This document shows, one piece after another, positions 1-64,000 of a stretch of DNA of 64,000 nt. The stretch comes from Polytrichum commune. Its lineage: Eukaryota; Streptophyta; Polytrichopsida; Polytrichales; Polytrichaceae. The DNA is taken from positions 21,266,001-21,330,000 of the forward strand of contig OX485804.1 in the NCBI GenBank assembly GCA_950295325.1, given 5' to 3'. Position numbers and translations under genes: made by a program. The notes under the pieces are model-generated. The model saw only the letters and a list, made by a program, of their open reading frames with translations. It had not been told where the DNA came from and did no database searches. How positions within the stretch are numbered: the stretch's first letter is position 1; every line of letters begins with the position of its first letter.

Positions 1-31
1 CGCTCGTCGTGGGCCGAGCCGGCGTCTCCAC

Positions 32-706
32 ATGGAAGCTCCCCGGTGCGACCCCTCCCCTGTCGACTCCGTTCCTCCTCCCGCAAACTCGTCCGTGATC
101 GTTGGCCCTCCTTGCCTTGCTTCCCCCAAATTAATCAATAGTGCCACAATTCAACCGGCTCCGCATGCTCTCCTCGACACCCCCGCCATGCCCATCGTCC
201 CCGGGATTGATGTCACCAAAGCCAAGGTGCCCTTCTTTGTCCCTGAAACCCCTTTTCACCGTTGCTTTCCTCTTGTCTCCGCGTGCCGAGAGGTTTACGA
301 GCGCCCATCCCAAACCGCCCTCATTATTTTCCCCACTCCATTTTTATTCTTATCTTTGTACGGCATTGTTTCACAGGTGGCTCCCCACTCGCTTGGTGGC
401 CGGCCCTCCTTGACTTCTTCATTGGATAGGCATGCCCTCAAGGCTGCATCTTTCGAGTCCGATCGTTGTCTGGCCCTCCGGAGAAGTGCAAGACGTTCCC
501 TCTTGCAAACGCCCTCATATTCTACTTACAATACCACCTCGTACAATTTGGGAGTGCGTCCGGATATATGGAAGAACGACATATATTCCGGTCCAGTCAA
601 CAAACATGGATACAATCGTGGGCCGGAGATTTTCAGAGCCATGGAGACTACCAAAAACAAGGACATAGCCGCAAAAAAAATAGTGGGACTAGAAACGTCT
701 ACTTGA
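32..706 (+). CDS. GC-rich open frame, unknown protein (possible gene or TE fragment)
   Basis: A 224-codon frame runs through a stretch clearly richer in G+C than the AT-rich DNA that follows from about position 720. The predicted protein is rich in Pro and Ser at its N-terminus and basic towards its C-terminus. I recognise no family, signal peptide or catalytic motif. Other frames of the same stretch are also open for 80-90 codons, so length alone is weak evidence. An acceptor-like pyrimidine tract ending in CACAG near 375 means an exon could start there instead. It may be the 3' part of a gene or element that begins left of the window. Confidence 0.22.
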   Translation: MEAPRCDPSPVDSVPPPANSSVIVGPPCLASPKLINSATIQPAPHALLDTPAMPIVPGIDVTKAKVPFFVPETPFHRCFPLVSACREVYERPSQTALIIFPTPFLFLSLYGIVSQVAPHSLGGRPSLTSSLDRHALKAASFESDRCLALRRSARRSLLQTPSYSTYNTTSYNLGVRPDIWKNDIYSGPVNKHGYNRGPEIFRAMETTKNKDIAAKKIVGLETST

Positions 707-720
707 TATGTAAATTTGTG

Positions 721-1157
721 TAGGGGTAGAACGTAGTGCTTGGCTCTCTATTATATTTGAATTTTTTCAAGACATTGATGGTATTTCCATTATATTTGTA
801 TTTCAAGCCCATTGAATAGATTCAATATGCAATCATTCTCCTCATAGTCCCTTCCTTTGGCATCAATTTCTCATTTCATATGCAAATGTTTTCATTTATG
901 CTTCATATTTGTTTTCACTTTCATGCACTTATGTCTGATAATTATATCCAAAACTATATATATGGGATTCTTATGTTGTCATTATTGGTCCACATTTGAA
1001 AATTGCGTCCTTAAAAAGTCTCAAAATCATCAAAAAGTCTCCAATTACTGAATATAGTGATTCAAGCATTCAAGGTCTTTTCAAAGTTCATCAAAACTAT
1101 GAAGTTTTTGAATTGATCTTAACACTCATTGGGGGGTGTTTAACCAACTCCCTACCT
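721..1157. other. AT-rich spacer
   Basis: AT-rich DNA with only short chance frames. I see no gene, RNA or clear repeat boundary. Confidence 0.5.
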
Positions 1158-1740
1158 AAATTTGATTGCAACCAACTGGGATGTTGCACATGAGGAATTC
1201 GAGCTCCTTAAACTCTTATGATAATCATCTATATGAGCGAGGGCCTTATGCCTCATTCTCAATGAAGGGAAAATGCCCCACCTCAAGTAAAGGGGTTTAG
1301 GGTTTAGGGTTTAGGGTAACCTTTTTAAGCAAGTAACATTTATTTTGTGCATTGTATTTTTGTGCATAGGTGCTTAAGGTTGTGAACATCAAGTGGTTAT
1401 CCTAGGATTGGGCTCCCTGGGTTCACCCAAGAGAGTTACGCCACTCTTTGTTTCCAAGTTCTAGTGGCCTTGTATTTTTCTTGGGTAAGAGAACAAATCT
1501 CACTTGGAAAGAAAGAAAGAAAGAATAATCAAACAAGCCATTCATTTTGAGGCTCAAGCCTCAGAGTTATGCATGGAAAATTCAATAATGCATGGATATA
1601 AATATAGATATTCAATTCAAAATATAGATTACCGAGTATGCTCATGTTAAGAAAGATGTACATATGTGCCATTTAGGTGTCCTTACATGTAGACCATTAA
1701 TTGCACTAGTTTTGTAGTTTTAGAAAATCAATTTCCTGAA
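1158..1740. repeat. Direct repeat, copy 1 (~585 bp) with telomere-like motif
   Basis: This stretch matches 7147-7735 in the same orientation by eye. Shared landmarks are the TTTGATTGCAACC start, the block reading GAGGGCCTTATGCCTCATTC, and the segment ATGTACATATGTGCCATTTA. It carries three head-to-tail TTTAGGG units at 1296-1316; copy 2 has fewer. The two copies are diverged (roughly 85-90% by eye), so they are not fresh LTRs. No coding sequence is seen. It is probably a dispersed non-autonomous element. Confidence 0.75.
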
Positions 1741-3445
1741 ACTTGGCATGCTAGAAATACTTATAATGATGTTGTCTCTTAATTTGTATGTAAGATCTTG
1801 TCTAGATAGTCTTCAATTGATAGTGACAATACACTTATAAGCTACTAGTAACATTTGTCACATTTAGAAAGTAATTATAAATTTAGTACAAGCATATGAA
1901 TCATACACAATTGACCTACACTATTGAAAACTTGGCCTATAAAATTGAAAAATTTGCAAATCTAGCTCAATGGTAATTTTGCATTCTCATTTCATCGCGG
2001 TTACCTTCTATTGCACTAGCATAGTAATCCTAAAACATTTATTTTCTTTCTATAAATGCGGGCCCAACCTTCCACACAAAAATTTGAATGTATTACATTT
2101 CACTTGGGTTCACTTCCTAAATTCATTCTCCATCCACGACCCCAACAACAACCGGTCTATAAATATGTACATTCATTCTTAATTTCATATGCTTCTCTCT
2201 CTATACCCTCTACTCTCATAAATCAAGTTTAAAATTACAAACTTCTCCCATTCTCCTTGCAAAAGCAATGCTTAAATGTCCAAAATATATTTTAGAAGTT
2301 TGAACCAAAACATGTACAATCTTAAGATCAAAATAAGGTTGCTCCTCCTCTCTTCCTCTCCTTCATTGCAAGTATGCTTGCTGAAATTCAAGGTGAAAAC
2401 AAGCAAAAACAACGAGTGAACACAAGAGAAGAAAAGACCCAAGAGAATGATCAAACTTGATTTTCTTTTTCAAAACTCTCTATTTTGTGCATATATTAAA
2501 AAAATCAGCACATTCAATTTTTGGTCCACTATCATCCCTCTTAGTTTACATTCGGTTTACACCTACTGAGGAGCCCAAGGCTTTGTAAATCGATTTTTTA
2601 AGAAGTCGGATCATGAAAGTTGGACCATGTAGTCAAATCATTGAAGTAAATTGGCCCTTACTAACACTAAAATCCAACACTAACCAGAGTACCACATGGT
2701 CCACCTATAAAAACAGGCACCAAGTGGCCCGCACTTTCATGTTGACTCGGACATGAGAGAGAGGACTGAATGGACTTCGCATATCATGGGAGAAGTCTCT
2801 TCTGTTCCTATTTCTATTTGCTTTTTGTTTGGGCACATGGCTGGTCAGTACGTCTAACCAGTTCCTGGCAGAATTATTAGCTCCACGCTCCACAATGATG
2901 AAGGCGTGAAAGAGGGGCCTTCAGGAGGTCACTTAGGCTCTTGTGTCACAGGTTTCTTGGCTTGGAGAGGGGCTTAAAATATATGCTAGGAATCTCGTCG
3001 ACCTGGTCTGATTTGCGAGTACAAGTAATGAGAGGGATGTCGGACAAACACTCTTCCAATGTCTAACTAGTCTACAGTGCTGCCATATTTATGCAGAAAC
3101 TAATTTTCGATCCCTGATGAACTGAATCTCCAGGGTGGGACAGTTGCTTGGAAGTGCCGATCTCAAGTAAGGATCGGCGCCTTGTTGTCGTAGAATATAG
3201 CTTTCAGAGGCTCGAAGCTTGCTCCAGCTCCCAGTTGATTCATCTGGATTTCAAGCACACGTCTCTTTTGACGTTGTCACATGTGATCTGCACGTTCGTA
3301 GATTGTCTGCTTATTCCAAAGAGGCGATACAGAATAGAAAGCAACAGTATTCATACAGCACGTACTGTGAAAATTTGAAGGTGTGTTGAGAAGCAGAGAA
3401 TCCTGTAAAGTGTGTCTTTGAATTAAGCGACCTCGTTCAGGAAGG
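1741..3445. other. Gene-free spacer upstream of the SDR gene
   Basis: Mostly AT-rich. Around 2730-2775 there is a dyad (CTCATG-type arms around GTTGAC) that recurs near 37366-37395, so it belongs to a dispersed repeat. The SDR promoter must lie in the last few hundred bases, but no convincing TATA box stands out. Confidence 0.4.
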
Positions 3446-4489
3446 ATGGACATATTACACAATCAACATGCAGCTTCCCCCTCCGCAAAAAGGTATGTAT
3501 TGTTTGAGCGCCATGGCCATGGCCATGGCCATGTCTGTCATGCATTGAGTTTCATTGCACAATGTCCTGTCACTTCCCAATTGCATTGTGTGGGGACGAG
3601 AATTTAATAAGTTTTGACATGATTGAATCAATTTTATATAGGAGCTGTGGCCTACTAATGCTATGCTACGTATTTGTTTGAAAGGCTGGAAGGAAAAGTC
3701 GCAGTAATTACGGGCGGGGCGAGTGGGATTGGAGCGACCACGGTGAGGTTGTTTGCAACCCATGGAGCTTCGGTTGTGTTTGGTGACATCCAAGACGACC
3801 TCGGTGAAGCTCTGGCACAAACATTGAAGAATTCACAACTTGAAGTTTCTTACGTCCATTGCGATGTTAGGCAGGAGGCAGATGTACAGAGATTGGTGGA
3901 ATTTGCTGTGGAGAAGCACGGGCACCTCGACATTATGTACAACAATGCGGGTGTAGTAGGGAAGATGGACGCGGACATCAAGGACTTGGACATGGAGAAC
4001 GTGGACGCGGTGTATTCTGTGAACCTCCGAGGAGCGCTGCTTGGAACGAAGTACGCTGCAAGGGTGATGATTCCCGCAAAAAAAGGCGTCATCCTCTCCA
4101 CCGCGAGCACGGCCAGCTTCATGCCCGGAACAGCCCCGCATCCCTACAACATCAGCAAGTTTGCATTGCTGGGGCTGGTGAAGAGCGCTGCGTATGAGCT
4201 CGCGCAGCACGGTATCCGTGTCAACTGCGTGTCGCCCCACACGTTGCCGACGCCTCTTACCATCTCGGCCTACCAAAGCCTCGCACCTCATTTGGCTTGC
4301 AAGGAGCTCCAGGCTCTGATCCTGGACTCCTCGGAATTGAAAGGAGCAGCCTTAACCACCGACGACATCGCGAATGCCGCGCTGTTTCTTGTCAGCGATG
4401 ATGCCAAGTGCATCACGGGGCACAACTTGGTGGTCGACTGGGGGTTCACTTCGAGCAAGACATATTTGCCAATCCCAGTGCAATTGTAG
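3446..4489 (+). CDS. Short-chain dehydrogenase/reductase (plant SDR110C type), two exons
   Basis: The product would be an NAD(P)-dependent oxidoreductase of the classical SDR fold, of the plant group that includes xanthoxin dehydrogenase (ABA2) and secoisolariciresinol dehydrogenase; the substrate is not predictable. Exon 1 is 3446-3492 (ATG, residues MDILHNQHAASPSAK), the intron 3493-3684 (donor GTATGT, acceptor AAAG), exon 2 3685-4489. The phases join as AAA-AGG-CTG, giving 283 aa, normal for the family. Visible motifs are the cofactor loop TGGASGIG (about 25-32), Asp50 after beta-2 favouring NAD, NNAG (102-105), Asn129, Ser157 and YNISK with Tyr170 and Lys174. All catalytic residues are present and the frame is intact. 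The frame in exon 2 could be read from a TTG upstream, but the splice junction explains that. AATAAA lies at 4618. The gene sits between two repeats at 1158-1740 and 7147-7735. Confidence 0.9.
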
Positions 4490-4617
4490 ACACTCCATTA
4501 ATATCTGTAATCAGGTTCCCCTTGGCTAATTTATCAATATTCCACACTATTTTGAATATTTACTACCACAAGAACAAAATGTAATCTTTTCTTTCTATTG
4601 CGGTTGCTTTATTGATG

Positions 4618-4623
4618 AATAAA
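4618..4623 (+). terminator. Possible polyadenylation signal of the SDR gene
   Basis: AATAAA about 130 nt after the SDR stop codon, at a distance usual for a plant 3' UTR. Confidence 0.4.
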
Positions 4624-5933
4624 CAAGGCTACAAGTTTTGTGTACATGTTTTAACCCAAGGTACACTACTAGCATACGAGTCTTAGACAATTGTCCTACG
4701 TCACTAGAAACTTGTCCTAGGAAAAATTCAAATCTAGCACATTGATAGATTTGCATTGTTCTTTTCATCTACGTGGGACAATTGCATATGACTTGTGTGC
4801 TAGTAGTGGTGATTATCTTGGGTAAATAGGGAACTTAATTGCACATGTCAGTGTAGATAATTATGGAATTTGAGTTAGTTCTAGGTCTTGGATGTCAAAC
4901 TGGATGATACTAATTATTATGTGTTGGACAGGTGGTCAAATCAAGCAATTTAAGCCTTTCTTGCCCCTGGGTCCGTTACATGGTAACCTTAAATTTTAGT
5001 CCACCTCCTTTGTTACATGGATTTCAAGCCTTTTAAATCACCATTTTTTGATCGGGCTTTTGCTTGTGTTACATAAGTTCAACACACATTTTTGGTAAAA
5101 AAACAATCCATAGAAATCTCACAAAATCCAACGGTGTCAAATTTCAATAACCCATGTAGGGGCAACTTTGAGAATACTAATCTTTTCTATAAATGGATGA
5201 TTGGTTTACCATAGACCCTCAAAAAAGTCTATATGCATATTCCCCATTCAAAATAGAGTAATCTCCCTTTTTTTAAAGATTGGTTTGGACTCTTTATGAT
5301 GACGTTATGGTTGGTTAAAGTCTATTGACCGATTTCTAGGCTTACTCATGTGGAAAATTCCCATCCCCTTGAGCATGATGAAGATGATTATGGGCTTGCC
5401 CGTTTATTTGTCCGGATTTTTTCGAGCAATGCCAATTATTTCCTACCCGCCCCGCCCTGCCAATAATTCATCGTTCTACCTATAATACCTACTAAATAAC
5501 ATCTCACGTGCAATTATCTCAAAATTGGTTTATGTATTATGTCCCGTTTATATGATATTGTGCATAATTGCCTTTATTTCATGTACCAAAAAAATTCTAT
5601 ATATATGTTGCTAGTGAGAGGAATTTATCATCTCCAACCTCCCTACGAGCACTAGTTCCTACCTACCCCCACCCTTATGTAGTAAACATTTAAATATAAT
5701 ATGTGACTATTTTGCATGCCATGTCACAAAACACTGACCTAGGCAAAGTGCTTGGTTGTCACATGTAGGGCAATCAAATTGTTATTTTTGATAATATGTT
5801 CCACAATTTCTTCTTTTCCGTTCTTTATGGTCACTCCACATCATGCTCTAATGAAGCATGTGTGCATTTTTAACTCCTTTCTCCATCGTGCATGTAGATG
5901 TAGGCCGTTTATCGAACAACGTTAATGTCTTTG
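4624..5933. other. AT-rich spacer with MITE-like debris
   Basis: No gene seen. Around 4655-4800 is a motif set (CACTACTAGCATACGAGTC and a later GGACAA block) that recurs near 9165-9320 and, more weakly, 1830-1990, so a small dispersed element is likely. Confidence 0.4.
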
Positions 5934-6580
5934 CTATTGCATAATTAAATTCCCTATGGGATAATTTTTTATTTCACCCTTCTCTTGCATATTAATTCTA
6001 TACAAGACCCATGAGTTCACCAATGACATGTCAAGAGTGTGCAAAAATAAACAATGCCACCACTTGTGGTCTTTGTTTTGAACCGTGTGGTAGCCTCGAA
6101 GTTGATCCACCACATCCACACTTCTCATGTGAGCTTGGTAATGAATAATGAACTAGAATTGGGAAAGAAGGAATGGATTTCTCCGGAGTCTTATGCCACC
6201 TTTTCACAAACACAACATCATTCATGTCAATAAGTGAGAACGTCATGCTCAACAAACTAATTGGCTTATTTTCATACCAAGTTATTGCTACTAGTAAATT
6301 AGATGCATGCATTCTCCATAATAAGTCTCCCCTCTTTGGACACTCTTTAGCCAAAGTCAATGCTCATGGCCATCCCTTTCTATTGGTCTTGGTAGTACTT
6401 GTTGCACCTACCCCTTTCTAGATCAAATCATGATGTTAAAAAGTTGTCACATGTTACAATATGGCCTTATATGAATATTATGTTCAGATACATAGATGAA
6501 TTCACATTTTGTAATGCAAGGAGATCTCTTGTGGAAATTTTGACAATCTTCCCTAGTATGCCCAATTCGTATTTGTCATA
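5934..6580 (-). pseudogene. piggyBac (PGBD-type) transposase remnant
   Basis: Read on the minus strand, this stretch gives the C-terminal half of a piggyBac-family DDD transposase, in several frames. In order, from about 6580 downwards: a degenerate region; a segment reading HIVTCDNF (the conserved second catalytic Asp, near 6450); TKTNRKGWP; KRGDLLWRMH; VAITWYENKPISLLS; and finally MRSVDVVDQLRGYHTVQ (near 6120) with KWWHCLF and NSWVLY. The order and spacing match the PGBD4-like family. Frames are broken: a stop follows NFLTS, and a 7-bp tandem duplication at about 6140-6152 shifts the frame just before MRSVDVVDQ. Neither the N-terminal half nor clear TTAA-flanked ends were found. It is a dead element. 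Confidence 0.8.
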
Positions 6581-7146
6581 ATATTGAACATCTAACCCTA
6601 CATGTGCGCAATCATAGCTCTAGCTTACAAGCAATGTTGGAAAATCAAAACAAATATTCATAACGCAGCCATTCACATTTGATTTGGTGAGAGTTCTGAA
6701 TTGGAGCCTAATTGCAGCTCTTGTGACCTTGGCCAATGAACTTTGAACATGCAGATTCTTAGAAAGTTTTTTTTTTCTTGCATTGAGCCAACACCCACAA
6801 CTAATGAATACCATGTGACTCCTTCATGAGCACTAAATTGCCTAATTAAAAGAGAAGGAGCATGCTCAAAGGTATGAATAAAAGGGATTGGAGTAGCAAG
6901 AACTTGAGCTACATGAGGGTGCAAAACAATAGTGGAACCCTGTCCGAAGCTCACAAAATTCAATGATCCCAAAAAAATTCAAGTTGATTTGCAAAGCAAA
7001 AGGCAAATTGAAGTAGCAGCTTGAAGCGAGCTTCGTTGAGAAGGAAGGATGTAGCAATTAGGCAAGGAAAAACTTGCATAGGGGGGGGGATCCCAAATTG
7101 AAATGTGGGCAAACCTTCATACATGTTTGTTGAAGCCTCCCCCTAC
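6581..7146. other. Probable upstream part of the piggyBac remnant or spacer
   Basis: Minus-strand frames of 60-100 codons overlap here, but none matches piggyBac convincingly. A run of G lies at about 7081-7089. Confidence 0.3.
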
Positions 7147-7735
7147 TAGAATTTGATTGCAACCGGTTGGAATGTTGCACATGAGGAGTTTGAGCTCCTT
7201 AAACTCTTATGATAATTATCTATATGAGGGAGGGCCTTATGCCTCATTCTCAATCAAGGAAAAATGCCCCACCTCAAGGAAAGGGGTTAGGGTTTAGGGT
7301 GACCTTTTTTTTTTTGGTAAGAAATTATGTCTTGGTTGCATAGGTGCTTAGGGTTACAAACATCACGTGGTCATCCTAGGATTGGGTTGTGCGGTTCCCC
7401 TGGTTCACCCAAGAGAGTTACGCCACTCTTTTTTTCTAGGTCTTAGTGGCTTTGTATTTTTTTGGGTAATAGAATAAATTTCATTTGTAAAAAAAGAAAG
7501 AACAAACAAACAAACAAATCGTTCATTCTGAGGCTCAAGCCTCAAAGTTTTGCATGGGAAATTTAATAATGTATGGATATTATTATAGACATTCTATTCA
7601 AATTATAGATTACCAAGTATGCTAATGTTAAGAAAGATGTACATATGTGCCATTTAGGTGTCCTTACATGTAGACTATTAATCGCACTAGTTTTTGTAGT
7701 TTTATGAAATCGATTCCCCCGGAAGTGGCACAATG
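7147..7735. repeat. Direct repeat, copy 2
   Basis: Second copy of the repeat at 1158-1740, same orientation, about 6 kb downstream. A TTTAGGG motif lies near 7289. Homology ends around 7735. Confidence 0.75.
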
Positions 7736-8019
7736 TAACCTAAATCAGACTAACTGGAGTTATGTACGTTTGCAACAAATGAGGCTATTTAAATACTCTT
7801 TATACACTTAAATTAACACCATAACATTATTCAACTGATGAGATGTGTTCATAGGCCCTGTAATAGAATCGAGAATAAGGCCTCCGAATGTTGGAATCCC
7901 AATGCTTCAAACGGAATATGAAATTAGGGTAAATGTTGAAAAGAGTCAAGGAGTCTCTCATGTTGTGATGTATGCATAACATTATTTAGCCATGTGGGTC
8001 CGTTCCATGACCTTGGAAT

Positions 8020-8350
8020 ATGTCAATTATATTTTGTGCCCTCCAAACAAAGTAAGGATATTCATTTATTATTCATATATTTAGATTGAACTTGAAATTT
8101 GGGTGGAGTTATACTCCTAACCATGTACAAGAATCATTGTTCATCTCATGAATATTTACATGAAACATTGTTCATCCTAGTATAATTCCCTAAAAATATT
8201 ATTCATAGCAACAATATCATTAAAAATGCCAACATTATTCACAATATTCTTATTGTTCATTATTTGTATTGGCGTCAGGTTTTTCCCATGAAAGTATAAT
8301 AGTGGAGGCCCATGTCAAATGCCAAACATAAAATCAAATGCAACCATGCA
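8020..8350. repeat. Diverged direct repeat, copy 1
   Basis: Rich in ATTGTTCAT and ATTCAT words. It aligns by eye with 9465-9815: both contain an ATTTGGGTGGA block, a run of ATTGTTCATC words, and end with TAGTGGAGGCCCATGTCAAA. Confidence 0.65.
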
Positions 8351-8820
8351 ACTAAACAATGTTATGTTGCGAGGATGCCTTTCCCATTTGTATGCAAGAG
8401 TAATGTTAATGACTCATGACAAGTGCAATTGTGGCATGGCACCCCATATCCCCCTCAGAAGTTAGCATTTGCTTGTCACTTTAAGGTGTGTGGGTGTTAT
8501 TTGGGTTATTATTCATGTTCTTCAACTTCTACCGATTGGATTTAGTGTTGCATTAGTAAATCTATAGATTGAGTGTGGAACAATTAATTAGATTTTGAGA
8601 TATAATTTAATCTCTTTGGAATAGATGTCTTTACGATGTTTGTTCTTTGATCCTCACCTAACCACACACCAATCAAATTTAGGTGCTGAGTTAAGAAAAT
8701 TAACCAAATAACACCCGCATACCTTATGTAAATTGTTTGATTCTCCCATCCAAACTTGATTTTTTTAGCATTAACACCCCCATAGACTCCAACTCCTCAT
8801 GCCAAAAAGATCTAACAAAA

Positions 8821-8834
8821 GGGGGGGGGGGGGG
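8821..8834 (+). repeat. Poly-G tract (14)
   Basis: Uninterrupted G run within AT-rich DNA. A gene-free spacer with no recognisable coding sequence surrounds it. Confidence 0.9.
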
Positions 8835-9464
8835 AAACAAGGGATCCACATCATGACAAAACTAAAATAAAGCATGTGCGCCTCAGTACGTGGTTACTCC
8901 CCTTTATTGAACACTTATATTTGAGTGATGTGTGACAAGGCTCGTACTTAAGAAAAGACACCTATGATGCTAAGTTTTTCAAAACAAAAGTCTCCATTGA
9001 ACTGCTCTAGGATAACTTCTTCCTACTCATTTATTGTCCATTGCGTATTGTTGTATGCGTCGTGTCTCGGGCGATGTTGCGTTTATGTACTGAAGAGCCT
9101 CACACTATCCAATCACTAAGCCAATCAAGGACCAAGGTGACACACCACAAGTGTGGTTTCCACGCTACGTGCACTACTAGCATACGAGTCCTACGCAATC
9201 ATTCCATGTCGATGAAAGGACAATGCAAATTTATCATCATGCTAGATTTGCAAATTTTCAAGTTACACAGGACAAGTTTCCATTGACATAAGTCAAATGT
9301 CTAGGACTCATATAAAGTATAAGATAACAACAACTTAAATTAAAAGCATAAAAGAAAAATATTACTTTGATACTTCACACATTATTTTATCAAAAATAAA
9401 GATTGTCAACACTTCATTCGACTCCTTATATTGCATCCATACCCTCTTATAAAAATTATTCAGC

Positions 9465-9815
9465 AGAATAGTCAATTTTTATTCTATGGGGCCTCTGAAC
9501 AAAGTAATAATATTAATTTTCTATTCATACATTCAAACCGACACTTGGATATTTGGGTGGAATTATACTCCCATCCTACTTACAAGAATCATTGTTCATC
9601 CCAACACTATTCACATGAACCACTGTTCATCTGGGCATTGTTCATTATAAATACTATTCATAGCATCACTATTCACTGACAATATCCACTCTATTCAAAA
9701 TGTTCATATTGTTCACACCAATATCAATTTCTTCTTATTATCTGAGTTTCTTCCCATAAAGATAAGATAGTGGAGGCCCATGTCAAAGGCTAAATATAGA
9801 ATGAAACACAACCAT
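9465..9815. repeat. Diverged direct repeat, copy 2
   Basis: Partner of 8020-8350, about 1.45 kb downstream in the same orientation. The open frame inside it is repeat sequence, not a gene. Confidence 0.65.
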
Positions 9816-10251
9816 ACAACTTAATAATGAGAGGGTCCTTTAAACATGTGTCTTTATGATGTTTGCTTTTTGATCCTCACTGAACCACATACCAATCAAT
9901 TATAGGGTCCAATTAAGAGATCGAGCCACTTAAAACCCATCTACCTTATTATCCCATGGCCCAAATCTGTACAAGACATGGGAAAAGTTTTGGGAGCTGC
10001 CCAAGGCAATGAGGTGCCTTCAGATGTGAATATGACATTATAATCAAATATGGTCAGATGGAAATTAAAATTTAATTTAATTAATTTAAACAATTTTGCA
10101 TGTGCATGATATTTTTGTTAGATAATAGAGTCCACTATAATTTCGCAAATGAGAAGTTTAAGTCGTGGGGTGGAAAAACTGCCCACTGTGAGCATGAGCA
10201 TTTTAGGGATTTACCATGGTCCAGAAGCATGTTAACATATAATTTTGCAGG

Positions 10252-11490
10252 TAGAAAGTGAATGTTGAGAGTTGAACACCACGACGTGCTCAAGCCCCAA
10301 GTGTCTTCTTAAGCTGACCTTTGAGTATGGCCAGGCTTGATATGAAATGTGCTTCGACGATTGTATGGATTTTTGGATACCTGTTTGATTTTTTTCAAAA
10401 GGGTGGAGGATGGGGAAAGATCACCCATCCAAGATCATCACGAGGTAGCCTGGAAGCAAGCCGATTTCTAGATGATCCTTGATGCCAGGAAATCCCTCCC
10501 CAGTTATCTATAAAATGTGAGCACACTTTGCAGCCAAGTTTGACTATATTTGATTCAGGTTGAGTGTACCCAGGGACTATTCATATTGACTGGATGTCCG
10601 TGGAGTTAGCCAAATTTCACGTGGTGGAGGATGGGGCTAGAATTCTCAGCTTAGATCATCATGAGGTCACTAGGCAGGCCAACCTGTAGATGATCCAAAT
10701 CGAAAACTCCAGCCTCATCCTCTACTAAATGTGAGGATTTACTGAATGTCTCTCAATCTTATGAAGTTTCAGGTGGAGGATGGGGCTAGAATTTTCGACT
10801 TGGATCATCATGTGGTGGCCACGCCAGCTCCAGGTGGTCTGAATCCGAAAACTCCAACCCTGCCTTCTCCTAAATAGGAGCACGCTTTGCAGTCCTTGAC
10901 TTGGAAAATGTAATTATGGTTTCCTGCACAGGACCTACAATTGAAATCACAAAGAGATGAGTCGGTTGTTGTGACTTTACAAAATCTGGAATTGACAAAG
11001 AAGACATTTCTGAGTTGGAGAATCATTTAAATACTCTTGGAGTATTACAAACAGTGTCTTACATTGAACAGGGGCCAAAGGAACCACAATATATCTCCCA
11101 ACATGCAGTCCACTGCCAAACAACTGCTTTTTAAAGTTGAGGATCAGGAAACCAATCAAGCCCCGATAACGGTCCGGAAACCCATGATCACATGAGTCAC
11201 ATAATATTGTTACACAGTGGTTTGCTACTAGACTCTTGCACATGTATTAAAATTGATGATTTCAAGACGGAACAACCAGGCTTGTCCATGTTGTGGGGCT
11301 TTCACAGAATTGAATTTCACTAAAGTCCTGCCAAAGGCTCTAACTTGCAAAGTCAGGGCCGATCATTAAAAACTGCTAAGCATTGAAGGAAAATCAGCTC
11401 CAGCTACTTCAAGTTTGAATCCAAGATCAGCTTCCCCCACAAACTTGAATGGTCTCTACAATCTGCCCAGTGCATACCCACCCGAGCACC
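10252..11490 (+). repeat. Long dispersed repeat, plus-oriented copy
   Basis: This 1.2-kb segment matches the reverse complement of about 27650-29503. Shared landmarks in order are GTAGAAAGTGAATGT, a CTTCTTAA-CTGACCTTTGA block, several GGTGGAGGATGGGG modules, GCTTTGCAGTCCTT, CACAATATATCTCCCAACATG and CAGTGCATACCC. The GGTGGAGGATGGGG module occurs at about 10402, 10622 and 10770, each followed by a GATCATCA word. No protein is recognisable. Confidence 0.7.
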
Positions 11491-13014
11491 TCCTTTCTAG
11501 GTGCTCATAATTGATCTAGGGACTCAGCTTCCTGCTCTCACTTGTTTGATGAAAGAAAGACTAAGCGATGAATGCAGATTGAGAAAATATTGGGAAAGTT
11601 GGAAAATCTTTCTGGGCCAGATTTTTTACCTTGTCTATCCATGTCTTGTTAATTTCACCTGAGGTAGTTTACTTACTAGATTTAAACCCATAAGTGTCCA
11701 AGAGGCCCAGATTAGGCCTCTCTCTAAGGTATGTGGGTGTTATTTGTTTTGTTTTTCATGTTCTCCAACTTCTACCTATAAGATTTACGTAACAATACTC
11801 ATGTTGCATTAGAAAATCTACGATGAAACATCTGTTAAAACCATATAAAAAAAACGGACCTCCCTTGATTTAGTCATGGTTATCGGAAGTGCATGTTTGT
11901 AGATTTCTTAACTGAATACATAGGCCCTCCCAATTATGTACACCATTGAGTGTAGAGTAGTTATTAACATTTAAAGACGTGGTCCAATCTCTTTTAAACA
12001 TGTGCCCTCATGATGTTTGCTATTTGATCTTCACCAAACAATACACTAATTATATTTAGGGGACTAATAAAAAAATAAGCCATTTAAGACCCATCTACCT
12101 TATGCACAAAAACATGTATTTGAGTTACATGCTTTCATTTTCAACAAAAATGCTTTTAAAAGTGATTATATCTAAAAATAACATGCTCTTCAAGTACACT
12201 TTTTGAATTGGTGAAACACCTTGATTTCATTGAAGATTAAGTTCCAACACCACTCTTAAATGGACACCAATGTATTTTAGTTATGCGTGATTATGTGTGG
12301 ATCTAGGCATGGACACCGAAAAAACATGTGCTTAAAGAAAATGGACTATGTCTTCAAGATATGCTAACCATGGCAACATCATTTCCAATTTCGAAAACAT
12401 CTTAATTTTGAACCTCCTTTGAATCATTCCACCTTCAAGTGTAATACACACAATCTAACTTATGTGAACCAAAATGATTGTCAATCTCTATGAATTACAC
12501 GTGCCAACTTCTTTGACATTCTTAGAATCAGCTCTCGTGCTTGGAAATTCATGATACATTTTTTACTCTAGTACATCTTAATTACCTAGACTATCAGTTT
12601 CCTCCATAAAACTTTCACTTGTATCATAGTTTCATGTGCACCGTGCAAGTTACACCATGAAAATTTGAAATCTACTAATAAATTCTTGACTTGAATTCCT
12701 TTAACACAAAAACTTCAGCTTAATATTACTTCATTTATCACCACCTACTATTATTTTCATAAATCTGGTATATATGAATCAGTTTAAATTGTCATTATCT
12801 CATATAAATCTTATTCATCAAAAAAGATCATTGATCCACATACAAAATTTGCATGAAAGTATACGACTTAGAATGCATGTTAATTATATCACATATGTTA
12901 ATTTTACAGATTGGTGACTTTGTACATTTGATTTATACGATTCATATTTTTTTTCATATATACACAAATTTCAAAGAAATCTTATTCTATCACATAATTT
13001 TTTTTCCATGTACA
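11491..13014. other. AT-rich gene-free stretch
   Basis: Only short frames. A block near 11730-12070 resembles 8480-8740 and 9840-9930 (words such as TTTGATCCTCAC and ACCACACACCAATCA), so another diverged repeat is present. No gene is seen. Confidence 0.4.
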
Positions 13015-13385
13015 TTGATATTAAATAACGATGACATTGTCTTACCTTTTGTACCACTAACCGTCGCTTACATATCAAATATCAATATCGAATAGTAGTG
13101 ATATTGTCATTTCCTTTATACTACTCACATGTCTCATACATATAAGTTGATATCAAATGGCGGTGACATTGTCCTACCTCTTACAACACTTACATGTCTT
13201 TTTATTCAACCGGTGACATCATATTGCAGTGGTACCATCCTACCTCTTACAACACTTACATGTTTCTTACATACATATTGATATTAAATAGTGGTAGCAT
13301 CGTCCTTGCTCTTTCACCTTTCTCGTACCTCTCACATATACCTTTATATCATATAGAGGTGGCATCGTACTTCAAACTATGTTAA
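13015..13385. repeat. Degenerate ~68-bp tandem satellite, block 1
   Basis: About five units, each with the order TGATATCAAAT, a GTGACATTGTC word, CTTACA-CAC and ACATGTCTCTTACAT. Unit length is about 66-70 bp with heavy divergence. The frames here are by-products of the repeat. Confidence 0.7.
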
Positions 13386-14064
13386 CTATTTTATACTCAA
13401 TAGTTAACATATTCCTTTGGTAAGATGACTTCACAGAAGTGCAAACTCATTTTGGTTAGAAATGCAAACTCAATTTCATAAGGTTCCAAGCCAGTTCATG
13501 ATTCTTCTAACCAATGGTACCATAGTGTTTTACCAATTTCATAAACTTTCTAAATTAGTCTATGATTCTTTTAAAGTGACTTGAGATGTAGCCCACCTTG
13601 ATTTCATGAAAGTAGACCTTTACCTCTAGCAACTTCATGAATCTTCCAAACCAATGTCATAATTTTTTTCACACTAATTTTTTTTTTTTAATTTTTTTTA
13701 AAAAAAAATTCTCGCCTCTTTGTTTCACATTCTTTGCTTTCTTGTTGTTTATTGGTTCGTCTTTGGTCCCATTGTTGTGAGTTTGACTAGTATCGCAATG
13801 TTGAGACTTATAGAAATTTTTACAGTGTTTAATAAAAAAAAGATTGATGCCAAATTTCACCCAAAATAGTAAGTGATTTTCTTTCAATTGTTTGGATTGA
13901 ATTGAAAAGTTAAAAAAATCAAACTATTTATTACTATAAAAAAGTGACAACATACAACAAACTTCGTTTAATTTCACCCTAATGCAAATTAATTTTGATT
14001 CTTAGAATTTAAAAATATTTAAAAAAATCCCAATTTTTTTTGGTTTTATCATTCAACATATTTT

Positions 14065-14395
14065 TTATAACACGATGATATCATATTACAATGACATTGT
14101 GTTATCTCTTACATCAATAACATATCTCTTACACATCACATGATATCTAAGTGTGGTAACATTGTCCTATCTCTTACATCACTAACATGCATTTTATATA
14201 TACATCCATACCAATTGCGGTAACACTATCTTATTTTTTACATTTCTTTCACATGATTCTTATGCATGTATCAATATCAAACAATAATGACATTGTCCGA
14301 AATCTTACACCACTAATATGATTCTTAAACATACATTGATATTAAATGGCAATGATATTGTCTAATATCTTATATTTTTACATCACAAATATGCC
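14065..14395. repeat. Degenerate ~68-bp tandem satellite, block 2
   Basis: Five further units of the satellite seen at 13015-13385 (words TGACATTGT, CTTACATCA and ACATTGATAT). The two blocks are separated by AT-rich DNA with T and A runs near 13678-13708. Confidence 0.7.
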
Positions 14396-15191
14396 TAATG
14401 TAGTTAGGTTTTTGCTATGACTTAAAACAACAAACCCAGGGAACTAAGTCTCAAGGAAGACTGAGCTAGTGTCTATAAGGGTTAATGTCACATTGGATTA
14501 AGGTATCTAATGACATTACATGGTTATCTTCATTCCTTACCAATGGTCCGGGAAAGCCGACAGCTAGCTCATTATCAGCCAATGGATTTCCCCTCACGGC
14601 CGGTCCAAATTTCCAATCATCATATGGCAATCCGACTGTAATTTCAATCCTCCGGCAATTAGCCGATGGACCAGATTATGTCCCAGAAATGTAGCTGAGT
14701 TTTCTTGTGAGTTACCGGATTTCAGCCAAAAAAAGTATTCAAATACTGGCCGATACCCGGGAAATGGTAACTAATACCCTCCGGGTCATGAGCATGGGTA
14801 TCTCAGTGCAGGCATGTATTGAGGGATGCAGGTCAAGGCTTCGAAGATGAACGGCAACTTGCTCCATAGCGGCGCCTCCATCCTCCGCTGCTCCACAGAG
14901 TGCTATGCCTCCGTCCTCCGCAATCTACACAATGCTCCACGCCTCCGCCTCCATCCTTTGCCATAGTGCTCCAACTGCTCCCCGGCTTCCGACCTTCACA
15001 TTTTGCTCGTCATGTTTAGCGCGAAGAGCGGACTCCCTGCACAACCTTCTGCTCACAAAACTGCATCAGAGTATTAGATATGTTCACTCGTTCACCTGCT
15101 CGCATCGCGTTGGATCTCGTCACTTGCTCTTCGTCATACTACACACCTTCTGCAAAGCAGAGACCTCCTGATACAAGGAAGTACAGAGTGG

Positions 15192-15554
15192 ATGGATCTT
15201 ACTTTTGCAGATGTATGGACATCAATTTCTTGGTCTCCATCTTTGAAAGTGAAGTATTCTAACATTCTGATTCTTGCTGAGATTGCTAAGTGCCAATGTG
15301 TGAGTACTGCAACATGTGAAAGGGCGTACTCTGTTCAAAATATTATTAAACAAAAACTTCGTAATCGAATGTCTACATCTAACTTAGAAAGTATGATGCG
15401 TGTTGCTATAGAAGGCCCAAACAATGATTTTGATGACATTCTAACAAATGCTCTAGATCTTTGGAAGGATGCTGCTAAGTTTCGCTATTTGTATAGCAAT
15501 CCAGAGCGCTATTTGTTTGGGGCATCTAATGATGCACTTGAGGAAGTACCCTAA
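15192..15554 (+). pseudogene. hAT transposase C-terminal dimerisation domain (fragment)
   Basis: The 120-codon frame contains ILAEIAKCQCVSTATCERAY followed by KLRNRMST and later a FRYLYSNPERY tail. This is the hallmark of the hAT C-terminal dimerisation region, in the form found in ZNF862/KIAA1586-like hAT proteins. No BED zinc finger or DDE core is found upstream; 14.5-15.2 kb reads as Ser/Pro-rich, repetitive sequence. The fragment ends in a natural stop, so it is the genuine C-terminus of an otherwise deleted transposase. GGCAATTAGCC words near 14653 and 15923 may mark sequence close to the element's ends. Confidence 0.8.
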
Positions 15555-17656
15555 ACCTTAAACTTTTTGAATTATGCAACCTTTCCATGACCAAAACCAA
15601 TTGTTTTTATGAAGAATTGGGGGACCCTTGGCCTTCAAGCGGTGAAGGCATTGCTAGGTTCAATTCCTGCCAAGGATATTAACTCTTCAAATTTAAAGTT
15701 TTGAACATGCCTTTCTTTTCACTTATTCAAGATTTTGTACTAAGAAATGATTTCCAATAAATTTTCATGCATTTTTTAAACAATCAGTGCCGATATGAAT
15801 TCCATTTAATCGAATATTGGCCAATGAAAATATGAAAATATAGGCAATTGGCCGATTGATTTTACAAAAGACCGGCTCTTGCCGATGTAAATTGGAAAAA
15901 ATCCGACCCTTCGTAGCAACTACCGGCAATTAGCCACTAAGGCTTCAAAAACTTCCCGAACTCTATTCCTTACTCTCATTCATATGAATTTACTCTCCTT
16001 TTAGATGTTCATTTGTGACTCTTCCGTCGTGAGTGATTCCGTCCTATCTTCGGGGAATCTTCTATCACTCTATGTCTTGACCTATTTCAGTCATGAAGCT
16101 CAATAGCTTGGTGAGTAGTCGATGACTCATAGTCATGACAAAGTCCGGGGTAATGTCTTTTTGTAACCGCATAGTCTTTGCTCAACATAAATCACAATTG
16201 CGGTAATTCAATGATTTAATTCCTTCTTTAATCAACTTACAACCAGCATGCAAGTGTCACAAAGCTAATAGCCATCATCTCCACTTATCTGGTAAACCTG
16301 GCAACTCATCTCAAAAACATCCACACTATCAATACACAAAACAATGCATGACAAGCTAGGCGATATCCTGTGTTAAAGCTTTTAGTCTGTTGTTGTTTAC
16401 TAAGAATTTGCACTGGTTATAGTCTTACTCTTTGGTAGTAACGCCTTCTCCTTCTCTGATAACGTCCAGGCAGCCTATGGCCTACCTGCTACTGACTTCT
16501 CACCTTCTCCTCTCTCTCGGCTCAATGACCCTACCCAGGCTATACCCTTACCTCGGTAACTGCCGGGTAACGTCTATCTCTAACACTCAGGCTCAGGCCT
16601 TTGACTACGGCTATGGCCACTCCATCTCTCTCGGTAATGGCCTCGTTCTTCTCGAGCCTCTCTGACTTAGCCGTTTCCTCTCGGACCACTTGCCTTTGTT
16701 ACTTCCTCTCAACATCTATCCAACTTCAACCTCTTGACTGGGTAATCTCTTTATCTTACTGATGAATAAGCGATCGCCCCTCTCAAGCAACTCATCTTCT
16801 CTCTCACTGACTCTCATGTTATGGCGAGTATACCCTTGCTTATTGCCAAGACTTTTACTTCTCTGCTTTTCTTAGACTTAGTAAATCTTCCTCTCGGCCA
16901 TGGCCCTCAACAGGTTACTACGATTATTGTTAGACAATGCCAACCTTTCCAGACATTACTCTGTTAGACTCTTCTCCTTCTTCATCGGCCTATCGCCCGA
17001 ACATACTTTCTTACAAACGACTTGGTTACTCAGTAATCTTGCTCCCAATTTCTGACACAATCTTGTTCAAGTTAACTCATCAGTCATCACCCACGAATCA
17101 ATTACACTCCAGACATTACATTCCAAAGCAAACATTCACGACAACCATCACACTTTCGGTGCACATGTATTAGGACTATTGCTCATCAAATTTATGTATT
17201 CTTTATATCAAAATTAAAGTCATGAGATCCCGAATCACTCGGTTCTCAATAGTCTATTGCTATGTTTCTCTCAAGTATCACACTCGGAGTATGCCTAATT
17301 GCACTCAACCTCAATCACTGAGCGTTGAGGCTCTACAAGCCTATTGCTCTATTCTGAGACTATGTCTGATTCTACATTTGAAGATAGCATGTCGTCCTCC
17401 TCGGCTACGTCCTCCTCATAGAGTCGGGGAAGAGGAGCAGTCGGTTAGAACTCCTAACCGCTTGAAACGGCAATAGCCCTTCCATCCCACACTGGATGGC
17501 TTCCAGTGGCTAATAGCCGGATGAATCTCATCAAAAATAAAAATTGGCCAACTTCGGCCAGGCGATAGCAAGAAAAATGGTTTTACATAGCCCCACGCTA
17601 ATTTTTTTGCGTCCCACAAAACTCTATCTTTTCAGCCGCTTGCCGTCTGTGCCCAT
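15555..17656. other. Gene-free region with a pyrimidine-rich part
   Basis: From about 16430 to 16900 the plus strand is strongly CT-rich (words CTCTCTCGG and TTACCTCGG), so the minus strand is purine-rich with E/R/G-type codons. Stops break it in all frames. It could be the decayed 3' part of whatever contained the minus-strand frame at 17657-18184. Confidence 0.3.
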
Positions 17657-18184
17657 CTACTTGTATTGTCTTTGTGATGATGGCCCATAATCTTCTACGC
17701 ATCCTGGGGCCATTACCTCCTCTTGTGGAATCACCGTGTTGAGCGTCAGTCTTTGATTCTTCAAAGCTCGACTGATCACTCCGTAACAGGTGGCTCCAAA
17801 CTCGTTCACCAGATTGTGGTGAGGCCCAATGATGAAATACGTAGCGCACATTGCCTCCAAACAGCGGTACCATCTGGTTGAGTTGTAGTTTATCTTCGTT
17901 AAGAACATTGCCTCGCGGTTAGCCTTACTCAACAAATTTACATTGTAAACAAAATCATACTTCTTACACCAAAACCCTAGAATCGCCATGAAAATAGCCA
18001 CTCGAAAACACACTGGGTCTTGATGCTCCATGTGTTCGTATGAGAACTGCATGTAAGACTCATAGTAGTCTTGAGACATCATGAAACTTCCAGGAGTAAG
18101 AGGCCAGTTATATTCCAAATTGTCGATTAGGGCATGAGGTGGCCATTTCCAATGCCTAGGGCAATTGCAGAACCTCGAAAACAA
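17657..18184 (-). CDS. Unrecognised open frame, possibly an exon of a decayed TE gene
   Basis: A 175-codon minus-strand frame beginning at a TTG, so a real exon may start at an acceptor (TTTTCGAG) next to it. The protein is rich in aromatic residues and Cys, with no clear membrane segment, for example MEHQDPVCFRVAIFMAILGF and LVNEFGATCYGVISRAL. I do not recognise the family. Codon use looks protein-like, and the neighbouring DNA downstream (16.4-17.5 kb) looks like worn coding sequence. Two overlapping shorter frames on the same strand are shadows. Confidence 0.35.
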   Translation of the reverse strand: MFSRFCNCPRHWKWPPHALIDNLEYNWPLTPGSFMMSQDYYESYMQFSYEHMEHQDPVCFRVAIFMAILGFWCKKYDFVYNVNLLSKANREAMFLTKINYNSTRWYRCLEAMCATYFIIGPHHNLVNEFGATCYGVISRALKNQRLTLNTVIPQEEVMAPGCVEDYGPSSQRQYK

Positions 18185-21100
18185 AATATAAGTTAATCAC
18201 ACATATGCACTTTTTGGATTCAAGGTTGGAATCAAATAAAATCTTACTCTCTTGATGACTTTGACCAATCATTGCCTCCACCTCCTGGTTCTAGAGTTAG
18301 TGGTGAGAGCATTGACCTTGTGGCATGTAACTTGAAGTCCACATTTCAAGTTTTAAAGTCAGAGTTGAGATGCAAACAATTATGATTGTTCAAAGTGAAG
18401 ATTATCTTTCTTTTTTAAGTGATCACATAAGCCCTCCCAATTGAACATTGAATGGTTCATATTATTTGATCCTCTTAATCCAGTCCCATTGTAACACATC
18501 CTTGTTTAAATCCACTCTTCACTACGAGCCTTGCCGTGTTATGCATCTTAAGAAATCTATAATGAAATGTTGTTGCCGATGATTGAAAGTTTGGATGAAA
18601 AACCACTTGGTGAGTGCAGTAATTGCAACATTGTAAATCTGTAATGCCCAAAGGAATGTCAGGTTTGCATTGAATGTCGGTGACATTACACAGGCTGTTT
18701 ACAATTTAGTATTGAGCAACATTTAAAACTAGATTCAGTGACACTATTTATTACAATATTCAGTGTAGTCGTGACCATCATCCAACCACCCCAGACTGAC
18801 AGACTTCTCTCTCACTGTCTAAGCAAGAATCCCATCAACCATCAATTGTTATAATTCGGCCTGCCACTTCGTAAGGGCCTTTAGTCATTCTCATGGCAGC
18901 AGACCAGCTCACGGGCTCACGGACTCGGCAAGGCTGTCCTCTTGTGGTCACTTTCCTTTCCTTCTGACACCCTGAGTAACATGCAAATTCATCGCCATAG
19001 ATCAAGGTACAAATCTCAGGGCCACTTCACACATGGGCCAAGAGCCAAGTGCCGTGACCATGACATTGTGAGAGCCCAAAAGAAAGTGTCCAAAGGCCGT
19101 CCCAACACACCTTCAAATATCCGTGTAGTGTGGTCACGGATCCTCAAGTGTAGTGTGAAGTCATATGTGACCGGGCCCTCAAACAAATGCTATTTCAATG
19201 AATTTCTATTCATGTGGGTCCTCACACATGATAGGATAAACCAACGGTTGTGAGCGTTCGGAGTGCCATGATCTCCTGGTTTTCTGGTAGGCCTACCTCC
19301 AAGAGGTGGTTTCTAAGGATAGTCCAAGTGACCATGAAACACGATCCATTTGATGCCATGTAGGAATCCATGTAGACTTTACATCCATCTTGCATTCACG
19401 TACTCACTCCGGTTGGTCCCCTCAAGCGTAGTGGGAAGTGAACTCGGACCGGCTCCGCTTTTTCCACCAATGAGAGTGCTTGAAGTGTACTGGTCACGGG
19501 CTCTCTGTCTCGTGTGTGTGTGTGAAGTGGCCGTCAGTCTCAATCCCAGCTCTCAGCTGTGTCCGTAACTTCACCCTTGATGCTATGAAGGGCTCAATGT
19601 ACGACCAATATACATACTACACATGGCTTTGAAAGTTTGTTCAGTACATTTGTCTTATCTCATGGACATGGTTATAATAATAGTAATATGGGCTCCCAAA
19701 ATTACAAGGAAAACGACTATGGGCACATATTATTGGATTGCACCAAATTTATGTAACTTTCTAGTCCTTCAAAAAGTGGGCACTTTAAATACAAGGGTTT
19801 ATTTAAGACATGCTTATCTTAATTGAACCTACTACATTGCATTGTTATGTCATATGTGGCCACACAAATAATCTTGAGATCTCAATCTATTCATGTGATT
19901 AGGTTAGTATGGCATACAATGGCTCTCTACCATGGGGGGAGCACTCTTAGAGAGTGTAAGCCACGTGCTTGCGAGGCCCCTTACTAAAACCCCTTATATA
20001 CAAAATAAGGAAAAAGGAGAGAGTATACTAGAAATCTTGAGAACGTAATATAGTCTCGTGTATATACAAGGGAATTTATGAAATGCTAGAGTAGATTAGC
20101 TAAATTATGTTCACAAATTGATTGATATGAACAATCTACATTCCTTGTATGTGTGCTCATAAGTTACTTTTTATTGACAAAGTCATTGAAGTATGATCTA
20201 GATTTGGATGACAAATATATGCTTCGTGGATGAAAGCATATAAACTTTTAGGTTCCTTTTGGGGGGCATATCTAGATGAGCTTAACTCTTCTTGTGAGAA
20301 ACTTTTGGGGGGCTTAGGATGCATATACAATTGGTCGCATAATTCACACTACCTCAATGGTTTCTATTAAACCAGGTGGAACCTAGGGGTGGGCATCAAC
20401 AATATGTAGAAAACCATGTGCGAGAAAATGTAGGGTGGATTTTATTCAAAGCACATAATTTATATATTTTTCAAATATATAATAACATCTTTTAAATGTG
20501 AATTTGGAAATTATATATAATGTACAGTGTGGTTTGAGTTGTGATAGTTTATTTATTTAGATGTAAATTAGCATAAATAAAATAAAATTCAGATTCTTAT
20601 TTATTCATAGGTCCAACATAAATCATCTACCATTAGTGACATTGGATAAGAAATAAGCAAAATGTATGTGGACATGTGGATGGATTTGTTGAAACGGTCA
20701 CCTTTGAATGAAAAATATTGTCCATTCGGTGATGGAAGGGTTGGATGGCTTATTTAGGGTTTCCTTGGAGGGTTCAAGAACCATACATAGGGAATTAGGG
20801 TAGTAGGAACTATTTGCATGGTATCAGGGTAGTATTAGGCATCAAACAAGCATGGAAGAGGCAATCTTAAGGTTATGAAAGGGGTTGTTGAGCTCAACTT
20901 TTCATTTCCACCCTCAGGTTTTTGTTTTCTCTTCTGGTCGGCCACCGCAATCTCTTTTGACTAAGCACTTGCTCGTATGAGCTATATGCATAGTATATTA
21001 TATGCGTAATGTATGTGCAAATTGTTTACACAAAATTTCTACTACTTATAAACAAGACAAGGTGATTATAATTATGTGACTCTAAAATTTATATATAATT

Positions 21101-22281
21101 ATAGGGTGTTAGAAAATACCATCAAGTAGAAATTTACCTACTTATAGGGTGGAAAATATTCAACAAAGGAAGGCAAATACTCCTTTCCCCCCTCAATAAA
21201 TGGAGGGTTCTCGCATGTGTATACATAAATGAAATATAGATGCATCCCCTGGCAATGGAACGGAAACCCATGATTCCATATATATACTTTGTAAGCCAAA
21301 CTCTCATTGGATATTATCCTTTTGTATAGCCACAAAATTTTGTATGGGCTACATGGAGTGCCCTCCCCAAACTCTCTACTCATGAGATGACCAACAAAAT
21401 TTCAAATATATATTTGTCTTCAAATAACTCATATTTAAGTAAATTTGACCCAAGCTTAGTCCAAAACTACAACCTGCTCAATTTGTATGTACAAATCCAT
21501 GTATATAATTGCACATGTAGGTAAGAAAATTGGTATTATTGATACATTGGTGAGAATTTTAGAAGGTAAAATGTCGGATGGAGATACAACTACAGTCACT
21601 TGGTTTCAAATGGGTGGTTGTGCATATGTGACTTATTTCATTACATTCAGATATTCAAATATTGATTTTCAGTCACAATTGCATAGTCAGTACATAGATT
21701 CCTCAATAGTGTATAATTACAGGACACTCTATTTCATCTTTATTGAATCCTGAATGTAGTTCCACATGGGCTCAAGGGTCCCAACCAATATAAGAGTGAC
21801 ATGTGGCATAATTTTAAGTGATATATATATATATATATATATATATAGGTTGGAGTTCAAAGAGCCCCCTAAGGAATTGGCTGTTGAAGTACATTCTGGT
21901 GTGAAAACCGTGCCCTATTGTAATTTACAACTAGTAAGACAAATTTTAGGATGTCCAGGGAATAGTAGTTGACCATTCCCAAACTTTGACATTTGCAAAG
22001 TCAGGAAATAAATATTGAAAAATAGTAAAAAAATATAAGTAAAAAATTTCAAAGGTTTGAAGTTATATTATTCCTAAGAAATGTGAATTGTGTGTATGGA
22101 GGTGAAAATGTTGGAACAAAACATCACCTTTGCATGAATTGAATGATAAGTTTACAATTTCATATCACAAAAGTTGTTTGACACACTCTTATATACAACC
22201 TTATGGCGGGACATTGGTGTTTCATATAAATCGGAGCCAAAAAATGCATTAATTATTTAGTTTAGGGTAGGGTGTATCTCC
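18185..22281. other. Gene-free stretch with small repeats
   Basis: At 18950-19560 a degenerate word set (GTAGTG-GAAGT, GTCACGG) repeats two or three times. A GGTATCAGGG word at about 20820 recalls a tRNA-Met primer site, but no LTR lies upstream. A TA run is at 21821-21847. No gene is recognised. Confidence 0.4.
21821..21847. repeat. (TA)n microsatellite
   Basis: Uninterrupted alternating A and T. Confidence 0.9.
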
Positions 22282-22288
22282 TATATAG
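22282..22288 (+). promoter_or_regulatory. Possible TATA box for the frame at 22325
   Basis: TATATAG lies 43 nt upstream of an ATG in good context (GCAATGGCG), leaving room for a short leader. Confidence 0.4.
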
Positions 22289-22324
22289 AGAGGGGGAAGG
22301 TGTTGGCAACCCGCATCATTTGCA

Positions 22325-22918
22325 ATGGCGTCCAAGAAAACTGAGGAAGAGTGTAGTCAAGAGCTAAACGAGAGAATGCACGCCCTCATTTGTTATCCTA
22401 AGAAGGATTGGAACCATCGCTCAATGTTCAAATTTCAAATTGCCCTGAACGAGATCGAGAAGTTTCAGGTTATCTTCAATTCAAACTTTATAGCGTCGTG
22501 TTGGGAACAACAAATATTAGGGTTGTTTTTTATCCCACCCGAGTATCTTGCGTATTACCCTGCCATTTCGATTGGGTTCACGGAGCATAGCTATCTAGTA
22601 TTGTTGGCCCCAAAAAGAGGCATAACTCCTCATGCTACAACACGGTTTGCTACGTTAAGCATTTGGAAAACGGGCTCACATTCATGCGAGTACAATGTAC
22701 GGGCGTAATTTTTTCTTTTCTTTTTCTTTTCTTTAATGTTGGCCCCAACTCACTTGAAGAAAAGGCAGGTTGAGGCAATTGCCACAATGGTGATTGATGA
22801 TCTAGTTGTTGATCTGCCCAAGGCCAAAGTGGGTCACCCCAAGAAGGACATGATGATTGTTGATGCTAAAAGTTCCGGCCATAAGTCAATCTTGGCATTC
22901 TTGAGCAAGTGTTCGTAG
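22325..22918 (+). CDS. Possible small two-exon gene of unknown function
   Basis: The first frame (22325-22708) starts MASKKTEEECSQELNERMHA in a plant-like ATGGCG context below a TATA-like box. A second frame (22736-22918) lies in the same phase 27 nt after its stop. Splicing at 22697 (donor GTACGG) and 22768 (acceptor GGCAG) would remove a 72-nt pyrimidine-rich intron containing the stop and join two phase-0 exons, giving 22325-22696 plus 22769-22918 (173 aa). The C-terminal part holds VDLPKAKVGHPKKDM and ends KSILAFLSKCS. No family is recognised. It could equally be a decayed TE exon. Confidence 0.35.
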
Positions 22919-25181
22919 GTGTTGGTTGCTCAACAACCTCCTAAATGATTGGTTTTGTGGTTGTCAGTGATTGAAAATGAAAACCAACTTTGAACATCAC
23001 ATTGTGTACATGACGTTGAGATAAGTTCAACACCGATTTGATCGCCTTCAACCGATCATTTTTGACGTTGACACAGGCTTTAAGCAAGAACTAGTGCATT
23101 ATGGGACACCGGGTCCTGCCATAAGGTTCATATGATCATATTCTTTTATGCATTTTGAAACATAATATTATTACTCTTTAAGAGATGAACATATTTACGA
23201 AAAATTTAGACAAGTTAAATGTCATCTCCGTTTTATGAAGTTTTATTTTTTCAGTTTTTTCTTTGAAATTGCCTAAATGATGCTCATGAGCTTATACTGA
23301 AGGTCCTCCAACATAAGCTTACAAACCGCACTACATGACTAATCTTGAAAACACATAAATCCCTAGAGATGCTAAGAGTTAAATCAAGTAGACACCATCT
23401 TTTTAATTCTTGTTGCTACTACACTAAATGTTGTATTTAGTGTCACCTACTATTTGGAGTTACACAATACAATTTCTTGTTAGTTTTGATGTGATTTTTA
23501 ACCAAGTATAGATGTTAAATGTTCTTAATGTCCGAACAACCAATTTGACATTTGTTGAGAAAAAATAAGATATACAGCAAAGCATTGCGTAATTCCAAAT
23601 ACCAAGTGACACTAAATGTAATATTAAGTGTAATAGTTATGGCAGCTCTAGCTTATTGGAAATTAATGAACATCACCAGTGACCTTTTTGGGTTTAGGAA
23701 GTTTTAGATAACCAACAGTGTTGAAGTTGACCTTTTATTATAATTGGTGAAGAATGCATGGAGTGCATGTGGAAAATGATAATAAGTTCGAGGAGGTCTT
23801 TTGAAGGTAAAGACATTTCTTTCAAAGTATGTGGTGAACTCATATTGTTGAAGAACAAAGTGGTTATTGTGCAAGACTTGCGTGTGTTGGTATTGGGTGG
23901 AGTGTTGGTTTTAGTGCTTCAACGGTTTTGGAGGTGAACATTGGGGGAGTCACTTGCAATGCTCACAAAAAAAATATAGGGTAGAGAGGGATTTAAGCAG
24001 ATAGAAGTGGGTAGGCTTCAAAAATTTGTAATACATTCACGTAATGTGCATTTTTTTTTTTTAAGGTTTTTCCATGTGTGCCCCAATTTGTTATGCCGTT
24101 TTGGCTATCATTAATCCACGTGGACTCCAAATAGAGGTTAAAATGCCCAAAGGGGCGGTTATACACCTTCTACCTCAAGGTTGTGGTCATTCTTCCATAC
24201 ACCCCATTTATGAGTGATATATCCTACAAGTTTTGTACTTAAGGACAAACACTTAAAGCACACATATTATCGTGAACTTGGATTATGTGCTCAAAATATA
24301 TAAACCATTTTGGGTTTATATGTTAATATAGTTAGGAGGGTCCACGGAGGGCTTACAAGATTGTGCTTTAATCCCTAAACCCCTAAATGACCCAAAGTGC
24401 TTATGTTCTGAAGACGTAATTTGTTCTCCTTTATTCACGTGGTTTACCATATGGAGACCTCTTCTTGAGAGTTTCATTATTTAGCCAGATCATATAAATA
24501 GATAGTATGGACATCAAAGAACATAATACACAAGACATGATAAAGAATTATGTTCTTCCTGAAAAGTTACAACAACATGTAATTCCAAATGGTAAACCAC
24601 GCTAAGGGTCCATCCATACCACCTAATTAAGAGAATCGACTAACTTATGAGTTAGTGAGGAATAGCTAACCAAGATTCTAGCTTACTAAGTTCATGGTTG
24701 CACCACCTACATAGGAGAATTAGCTAACAATGTCAGGGTCTAGCCACACATTCCACTTAAGGCTCCAGTAAGAGTAAGTAACCACTCAAATTAGTTATAT
24801 TGTGGCCACATTGCCTTGTTAAGAAGATTAGCTAGCATATGAGGTAGTTAACCTATGTGAGAGCTCATTTGTCTCGAGGCCACACCAACTTGTTAAAATT
24901 AAGGTTTAAATCAAAATTATCAAAATAGAAGTTAGCTAACTTTTGGGACCTTGCTTTCTTGAATACATCTTAATTTATCCATACCCCTAATGCTAACTAA
25001 CTTTTACACATGAGTAGCCCAACTTTTTGTCTTGAATGACCACCTATCATTTTCCCTATCTATTCTCCATTCCACTAGGAAGTGAACCACACTATTTCTA
25101 ACATCATCCTAAATTAGCATAATATTATGTCAAAGTGGGAAGTGGTCAAGTTTTTGTTGTATTGGGAGCTCATGAGAGGTT
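22919..25181. other. Gene-free stretch containing a small MITE
   Basis: AT-rich. It contains the MITE at 23420-23636 and otherwise only short frames. The 24550-24900 part repeats words such as TTAGCTAAC in a loose tandem fashion. Confidence 0.4.
23420..23636. mobile_element. MITE with CTACACTAAAT terminal inverted repeats
   Basis: The left end reads CTACACTAAATGTTGTATTT and then AGTGTCAC. The right end is a near inverse (GTGACACTAAATGTAATATT, then AAGTGTAATAG). Related elements occur at 47910-48224 and, shortened, at 63197-63270. The target duplication is unclear. Confidence 0.6.
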
Positions 25182-25189
25182 GTTGACTC

Positions 25190-25530
25190 CTCGGGGGGGG
25201 GGGGGGGTAGTCATTGGTTGGAGTAGCAGTATACGTGCGAACAAATGATAGGGTATTTTAAAAACATGGGGGCAAAAAATTATAAATGGACTTAAGAGTA
25301 ATATAGGATATCAAAAATGGCACTGGACATCTTTAAAGTACTATAGGGTATGGAATAATAGGTAATTTGGAATTATAAGTAATGCAAGCCATTTTTCTAT
25401 TAACCCAAAGTAGAAATTTACATAATGATAGCATGTGAAAAAAAGAAGAGAATTGAAAGTAATACCCCCTATAAAATAGTGGTTGTTCGCACCTATATCC
25501 TTAACTTTTTAACACACTGCCTCCCCCGAG
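25190..25530 (+). mobile_element. hAT-type MITE (family A), with 8-bp target duplication
   Basis: A 341-bp element with ends CTCGGGGG and CCCCCGAG. It is flanked by the perfect 8-bp direct repeat GTTGACTC at 25182-25189 and 25531-25538, the target size of hAT transposons. A G run follows the left end. Internal words AAAGTACTATAGGGTATGGA and GCAAGCCATTTTTCTATTAA identify relatives at 51360-51850, 54540-54800 and (inverted) 56473-56827. It has no coding capacity. Confidence 0.85.
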
Positions 25531-25538
25531 GTTGACTC

Positions 25539-27178
25539 CTATCAATAATTGGCATTCCAATGCAAACTTCGTATGAACTTCAATGATGTTTGTTTTGATA
25601 AAAATGATTTTTTAGTTGATGTTTGTGTAAAAACAAGCTTTGTCCTCACATCCACTGTTTAGTTTTACATTTGGACATTCTTTGAATTATAGAGATTTCT
25701 TTACATATTTATGGTTAGAAATATGGGACAATTTATATACTCCAAATGCAAGGTGGCTAGCTTATTATGGTTTGCGTATTTTGGTGTGAGGGTTTGTGGA
25801 GATTTTCAACTATTGACTGGTTCCCATCTAGTGGAGCACATAAGCATCCCTTCCTTCAATTGTTATATTTAAAGAATCTAAGGGATTATTCATGCCCCTT
25901 TTCCCCCTTGAAATAGCTCATCTCCCAAGATTCTATGGATGAATCCCCTTCTAACCTCAAAACTTGTCCATGAATTCCATAACCAAGATTAGGTGACATT
26001 CACTTGAAACAACCCTTGCATAGGCTTGGGAAGTTAAGAGAACATGATATTTGTGAAAACATCACATGGCATGAAAAAATGTCACAAATGTCATTTTCTC
26101 GAATACAAGGAAGGCTTGCTTGAATTGGTCTTTGGAGGCAGCTTTGCCAACTACATCTAGATGTAATTACAAAATGCCAATAGCATGTGCAAGTGATAAC
26201 AAGGAAAGAGGTCTTTTTATATCGTGAATGTTATGTTCTTTATTGTTACTTCAAACACTCTTAATAACAATCAAAACATAACATTCATGATATAAAGACT
26301 TCTAATTTACTCTATAAACTTCTGCCTACATAGAATTAGTTTCAAAATGCAAACTTTTCCAATGTTGAAATGCACTCCACAAAACTAGAAACGGATCGGC
26401 CTTGAAAACACAAACATCACATGTGAATGTGACATTTTCACGAATACTTTGTTAAAGTTAATAACCTAGATGATCATCTAATAACCCAAACATAACATTA
26501 TTTAGATGAACTTTGGTGTTCAAACGAGGTGGCTCCAGCAAACCCTGCTTATTTTCCACATTCAATATGAATCCTGCCTGCAAATCCGAATCCTAGCCAT
26601 TAATTGGGAATCATTCCTAGTAAAAAGGGCCCCCACATAATAACTTAGTAAAATCTGAACAATGGTATGGAGAGTCTTCACTTTGACAATGAATAGGATA
26701 TTCGTAGGAGCTCCAAAATTATGAGAAATCCCTCCAGCAAGCCCTGGGGGAGAGTTGCATAATTGAGCTGAGTCCTTAGAAAAATTCCAAACAAGCCTCA
26801 AAATTCCTCGAAATTCTACCAGGTGAAGCATCAGTTGATTCATACCTCAGCTGACCCGAGCGTAAGGTACATGCACGTGCTACGATATAATTGCCTGCAA
26901 CCCTAAATGTTCTGGACACAGCCTTTCCGTGCTTGGGCCATACCCTTTAAGAAAGCACGAGTAGAAGGCATTTGCATTGTATTGCTTTGCATTGTATCGC
27001 TGATTTGTGTGGCAAGTTGTGAGGTCTAAGAGTTAGTGAGTGCCGCAAGTGTAGCTCTTGCATTTGCTCATGCCTTGAAGGTTGCGAGCCTATTTGGAAG
27101 CAGGACCTGCTCTTGGTCCTCATCTCAGTAGTTTCATATGTGTGTGCCCACGACCTTCCGTTGCCCACCATTCTCTAA
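25539..27178. other. Gene-free stretch
   Basis: No recognisable protein or RNA gene. Two TATGATATAAA/TTTATATCGTGAATG blocks near 26215-26300 are inverted relative to each other. Confidence 0.4.
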
Positions 27179-27304
27179 CATTGCCACTTGGTAGGATGAC
27201 ACCAAAACCATCCCGACAAGCGTTGCGAGTAGTGCAAACGAGATCAATAGCAAGGTTTGATCCGGCGATCTGTAATATTGGTGTAATCCTACCAAGTGGC
27301 AATG
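27179..27304. repeat. 25-bp inverted repeat around a 76-bp loop
   Basis: The left arm CATTGCCACTTGGTAGGAT plus GACACC (27179-27203) is the inverse of 27280-27304 with one mismatch. Outside the arms a CTCTAA/TTAGAG pair extends the stem with a 1-nt offset. The loop is more G+C rich than its surroundings. It could be a tiny MITE or a structured RNA; nothing decides. Confidence 0.7.
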
Positions 27305-27649
27305 GTTAGAGCATGTTGGGTGGTGACATGTCATTTATGAAGATTGCCATGTTTGCGGTGGAAGCTTGACAATGGGCGGAGCAGTCCTTGAGCAAGAGCT
27401 CGAATGGTGAGAGTCAACAAAGCTTTTGGGAAAATGATCCTATTGCTGTTGCCATCCGGCACATGGCGACCTTTGAGATCCTGGTAAAGCTTGTGTGTAC
27501 AGGCGCAAATCAAGAAGCTAGCTGGATGGTGAAGGTTTAACATCAATACTAACCCTGCAAGCACCGAAGTGGAGTCATGGCTTGAAGTTTGGCAATGTGA
27601 AAGTTTAGGATTGAGAAGTTTGAATTTTGTTATCACGCATGTATAAAAG

Positions 27650-29503
27650 AGATGCTTGGGTATGCACTGTGCAGGTTGTTGAAAGGATTCAAGTTTCTGT
27701 GTGCAGGTGATCTGTTAGAATTTCAAGTAGCTAGAGCACCTTTTCCTCCAATGTCTAGCAGTTTTCGATGATTGCCCCGGACCTTGTAACTTTGAGCATG
27801 TGGTATGACTTCAGTGGCTAACCAAGTAATTTAGATTGTGTATCTAACAAGAACAAAGGTTTTTTAGGTTTGCTGTTGAAGCTGGTTGGTGTTGGGCTGA
27901 CCTGCCTCTTGCTAATGGTTATGGGATGCTTGCATCAGCCACTTCACTTCAATTTGATGTCTTCGATTTGGTAAGTTTTGAGCCCTCCAAGAATATTTAT
28001 TCATGTCATGTAATTGGAGGGCTTTCTTTGTTTGTGCATCATGTCTACTAGTACATGTCATCTCCCAATCTAAGAGTTACAAGGGGTTTGTCTTTCTGGA
28101 TCTCCTGGCCATGGCCTCTCACAAGCAGCCCTTCTCCAAGTGTATGTGTAACTAATCTCCTGATTGCAGCTCCTTGTGATGAGTTTTCCTCGGATCTGTT
28201 AATTCATCCTCCAATGTTCATCCCGACAATGTCTCAATCTTGGCTACAGTGTGATTTGGTGCACAATCAAGTTTTCAGTTCTGTGGAGATCATAGTTATC
28301 CTGTCTCTAGGTCACTAGTCTTAATATGTGTGCACTAGTGTAATAGCACAACACTGGAATGTAATATGCTATACTTCAAGTGGCCATGAGAGTTGATTGG
28401 TTTCCTCAAATTTAACTTTAGAAAGTGGTTGTATGGCAGTGAAACTGCACATTGGGAGATATATTGTGATTCCTTGGGCTCTTCATTCACAAGCGTGGTT
28501 TAATAATCAGCTTGTGGTTAACTTGTGTTGGCAATTTTTGTTTTGTGTGCACTTGCTTCAACATTTTGTAACTGAGACATGAGCTGTCTGGGCCCTTGTC
28601 ATTTGGAAAGCATAGTTTCGTCAAGTACTTTTTCATGTAAGAAATAAGTAGGTATGGATGATACTCACCTCCATATAACTGATTTGTGCCAATCATATGA
28701 TATGCTCCTCAAGCCTCAGTGGGTGCTATACATCCCAGCAGTAACTTGTCATGGGAGACATAATTTGAAATACTGTCAGTGTCCTTGAATGATATCTTGA
28801 ACTTTGAAATGTCAACCTTTCCGATTCCACATTTTGCAAATAATAACTAAATCATGTCTTTGTGGCTTAGTTTTGTAGGTCATGTGCAGTATACTCTAAT
28901 CACATTTTTGAAGGACTGCAAAGCATGCTCCCATTTAGTAGAGGGCGGGGCTGCAGTTTTTAATTCGGATCATCTAGAGCTTGGCCTGCCCACCACATGT
29001 TGATCCAAGTCAAAAATTCTAGCCCGTTCCTCCACCACTTGAAACTCCATTAAATCTACAGAGATCCAGTGGTCCTGATCACATTCAGGCTGCCTAATAT
29101 CCTCATGATGATCTTAGTCATGAAGTCTAGCTCCATCCTCCGCAACTAAAGATTTAACTAAATTTACAAACATCCAGCAAATCAAGCCCATCGACCCCTG
29201 GCTGCGCTGAATAACATATCGTTGAAGGCTCCAAACTATCTTCACATTTAGTAGAGGAGGGGGCAAAGTTCTCCTAGCATCAGAATGAATCATCTAGAAA
29301 TTGGCTTGCTTCCAGGCTATGTCATGATAGTCTTGGATGCCATGATTCATTTGCCCCATCCTCCGACTTTGGAAGAAAAACAAATACTAGGCATTGAACG
29401 AATTCATACAATTACAGAAGTACATTTCAAAGGTCAGTTTAAGAAGAATTTTTAGGGTATCAGCAGGTATTGGTGTTCAATTCTTGACATTCACTTTCTA
29501 CAC
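27650..29503 (-). repeat. Long dispersed repeat, minus-oriented copy
   Basis: Inverse counterpart of 10252-11490. It is longer, so it carries an insertion or the other copy a deletion. The CCCCATCCTCC/GGGCGGGGCT module is repeated at about 28945, 29135, 29255 and 29355. No protein family is recognised. Confidence 0.65.
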
Positions 29504-32500
29504 GCAAACTTTTGACATCCTCCTGCACTCGTATAGGATGTGAGGATATGGAGAGTGTGTCTTTGCGATTCTTTATGATTGATTAAATTAAACAGAGTTC
29601 AACAAAGTTAAAGGAATTTTTTTTTGGGTTGAATGTAACTTGGTCCCACTCTTCTGAACGTCTATGATTATATTGTGGTAAAGTCAGGATGATTTTTCTT
29701 TCATTCAGATCAGAATTGGACCAGAACTTGCAAATCAGGAAAAGTTTATATTCCCACAACATTCCATACTTATGTACACACAGGTTTGCCAATGCTGCTG
29801 ACATGTAATCCTCACACATTCTGGTTCTCGTGATTTTCAATGATTTTAACCTTAATATTTTAAGGCTTGATCATATGAAATGACAATACCCATCCTCTAG
29901 TTTTGCAAATATTTTACTGAAATTTCTAAACTTTGGATAAAGAGAATGTCAATGGAGTTCAATCTTGCCCTTGAGTTTAATCGTTAGGCTACTAGTAGGT
30001 GGAGATTTAACTCAGCTTCAGCAACTCTTGAGACTTGCAGTTTTGATTCTGCAAACAAAAATATATGGCCACCAATATTCATTCATAGAATCTTGCAGAA
30101 TTTCAAAATTCAGGAAACGAGAAAAACAAAGAAGTCGTTTGAGATACTACCCTTCACCAGAGGAGTCAACCTGGTTCAAATAATTCACGTAGTACATATT
30201 ATAATTGCAGTCCAGCATTGTACTAACTGAAAAAGCTGAATGACTGCCAAGTTGCCAACCCTTAAAAGCTGGCTAATTAAGTTCACAGGGGGCTTGACGA
30301 GAATAATAATAAAATTGCTTATTTATACTCCATCTTTAGTCGTTTCTTAAAGAAGCAACCTGCCATAGAATATTTTAATCCTTTTAGCGAGGTAAATTCT
30401 CCATTTAAGTACTAAGTTGAAGTCCATATTTATGGTATAAATATGGTCAAGTGCATCATATAATTTAGCATATAGTTCTATGCAATATTTTGTATTTTGG
30501 GCCACTAGTCTTACGCATGATCAACTCTTATGCCAATAAGTTGATAAAGAAATTTTGGACTTCCTGGTCAATTCCAGACTGAACTATCATTGCATGTCCG
30601 CTATAATGTCTTCACTATGGTCCCAAATATTTGTGCACAATCTTCAATAATAAGTCAGTTGGAGTTGTTCTAGCATTAATGTCAAAACTCATCATGTATG
30701 GGAGGGAGTTCTAACAATAAGGAGTGAGATTTAAACTAAGAATATCCAATCCCTAGGGTGTCAAGATGTAAGAAGCAATGACATTAAGGAGGTTGATACA
30801 TGAGAGTTTATAGTGTATTGCATGGGAGACTCAACAATTTAAATAAGGTACATTAGACTGTGTTATTTGGATACACTTTTTAATGGGGCACCTATATGTG
30901 ATTAGTATGTATTAGCTGATTCAAGATCAAAGAACAAACACCATGTAGACACATACTTTAAAAAAAATTGAACTATATCTTCAAATTTCATTAACTACTC
31001 CATACTCAACAATGGACACAATTGAGAGGAGGTCCTATGTATTCTATCAAGGAATCACAAAGCATGCACTTGTAATAACCATAGCTAAATAAAGGGGTCC
31101 AATTTTTATTGATGCTTCAACTATAGATTTGTTGAATCATGCAACACAAGTTTTATTGTGTAAATCTAATCAGTAGATGTGGGTCCACACTCAAGCTCTT
31201 ATGTAGCTAACCTGATAGTTAGCTATTGGAGTCATCTTTTTTCTTACAGTTCACGGTTTTATTTTGGGGTTGCCCCACCCCCCCCTTTCTTTTCTGACTT
31301 CATTTATTTATTCATATATATTTTTATAAAAAACTGCGGGGGAGGGGGGGGGGGTGCGGGTTAGGGGGAAAGGGGCGGTGATGATTTTTTCTTCCACATA
31401 ACATTTGATGGAAGGATGACATTTAAGGGATTTTACATGATGAGCAAATTGAGTTTTAACATAATTCAACAACTTAAATGAATGGCATTCATTTTTCATA
31501 TTCATTCTAGATCTGCACCATAGCGTTGCATAATGCTATGGGTGCTAACCTACTTTTCTACATCACAATATGGCTTGTGTAATCATACTCACCATACTCA
31601 CACATATATGATTTCTATCTTATATAACATATCAGTGTTATTCCACACTATCTGTCCGCGATTCACCAATATACAAGTCCACCTCTTACAACTACAACCC
31701 ACACAAGCACCACCAAGAAACACCGGCCCATACACAATAGAAAAATACCGCATCTCAAAGAAACAATCATATTGACTGCATCAAAAACTAGCAAAATGCC
31801 AATTGATACAAACAAAATTGATCCCACAACCTAGCACACTAGCCTCATCACTCCTATCCAAAAATCCCATAAGACCTTGTTAAAACACCATCATGCAGTT
31901 GTTGCAACCCTTGCTAGCATCCCTTAACAATCTTGACCATTTCTCAATTCTAGCAAGGGTCATGTGCTCTAACCCTTCGCATTCCACCCATGCGAATGGT
32001 TAGCCCCCCATACCGCGGACCTCTTAGCTCATAGGTGGGTGGCCAACTCTCTTATACTTGCATTTGGGACTCTCCCCTTAATCGGTAGCCAATGGTTAGA
32101 TGTGGACTTCCATCCATGAAAATCCAATCTTTAGTTGAGCATCGCGTTGCTAGAGCAACACTATAACAACCCGAATCATACTAGGCAACTATACCCCCAC
32201 ATTGGGCCTTCGCCCGTGAAGGCCGTGCTATTTGGCCTCGGGTGGGTTCAGTCAGCCACGTCGCCTCACCCATATAAGCCTCTTGGACTTTGGGCAAGGC
32301 CCCTACCCCACCGTCAAAAAACCTTTTGTCTCTCTCCTAAGGGTTGAGGCCAAGGAACCTCTAGCAGCTTCAAACCACCATAACTTCTTCTTACAATCTT
32401 TGATGCAATCAAGAAACCACTCTATCAACATCTTCTCTTTGCATAGATGCCGATGAATTCCTCACTTATCTTATTTAGGCAAGTACTGAGGAAGTTATGG

Positions 32501-33734
32501 TTGCTCAAACCTAGGCAATCCAGGGCACCACTCCTAGGTTATTGTTGTTCCAAGGCAATGTCCCTAGGCTGTGCCCCATTCATATTGCCATATATCCTAG
32601 CTCAGCTCACACCTCCGATTGAAATGTTCTTGAGCATTTTGGAATTCAAACGACATAAGCTACTCAAAACTCATGGCTTTACCCTCGTGACTCCAAATCT
32701 TCGTGGGTGGGAGGCGTTCCCAACTCTCAAGGCCTTCACCCACACTAAGATCATTTGGGCCCTCGCACCAATGGCGCCACAAGTCCTCGCACAATGGGTG
32801 TCACTCTGGGGTCCCTTTTGTACCCATGGTGTTTCAGGCACTTCTCATAAAGAGGTGTGCGACACCACCCCACACCTTCAGACCACCTCACAACATAGCA
32901 AGGCATCCCCCAAACCAAAAACAACCAAACAAAAAATAGCAAATCAATGCAAACACAACACACATACAACTTTGATCCCTACAAGGTACCAAAACCGCCA
33001 CCCATGTCATACGGATCGCCACTCCTTCCACCCACATTCTGCCACCTTCAATCACATACAAATACCAACAAACTTAGCAACCAAAACACCATCACCAAGC
33101 CTACCAATCACCAAGGATCATGATAGAAATGTGTACTTGCCACTCCCGACCTTATCATCACCACAAACACTAGGGATTTCACCGCTTAGGACAACCTCAA
33201 CCACAACATGTTGGATAACCAGCTGGACAACCCCCACCCCTGTACACCTGCATTAGACTACCGAAACCCTCCCTGAAGGCCCTTCTTGCCCGACATCAAC
33301 TCCCATTCATGAAGTCAATACTTTACCATTGGACCCTTCATAGCCATGACCTCGACAACAATCTCAACATCAACCCACCTCACAACCATCCCCACATGGG
33401 TATCAACAACCCCAACATACAACACACTACAAAACTTGTACTTGTAGTCACCACCAACAAAAAAGACCCCGTAGCAAAAAATGGCCAACAAAGGCATGAT
33501 CACCAAGACTTATGAGAGAAAAGTGCAAAGCCGCCATATCAAGCAAACATAGCCCAAGCAACCCTGAACAATCAACAACAATACAACGTCAAACATGCAA
33601 AAAACAAGTAGGCACTACTAGCCCAACCTCACACCAAGATGAAGACATCAACATGTAATTGGAGGCACTAACACTTGAACATGGTGGTAGCCCTAAAAAA
33701 AACACGGCCTTACTACTATCACTTGCCTAACTAC
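29504..33734. other. Gene-free stretch leading into C/A-rich LINE territory
   Basis: 29.5-31.5 kb is AT-rich without genes; a C run and a G run lie at 31270-31285 and 31338-31353. From about 31.65 kb the plus strand becomes markedly C- and A-rich, like the LINE remnant downstream. A 269-codon plus-strand frame at 32447-33256 is Thr/Pro/His-rich after its first half. It may be the worn first ORF of the LINE, but no reverse-transcriptase YADD-type motif is found, so I do not call it. Confidence 0.35.
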
Positions 33735-34881
33735 AACAAAAGATAAAGTTCCTCAACACAATCATTTGCCTGGGCATCAAATATGCCTTTTATGCCACCC
33801 CCTTTTCTATCCCAGACATCAAGAAACTGGATAAACTCCTCATCAAACTCACAAAATCCATGTGTAGCATCCCCAAAGACTTCCCTGACATCCTTGTCTA
33901 GCTACACTGCGAAACGTTTGGCACTGAAGCATTCTCCTACTCTCAAAATGTACCACTACACTAGTCAACAACTCACACATATACTTATGACATATGTTCA
34001 TTAGGCTAGATATACCAAGGAATAGTGGAAACTATAGCCAACAAATATATAACCAACACGCATACGCATTATTAAAGAATTCCAAGATAAATACCATGCC
34101 AAATTTAAAATGTTAAAAAATGCACTTCTACAAGTCACTATTGTCTTCCCACCAAACACATACCACACACCATCTCCCATACAACACGCACCATCACCTC
34201 CCACAACCCTTAACTCTACCTCACATCCAAGGTATAACACAACTACGCAATCCCTAGGCACCCCTGTCTCATACATTTCTAGTTTTTAAATTCACATACA
34301 AAAAAGACAAATCGAGAGCCAAGCAACATACCCATAAATGTCAAAGATTAACATGGCTATGGGAAACATACTCACTCTATAAACCCATTGAACCACACAC
34401 TCTCCCACCTATACAAGACTTTGCCATGGCAATTGTCCTCCTCATTAACTGATATATCAAACCACTTCCAATACACGAACCACCCACCACCCACCACCCC
34501 CTCATCCATAACCACCACACATTTCCATCATTAATTCTAAACAAACCCATACAAACCTGCCAAATCACACACTCATATTTCTTCAGTCCACTCACATGTC
34601 CCATGTAATTAACTTATCACATTACCACTTCCCATATGAAAGAGATGTAATCTTTGGCTCACAAGAACCAACCTTCTCCATTCAATGGAAAGGACGTGAG
34701 TACACCCATATAACAACCCTAGACATACTCCCAAAATTTATCAAATGAGCAAGGCTAGCAGTACAAACCAATCACAGCTCCAGTACAATTATTATCATCA
34801 CACATGATGATTGAACAAACAATCCAACCAACTCGCTTCAACAACCACACATAACTCCTATACTTACTATCCCACCCCTCA

Positions 34882-35640
34882 GATAGATAGATAGATAGAA
34901 ACTCCGGTCCCAATTTAAGGGGCCGGCGTGAATGAAGTGTTCGTTCGTATTGTCAAATGACCCGATGCCCGCCATACAAGGGGAAATTTGGACAGTACTA
35001 CTCTCCCCTTTCGAGGATGGACACTATAGTAACCGGAAGACAAATAAGAGTAACCCACCGTAGTTGTTAGCAAGTAATTACGTTTGTGTTATAGTATAAG
35101 TTGTGGTTTGTTGTGTTGGTGGTCGCCAAGTCATGTTTCCTCGGTTGGTTGAGGGAGCAGGATGTTTGTACTACACTTAGACGGTCCGGGTTCGATTCCC
35201 GTTGAGTCTGTTTGATCGTTTAGTGTGTTATACATGACTTGGTGCTGCTAGTGATTTATAGGTAGGAAAATTGTATCAACCAACCGGCTCCTACCCATCT
35301 TCCTCAGCTATTGGTGTACATATTGTTCAATAAATAATGGTCATCATTATGACCCCTTTTCTTATTCTATTGGTATTGCTTGGTTGTTTTCAATACGTCT
35401 TTTATGTAGAAGGATTGAACTAGCATATTGTATGGCAATAGTGTTTATTTCTTTGAATGTATGTTTTACAAAATTTTCAGGTAGTTTAAATGTTTGTTCA
35501 AGTTGTTTCATTGACGGGGCGTGTGTGGTTCCTCTAGCTCTAGCCGTAATGACTATAAGTGGATCTATTTTCTAGCCTTGCTGAGTGATGTCATTGATTA
35601 GTGGTTGATCTTTTTGAATTTTATTGTTAATTGTATCGTG
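34882..35640. mobile_element. 759-bp retro-type insertion with 12-bp target duplication
   Basis: The perfect direct repeat TCCCACCCCTCA occurs at 34870-34881 and 35641-35652, flanking DNA of quite different composition from the C/A-rich LINE around it. The left end is a GATA tetranucleotide run, which would be a (TATC)n tail if the element lies on the minus strand. A 12-bp duplication plus a simple-repeat tail fits LINE-mediated insertion of a SINE-like element. Inside is a perfect pol III B-box (GGTTCGATTCC, 35189-35199) on the plus strand, which does not fit a minus-strand SINE neatly. No protein is encoded. Confidence 0.8.
35127..35243 (+). ncRNA. tRNA-like pol III promoter module inside the insertion
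   Basis: An A-box-like GGTTGGTTGAGGGAGC (about 35143-35158) and a perfect B-box GGTTCGATTCC (35189-35199) sit about 40 nt apart, enclosed by an 11-bp inverted repeat (CCAAGTCATGT at 35127 and its inverse at 35233-35243). There is no proper acceptor stem or anticodon arm for a working tRNA. It is more likely tRNA-derived sequence. Confidence 0.4.
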
Positions 35641-35876
35641 TCCCACCCCTCACTTTACAATACACCAAAACATTGCCCTTCCCCACATACAAAGAATCCC
35701 TACTCACCTCCATTCTAATACTCTCCCACACATACACCATCCCACAAATACCCACCTTCCTCCAACAACTCTCTACAACATCCCTCCCCACTTGCACCAC
35801 CTACCCCACCCCACCCACTCTCCATACAAGTAGAACATACATCAAAATCCCTAAAGCATGGCACACATGTAACCTC

Positions 35877-35898
35877 CCCCCCTCCCCCCCCCCCCCCC
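35877..35898 (+). repeat. Poly-C tract, one T near its start
   Basis: C run just upstream of the RNase H part of the LINE remnant; a source of frame slippage. Confidence 0.85.
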
Positions 35899-37433
35899 GC
35901 AGATGGAGAAGAAAACATAATATCGTAGGAGCCGGAATTTTGAATGGACCACTGCAAGTCAATATTGTTGCTCGCCTACGTGAATACCCCAATATTCTCA
36001 TAGCAAAATTATACATAATCTTGATTGCTGCGGAACACACCAAAACACTCCCAACAAATACATTCATATTTACAGACAATCTCAACAACATATATCTTCT
36101 TCTCAATCACATAAGAAACCCATCCTCCCAATATAACCACCCAGATAAGCTCTTCATAATCTATAAATACACTAAAAACCTCCCACCACAATATCATCAT
36201 CCGCAAAGTTAAAGCCCACACAAACATCATTGGAAACAACGAGGCTAATGCATTGGCCAAACAAGGACAAAATAACCGTGCAGTGTAGAAACTCCTTTCC
36301 ACCTCATTAGACATCAAACATTGTATTGGTTGTCTACCCCCCCAACATCCACATAACATGACGGCTCAGTCCGCAACTTGAACTACATAGCAAATGAGTA
36401 CGTAAGTGCACTTATTTCCCATGCAAAGAATAAAATACCCAATATAGACAAATAGCTCTCCAACACAAACACACACATAAAATGGTCAAATATCTTTTGG
36501 GAGCCCCCTAGATTACTGATGCGCAAATTACACAAATCCTCAACTTTGGATATGGAAGATACTTTGGGAACTACCCCAAAAAACACATCCTCAAACAAGA
36601 CATATTTCCAACATTTAACCTATGCACATCCCACCAAAATGACACATGTCTCCACCTACTATCATGTTGCATCAATAAACACATAAACAATCTAAGGACA
36701 AATCGCCATAATAAAGTAGTACACACACTAGTGAACAGACTACTAGCCCACCCCACAACCCATTGCTTTACCCTAATTAAAGCCGGTGACATTAAAGACC
36801 ACACACCTGATAACAACATAGCCTCATGACTCCTCCCATGCACATTCTATCTACCAAGATGTTAAATACCAAACTCAACTTAGACCCGATATATTATCCA
36901 TCTTAGGAGCCCCACCTATAGATAAACCACCCTTCACACCCAACCCAAACTTGAATACACAAATAATTGAATTCACTTATTGCAATGATAAATTCCCTTT
37001 AGAAGCCGCCAACCGAAAATTTGATAAATACGCCATTCTCTACCCACTCCTATACCAACTAGGGTGGATTGTACTATGACCCATTATGATCACAGAAGGA
37101 GTTAGGGGCACTAAACATACAACAATTGTTAAGCTCCTTCAACACCTACAAATCCCCAACTCCAAAAAATCCATAAACTAATGGAGTCCTTCTCCCAAAT
37201 TGCTATAGGGTACCTTGCACACATAATCCAAACAAAAGGAAGCTAGAAAAGAAACAAGCCCTGGTCCAACTTGAATAAACACACTAACTAATTGTAAAAC
37301 CCAAAACTAACATAAAACACATAGCCCTAACACTAACTTATGAAAATAAGCACTAAGCTGCCCCCACTCTCATGTTGACGTGGACATGAGAGGGGGTCCG
37401 GTGAACGGACATGTGAAAGTAAAAGACTATGAC

Positions 37434-37652
37434 ATTCCTTTTTCTTTTCTTTTTAGTAACTTAAAACGTTGGAGAGAATGGACATGGGCTTAAGTTAGCA
37501 GCTATTGGCACCTTAATTTCATTTTGAACCCTAATTTCAACACGGGTAGATCACTCCTTGTCAAATTGAACACCACGTGCGGACAAAGTTTGCTACCCCT
37601 ATATTACATGCCATATATAATTTTAAAATTTATGATTTTTTTTCTACATATA
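37434..37652 (+). repeat. Near-identical direct repeat, copy A (left)
   Basis: 219 bp that match 62296-62515 with, by eye, one C/T substitution (AAACGTT against AAATGTT) and one T in a T-run. The first 107 bp are flank and the last 112 bp are the left part of the MITE that is complete at 62403-62813, inserted at the same position. Copy A is therefore a truncated duplicate of copy B or of a common source. It stops exactly where a TATA/GTGTATAAATG minisatellite begins. Confidence 0.92.
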
Positions 37653-37815
37653 GGTGTATAAATGTATATGTGTATAAAATGTGTATAAAAATGTGTATAA
37701 ATGTATATGTGTATAATGCCTTATAATTGTATATGTGTATAAATGTGTATAATTGCTTATAATTGTATATAATGTATAAATGTATATGTGTATAAAATGT
37801 GTATGATTGCTTATA
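37653..37815. repeat. GTGTATAAATGTATAT minisatellite
   Basis: Imperfect tandem units of GTGTATAA and ATGTATAT between the left direct repeat and the 3' end of the FCP1-like unit. The minus-strand frame running through it (Tyr/Ile/His-rich) is an artefact. Confidence 0.85.
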
Positions 37816-37819
37816 AATC

Positions 37820-38523
37820 TGAGAACTTGGCAGCTCTAGATTGAAGGGTCCCTGTCCTGATGGATAAGGGTTGCTCCCCACAAAATCTGGCACATACTGT
37901 TGAGAACTCAAGAGCCTTTGCAGGTAACTATGCAGAGTATCCAAGCTTTGGGTTGACATAAATGGGGGAGGGTTAATGTAGATCCCAGGAGGGTTTGGGA
38001 TGCATTTGTAAGGGGAGTCATCAACAAGTAATGTAGTTCTATGACTGGGTTGCTTCGTATGCGACACTGGATGCGTCCGGCTCCACTCAAAAAATGCGCA
38101 CAGGTCTTTCATGAAGAAGCTTGAATCAGCATTCATAGGACTAGGAAGAATTTGTCCTCTCTCATCCTTCAGAGTGTGACACAATTCTTACCCAAACACA
38201 TACTCTGGCTGTCTACAACCATTGAAGAAGTGTCGGACAATTGGCTGAAGATTCTTCATAAGCTTCGACGACCAGATGACAACATGGAAGTTTGCAAGAA
38301 CAAAACGCAGAAAGCGCCCCAGTCCTTTCCTAGGTATGAGGGCACTATATGGAAGAAAGAGTGGAGCCAACTCCCCAATTATCTGAGGGCTATATTGTGA
38401 TTCAAGAGTCTTCCTGGTGTTGACATTGTCGCACTTTGTTGACCTCACCAGGATCCCGTTCACATCCAGCACTAACCATATCTTCTCTCTCCGATGGATA
38501 ACAGTGGTTGGAGAGGTGAGGAT
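37820..38523 (-). pseudogene. FCP1/NIF-like HAD phosphatase domain, one in-frame TAA
   Basis: On the minus strand from about 38523 the frame gives REKIWLVLDVNGILVRST (HAD motif I region, 38480-38430), then LGRFLRFVLANFHVVIWSS (motif II region), YVFG, a TAA stop at 38190-38188, and in the same frame ELCHTLKDERGQ, KDLCAFFEW and TTLLVDDSPYKC (motif III, near 38040-38005), ending near YLQRLLSSQQYVPDF. This is an FCP1-homology (CTD-phosphatase-like) domain. The second Asp of DxDGT is Asn (DVNG), as I recall for some plant NIF-domain proteins. The TAA is consistent with a CAA (Gln) codon after one C-to-T change. An acceptor (CGCCAG) lies at 38524. An upstream frame (38788-38402) looks coding too, but its phase does not join cleanly. 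The unit may be the last exon of the gene at 39-45 kb or a separate gene. Confidence 0.7.
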
Positions 38524-38783
38524 CTGGCGATGACAAAATTGAAAGTAATTGTAAAGGATTTCTATCTAAGGAAACAGTAGATTCTACATGATTTTTATCG
38601 AATGAATCAACACGTTGGGTACACATGAGTATGCAAGATAAAAGAATGCCTGCACATTTATTGATTAATTTTGCGAGATCGGGTAAAATATCGTACCGAC
38701 GGTGGTATTCCGGCAGTGGCTGTATGACCTGTGACAACATGCACACACGACATATGAGATCCACACGCTCAAACCCATACTCT

Positions 38784-38805
38784 CCCACGGGTGAACACCC
38801 GTGGG
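38784..38805. repeat. Hairpin repeat copy (AA centre)
   Basis: Perfect 10-bp arms CCCACGGGTG and CACCCGTGGG. It lies between the FCP1-like unit and the long minus-strand gene, in a probable intron or intergenic gap. Confidence 0.95.
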
Positions 38806-38886
38806 CACAATATTAAAAAACCTTTACATAAATAATACTCGAGAGATAACAAATTGTATGGAAATTGAAAAGTATACACAGGTGGT

Positions 38887-38908
38887 CCCACGGGTGTTCA
38901 CCTGTGGG
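38887..38908. repeat. Hairpin repeat copy (TT centre)
   Basis: Right arm CACCTGTGGG has one change. The flanks GT and AC extend the dyad to 26 bp. Confidence 0.9.
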
Positions 38909-40388
38909 ACCAATTGCATTCAAATAACACTATATATGATACCTTGAGCTTGGCTTAGGGGGGGATCCCCAGCATGTGGAGGGTCGTCATGAGAACTCCG
39001 TGGGATGACAATCCGTTCTGCCGCAACCAACACCTGTTGCAAAGACACTTTTAGAAATCTTGACGACTTTGCTTTCAAGATGAACACAATATTGAATTGG
39101 GAAGGAAGTATGTAGTACCATTTCGGACGATGCCGGTTGACCCTCAGCATACCGGTCGACATGAGGGCTTGAGGACTCCGCAACTGCAACATTGACTTCC
39201 TTCCTTGGAGACTCTGGCACTCCACTAATGTCAATGATCTCCAACGTCGAGTCCACAACACTGCCGGCTTGAGCGGCCGAGGACCCCGCGAATTGACCTC
39301 GTTCTTCACGATGTTTCGGAGCTTCGAACGCTGTCCATCTCTTTCTCATTTTCTTTAATGCAGCGGCATGAAGAATATGTTTCACCTTCACTGCTGCACA
39401 AAACGCTGGTGTGGAGAGATAAGCGAACATCTTGTGATAGTTGTACGACTTGTACAAATGCGCAAGATTCAATCGCACGTTCTCGGGCACATCTACCAAG
39501 TATTTGTCCACAAACGGGGCAAAATGCACCTTGTCCTTCCCCTCTGATTCCTTGCCCATGTCAGGTCTCTCAGCAAACATCGGGTGAGAGTCATCAACAA
39601 AGTTGAGTTTCACTCTGTTGTACCCGGGCTTTCCATAATCTTCATCCTCGGAATCATCTGTCATGTAGTCAGCAAACGTCCCCCGAACCCGATGTGGAAC
39701 TCGATCTCTGACCTTCACCCTCACGTCTAGTTCTACGCATCTCTCGGGCACATCGTCATCATTATCCAAGCATATGACTTCGGTTCGAATAACCTCCTCT
39801 GCTTCATTGGATGGTGCCGCTACAGTAGGCTCTTCTGCAACCACAACATCAGGGGAACCACGGTTTGATCGCCCATGGCCTAGCACCTCGAGAACGGCAG
39901 CGGCAACGTCCTCCACAGGTGAGCTGACGTTTAAATCTGTGCTTGTCCCTTCAACATGCACAGCTTCAGACATGATTGCATCCCGCGGAACATCCTCCAC
40001 ATCCGCTACTTGGCCAGATTCAACCTCGCGACAAAGACCAGATTGCTCCGTTGCCTCCGAAGACCGCAAGTTGGCACCAACTCTAGGGGGACGTAGAGAT
40101 GACCTTCCCCTTCGAGGAGCTCTCATTTTCTTCCTTGCAGTTGGTTTCGCTCCAGACCTTGCAGGAGGATTAGCTGACTGCAGACGCTCATCCTCCTCAG
40201 ATTCTTCCATAGGTTGAACATCTAGTTGTTCTTGACTTCGTCTAGATGCCTCAAATGGTACAAACCCGCGGCCGGGTGTAGATGGGATCCCAGACGAGAA
40301 AGATGCCACAGTGTCATGGACACTGTGCACGGCTTATGGTCCTTCAACTTCCTCTTGCCGCTCTTCCTCACCCTCACCCTCCCCCTCC

Positions 40389-40410
40389 CCCACGGGTGAA
40401 CACCCGTGGG
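40389..40410. repeat. Hairpin repeat copy inside the acidic-tract region
   Basis: Perfect arms with AA centre. Unspliced, it reads through as coding (PHGCSPVG) on the minus strand. A possible 93-nt intron (40323-40415) would remove it together with a TAA. Confidence 0.95.
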
Positions 40411-41059
40411 GAAACTCCTCCGGGGACATGGCTTCCGCAGACGCCGCCGCCATGGCCGATGCCTTGAAATTGAAGGCCTCCTCCTCCGCCTCTGCCATGG
40501 CCTCCGCCAGTACATCGTCCATGGCCACCTCCTCGTCCTCCTCGTCCTCCTCCTCTTCGTCTTCGTCGGCCTTTTCTTCCTCCTCTGGAGACTCCCCTAG
40601 AACAACAACTGGGTCATCTTCCTCCTCCACGTCTTCCTCCTCCTCCTCTTCCTCATCTACCTCCTCTTCATGTGTGTCATTCCCACGCTTTCTTCGAATC
40701 TCGCGCTCAATGATGGAATCCACATCGATACGCCCTTCTTCCTCTTCCATATCCACGGCAGCGACATTTCCCTCTTCATTCCACCTTTGTAGGCTCCAGT
40801 CAACTGCGGAAACCATTTTCGTCTTCGCCACCTCTAGCATCTCTACCGGCACAATATTCACCACCTTCATACCCAAGGCCTGCAAAAACCAAGGAATGAG
40901 AAAAAGACTTCTCAGTCAAATTAGTCTACATCCAAAAGCGAAAAGAGAATCAATAAACCAATAGTCCCAACTTGTTGATTGTCAACCAACTAATTGTCAG
41001 GAAAGCTATCGAGCAGGTGGCTAGCAACCAGGTGGATATAAATCACGTGGATGTCTAGG

Positions 41060-41081
41060 CCCACGGGTGTTCACCTGTGGG
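41060..41081. repeat. Hairpin repeat copy in the 307-nt intron
   Basis: TT centre, one arm change (CACCTGTGGG). GG and CC flanks extend it to 26 bp. An outer CAACCAGGT / AACCTGGTT pair at about 41028 and 41088 encloses it. It lies wholly inside the intron 40880-41186. Confidence 0.95.
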
Positions 41082-42521
41082 CCTCCCAACCTGGTTCATG
41101 GCTAGGTTATCCAATGCACCATCCAAACCAGGAATAGTACTCTGAAATTCAAGAACCACTTAGGGGAAAAGATGCTCATTACTTACATGAGCCACTATGT
41201 GCGCCTTATTGCCTCCACAAATATTGAGGAAAAAAGACCCCTCAAGACATGAAGGCTTGATGATATCTATGTAGGTCTGCATCCTCAACTCCCCCTTGAA
41301 TAAAGACTTGACCTCCTCATTGGAATACGCCATTTTCACTGAATAACGTTTATATCGTCCCGGGTCATGGACGTCCAACATCTTCCGGCCTCCACAGAGC
41401 CGCACAGCCACCTCCGAACTTGACTCGCCCCTATTGTTAAAAATGCAAGTTGTAACCCGAAGAGCATTTGATTTGAAGAAGCAATCGCGAGATGCAATTT
41501 TCTCCTCTTTAGTGCCATGGTATAATGCGTCACAAAATCTGATGTTGCTCGGCAGGTGCGCCTTCAGTACATTGTGAATGAAATGCCGATCCGGATATTC
41601 CGAAATCACGGTCCACAATTGGGGGGAGTTTAAAAGGCCTGGAAAATCACGACGAAGACCTTGCAGAGTGGAATCCATACACTCCTTCACACGCCCCCCA
41701 GTGCCTATTCCCGCCTGGACTCCGGGGAGAAACCTTGTGTCCATGTACGCGTGCAGGACTGGTGCAAGCACTGTCCCACCACTGAAGTTGTAGTTGTTGT
41801 CAATAGACAACACGACATGCTCAGGTGTAACCTCGGTGTTATGTGTACCTAATATGTTCTTCACTCATTCTCTAAACCGGTCCGGAATAGGTACTCTCTT
41901 CCTTGTGGGGTTCATAGTGCCAAGAAGGTACTCCGCTCCAAGTCGTTCTCGCTGGAGTTTACCAAACTTATGTGCATACTTCCATACTTTCCAACAATCA
42001 CGATCAATAGTCTCTTTCTGATCGACATGAACAATGTACAATGGAGTCGGGTCTAGACACTGTGTCATCGCGATATAAGTTTCATTCTTCTTTTTCCTAT
42101 TCATCGCCCAATCGCGCACAGTCTTCAAGGTATGTCGAGGGTGCTCCTCTCCATCTCTGGTGGTGAGGATTTGATTCGCTGCCATGTCGAGCTCCATCTC
42201 TGTCAAGCCCCGAAATTGTTTCAGGTCGTTCTTGACCACCTTCTTCGACTTAAACCCCTTTATCTCTTTTATAAGAGCTCCGGTCTTCGGGTCTACATAG
42301 TCACCACTCTCGTAATCCTTGAATATCCGCTTCCACTTCCTCCATATGTCATCGCTCAATACAGGCAAGACGTGCTCCATGATCAGGTTGGTTTCCTTCT
42401 CCACGCGGAACGTCCACATGACGCACGTAATGAATGCATGTATCAAACACCGGCAATGTATCAATCTCTATAAAAAAAAACCTTCATGTATTTCTATCAA
42501 TCACCAACAACATGATAGTCT

Positions 42522-42543
42522 CCCACGGGTGAACACCCGTGGG
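42522..42543. repeat. Hairpin repeat copy in the 82-nt intron
   Basis: Perfect arms, AA centre, CT and AG flanks. It fills a quarter of the intron 42468-42549 and starts six bases from the donor GTGACT on the gene strand. Confidence 0.95.
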
Positions 42544-44202
42544 AGTCACAGAAATGAGAAATTCAAAAGTCACAGGTTTGAAATATATCTTCCACTTCTT
42601 AAAAGCTTCCGTGTTGTTGGCCTTCTCGCGTACAGTTCGGTCAGGTCTTCCTTGCCTAATCCAAGTCTTCCTAGCGTGCTGAATGCACTCCGTAAATGAC
42701 GGAAAGTGCTTCCTGTATTCACTATCCAGGTTCAGAACGCCAGAGAGGTGGAACAGAGGGTCGTCATCACCTTCAGGGGCCCAGACCACATTACAAGGCC
42801 ATTTCGAGAAAAACCTCTTCACCTCATTTGTGCTGCTGGGATCATTCACATACTCCAGACATGCTGCTAACGTGTGCTGTCTATTTACCACGTGGAACGA
42901 TTTGTCCTTCACCTCCTCAAAACTGAATGGTTTAGTTTGCCTATCCGAAGGAACGATTGTCAAGAAGTTGGGATGAATCTTCGGAATGAAGGCATAGTTG
43001 AATAACCATGTCTTGATCTCCTTAAAATGCGCCTCGGATATAGGTCGGCAATTATACCCTGCATCTCCCCGCTCTATATTGTTAATATTGACATATCCAT
43101 TCACGCCTTCACCGAATATCCACACCCTTTGGTACTTGTTCTTGAACAACTCCATATCCATCAACCTGTCTCCAACCGATTTGTCTGGAGGCCCATGCAT
43201 TGATCACTTGGGAATCTTCTCGAGTTCAAGAAATGGACTATCCTCGGATGTTTTCTTCTTGCCTCTCTTGGAGACAACATCCTGGCCGGAAGTTTCAAGG
43301 ACAAGCAGTGGTTGTCCTTCATCGGGTCTCGTCTTCTTCCTAGACGAGGTGGCACGGACATCAGCAGGATCCTTCCTCTTGCCATCGCGGATTTCCTTCT
43401 TCTTCAAAGATGCTTCTAACCTCGCCGCCTTTGCCTCCTCAACTATAACCTTCACTCGTGCTAGAGCAGATTTGTAGTCCTGCTCGATCATTACTGATCT
43501 CTCCTCCACGGACTTCGTGTGCACATTGGTCTCGCAATATACTATACAATAGGTGAGGAAATCACCGTTCAATAAGCGGATGTTCTCTCCCTCATTGTTG
43601 AGCTCCTCATTCACATCCGCATATGAGAAAGTCTCCACGAGTGCTGCAACCTTGAAGTCCTTCTTCCGTTCAGACGACTTGCACATTATCAATACCCGGC
43701 TCCCATCCGCTTGAATGTCCAATACATGTTTTACCTTCATGTACTTTCTCCATGTGGAATTGGGCCCAGTCCTCGTGTAAAGCGAGAGCACCGTTGTCTC
43801 TCCGAAACCACTATACTGCATGAACCATTGCAAATCTGGGCCAAAAACTTCAACATCGTGATTCACCCGTCTGCCCACACCTCCTGATACTGCAGAAGAC
43901 AATGCACGTGTTAGTACTCAGCATAGCCCAATATTATCACGGATTCTATAACTCAGATAACATTGACGTGCACATAGGTATTGTGGTTATACCTTTACGG
44001 GCTGTTTGCTTTGTTCTTGCCATCTCAATTCAAATGAGAGAACACTTCGACACCTCTATGTACCTGAATGAAACACCAACTGTCTATCACATGTTTATGT
44101 CTAAAACCTTCAAATGTTTACAAAGACACACCAAATATGTCTACATAAAAAATCCAAAAGACATTTATCAAACAAAATCTCCCACCCAGGTGAGTGCAAA
44201 GG

Positions 44203-44358
44203 CTCACGGGTGAACACCCGTGGGCACTCCTAACCAGGTGAGTGCAAAGGCCCACGGGTGAACACCCGTGGGCACTCCTAACCAGGTGAGTGCAAAGGCC
44301 CACGGGTGAACACCCGTGGGCACTTTCAACCAGATGAGGGGAGAGGCCCACGGGAGGG
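44203..44358. repeat. Hairpin array 1: four copies at 48-bp period
   Basis: Copies at 44203 (CTCACGGGTG variant), 44251, 44299 and a truncated one at 44347. The spacers are near identical: CACTCCTAACCAG then GTGAGTGCAAAGG. All have the AA centre. The array lies in intron 1 of the minus-strand gene. Confidence 0.97.
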
Positions 44359-44854
44359 CTGATTTTTCACAAAGTTTTAGCTCGTCCACGTCCAAAAACC
44401 TTGAATTGAAAGGCAAAAAAAATCTCAACCCGTCCCGAAACTCGTTGCACTTGGAAACAATAGGATCTTGACAAATTATGCCTTCAATGTTCGTCAGTTT
44501 TTTGTCTTTTTCTACCGATTCTGAGCTTTTCAGTCCACCCCATTCTAAATTGTGTGGTTGAAAAATTAATGTATGCAGGTGAATCAAGCACTTCAAGATT
44601 GATATTTTGATTGGGTTTTACTGGGTTGATTGCATTATGCTTATATTCACATGTCATATATGACATAATGTAACAGATATTTAGACCATCTTTCTAGGAA
44701 AATGTATCAAAAGAATTTTCATTTTTAGAACCCGTCCACAGTGATATCAAGCACGTCCAAAAACCGGTTCATTTTCTACGAACACGTCCACTGACCTTTT
44801 GCTTTATGAACATGTCCCTAGACATGTTAGGGACCTTGTGAAGAATCACCACTG

Positions 44855-45113
44855 CCCACGGGTGTTCACCCGTGGGACTCTCCACCTGGTGAGTGCAAAT
44901 GCCCACGGGTGAACACCCGTGGGCACATTCAACCAGATGGGGGAGAGGCCCACGGGTGAACACCCGTGGGCACATTCAACCAGATGGGGGGAGAGGCCCA
45001 CGGGTGTTCACCCGTGGGCCTCTCCACCTGGTGAGTGCAAAAGCCCACAGGTGAACACCCGTGGGCACATTCAACCATATGAGGGGAGAGTCCCACGGGT
45101 GTTCACCCGTGGG
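44855..45113. repeat. Hairpin array 2: six copies at 47-48-bp period, spacers in both orientations
   Basis: Copies start at 44855 (TT), 44902 (AA), 44949 (AA), 44997 (TT), 45044 (AA, one change) and 45092 (TT). Spacers are of two kinds, CACATTCAACCAGATG-GGGAGAGG and CCTCTCCACCTGGTGAGTGC, which are approximate reverse complements. The copy at 44997 has flanks GGAGAGGC and GCCTCTCC, making a 36-bp perfect-arm hairpin. It lies in intron 1 of the minus-strand gene. Confidence 0.97.
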
Positions 45114-45211
45114 CACTTCAAATATCCACTTCCAGATAACCGCTTTCACACTAACAGAAAAAACTGGGATTTATGTAATGGACACTCACCAGGGTTCTTT
45201 GGTCGGACCAT

Positions 45212-46000
45212 GTCAAGATTCTTTCAACACGAATGTGGTTTCCTGCACAAAACAAAACACAAGAGCATTTGTTTCAAACTATGCCTACATGTGCAATACA
45301 TTCATACTCTCAAACATCTCAACAGGTAAATTCTGGTCTCACATTTTTCTTGCATTCTGGTCTCACATTTTTATGAACATAACCTCTTGTCATTCATCTT
45401 GCATTATGATTTGAGCATTCTTCTCACATTTCAATCAACTCTTCACACCCAAGCATCACACAATTCACATGCAAATCTCTAGTATTTATGGGTTTGAAAT
45501 TCTTCAAGCAATTCAAACCCTAATGCACCAGAAATTTAGTATCTTATGCAACAAGTGTCAAGACATTCCAAACATTCATCATTTAGCTCTGATTCACCAC
45601 TGCCAGACAACTTATAGCCACAAGCATTACAATGCAAGCAAGAGGAAGAATGAAATTGAAAGAAAAAGCAAAAGAGTGAAAGAGAGTACAAAACATTGAA
45701 AGAGTTCAGAAACTTACAAGCTTGTGGGTTCTCAAATCTTCATGATTGGAACTTCCCTCCACTTGCTTCAGGGTCGCCTTCCTCTTCTCCACATCTCACC
45801 ACTACCACATGCTGGATTGAGCAAGAAACAACTATGCTCACCAAGAAACTATCACATATTCCAAGAAAATGCACACTGAATCTATTCCAGGGTTTTCTTG
45901 AGAAGAGAATCAAGACAAGGAGTACAATAATTGAATGAAGAGAAGAGAATGAAGAGAAGCAAAGCAAAGCAAAGCAAGTTCAGAATTGTGGGAGAAGAGT
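45212..46000 (-). promoter_or_regulatory. Probable 5' UTR and leader intron of the long minus-strand gene
   Basis: An acceptor (TTTTGTGCAG) ends at 45243 on the minus strand, 31 nt before the ATG, and a strong donor GTAAGT lies at 45717-45712, suggesting a 475-nt leader intron. Upstream, 45730-46000 is a pyrimidine-rich minus-strand leader (repeated CTTTG and CTTCTCTTCATT). A convincing TATA box was not identified. Confidence 0.45.
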
Positions 46001-46254
46001 TTTGCAACAACATTCCAGAAATGTGGAGAGTGGTGAAGGAAAGAGAGAAAGAATTGGGAGAGGAGAATGAGAGAGAGGGTGCGACATGTTGCCATAATGA
46101 CGAGCGGGTGGAAGTCTAATGACACATAATGCCTCATTAGTACGAAGGGACATGATGGAGAAAATCTCGGGACGCGAAGAGATATGCGATTTGGCGGCTA
46201 AAGTACGTTTTGAGGAGGGATGGGCGGTATGATGGTATTAGGAGGTAGCGATTA

Positions 46255-46780
46255 AAAATTATTGGTACTTTGTAAGGTTCGCCCTATTGGTATGATAATT
46301 ATTAGTACTTAGTAAGATATCTAAGTATTAGTGAGATAATTATTAATACTTAGTAAGATATCTAAGTATTAGTAAGACAATTATTAGTAAGATAACTCAT
46401 ATTAGTAATTATTAGTAATTATCAGTACTTAGTAAGATAACTCATATTAGTAAGTTCATTATTAGTACTTATTAAGATAACTCATATTAGTATGATTGAT
46501 ATTATTTTTATTGTTAGTAAATTGTCATATTCACTCTATTTTTAATATTAGTAAAAATAATTTATAGCTATTAATAGTAATTACCAGTAATAGTAACTAA
46601 TAATAACTAATAGTGACTAGTAGTGAATAATAGTGAATGCTAGTGCTTCATAGGTCATTATAGTCATTAATAATGTTTAATAGTGATTGATAATTATGAC
46701 TTACTAATGGGTGACTAGTAGTGATTAATAGTAATAATAATAATCACTTTCAATCGATAAATGGTAATAGTATTGATAAT
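46255..46780. repeat. Degenerate ATTAGTA tandem repeat
   Basis: Imperfect units of ATTATTAGTACTTAGTAAGA and shorter TTAGTAAT words, grading into AATAGTGA words towards 46700. Confidence 0.85.
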
Positions 46781-47909
46781 GCTTAAAATAGATTCATATT
46801 ATAACATAGATTCCATACTTTAACATTCTACTCTGTAACATAGCTTCCTATTATAACATACCAAAGTCAATTGCACATTCTCATAATATGCGTGTAAGAT
46901 GCTCAATCGCGCTTGACATCAAGCATAGCTATGATTTCCAATTCCTTATTGATGAAGTCATGAGCATCCATAATAGGCCCACTTTCACCATAGCCCATGA
47001 ACTCAAGTTCAATTGTTCTCTTGTTTTCTCTTGGACTATGAACCATTAGAGTTCCAAGAATTCAAAATTTTAAATATAACATATATTTATCATCCTTATC
47101 ATCCTTATCATCATCGCCTTATACCATATATATTGAGAGGATGACAAAGGAGGTGGCCAACGAGTGGGCCACATCAAGCACCACATGAATCTCGAGCAAT
47201 ATTAAGATTGCATCTCCATAACCATAACTCATGTTTGCTCGAATGTTGTGTGGCAAAGTATTGCAATCATCTACTAGAGGTTTTGGCTAAGTTAGGGCCG
47301 GTTTACACCATGGACCATGAAGTCGGAGCATGGAAGATGGCATTTTTTTTCCATGGTCCAATTTCTTAAAAAAACAATATCCAAAGCCTTTGGGCCCCTC
47401 ACTATGTGTAAATTGAATGTGGACCAAAAAACGAATGTGCTGATTTTCTAAATATATGCCCAAAAGAGCACTTTTGAAAAGAAAAAGAAAAAGAAATCAA
47501 AATTGACAATTCTCTTGTCTTCTCTTGTCTTCATCTTCTCTCCCCCCCAAAAAAAACCATTAAAAAAGTTATTATAACAACATTTCTTTGCCATGGGCCA
47601 TTGCCTTTTTCTATGGAGAGCACCTCTTTTGCCTCTCCCACCGCAAAACCCGTTGGACCATGTCAATGGATAATTTAGGCCTTAAAATATGTCCTTTGGG
47701 GACCTCGAACTCCATGATCACCTTGACATTTTTTTTTCCTTGTTGTAAACCGAAGTGGTCCCGGGACGAGTTCAACAACCAATCACAAGCTTTACAGGGC
47801 CTTGAATGACTTCATGGTCCATGGTGTAAACAACCCCTAAATTAGGTGCAGTTTGACAGAGGTTTCCAAACCTCTCCCTTGTTTGTAGTTTATCTTCGGT
47901 TTACAATAA
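46781..47909. other. Gene-free stretch
   Basis: No recognisable gene. A dyad pairs 47310-47350 (CCATGGACCATG-type) with 47805-47825 (TCATGGTCCATGGTGTAAAC), so 47300-47830 is probably another small TIR element. Confidence 0.4.
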
Positions 47910-48224
47910 CTACACTAAAAAGGATATTTAGTGTTCAGTACATTGAATATGAACGCATACACTAAACATCAGTAACCCTATGAAAATAAATAACATTAAA
48001 TATAAACAAAAACACTAAATATCAACTATGATAATATGTGGAAGTTACAAGTTTGAATTTAGTGTTAGTAAGGCTATGAAAAAAAAGGAAATAACAATGA
48101 TAAAAGGAGAAATCCAACATATCTTCTAACACTAATTGTCAAAAAATTGAAAATTAGTGTTGAGCAAAGTAGGGTGGTATCAACATTAAATATAATCAAA
48201 CCCTAAATATCCTACTTAGTGTAG
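47910..48224. mobile_element. MITE with CTACACTAAAA terminal inverted repeats
   Basis: The left end CTACACTAAAAAGGATATTT is mirrored by CCTAAATATCCTACTTAGTG then TAG at the right. Same family as 23420-23636. No coding capacity. Confidence 0.65.
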
Positions 48225-51200
48225 TGCCCTGATAGTGTACACAAGGTGTTGGTTGTCTTCCTTGATCGTGTGAATGTTAGAGCAAGTGGAGGGGCAATAT
48301 ATGTTTCTACATGGATCCCCGGTCCTAGACGCAAATTAGTGTGTAGTAATGCTTGTATCAATAAAGCCAGACTTCATGCTGACCTGTCTTCTTTATGAAA
48401 TTTCTTTTCTATTTTTTATTGGCTTTGTCTGCAAGACAAAGACTATGCATCAACTTCTTCGTTTCAAGAGCAAATTTCCTAACCACTTTGCGTTCACATT
48501 TGGACATTACTTATTCTTGTTATTTTTGGCCCACTTTATTCAATGTGGATGTTAATTATAGTTTATATATATATAAAAACTATAATTGCTCCCTAAAAGG
48601 CATTGAAAGAAAACTAGTTAATAAGTATAGTTATTTCGGTAGTTGTTGATTATTTATTTTGAAAATTTCGGGTGATAAATGAATAGCTTCAATCCTTGAC
48701 CCGCATTTGAGAAGGAGGTGCACAAAATTCAAGAAATGTTTGGTATAGTAAGTAACCATGGATTGGCACGAGCAAAATGGACATCTACAATTGTAGTCTT
48801 TCATAGTAAAGGACAGAGCCTCACGGTTCTACCGTTTTCTTGTTTTTTTTGCAAATAGATGAGCTAAAATATATTACAAATTGATAGAACTCCCGATATA
48901 CACCACAACCCTTCCTTCATTCTAATTCACACTTTGGAAAGCCAATGCAATCTTTGGTTGTGAAAGCCATTCCAAAATAATAAGTTAGTTGAGGTTGCGA
49001 AGACTTTGTCCTATACAATAATCTCAACTTGAGCAACACTCCAAAATGGGCACGAGTTCGATGACACACCACCGAGTGGTCCACATACAAGGTCTCTCAC
49101 TAACTTGACTTATTTGTAAGCTTGTTGATGTAACCAAGGGTTGACCATTGCTCACATCTTGCTTTGGTTTCTGCACTAGTATGGGCAAAAGAGGCACAAT
49201 TTGTCATCTTCCAAGGCAAAAATGTTGGGGCAATTAATGCGGTGGAACCTCTACAAGAATAAGTGGCCATTGCACCAAGAATCGCATAGTAATGATCATT
49301 TAAGAGATGTAATTAGGCAAACTTGCCGTGCCCATTATGGTGTTTATTAGTGTCATGTGCACTATTTGCAAAGGAACTACATCAAAATGTTCACAATCTT
49401 AGAGATGACATGTTCGTTGATTGCCAGAATGACATTAGTTGTCAATGTAAGTGATAATTTATGTATGAAGGAAAAACTTTTGATCTTTTTGACCTTCAGG
49501 TGCATTCACGGTTGGGGTACTACTTTTGGGTGTCTAACGGTTAAAGGACTAATTAAAATTAGATAACTTTACATAGTTGGTGTGCTTAGATTTGTATTGT
49601 GGAGCATATTTTGAATCATACCTACATTTAATATTCCATATTGAGTGCACCGACAAAGTTAATTTACAAGGAATAGGGTTATCAAAGATATCATTTTGAT
49701 TCCTTAACGGACATCCATGGGTGTTGTCAAAATTGTTGACCTTAGGATCAATGAATGACAAGGACAACAAAAATTAATTGAAATGATCCCAATTTTTTTT
49801 CCTCACAATTATCATTCGATTGTGTACCAATAGAACTAAAAATGTATTGCATACCAATTGTATAGCTTTACATATGACACCAAACATGGCCAACAATACA
49901 CAACAACATGGCTACATGAAAAAGGAACGTTTAGTATTAGAATTGAACATATATATATATATATATATATGGATGGATACATGAAACTTACACCAAGGTA
50001 CTAGGATGGAAAACAGGTAATAATTCACCTCCGATGTTCACTTCAATAATGAAATTGTTATTGATGTGGCCCAAACAAGTCATATGACCTCTTTACAAGT
50101 CCTTTGACCTATCTACTCATTTCATAAAGGATTTATCTATTATTGGTGATTATTTAATAATAAGTAATATCTTTCTTGACAAGTCCTATGACCTATCTAC
50201 TTATCTATTTAAATTTTATTGATCAAATAATAGTAAATCATAATAAACGCCGAGATCCAATGCAACATAGTCCTTAATTTCTTTGTCCCAAAAGTAGTAC
50301 CCCAATCGTGAATAGCCCCTCCTAACAAATAAAACCATCTTTAATAATTCTCTTAAGGTAAAAAAAAGACCTCCAATTACTTCATATATTTCAGATTCAC
50401 TCTGAGACAATATTATTCTTTCATAAAAATAGAAGATTGAGCCAATTGATCCACGTTGGATGAATTTACCTAGATGCCGTGTAGCTCAGGTTGTACTCTC
50501 AAACTTATCTAGCATCGTCATGGAGGCTCTTGACATATTCTTCCCCAATTCGATATACAATAGAATAGTGTGAGCGTTTCCAACACATTTGTGAGACCCA
50601 TCTTGTTTCCATAAAAGTATCAATATTGACATGGACCATGACAATGGAGACATGTTCACTCTCTAATAATGTTGAGGGATCCCGAGGCTTAGTATAACCA
50701 CTCCAAAGTAGTGACAATTGAAACCCCTACCATTCTTATCCGTTGGATTGATCCTTTAAGCATGTAGATTGCTTCAAAGTGTCACAATGGAGTAATCTAT
50801 TGTTGTTATTCAAGTGATACATTTATCATCTCATGAACCATGAGTTGATCATTCCTCCATCACTTTTGAGTAGTTGATTTGTTAGTATTATTATGGAATG
50901 TCATACATGAGGGGCCCATTGGTCATTGGCCATTGGTGGGGGCAAATCAAGATGGTTGTTTGCTATCACTACCTATATCTCTTCATATGTGAACGCTACA
51001 TGAGGTATAACTTAGAGCCATGTCATGATGATGGATGAGTTCATCCATTGACCTTCTCATGTTAGCAACTTGTGATGCAACATTGTCATGGATGATTGCT
51101 ATATTGTCTACTGTGATATAGTGATAACGTACATGTTCATATTAAACGGTTTTGTTTATTCCCACTACATTCCCACTACATTCCCAGTGTCATGTGCCGA

Positions 51201-51359
51201 CACTTACGGTGTTGTTGTTAATCTGCAATATAACATAGCATACCCTTCAAAATAGGGGTTTCCATTACTGTGGGTTTTTCATCTGCATATTTGGATGAAA
51301 ATCCAATGTAAGGCAAGGAAAGTACAATAATATTACAGTGGGCCACACTAAAAATGAAC
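48225..51359. other. Gene-free stretch
   Basis: Short frames only. A TTGGGGTACTACTTTTGGG word at about 49510 recurs inverted near 50290-50310, marking an inverted repeat pair. A TA run lies at 49950-49970. Confidence 0.4.
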
Positions 51360-51855
51360 AACAGGACTTAGAATAATATAAGGTATCAAAAATGGCAATG
51401 GACATCTTTAAAGTACTATAGGGTATGGAAGAATATGTAATTTGGAATTATATGAAATGCAAGGCTTTTTCTATTAACCCAAGGTTGAAAATGCTAATGA
51501 AATAAATAACCCTAAACCCTAAACCCTAAACCCATTAGTGTGGTAGTCCACTTAGTGTTGGACCTTCTTAGTTGCTCGCCATCTATTTGTGTCCCACTCA
51601 TATGCAATTAGGAGTCTAGTAACAACTAATTCTCTTTTATCGCGCATCCATGTGCAAACAACCACTATTTTATATGGGGTTATTACCTTCAATTTTTTTC
51701 TTCACATGCTATGATTATGTAGTTTTCTTAGTTGGGTTAGTAGAAAAGGGCCTTGCATTAATTATAAATCCAAATAATCGATTTGTTCCATACCCTATAG
51801 TACTTTAATGATGCCCAGTGTCATTTTTGACACCCCATATTATATTTGCTTTAAC
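51360..51855. mobile_element. Two facing copies of MITE family A around a telomere-like motif
   Basis: 51360-51500 contains AAAGTACTATAGGGTATGGA. 51735-51850 contains its inverse (TCCATACCCTATAGTACTTT with small changes). Between them are three CCCTAAA units near 51511-51531. The ends are worn and no target duplication is clear. Confidence 0.65.
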
Positions 51856-54530
51856 ATGGGCGGACGTTAAATACCCCCTCACGAACTTTTGGAGGTATCT
51901 AATCTGGGTTGGGGCAATCTTGTAGCGAAAATTTCTAAACCCAACCAAAAATTGCAGTCTTGAAGGCCGCTTGACTACAAATCCCATATTGAGTGCACTA
52001 AAATCCGCTTGACTTACCATAAATAACTTATATTTGTCATTCTAATGATGGATTAGTGCAAGTGTTTATAAGAGAATAAGGTATAAATAAATGATATGTT
52101 ATTTGGAATTAGACTCGTGGGACAACGTTATGGATGGGGTATATATTACTCAGAAAATCATAAGTTTCTGACTATGGCCTATCTGAATTATTTAATAATT
52201 TATCCTCATCACATATTGTATTATCTTTCAAATCACATAGTGTATAACCGTTACTTTAAAATAAATATAATTATATGATACTAATACTAATACTAATACT
52301 ATTATGCAAATACTAACAATAACAATACTAAGACTAATATTGAATTGAGTTTTTTAGTTCACCAATTTATCATAAGGTGATATATATTATTGTGCCATAT
52401 TACAAATGTTTGAACAATCACACATGTGCAAAATAAATGAATTATGAACAAAAAGATGTCTATGACAACACTTCATAATTATATATTGCACACATTGATA
52501 TCTTACGATATTTATCAAAATAACCATGTGAAATTCAAAGCCACATCATGGCCTTGGAAACATCTCATGGGAGGTTAGAAAATAGGCTTAGAGCATCCAA
52601 GGCCACATCATTGCCCCTTGCCAACTAATTAATATTTATAAAATAACTATGAGGGAGAAAGTAGGTCTTACATGCCAACTCGGAGGTATTTCACTAAAGT
52701 AAGCTCCATCCGAGCTTCTTGATGGACTCATCCGATTTTTGTTACCGGATGACTTTACTTGAGTGCCACGAATCCCCGGCCCTTTCAAGTGGGCTTGTAC
52801 GGTTAAGGTATTTGTTGACTTTCATATTTACGGCCTCGAATGTCCTTTCCAAAGTGCACATCTAAGGGTACTCATGTAAGTATAACCATGCTATCACATA
52901 GAGCCTTATTATAACCTAACATAGTCAATCGCACACTCTCAAAATATGCTTGTCATTGTAGGGTCGATAGTGCACATGGATTGACAACCTAAGTACCAAA
53001 GTACTAAATTTGAGCAACAACAAATCCCACATGGATGCAACATCTATGGCTACACGGTCCAAAATTGAGCTTTTATATTCTCCTTAAAGGTGATTTCAAA
53101 AATACTTTATGGCAAGTCCACAAGTCATACCCATGGATTGGAGCATGACATTATGGAAAGGTTACTTAAAGGTTACTCAAAGGTATTTGACCCCGATTTT
53201 AAAGAGTAGTTTAAGTGCATACATGCACATGAAGGTTTTACAGGGGCATGGGCATATGGTTTGCATGGGTGATTGTGGTTGGGTTCATGCAAGATATGAA
53301 CCCAAAATGATTCATACGGACTAGTGTAATGGGTCAGGATGGCACATGCCCAAACTAATAAGGTGTGTGGGGCTCATTGATAGTTGTAGTTTGAGGAGGG
53401 AAACTTGACTAGCTCTATATTCAAGCACATGGAAATTGATTTTCATTTGAGCGGAGAAACCTTGGTTTTTATATACATTGTTAGTGTGAACCATAATTTG
53501 TTGTATTTACATTGAGAGTTCATGATGCCATGTTCTTACTATTCAAACCTTGCCCAAAGTTTTCTTAATTTATGGAGATTTTGTTTTTCATTTTTCTAGC
53601 ATCCCATGATGCAAAATCAATCAGTCTAGTCAATCAACAACTAAAGTGCGTCAGTACAAGGATGGCCACGTTTCAACTTGTGTTTTGGGCAACGAGCCGA
53701 ATCTGCTACCCCCCCCCCCCCCAACCACCATTGCCACTCCACATGGGAGTGCCCAGTCCAAAAGATGCTTGAAGATACCGGCAAAACCTTCACCAACGTC
53801 AGAGAACTCTATTTTGTTTCACCAGAACGATTGGTACATGAAAGTGTGCCCTAACTTGGGCCAGACTAATTTGGGGTCAATTCAACTAAATAGGGTTTCC
53901 AATAAACTTTGAAAAATAACCTCCTTACTACATACTAGTTTAAAGTTTCATTGTTGGATGAATGAGAGTAATATGCTCGTATGCGATAATCCCATTTCGT
54001 TGGCCAAAAAAACATTGATATGTATATAGGGCCTCACATTAGAAGCCCAAGCCCTTGAGGATGTAAATGCTATCACAAATTCCCCATGCGTAGGCAAAGC
54101 CTTCCTTTTGGAAGCCGGGCTATGTTGGGTGCGACTATCTATTTGGGGCATCCAAGTTTGGGAAGAGGGGGTTGACATTGCAACCATTGTATCTCATTGC
54201 ATCTATTAAGGGGTTGTATGTGTTTGTTTTGTATTGTTGTTTCAATGTATGTGTTGTGGCATAAGGTTTAGGTTAAGGAGTATATGTCCTCTAGCTGCAT
54301 TGGGAGTTCCAATCACACACGTGGTGTCCAAACTAAGTCTACCCAAACATGTGCATTATCCAAGGACATGTCAAATGATTGGAGTCACGTTTTTCTACAG
54401 CCTTGTCGATCGGTCAGCCTTAAGCCATCATTTTGACATGGGATCTCAAAACGGTCATCCAAACGGGATAAGTGGTGGGCCCATAAGTATATAGCGTAAA
54501 ACCTAGGAAGTGCAGCTAGAAATGTAGTGG
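51856..54530. other. Gene-free stretch
   Basis: A TAATAC(T) run is at about 52278-52305 and a C run at 53710-53722. I see no supportable gene; frames of 60-80 codons lack any family signature. Confidence 0.4.
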
Positions 54531-54800
54531 ACACATACCGGGGGGGGGGGTTGTGATGTATTGGAGTAGAAATATATGTGCAAAAAATTGAGAGGGTATA
54601 TGGGGACGTAAAATGAACAAAATGATTTAGAATAATATAGGGTGTCAAAAATGGCGTTGGACATCTTTAAAGTACTATAGGGTTTGAAATAATAGGTAAC
54701 TTGGAAATATAAGTAATGCAAGGCCCTATCCTACTAACCCGGTGCTGAAAATGCTAAGGAAATAAATAACCTTAAACCCTAAACCCTAAACCCTAAACCG
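54531..54800. mobile_element. MITE family A, partial copy with telomere-like motif
   Basis: Starts with a G run (54541-54550) like the intact copy at 25190, shares AAAGTACTATAGGGTTTGAA, and ends in three CCCTAAA units (about 54776-54798), as does the copy at 51360. Confidence 0.6.
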
Positions 54801-54889
54801 GTTTATAAATGGATCAACATCTCTAGCGTAGTGCTATAAATTTGATGATTTTCCCCAGTGTAAATAGGGCATTGACGCCCGAGTTGGCC

Positions 54890-54891
<2 letters not shown>

Positions 54892-54926
<35 letters not shown>

Positions 54927-54955
54927 CATACATACATATAGACACACACACACAT
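54892..54955. repeat. TA / CATA / CA microsatellite
   Basis: Alternating TA, then ACATACATA, then CACACA. Confidence 0.9.
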
Positions 54956-55397
54956 ATTTGTGGTCGCGGAACTCTATGGTATGTTGCTACATGTCCAACA
55001 TCATGATTGATAAGAATGACAAGTGATGCTAAAAGATGAAAAATGGGTTGTGCAAATCAAAGAGGTGCCATGAAAATGGACTCTCTCTCCCTCTCTCTCT
55101 CTCTCTTTGGTGGCATTTTGCATGTTTCAGTCAATACATGCAAATTCATTTTGTAACATGTGGCGCTTTCAAGTCAAAGATGGATAAACCCTAGGCTTGA
55201 GCTATTGGGAGAAGGGTCGAATTGTCAAATTATGTATAATGCCATAGTAGGAGTCTAGGTAGGTATTGAGTCATCACATCCTATATCATACTATTAATGG
55301 GGGTGGGCGAGGCAAGGTTGAGGCAAGTTGACAAGGTTGGGCATGGTCACGAATCATTGGTGCTAAGGTTGAGGTCACATGAGAAAGTTATTAAATG

Positions 55398-55600
55398 GGC
55401 ATCTTGGATAACTTAACTTGATAAAACCACCACAAGTTATTGTGAACCGTTGATGATGAGGTTGAGGTTGTTTGGGAAGAGTGTTCAACAGTCATCTTGG
55501 ATAACTTAACTTGAAAAAACTGTTGTGAACCATCGGGGTTTAGGTTGAGTTTGAGGTTAAGGTTGAGATTGTTTGGGAAAGGTGGTCCACTTAACTTCAT
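55398..55600. repeat. ~93-bp tandem duplication
   Basis: The segment beginning ATCTTGGATAACTTAACTTG occurs at about 55400 and 55493, each followed by a TTGTGAACC and a GGTTGAGG-TTGTTTGGGA block. A weaker third copy is near 55638. Confidence 0.7.
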
Positions 55601-56464
55601 AATTATAAATTCAAGGTTTTATGTTTTGATGTAATAATTCTCAATGGTCATCTTCGATAACTTAAGTACATGATTGTGACCTTAGGGTTTTGATGTTTAA
55701 TGCTTCAAAGTCGTGAACAAAACCAAGAGGTTTATAAAGGAAAGTGACACATACTCCTTTGGTAAGATGAATCCACAAAAGTGCAAACTCAAATTCATGA
55801 TTTAACAAAGCAATTTAGCGATAGGTTCTTCCAATTTCATTGGAAATATGAACCTGGTTCATGGTCCAAGTTCATTATTTAAACAACCAATTTCAGTACA
55901 TGTTGTGAACAATTTCATGATTTGGTACCCATATTCAAAACTTCACAAAATCAATTTTAGGAAATGCATAACTCTATTTCACAAAGAACATTACATCATG
56001 TATAGGATTATCCTAGTAAACAAATTGCTCCCTATTCCGCACAACTATACACTACACTCCAAAAACATTATGCGCTTTGCTCATGCTACCAACACTCTTC
56101 CCATAATCAAACCCCCAACTACACTACGTACACTCTCAAACCCATGAGATTACGCACTCCAACTATGTTGGGTATGAGTTGTTTGCTTTGATGTACAATA
56201 ATCAAAGACCAAAGGAAAAATGACATTGCTTGCTTCTAACTCCAAGGTAGTGTAATGAAGACCAAAGAAAATTTGACATCAAGGCTAGAGGCTTCCAAGT
56301 AAATACAAAACAATGAGAAGGCAAAGAATGCGAAATGAGGCGGCGAGAATTTGAGAAATAAAAAAACCATAAAGTGTGAACTTGATATGGAAGATTCACA
56401 AAGTTGCTAAACATAAATGTCCACAATGGGGTGGAGCGAGGCAAGTTGACAAGGCTAGGAAAGT
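55601..56464. other. Gene-free stretch
   Basis: No supportable gene. A 99-codon frame at 55848-56147 has no family signature. Confidence 0.4.
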
Positions 56465-56472
56465 ATAAGTAT

Positions 56473-56827
56473 CTTGGGGGGGGGGGGGCGGGGCAGTGTG
56501 TTAAAAAGTTAAGGATATAGGTGTGAACAACCACTATTTTATAGGGGGGGTATTACTTTCAATTCTATTATTTTTCTCACAATGATGCTATCATTATGTA
56601 AATTTCTACTTTGGGTTAATAGAAAAATGGCTTGCATTACTTATAATTCCAAATTACCTATTATTCCATACCCTATAGTACTTTAAAGATGTCAAGTGTC
56701 ATGGTTGATACCCTATATTACTCTTAACTCCATTTATAATTTTTAGCCCCCATGTTTTTAAAATACCCTATCATTTGTTCGCACGTATATTGCTACTCCA
56801 ACCAATGACTACCCCCCCCCCCCCGAG
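56473..56827 (-). mobile_element. hAT-type MITE (family A), inverted relative to 25190-25530
   Basis: A 355-bp element with ends CTTGGGGG and CCCCCGAG, long G and C runs at the two ends, and nearly the same interior as 25190-25530 read inversely. Flanks ATAAGTAT (56465-56472) and AGAAGTAT (56828-56835) match at 7 of 8 bases, fitting a worn 8-bp target duplication. Confidence 0.8.
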
Positions 56828-56835
56828 AGAAGTAT

Positions 56836-57849
56836 ATGAAACTTTTCCGAAGTTGCAACACAATGGGCCACAATGGGCCACAATGCTAGTTGCTCTAAAA
56901 GGAGCAGGCTAGTGTTGAGCTTCAAACCTCGAATTTGGGAGCCCTTATTCCCAAATTAGACTGCAAACATGAAAGTTAATAGTAGCTTTGACCGGGTTAT
57001 CCTCGCACCTTGCCCACAAAATAGGCATCCTATTCACAATTATAAAATATAAAAGAACTATAACTCTGGTGAGAGAATCCCATGTGGTTGTTAACTCTTG
57101 CGGATGAAACAATACCTAACCTTCATACTATTCATTTTGCAAGGGTGCCCATCATAAGTGGTGGATAATTCCTACATTCCCCACACTATGGGTGATCACC
57201 TAAGTGATGAGTATGTATGGTAGGCACCAAGACATTGTATTGGCATTTGTTTGTGCTATCCGTTTGAGTTATGTTGGGCCACCTTTTGCATGGGATAAAG
57301 TGCTTCTTCAATTACATGTGATGACCTTGACTCCCCCTTGACTACAAAATACAACCTCAAGATTGTGATAATGTGGGACCGCAAGTGACATGCTACACTT
57401 TGTTTTTAACAACTACATAGTCACCATTAAATTTAAGAGTTGGCAACTCCATGACCCTATTTGTGTTAGAGGTTCTATTCACTTGCTTCTCCCTTGCTTG
57501 TCATTTGTCACCATCACAATGTCGCACACAATGGACCTGTTATGTGTGCACATGTCCTTATGTAATTTTGGCATGAGTATGCTTGGTAGTGGTATGAGGT
57601 GTATGCAAAGGTTACACAATGATCATTGGTACCGCAAAGACTCTCCTTCGCCTTGTAACAAATTTTCACTCCATGTACATACGATGTAGAACCCCACTAC
57701 CGAAGGTCATCATTATTCAATATGAGGAAGGTTAGAACGTGATTAGCTAATAGCGATAGGAATTGGAGGGAATGACGTCTATGTACTTACGAATTTGGAG
57801 GGAATGCCTTGTACTTCCTCATGTGAAGTTGATGGCCATGCTCACGACC
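56836..57849. other. Spacer upstream of the DUF7869 gene
   Basis: No gene recognised. The promoter of the downstream gene lies at its right end. Confidence 0.4.
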
Positions 57850-57858
57850 TATATAAAG
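57850..57858 (+). promoter_or_regulatory. TATA box of the DUF7869-type gene
   Basis: TATATAAAG, 70 nt upstream of the ATG at 57928 (context ACCATGG), with a pyrimidine-rich likely start region (TTTCTTTCTCC) about 30 nt downstream. Confidence 0.6.
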
Positions 57859-57927
57859 GCCACCATTTGGAGGGTCATTTCTTTCTCCTCATTTGAGTCC
57901 ACCCCCCTTCACCCTTGAGGAGCAACC

Positions 57928-60900
57928 ATGGAGAGCGTGCCTCACATGAGTGAAGAGGTTGGTTTTATAACCCCAATGTGCATCCACTTTCCCACGGGTG
58001 CACCCGTGACAACACTCTGGCCGTACGCCTCCTGTACGGCCAGTCTGCCACGGGTGTTCACCCGTGGGAGACGCTGGCACCCGGTTTGGGGCCCCCACGG
58101 GTGTTCACCCGTGGGAGCTTATGGTTTTTATTTCGGTTATCCTAGCATATGTCAGAATAGAAGTTATCCATATGCTCATGTGTGTGACAAACTTTATAGT
58201 AGTAGATGTCAGCATGGTAGCCTCCCACGGGTGAACACCTGTGGGAGAATCCGGCACCAGCATGGAAGCCCCCACGGGTGTTCACTCGTGGCAGTTCATG
58301 ATTTGTATTTTAGTTCTCCCTACATATGTGTGGTTATAAGATAGGCATGTATCACGTGTGTGACATACTCAATAGTTGTATATGCAATTCTGCTTATTTG
58401 TAAATTTCCTGCTGAGTATGTGAAATATGTTGTCAATGGGTAATTGGTACATATTATTACGAGTTGGGAGTTTCGTGATGCATTATGATAAATGATGTCG
58501 ATGATATTCGTTAAACTGGAATGTTGACACTATCCTGAATGGCAACTATTTCGCTAGCACTTGGGCTAGCAGATGTGACACCTACATGCATAGTAATAAT
58601 TGTACACAAGTAAGTGTTAGGGGTGATAGTTTTGGTGTTTGGGCTTTGTGGAAACTGGTAATAAGGGTCATTCTCCCAATGGGGATATGATAAGTAACAC
58701 ATACTTCACTTGAGTTGTGTGAAGTGAGGTGTAGAGCGTACCCCTATATGAATGTAAATATTCTGCTGAGATTTCAATGTTGTCCCCCACGGGTGAACAC
58801 CCGTGAGCTTCTGGTCAATGTGTGTTGACTTACTTTGATATCGATGTTCAGATTCCACATTACATTGGACTGTCGAGGACGGACTTGAAGGGGAAGGCCG
58901 TTGTGCTCTTTGATGATGAGGGCCATGCTTTGTGTGATGGATTGATTTGCAACACAAATCCGTTGGATTGTGTTGACAATAGCATCCTAGGGGCTGAGGA
59001 TGTTGGAGTTATTATCTTGAACCCAACTGACAATGTTATTTCGCGGGATTGGGAGAATACGCTGCACCGATGGCCACTTTCACTCACCAAATTTGAAGGA
59101 CATACATTAGCAGAAATATTGTTGGTCCATCATAATGCGACCCGCGAAGTTCAAAGTCATCGGCGCTTGCTTGGAAAACGCCAATACAACACTGTGAGGA
59201 TGTGTGCACCTCGGCCACCTGGGAAGAAAATTTGGGGAGCCACTGAGGAGCATGCGCGGATGTTATCAGCGGTGGATTGTTGTTCCGAGCATTGTTGCCA
59301 GGTATTCCCAAGGCCTTTGTTGATGAGTATTCGGGAACACTACTTCGCATTGCCATTCAATGCTCGGAAGCTCATAGCCCTGTCGGTGTTCCAATCGATC
59401 CAGAAACATGAGCACAACGGACGCGAAATGGTGCAGTTGGAAGGGAGAACAATATGCACTCGAGCATGGATGAACATCTATATGATATCAAGGGCACAAT
59501 ATAATAGGAACAAGGCTGAAAGCTTGATGGGGGTTAGATCTCGAGATCATGGAAATACAGGAACTAGAAAACCACGGACGAATGCAGTGCAAGCACGAGC
59601 CACCCTTGGAGTATTGGTTGAGGGTAGGGCGGACGCCATGCCCCATATGACTCGGACTCTTCCAAGTGGTGAGAAGATAGGGACGGAGATGCTCCCTGTG
59701 GGAACAACGTGGTGCAACCTATTGCAGGAAGTGAACAACTTGGACGGAGACCTAGGGTACACGCCTATCTCTACGTCCACCTTCAGCCGCCTACATCAAC
59801 AACATTTCAAGCAGTATGTTATAAAGAGCCCCGGCGACAACTTCTCGCGTTGTGGAACTTGTGCAGCATTCAAGGATTTGTTGCGAATACACACAAAGAA
59901 CACAGCTGGTCACTTGGCCATCTCGAATGCTAGCCTTCGTCATCTAACATTGCAGGAGGCTCATAGAAACAGTTACTATAAAGATAGGATTTTGTCAAAG
60001 TATGCTCCCAATGAGGTGCTTTGTATAATCCATGACAAAATGGATTATGGGAAAACGGCTCTTCCCGTTTTCGCGCACAAAAACAAACGTGTTGACAAAT
60101 ACGAGCGATTCCCCATATCCATTGCGGGGATGATTGCACATGGTCACTCAGATGTGAATTATGCGCATTATGTCCTTGATATGTACCCATCCGATGCCAA
60201 CTTCACTATCACCTCGATGATGAAGTTGCTTTGTCAACTTGAGGTAGAACCTGTTTGCTCTAGTAGACACATTCCGATTTCGTCCATAGGTGATCCTTTA
60301 CACGACGCATTGGTGGTTGGTGTGGAGAAGTGTTCAGGAGTACTTCCCTTGCCACCGCCCGCAAGTATTCCTCCTACAGGTTTGCCACCCCTCCTCCTTG
60401 TTCAAATGGACAATTGTGCGAAGGACAACAAATCAAAATACAACATGTTGTTTTGGTCAGCTTTGACTGCAAAGGGAATTTTTCGGGAAGTCAGGGTGTC
60501 TTTCCTTATTGTTGGACATACGCATGAGGATGTGGATGCAATGTTTGGGAGGTTTGGACAAAGGCTGAAGATTGAGGATTGCCATACACTCCCAGACCTC
60601 ATGGCATCGTTCATGGCTGCTGGGGAACCCACTATTGTCCCGTCCTTAATCCACGAGGTTGCAGATTTCAAGGAATGGGTGAAGGGATACTACAATGAGT
60701 ATGGTCAAGATCGACTTATTGGGCATTCCAAGGCGCACCAATTCCGTTTTTATGTAGATCCTCAAGGAGTGCCATTGATGCAGTACAAAGTGTATTGTAC
60801 AGATCCAAGTTGGGTGCCTGATGGAGGAATTGCTCTTTGGAAGGTGGACCCTATCACAAAGAAGACCATGGTCCCAACAGGTTAGTGGGTCCCTTGTTTG

Positions 60901-61801
60901 TATTGCTTTGGAAGTGCACTAGAAAATACATGGTGTGAAGTATGTGGCCCACGGGTGATCACCCGTGGGCAGTTAGTCCGTGGTATTGCTCCGAGCTCAT
61001 TGTATGTTTGTTTTTGTAGGGTGCCCCCGTCCCGTTCCAAAAAGGGAGATGAAAGATTCCGTGAACATAAAGCTTGGGGTGCAAGGTTTTATTAAGTATT
61101 GGAAGGATACGGCAGATCAAGATAGTTCGGGTCAATATATGGAGTCCATTGCACCAACAATTTTATATTGGGAGAATGTGCTTGCGGCTATGGATCAACC
61201 TTTACTCCCAACTCCATCTGAACTTAGCGAGCCATTCTGGCCAGCTACACGGTACTCCATTGCACCAACCCTCCATGTGGATAATGTGCATCTACTTGAG
61301 GAAAACATCATTGATTATGCTTACGTGGGGCCAGCTAGTTCTCGACCTGTTGAGACCTTCCGTCCCGGCGCACATATACAGGTTGGCCATTATGTGTTAC
61401 TACGTCCTAGTGAGGATTGTCCTAATCCAGTGTGGATGGGACGAGTGATTTCTGAGCCGAATTTGGCACATATCGGTCCTAATCCTCGTTCCATTGAGAT
61501 TGTCTATTATGTACCGGTCCTTGGCCAAAGGAACAAGAAGACCTTAGATGAACGTTATGAGGAATGGGACACGGCAAAATCTTTTCGATGGACGAGGCTC
61601 AAGGACTATGCACCACAACATCAATCCCTAGATTGTGTTGTGGCATCATGGGCAAGACAAAGGAATGCGTCCGATGACAATGTTCTCATCCCAGCTCGGC
61701 AAATTCTTTTCGCAAAGGATAATTTAGATCGATGCACTAGAGGTGAGAAAATGACTGATGGAGATACTTTCGAGGATGGGGTACCAACAGAAGACCTCTA
61801 G
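57928..61801 (+). CDS. DUF7869-type (DDE/RNase H-like) transposon protein, three exons, open
   Basis: Exon 1 57928-57957 (MESVPHMSEE), intron 57958-58851 (GTTGGT, TTCAG), exon 2 58852-60880, intron 60881-61019 (GTTAGT, TTGTAG), exon 3 61020-61801. Phases agree and the total is 946 codons plus TAG. Without the first splice the frame would begin at 58822. The middle part holds a Cys-rich segment (CCSEHCCQVFPRPL, then ARKLIALSVF). The C-terminal core carries IIHDKMDYGKTALPVF (~403), VQMDNCAKDNKSKYN (~528) and FLIVGHTHEDVDAMFGRF (~562). These acidic sites in this order are the signature of DUF7869, a family found in plant and animal transposon-like genes and probably an RNase H-fold nuclease. Exon 3 encodes a tail with VGHYVLLRPSED and WMGRVISEP, reminiscent of a BAH or chromo-like reader. 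No stop or frameshift is seen, so the copy may be recent or active. Hairpin repeats fill both introns. Confidence 0.8.
57991..58292. repeat. Hairpin repeat cluster in intron 1 of the DUF7869 gene
   Basis: Copies at 57991-58008 (centre deleted), 58047-58068, 58094-58115, 58224-58245 (one arm change) and 58271-58292 (two changes). Between the first two lies another dyad, GGCCGTACG / CGTACGGCC. The copies at 58094 and 58271 are each followed by a related ~92-bp segment (58116-58208 and 58293-58384, both with GTGTGTGACA), so a 177-bp unit has been tandemly duplicated. Confidence 0.93.
58786..58807. repeat. Hairpin repeat copy near the 3' end of intron 1
   Basis: AA centre; the last positions read CCGTGAG. 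It lies 44 nt upstream of the acceptor at 58850-58851. Confidence 0.9.
60948..60969. repeat. Hairpin repeat copy in the 139-nt intron (AT centre)
   Basis: The centre is AT, making the 22 bp a perfect palindrome; G and C flanks extend it to 24. It lies in the middle of intron 60881-61019. Confidence 0.97.
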
Positions 61802-61942
61802 ATTAAAGTTGCCTTGCTCATTCCTCGGTATCTGCGGGTGGACTCTCATGGGTGGGCTAGATGGTTGAGACCATCTAGCATGTTTGGAGCTCAATTTTAA
61901 TTTTGTGAGCATTAATTAGAGAGCCGTAGACATTGACATTTG

Positions 61943-62088
61943 TCCCACGGATGTTCAAACTACCACTTTTAAAGGCATCTTTTTTTGTGAATTTTCATGT
62001 GCATTGTCATATTAGCCAACATGTTTAATATTCCGCAGTCGTCCAATGTCCTCCAATGTTTAATAGTCCACGGGTGTTCACCCATGGA
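61943..62088. repeat. Two worn hairpin copies downstream of the DUF7869 gene
   Basis: 61943 keeps CCCACGGATGTTCA only. 62067-62088 reads TCCACGGGTG, TT, CACCCATGGA, where the outermost pair is changed on both sides (T and A) and still pairs. Confidence 0.75.
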
Positions 62089-62295
62089 GTGTAGGCACAA
62101 TCCTTTTGTCTTCCTTGATGGGATCCTCCATATTACAATTGATTGTTTGCCCGGTTTCATTGGAACACTTGGTTTGTGGTCCCTAAAACCTCTACGGGTA
62201 TTCTCTCGTACAAAAAAAGCAATCATTGCGTTCCCATCACGTTCCCCACATTAAAATGAGCGGACCATTTGTCTCATTTTAGTTAATATCCCCAT

Positions 62296-62515
62296 ATTCC
62301 TTTTTCTTTTCTTTTTAGTAACTTAAAATGTTGGAGAGAATGGACATGGGCTTAAGTTAGCAGCTATTGGCACCTTAATTTCATTTTGAACCCTAATTTC
62401 AACACGGGTAGATCACTCCTTGTCAAATTGAACACCACGTGCGGACAAAGTTTGCTACCCCTATATTACATGCCATATATAATTTTAAAATTTATGATTT
62501 TTTTTTCTACATATA
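62296..62515 (+). repeat. Near-identical direct repeat, copy B (right)
   Basis: Partner of 37434-37652, 24.9 kb downstream in the same orientation; one substitution and one T-run difference by eye. It overlaps the left part of the MITE at 62403. Confidence 0.92.
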
Positions 62516-62813
62516 CATAACCATTGATAGTAACTTTTGAATAGTTTTCTGAAATTTTTAGTCATCTTTATTTTTTTTAGTAATTTTTTTAGTTCAATTC
62601 TGTGTCATTCTAGTTAGAAACGGTATGTTTTATGAAAAAAACAAATCATCAAATTTCGTTATCATTTTTAAGTATGTCATAGGTACTGTGTATATCTACT
62701 CATGAAAAAAAATTGATAAAATTTTGACCCATTTTGGTGGTGCAACTTACCAAAAGAAGATTTTTTTTGGTCGCACGTGATGTTCAACTTGACTATGGAG
62801 TGATCTACCCGTG
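62403..62813 (+). mobile_element. hAT-type MITE (family B), complete, with 8-bp target duplication
   Basis: A 411-bp element. The left end CACGGGTAGATCACTCC is mirrored at the right by GGAGTGATCTACCCGTG; similarity of the ends extends over about 50 bp (GAACACCACGTGC against GCACGTGATGTTC). The perfect direct repeat AATTTCAA flanks it at 62395-62402 and 62814-62821. The interior is AT-rich and non-coding. The copy at 37541-37652 is the same insertion, truncated. Confidence 0.9.
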
Positions 62814-62821
62814 AATTTCAA

Positions 62822-64000
62822 TTACATTTGGAAATGTGGTATACTTAGATAATGACATATTCTGAAAATACAAGACACTATATTAACCAATTTGACTAGA
62901 ATGTAGTTCGAGAATAAAATGCATAATAATCAAACAATTATTGAACACATTATTATTTGGTTATGAAAAAGCAATTTACTTATTGATAGAATCATTTAGA
63001 AGGCACATTGTGATCAATAGTTTTGACTCACCACAACCTTGGTGGGCAGCTCTTGTACATGTACCTCTATTCGATAAAAATTCTGTTTTTAAAATGTCAT
63101 TATGTATCAATGTGTTTCACTAAATTGTGTTTGGAAGCCCACAATGGACCATGCCTGTGTGAGGAATAAGTGCTTTGTTTTCCACTTGAGTAGGTACTAC
63201 ACTAAATATGATATTTAGTGTCACCAATTCAAATTGTCTTGCGCAGTACCAATTGTAAGCCACAGTGTAGTGTCACCAACACGAAATGTTAACCCAACAT
63301 TGTTTGTCATTCCTTTAAAAAAAAATTGGGTGATTACAGATTTACAGTGTTGCCATTACTGCCACTTACCAAGTGGTTTTTCATCCAAATTTCAATCATC
63401 CGTGATAATGCTTCATCACAAGTTGTTGACATTAGAAGGTAGGATTTTTGCCAATGGATGAAGTCATCCATCATCCATGACAATATTTGTTCACTTATTC
63501 ATAAGAAGTGTCATTGGAAACGTTACCATATGACACTAATGCCCCCTCCCCACCTGACTTCAACGAAGCCTAAAAGTTGGTTCTAAAAACACGGCCTCCA
63601 CACCATTGACATTATCTAGTGCCAAGCCTAGTTGGCAAATGATGTGGCATGGCTTAAAAGTGGAGGTTTTAAGCCCCAAGCACCGACTCTCCCATCAGTA
63701 CCTAGACATGAGGCAAGAATATAGGACTCTTAAAAGTGTCGCCTCCCGCCCTTGTGATTGGTTGCTTTTAGTCTTAGTTATGAGGGCACGAGGAGCTCCA
63801 TTAACAAAAAACCGATGATAAGATAGATGAGTAGTAAGGGATTTGGGGATGGGACCTAAACTATCCAACATTCATTACTTGGTAGATAAAACTATGAACA
63901 AGTTTGAAAGCTACTTAACTAACACCTACTTGAAAATCTCCAGAGCAAGTTCTTGTAGGTGCATTGGGATAGCTAGATGCCTCCCCTATAACTGAGGGAG
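62822..64000. other. Gene-free stretch to the window end
   Basis: Contains a short relative of the CTACACTAAAT MITE at 63197-63270 (left end CTACACTAAATATGATATTT, right end ACAGTGTAG). Otherwise AT-rich with short frames only. Confidence 0.45.

Follow-up and report, generated by a model that had tools for sequence, protein, structure and literature searches.

The window, a stretch of 64,000 nucleotides of Polytrichum commune contig OX485804.1, carries a copy of a giant DNA transposon, hereafter family A, and every copy of a 22-bp palindrome found in the window falls within this one element, between 37,803 and 62,295. The features are as follows, with the strand given for those that have one; REF is the reference copy at C2:68,579,974-68,604,941 (24,968 bp).

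37803..62295: family A giant DNA transposon, window copy; 9 of 9 other copies match window 37,803 to 62,295
37803..38565, minus strand: exon of an NLI-interacting-factor-like (FCP1/SCP type) phosphatase, truncated and with one stop in the window copy
38784..38908: two palindromes, at 38,784 and 38,887, between the phosphatase-like and acidic-protein genes
38987..40885, minus strand: acidic low-complexity protein, two ORFs in the window copy and one 633-aa ORF in REF
40389..40410: palindrome within the acidic-protein ORF, the sole clear coding-region site
41060..41081: palindrome in the gap separating the acidic-protein gene from the final exon of the DGQH gene
41160..42464, minus strand: further putative exons of the DGQH gene, from ORFs and comparison
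42484..43902, minus strand: first exon of the DGQH-motif protein, with one stop in the window copy, where the motif reads NRQH
42522..42543: palindrome in a probable DGQH-gene intron, with GT...AG borders by eye in REF
44203..45113: two arrays at a spacing of 47-48 bp, with 9 palindromes and one half-site in all, upstream of the left gene cluster
57991..58292: array of 4 palindromes plus a half-site, on the upstream side of the transposase gene
58786..58807: palindrome immediately upstream of the transposase ORF
58822..60880, plus strand: transposase exon 1, DUF7869 (PF25273, E 2.3e-46), from ORF and Pfam
60948..60969: palindrome in the putative 139-bp transposase intron
61020..61801, plus strand: putative transposase exon 2, C-terminal part, from ORF and comparison with related copies
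62067..62088: degenerate subterminal palindrome
62273..62295, minus strand: right terminal inverted repeat ATGGGGATATTAACTAAAATGAG; 92 genome matches with at most one mismatch, 0 for reversed controls

The palindrome reads CCCACGGGTG-NN-CACCCGTGGG. Between 38,784 and 62,088 we counted 21 sites within 3 mismatches of this sequence, including 12 exact ones, and three additional half-copies at 44,347, 57,991 and 61,944; at the same threshold there are no sites in window positions 1-38,783 or 62,089-64,000, and 100 dinucleotide shuffles gave a mean and a maximum of 0. The first-pass annotation had described a 22-bp hairpin present about 24 times and confined to 38.8-62.1 kb, and on both points it was right, the total being about 24, but its division into 22 full or near-full copies and 2 remnants gives way to 21 sites and 3 half-copies. 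Its further statement that the surrounding sequence lacks conservation applies to the dispersed copies and not to the arrays at 44,179-44,354 and 44,854-45,121, which are tandem repeats with a 47-48-bp unit and conserved flanks. The single intronic and intergenic sites have no flanking sequence in common with the arrays, so the palindrome is not one locally amplified tandem repeat.

Across the assembly (407.8 Mb, 64 contigs), a search with both arms returned 644 exact sites, against 0 for the reversed-pattern control. Among the 50 of these 644 that were listed, all on contig C1, 39 are inside A elements or a fragment of A, the other 11 are in a second element family, the C type, and none is free of an element; the occurrence of the palindrome is therefore not uniform.

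Comparison between copies defines the complete element. The window copy is without its left 1.79 kb, and in the three copies read leftward the sequence continues over this distance, with more palindromes, to a terminus ATGGGGATATTAACTAAAATGAG (with one mismatch in one copy) that forms an inverted repeat with the right end. The terminal inverted repeats are 23 bp long, and a 4-bp target duplication flanks 12 of the 13 copies read (3/3 and 9/10), the combination of inverted termini and fixed-length duplication that characterizes TIR cut-and-paste elements. Transposition appears to have been recent, because the last 1,414 bp are identical in three copies on contigs C1, C2 and C5 and the largest difference among ten copies is 1.4%. 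At the left end of the window copy, judged by eye, 37,434 to approximately 37,654 is a repeat of sequence from the right flank (starting at 62,296), followed by an AT-rich tandem repeat that runs into the element. This replacement of the end by a right-flank repeat and a tandem repeat (37434-37802; 62296-62515) resembles aborted gap repair. The approximately 12 kb between the arrays (REF 8,600-20,670; window ~45,200-57,900) is free of palindromes even at up to 5 mismatches and poorly conserved between subfamilies, and may be variable cargo. Short runs of a plant telomere-like 7-bp unit, AACCCTA, also occur mid-element, at window 51508-51533 and 54768-54799.

The transposase matches DUF7869 at 158.3 bits, against a curated cut-off of 26. 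Its two exons would be separated by a 139-bp GT-AG intron (60,881-61,019), and in a copy of the distant family B a single ORF runs through the same point. The domain appears abundant in this genome: of 1,491 DUF7869 candidates, 150 were scored, and all 150 exceed the cut-off. The left cluster, comprising the DGQH protein, the acidic protein and the phosphatase, lies on the opposite strand to the transposase, with several frames interrupted in the window copy. The first-exon frame of the DGQH gene is open in REF (482 aa) and in several other copies; the phosphatase frame is likewise open in REF, matching PF03031 at E 4.6e-11 (E 8.9e-16 in distant family B). An FCP1/SCP-like (NIF) phosphatase aboard transposons thus recurs in family A (REF 1732-2553), in distant family B and on a metagenome-bin contig, L078.

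The DGQH motif reads [DN]GQH[ST] in 11 of 13 aligned members of this protein group. Matches to known profiles stay below threshold, with TIGR03187 at E 0.47 and GmrSD_N at E 0.06, each in one of the 13 members, and a PDB sequence search with the DGQH alignment gave nothing credible (best E 0.11), as did one with the transposase. The predicted DGQH structure was unusable, with a pLDDT of 40.5 from a single sequence and 32.6 from three, and the viral contigs searched held no confirmed relative of the DGQH protein or the transposase and no match to the L078 palindrome. The proteins evolve at different rates: in tblastn comparison of REF with a subfamily at 87%, the transposase, the least changed of those compared, is 88% identical, the phosphatase 79%, the first exon of the DGQH gene, which diverges faster, 68%, and the acidic protein 51%.

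Within the element, the palindromes occupy particular places. Two divergent gene clusters in REF have arrays upstream of them, at 8,227-8,592 and 20,673-20,944, and the single sites are found between genes and in two GT-AG introns. Coding sequence makes up 35% of the element, yet 21 of the 22 REF sites lie outside it, the exception being the one in the acidic-protein ORF; the bias has a binomial P of 0.001, or 0.016 with neighbours merged into 15 clusters, for coding limits set by hand from the tblastn comparison and with the site at REF 6,546 counted as intronic.

These sites stay in place while the sequence around them changes. Against a subfamily at 94%, 8 of the 11 non-array REF sites are identical over 22 bp, one matches at 21/22 and one differs at the centre only; the remaining one, subterminal and degenerate in both, matches at 17/22. 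The flanks of the same sites are 57-89% identical. Against the 87% subfamily, 3 of the 11 can be aligned through their flanks, and these match at 21, 16 and 17 of 22 bases. The place of the two palindromes at 38784..38908 is kept in the 94% subfamily, with palindromes in the same gene interval in the 87% subfamily, where the place of the acidic-ORF palindrome is taken by a set of four at intervals of 54 bp.

In the 87% subfamily the motif itself has shifted to a symmetrically altered palindrome, CCCACGGGCG-NN-CGCCCGTGGG (hereafter A′), found mainly in arrays. Both symmetric changes are present in 28 of 39 sites, but together in none of the 21 REF sites and none of the 26 sites of the 94% copy. 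Nine sites in this subfamily have no neighbour within 130 bp, and of these 3 are fully and 4 half changed. Homogenisation of tandem arrays may account for much of the shift, since most of the 28 are array members and only 3 of the 9 isolated sites are fully changed. Throughout, the centre varies and the arms are fixed, most clearly in families B and G (below).

Other element families in the same genome have other palindromes. Distant family B, with a transposase approximately 40% identical, has no A palindrome; its own motif, TTTACGAACG-NN-CGTTCGTAAA, forms clusters of 26 and 23 copies at two loci. Family C, encountered through its A palindromes, has GAGGCCTCGG-NN-CCGAGGCCTC, in 33 and 29 exact copies at two loci. 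To these dozens of their own palindromes the C-type elements add a few of the A and A′ types (L043 at 1956, 4820, 4890 and 5284; L044 at 1454, 4634 and 5028), as well as a compensated variant, CTCACGGGTG-AA-CACCCGTGAG. The foreign palindromes might reflect cross-recognition between families.

For a blind test, 11 loci were picked solely by weak similarity to the DGQH protein and searched by a fixed procedure (9-bp arms, loop 0-8). The largest palindrome clusters had 5, 4, 7, 2, 9, 5, 9, 11, 10, 4 and 9 copies. None of nine control blocks reached 3: the counts were 1 or 2 in six blocks of the window and 1, 2 and 1 in three taken from outside element ends. Ten of the 11 loci (clusters of 4-11) therefore exceed every control, and one, L048, with 2 copies, has no more than the controls; shuffled versions of the blind-tested loci and of the window blocks gave 0-2. 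The motifs recovered in this way are D, GGTTCCTCTCG-NN-CGAGAGGAACC, at six loci including L048; D′, AACTTCCTCTCG-NN-CGAGAGGAAGTT; E, CTTCCACTCG-AT-CGAGTGGAAG; E′, CTTTCACTCG-AT-CGAGTGAAAG; and, again, B. In the D and E types pairing extends a few bases further on each side. Both of two loci picked by DUF7869 alone have 16 copies of their own palindrome: L056 carries G, GTTTGGGTCG-NN-CGACCCAAAC, and L057 an imperfect palindrome around GGTGAGGCATATGCCCCACC.

Exact genome counts beyond the A motif are 177 for A′, 2,909 for B, 9,231 for G and 211 for E′, with 0 for each reversed control, and the 50 listed of the 211 E′ sites form five clusters, each within approximately 12 kb of a DGQH match. With its 9,231 palindromes, the G family (L056; 502-aa ORF) makes DUF7869/G elements apparently a major component of the genome. 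Many motifs have CG beside the centre, where A has TG/CA. Array spacings differ across families (47, 48, 54, 62, 75, 78, 84, 101 and 128 bp), and a shared helical phasing of the arrays was dropped for that reason.

Among the prokaryote contigs scanned there were two with relatives of the DGQH protein, L078 and L079 (CADCWO010000243 and CADCWO010000269), both filed under an uncultured Synechococcales MAG (AVDCRST_MAG81), a label that we take to denote desert soil crust. Each has the DGQH gene followed by an acidic ORF, and L078 also has an NIF phosphatase (E 1.4e-12), in the same order as in REF. They bear 7 and 8 copies, respectively, of ATTCAGCTCG-NNN-CGAGCTGAAT or of sequences close to it, most of them near junctions between ORFs. 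We infer that these contigs are misbinned eukaryotic transposon DNA under a cyanobacterial label.

Divergence of the DGQH protein and divergence of the palindrome go together. Over 12 loci, the distance between proteins correlates with the distance between half-sites, a half-site being the 10 bp that adjoin the centre; r is 0.944, a value that 0 of 5000 permutations reached. The loci are not independent, and the C type was left out because its protein is only a fragment. The correlation supports co-descent of protein and palindrome rather than a particular reader, because any gene of the element would correlate.

On the strength of these sequence comparisons, we consider it reasonably probable that the palindromes are family-specific DNA sites of an element-encoded, probably dimeric protein that controls expression or silencing of the element, with the DGQH protein as the prime candidate. 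Fixed arms with a free centre, symmetry kept through change, dense upstream arrays and family specificity within one nucleus all point to an element-encoded DNA-binding reader. Such a protein, most likely a symmetric dimer, would read the two 10-bp arms across the free 2-bp centre; the dense arrays would be candidate docking platforms upstream of the two divergent gene clusters, with further single sites at gene junctions and in introns. Once bound, it would control the element's own transcription or shield the element from host silencing, an effect that would be restricted to the elements of each family's own protein. The DGQH-motif protein is the first candidate for this reader because it is encoded beside an array, evolves fast and has a motif in common with DndB. 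The element, its conserved and family-specific sites and their match to protein relatedness are direct observations; binding by a protein, the choice of that protein and the sense of its action, whether activation, repression or anti-silencing, are what we infer from them.

The palindromes could instead be transposase-binding sites that serve transposition, like the subterminal repeats of other DNA transposons, which we regard as unlikely. Such a role would suit the palindrome of its own type in each DUF7869 element examined, the five REF copies less than 620 bp from an end (240, 431, 614, 24504 and 24740) and the TIR, which also differs between A and the 87% subfamily. Yet four of those five subterminal copies are degenerate, the best-preserved palindromes, as much as 8.6 kb away from an end, sit in introns and upstream of genes, and the transposase changes least (88%, against 68% for the DGQH exon). 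A role as RNA hairpins in element transcripts is improbable: symmetric changes do keep the pairing and several sites are intronic or intergenic, but the arrays lie upstream of gene starts, the arm sequence is fixed in each family although any pairing arms would fold, and a 2-nt centre makes a poor RNA loop. Less probable again is recognition by a host DNA-binding or chromatin protein, for which the sites, dense and containing CpG, would be usable; families in the same nucleus have unlike arms, and 0 of the 50 listed A sites (of 644) lies outside an element. That the hairpins move or copy themselves independently, each as a unit of its own, is very improbable despite the lack of shared flanks among dispersed copies, given that 9 of the 11 non-array REF sites match at 21-22/22 at the aligned place in the 94% subfamily and that, as above, no listed A site is free of an element. 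Among the four functions suggested in the first-pass annotation, a protein-binding operator is thus the one that these comparisons appear to favour; a transcript structure or a recombination (or transposition) site suits the data less well, and the mobile hairpin is disfavoured by sites at corresponding places in REF and the 94% subfamily.

Known transposons and regulators offer partial parallels to the operator reading. CACTA/En-Spm elements, with CACTA ends, 3-bp duplications and subterminal repeats bound by TnpA, are similar in combining an element-encoded protein with a repeated short motif. Family A differs in its ATGGGGAT termini (ATGG ends), its 4-bp duplications and its sites throughout the gene regions, and the termini and duplications rule out membership. 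Helitrons have no TIR, no target duplication and one 3′ hairpin, and are ruled out by the TIRs and 4-bp duplications of family A. KDZ transposons carry accessory TET/JBP genes and make duplications of 8 bp (Zisupton, Dileera) or 7 bp (Kyakuja) (PMC12730594); family A likewise bears an accessory enzyme gene, but its transposase matches only DUF7869 in Pfam at an E threshold of 0.01 and its duplications are 4 bp, which excludes it from that group.

The promoter of DndB, a DGQHR protein, contains TACGN10CGTA, to which DndB itself binds (PMC4507180). DndB resembles the present system in its DGQH-type motif and its palindromic promoter sites, and the family B palindrome includes TACG-AACGNNCGTT-CGTA, an exact TACGN10CGTA. 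We treat this as a resemblance rather than a test because the profile matches are below threshold. DndB is a bacterial operon regulator with two promoter sites, and the similarity of the element protein to it is itself below threshold.

The closest working parallel, and on our best reading an analogy, would be the VANC/VANDAL system of Arabidopsis. VANC removes methylation, and the family-specific motifs that it binds are arrayed in upstream regions and introns (PMC5735166, PMC10398659). VANDAL elements too are DNA transposons, and their short, family-specific motifs lie in introns and upstream of genes, frequently as tandem arrays; motif and protein change together between families, and the transposase is more conserved than the DNA-binding protein. 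Family A shows the same noncoding, family-specific motif arrays diverging with an encoded protein. The site differs: VANC21 recognizes the 9-bp YAGTATTAY, arrayed in one orientation (PMC5735166), and the word palindrome does not appear in that paper, whereas the family A site is a palindrome of approximately 22 bp. The genes are also unrelated, being a DUF7869 transposase and a DGQH protein rather than DUF1985 and Mutator-type proteins; Pfam found neither of the latter in 8 window ORFs, 6 related ORFs and the 13 members of the DGQH alignment. Literature searches on DUF7869, 22-bp transposon palindromes, Polytrichum genomes and giant moss transposons, and on palindrome arrays and transposon-encoded binding proteins, returned nothing on this system among the top-ranked matches of a library that covers few subscription papers.

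This genome has ten motif types, namely A, A′, B, C, D, D′, E, E′ and G together with the imperfect palindrome of L057, and the metagenome bin has one. They pair DNA sites with candidate readers in a natural series, in which the joint change of a DNA-binding specificity and its target can be studied. A broader and more tentative possibility is a superfamily of giant plant-like transposons with a diversifying address code, in which each palindrome would be read only by its own DGQH-type regulator, families would coexist without cross-activation and some, such as the C type, might eavesdrop on or parasitise the address of another. The five motifs counted amount to more than 13,000 exact palindromes in the genome, and the operator reading would extend the VANC-type idea of private transposon control to unrelated genes. 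The readers, if confirmed, would represent new DNA-binding proteins that are sequence-specific and have long, symmetric targets.

Follow-up and report, generated by a model that had tools for sequence, protein, structure and literature searches.

Palindromes in the introns and near the ends of a two-gene DUF7869 transposon of Polytrichum commune: candidate sites for an element protein

A short hairpin-forming palindrome recurs in a 64,000-nucleotide stretch of the Polytrichum commune genome (hereafter the window), chiefly in the introns of two genes on opposite strands. An earlier note on this DNA took the genes to be unrelated, and proposed that the hairpin either takes part in splicing or expression, or arrived together with the introns as introner-like elements do. 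If the introns of both genes carry the same palindrome, what is its role? The repeats themselves are real: the consensus CACGGGTG-WW-CACCCGTG has 21 copies with at most three mismatches in the whole window, compared with a mean of 0.05 and a largest count of 1 in 100 shuffles, and all 21 are confined to 38.8-45.1 kb and 58.0-62.1 kb. Genome-wide the palindrome has 934 sites and its reversed control none; across 101 related copies, a set that includes duplicates, the centre is AA in 48, TT in 41, AT in 11 and AC in 1. No RNA families (at gathering threshold) or tRNAs were detected in the window, and in the viral contigs searched the palindrome was absent and no relatives were confirmed.

One transposon with two divergent genes

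Both hairpin-bearing genes are parts of one TIR DNA transposon and are transcribed divergently. This is revealed by a complete sister copy of 26,792 bp (C1:33991810-34018601) with inverted repeats GGGGATATTAAC..., to which the window element is 98.1% identical over 37977-56427 and 99.4% over 56423-62293. The features of the element and its genes are as follows.

37803..62293, no strand assigned: two-gene TIR DNA transposon, left-truncated copy, 24.5 kb (alignment to the C1 copy)
62273..62293, minus strand: right terminal inverted repeat CTCATTTTAGTTAATATCCCC, then AT (21-bp match to the C1 left end)
57928..61801, plus strand: plus gene, DUF7869 protein (2.4e-46), three exons (profile match and open frames)
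45190..45242, minus strand: upstream exon including the 22-nt MVRPKNP start (predicted splicing)
43993..44063, minus strand: exon encoding MARTKQTARK, joined to VSGG of the next exon (frames, sister copies)
42589..43889, minus strand: minus-gene exon 2 (frames, sister copies)
41187..42437, minus strand: minus-gene exon 3 (frames, sister copies)
38943..40879, minus strand: minus-gene acidic region exon(s) (frames, sister copy)
37985..38523, minus strand: minus-gene part with an NIF/FCP1-like phosphatase match (6.9e-06; Pfam)

The element has terminal inverted repeats and a short target duplication, as do TIR transposons. The C1 copy and a further copy on C5 each have perfect 21-bp TIRs at their two ends; the window copy retains the right end only, its left end being missing. 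The C5 copy is flanked by AT at both ends, as a short target duplication, and AT precedes both left ends seen and follows eight of the nine right ends seen (two with the same flank), the exception being the right end of the C1 copy. The right 200 bp of the element are present in 40 scored copies at 97-100%. Two other delimitations were rejected: the direct repeats 37434-37652 and 62296-62515 are not read as LTRs because the right one runs into a 411-bp TIR element, and a single element of 25 kb bounded by 37541 and 62813 was given up when the C1 copy set the right end at 62293 and the left TIR.

The plus-gene exons 57928-57957, 58852-60880 and 61020-61801 join into one open frame, which upholds the introns 57958-58851 and 60881-61019 of the earlier note; the tiny first exons that it had described in the two genes (30 and 22 nt) are likewise phase-consistent. 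The DUF7869 protein is probably a transposase, judging from its sequence. For a DDE-type assignment the DUF7869 match was obtained and fold models were unusable; DUF7869 was not mentioned in any paper found in a literature search.

The minus gene needed more revision. The proposed first intron 45189-43890 does hold hairpins, but it also contains the apparently conserved exon 44063-43993, followed by a hairpin-free intron of 103 nt (43992-43890); splicing of the upstream exon to 44063 would yield a short upstream frame. The second intron, placed at 42549-42468, contains a hairpin with either set of limits, but these limits are probably not the original ones, because donor 42588 is common to three other copies and acceptor 42438 to two of those. 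A “probable intron” at 40415-40323 is unneeded, as its hairpin copy (40391) is in frame and the C1 frame continues without a stop. An extra hairpin-free intron of 86 nt is possible near 39118-39034. In the minus-gene parts searched, Pfam gave NIF only, with no VANC homologue and no binding-protein domain recognised. A guessed ParB- or methyltransferase-like fold was found to be without support, and two structure models (mean pLDDT 36.3 and 32.5) were useless, being too poor for searching.

Placement of the palindromes

The copies in the window, none with an assigned strand, are the following.

38784..38908: two palindromes, at 38786 and 38889, within minus intron 38942-38524 (predicted from reading frames and consensus splice sites)
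40389..40410: exonic copy 40391, read in frame within minus-gene coding sequence (EEFPHGCSPVGEGEG)
41060..41081: single palindrome (41062) within minus intron 41186-40880
42522..42543: single palindrome (42524) within the second minus intron
44203..44320: 3-unit hairpin array, period 48, in minus intron 1
44855..45113: 6-unit hairpin array, period 47-48, in minus intron 1; unit count varies among sister copies
57993..58008: a 22nd palindrome, without the 2-nt centre, in plus intron 1
58049..58290: four hairpin copies as two pairs, 47-nt spacing, in plus intron 1
58788..58805: single hairpin copy, in plus intron 1
60948..60969: hairpin copy with a symmetric AT centre, in the second plus intron; families 677 and 689 have an aligned counterpart with changed arms
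61833..62210: right subterminal set, consisting of copy 62069, with a single mismatch, and weaker candidates close to 61833, 62193 and, as a half site, 61945; the weaker ones have 5 mismatches in the window, a number that chance matches often reach

With an exon model that is partly our own and predicted from the sequence, 20 of the 22 copies fall in introns, one in a coding exon and one near the element end (62069, outside any intron). Grouped into clusters, eight of ten are intronic. Random placement of 10 clusters gave at least eight in introns in 0 of 100,000 trials over the whole element, and with P = 0.0006 within gene spans; at most one in exons had P = 0.11 over the element, which is not significant, and P = 0.0003 within gene spans. 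Introns often hold several hairpins, in either orientation, and the 12-kb stretch separating the two genes has none. Hairpin positions are largely common to sister copies, array unit numbers differ, and palindromes are present near both element ends; the cluster listed on C1 has the same spacing as in the window.

The claim that hairpins lie in introns of both genes holds for most copies and fails for 40391 and 62069, the former also countering the statement that no clearly coding exon has one. Nor does every intron hold a copy. The 43992-43890 intron is empty, and a sister copy on C7 has intron 41186-40880, which contains copy 41062 in the window, with its splice sites kept and the 47-nt hairpin unit missing. 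Homologues with the same introns and no hairpins are what the earlier note had said would refute its proposal, and for minus intron 3 this copy contradicts a joint arrival of intron and hairpin. Its observation is partly confirmed and its interpretation partly supported.

Related families and the function of the palindrome

Introner-like elements are repeats tied to introns, in which the repeat itself supplies the intron and its splice sites. The repeat here is also associated with introns, but it is not the intron and supplies no splice sites. A common arrival of hairpin and intron would fit plus intron 2 (residue 687), which 502- and 540-type DUF7869 genes lack and which carries a hairpin in all three families that have it (692, the family of the window element, and the related types 677 and 689). 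Against it, introns range from 103 to 1127 nt with several copies, in both orientations, or in one case none; other copies lie in an exon or close to the element's termini; and 502- and 540-type introns at about residue 434 have no such palindrome. Since minus intron 3 occurs with and without its hairpin, and other copies lie outside introns, we reject both an introner-like origin, now scarcely credible, and the idea that splicing requires the hairpin. Of the proposed role in splicing or expression, the splicing half is unsupported; what fits best is that the hairpin serves the element's expression or its mobility.

Related DUF7869 families have palindromes of their own at the corresponding location. 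The 677 and 689 palindrome is CACGGGCG-NN-CGCCCGTG (one copy of each type examined), a paired change on both arms in types whose DUF7869 proteins are ~87% identical; the 47-nt spacing in intron 1 is retained and a version lies in intron 2 too. The 502 palindrome is GGTTTGGGTCG-NN-CGACCCAAACC and that of 540 is TTACGAACG-NN-CGTTCGTAA. Own-type palindromes lie upstream of 4/4 genes of the 502 type and 4/4 of the 540 type (shuffle control: mean 0.085, maximum 2, in 200 sets). The 502 palindrome has 3,138 sites genome-wide (control 0); three of its listed clusters sit 2.0-4.8 kb upstream of listed 502-type DUF7869 matches, and several listed clusters have no scored DUF7869 neighbour, with 150 of 1,491 candidates scored. 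Six more distant DUF7869 loci have no palindrome within 1.5 kb on either side.

We favour, with a probability of about 0.6, the reading that the palindrome is a DNA site with dyad symmetry that changes fast and is recognised by a protein of the element, like VANC targets or subterminal TNPA sites. We infer from sequence that a protein binds it at all. A dimeric protein from the element itself would bind the palindrome and mark the element's own non-coding DNA; binding in introns would serve expression or protection from silencing, and binding near the ends transposition. Most palindromes would lie in introns because these make up the transcribed region's non-coding sequence, in which arrays could grow and leave the proteins intact. 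Counted against the binding-site reading are the copy in a coding exon, the empty 12-kb intergenic stretch and the C7 copy that dispenses with the hairpin of intron 3, as well as the 502 clusters lacking a scored DUF7869 neighbour, the six distant loci with no palindrome, and two points taken up below, the ordinary conservation of the core and the occurrence of the palindrome in an unrelated-looking array.

Could the palindromes simply be neutral, a tandem unit spread within elements by slippage and gene conversion, harmless in introns and bound by no protein? Array size does differ between copies, scarcity in exons is explicable by tolerance alone, and the core is conserved no better than its flanks within the 692 family (core versus flank divergence 3/176 vs 23/1584, 3/176 vs 37/1582 and 5/88 vs 53/959). 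Neutrality is nevertheless unlikely, given that each of the five DUF7869 types sampled at 38% identity or more has palindromes built alike around a 2-nt centre, symmetric despite differing arms and spacers. That the palindrome acts as an RNA hairpin in transcripts, in stability, small RNA, processing or splicing, we consider quite unlikely: most copies are transcribed intron sequence and a GAAA loop closes one 3' copy in the 677-type gene, but single-arm changes on the sense strand do not favour G.U over A.C (10 versus 8, a small count, and 1 other), loopless perfect palindromes exist, others lie outside genes near the ends, and C7 has the same intron without a hairpin. The paired arm changes between families are as compatible with RNA as with DNA. 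A host-factor site exploited by several transposon families would explain the same palindrome in another array of ~70-bp units, as well as the CG-NN-CG centre common to the 677, 689, 502 and 540 types; it is very unlikely, since like sites would then be expected in every family, and the arms differ among the 692, 502 and 540 types.

The binding-site reading is closest to the VANC targets of Arabidopsis VANDAL elements, which are short motifs repeated within introns and terminal non-coding DNA, their tandem arrays varying from one related family to the next (PMC5735166, PMC10398659); the VANC21 sites described there occupy introns as well as intergenic and terminal non-coding stretches and form changing tandem repeats (PMC5735166). 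Here, too, the element's non-coding DNA holds tandem arrays of a motif peculiar to the family. The differences are that the motif is a palindrome of 18-32 nt and that the element is of the DUF7869 kind, is flanked by AT and has no recognised VANC protein. CACTA elements with TNPA-type subterminal sites (En/Spm, the 20.5-kb Tgmt*) are likewise large, with a family-specific, pairing-capable repeat, and an element-encoded binder is proposed there as well (PMC2613891). In contrast, most copies here are intronic, the ends are GGGGATATTAAC (GGGG) and not CACTA, and the AT flank is a 2-bp rather than a 3-bp duplication.

A histone H3-like tail in the minus gene

The former “first intron” of the minus gene holds an exon for MARTKQTARK, the start of histone H3, and its predicted joining to the next exon gives a near-copy of the H3 tail, ARTKQTARK-VSGG, with Val at the position of H3 Ser10.

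Predicted H3-like tail peptide of the minus-gene protein, counterpart of H3 1-13: ARTKQTARKVSGG

Conservation was gauged by a pattern search for the exact peptide and by direct reading of six exons, including two (677, 689) that this search had selected. MARTKQTARKV[SP]GG occurs in genes of the 692, 677 and 689 families, whose codons differ synonymously, five such differences being seen among the exact peptides of related families; two of four 692 copies read directly have A7T. We infer that the tail serves as a protein N-terminus. Histone mimics are proteins with H3-like tails and would share the N-terminal ARTKQTARK with the minus-gene protein, but here the tail is transposon-encoded and present in at least three of the transposon's families in the genome. 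No histone mimicry by transposons was found in a literature search that included passages of PMC12085086, which does not prove its absence in print.

Tentatively, and with more doubt than confidence, the minus-gene protein may carry a conserved H3 tail mimic and act at the family palindromes, so that the element would capture or decoy host H3K4/H3K9 readers and writers over its own genes, as a self-protecting transposon. The binding-site reading would add a large multi-family set of transposon proteins with changing palindromic targets, and with 934 and 3,138 sites of two palindromes in one genome, coevolution of binder and site would be directly testable. If the proposal for the tail is true, a conserved transposon-encoded H3 tail would be direct, testable histone mimicry by a selfish element.

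One transposon carrying two outward-reading genes

The plus-strand DUF7869 gene (57928-61801) and the large minus-strand gene (about 37985-45242) were described in the earlier note as two unrelated genes on opposite strands. They do lie on opposite strands and are read outwards, but it is established that both are parts of one element. The genome (407.8 Mb, 64 contigs) has TTTAGGG-type repeats, which point to a green plant. A search of it for the palindrome returned 934 sites against 0 for the reversed control (about 50 places listed), and one cluster, on contig C1, is spaced as in the window but runs the opposite way. The C1 stretch is 98.1% identical to the window over 37977-56427 and 99.4% over 56423-62293; the complete C1 element spans 26,792 bp with a perfect 21-bp terminal inverted repeat (TIR), GGGGATATTAACTAAAATGAG. 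The sister copy on C5 keeps both ends, with AT on each flank. AT follows eight of the nine right ends examined (two share one flank; the exception is the C1 end) and precedes both left ends examined. The right 200 bp is 97-100% identical in all 40 scored copies of 212 candidates.

The window copy is intact at its right end (62293) and broken off on the left at 37803. Direct repeats of 220 bp (37434-37652 and 62296-62515, 99.1% identical) bracket this truncated element. Since the left repeat stops within a TIR element that is whole in the right one, the transposon's left end was probably lost and then repaired by a copied flank and an AT-rich array (37653-37802). The following element lies at this right side:

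62403-62813: MITE of 411 bp, TIR CACGGGTAGATCACTCC, 8-bp duplication AATTTCAA

A 91% copy of this MITE sits in the C1 element, and the matching window site (about 37977-37985) is empty. Also present are a nested TIR element with G-run ends (54540-56822; relatives at 25186-25527 and 51348-51843) and, at 15078-15551, a remnant of a hAT dimerisation domain (3e-4, slightly below the curated cut-off).

The plus gene has three exons with the frame open throughout and a DUF7869 match of 2.4e-46. Genome-wide, 150 DUF7869 matches were scored out of 1,491 candidates. The minus gene is long and acidic in its middle part; a NIF/FCP1-like phosphatase match (38565-37983, minus strand, 6.9e-06) lies in or beside it near its end. 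In-frame stops of the window copy are missing from the sister copies wherever the site is comparable, and the C5 and C7 copies have stops of their own. Against three sister copies, minus exon 2 has a dN/dS of 0.42-0.48 and minus exon 3 one of 0.35-0.41 (both within first-drawn borders that include a few dozen intron bases); the acidic part has 0.62-0.85. In the plus gene, dN/dS against C5 is 0.32 and 0.62. The window-C1 pair, with 11 nonsynonymous to 1 synonymous change in exon 2 and 3 to 0 in exon 3, does not demonstrate constraint on this gene.

Hairpins, introns and exons

The window holds 21 copies of CACGGGTG-WW-CACCCGTG at up to 3 mismatches (0.05 expected), all confined to 38.8-45.1 kb and 58.0-62.1 kb, and one more:

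57993-58008: palindrome copy no. 22, without the two central bases

Under an exon model that is predicted and partly drawn by the analysts, 20 of the 22 are intronic, one lies in a coding exon and one past the plus gene. Eight of ten clusters are intronic, a value reached in 0 of 100,000 random placements across the element and with P = 0.0006 inside gene spans. Avoidance of exons by clusters gives P = 0.0003 inside gene spans and a non-significant 0.11 across the whole element. The predominance of hairpins in introns is therefore real, as the earlier note had mostly seen, but its wording that every intron it could place and no clearly coding exon carries one does not hold: the 103-nt intron 43992-43890 has no copy, and the copy at 40391 stands in frame within a coding exon whose frame continues in the C1 copy. 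Hairpin positions are mostly common to sister copies, and array size varies between them. Palindromes also lie near both ends, on the left at about 240 and 602 in the complete copies and on the right at 62069 in the window. Weaker matches occur near 81 and 428 on the left (428 in C5 and locus L004) and at 61833, 61945 and 62193 on the right, at a level (5 mismatches) where chance matches are common.

Were intron and hairpin a single introner-like unit, or tied through splicing, as was suggested? In the C7 copy, minus intron 3 has unchanged splice sites and lacks 47 nt that make up one hairpin unit; the missing unit resembles those of intron 1. Loss in C7 and gain in the other copies would both mean that an intron can exist without its hairpin, an outcome that the earlier note had itself set against its proposal. 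The observation holds for the most part, and the explanation is a different one.

A histone H3-like exon

A further exon lies within what had been taken for a single first intron of the minus gene:

44063-43993, minus strand: exon for MARTKQTARK, the residues with which histone H3 begins

This exon joins VSGG of the next (STGG in H3), and splice-site consensus makes the tail the predicted protein N-terminus. The one host H3 gene read, L051, has MARTKQTARKSTGG. In any codons, the peptide pattern occurs at 54 sites genome-wide (0 reversed), 37 with the transposon codons and 17, L051 among them, with others. Of the 37, 32 lie upstream of a DUF7869 match, on the opposite strand and within 35 kb; a site accompanies 32 of the 52 matches judged, by hand-picking from 150 rows, to be like the window's own 692 type or the related 677 and 689 types. 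The exact-peptide search is blind to altered tails and also chose the 677 and 689 exons read; two of four 692-type copies read directly have MARTKQTTRK (A7T). Five differences, all of them synonymous, separate the ten codons of the commonest 692 tail from those of the 677 tail; leader, next intron and next exon are strongly diverged. Drift without constraint could scarcely have kept exact tails in three families, and selective constraint on the tail is likely. That an H3-tail mimic and the palindromes form a combined system is a bold possibility of fairly low probability.

Related palindromes and a putative binding site

Type labels of related DUF7869 genes give open-frame lengths and are not taken from a tree. 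The 677-type L039 and 689-type L040 (one copy each) encode proteins about 87% identical to the window's. Their intron 1 carries CACGGGCG-NN-CGCCCGTG, again spaced at 47 nt, with single versions in intron 2 and on the 3' side; in the intron 2 alignment the core is kept, and an arm change is paired in 677 and one-armed in 689. Ahead of the main exon, 502-type genes (39-43% identical) have GGTTTGGGTCG-NN-CGACCCAAACC about every 78 nt, and 540-type genes (38-41%) have TTACGAACG-NN-CGTTCGTAA. Each type's own palindrome is present in 4/4 stretches, against a shuffle mean of 0.085 palindromes; one such palindrome occurs in the window's opening 37.4 kb. Genome-wide, the 502 palindrome occurs at 3,138 sites (0 reversed). 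The listing of some 50 of these places includes three clusters that stand 2.0-4.8 kb upstream of 502-type matches listed in their turn, and further ones without a scored DUF7869 neighbour. At six DUF7869 loci of lower identity (23-33%), the 1.5 kb on either side had no palindrome, a span that may miss it.

The palindromes of the 677, 689, 502 and 540 types (L039, L040, L041, L042) have a common CG-NN-CG centre, with a one-sided TG in L040 intron 2. The window family has TG-NN-CA, which could have arisen by CpG decay and subsequent fixation. Another repeat, of about 70 bp, holds the same palindrome outside the transposon (L001, 1450-1960; joined L030-L032, near 14123-14604), and a relative of the 62403-62813 MITE sits between its units.

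The palindrome is likely (probability about 0.6) to be a DNA site for a dimeric binding protein encoded by the element. The palindrome leaves its two central bases free and stays symmetric as its arms vary between families, and it stands in evenly spaced arrays as well as near the ends; such a protein would leave this pattern. Against any function, the core is conserved within the family no better than its flanks. If the palindrome instead acted as an RNA hairpin, single-arm changes should favour G.U over A.C on the sense strand. The counts in four elements are 10 G.U and 8 A.C (1 other, 59 perfect), too small a sample to decide against an RNA role.

Two known systems offer a comparison. In Arabidopsis, the VANC21 protein of VANDAL elements recognises a short motif that is found in introns, between genes and in terminal DNA and that forms fast-changing tandem repeats (PMC5735166). 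The repeated motif in introns and terminal DNA and the tandem arrays are alike in Polytrichum commune. CACTA elements have family-specific subterminal repeats serving TNPA-like proteins (PMC2613891), and a family-specific repeated motif, here with some copies near the ends, is what this transposon shares with them.
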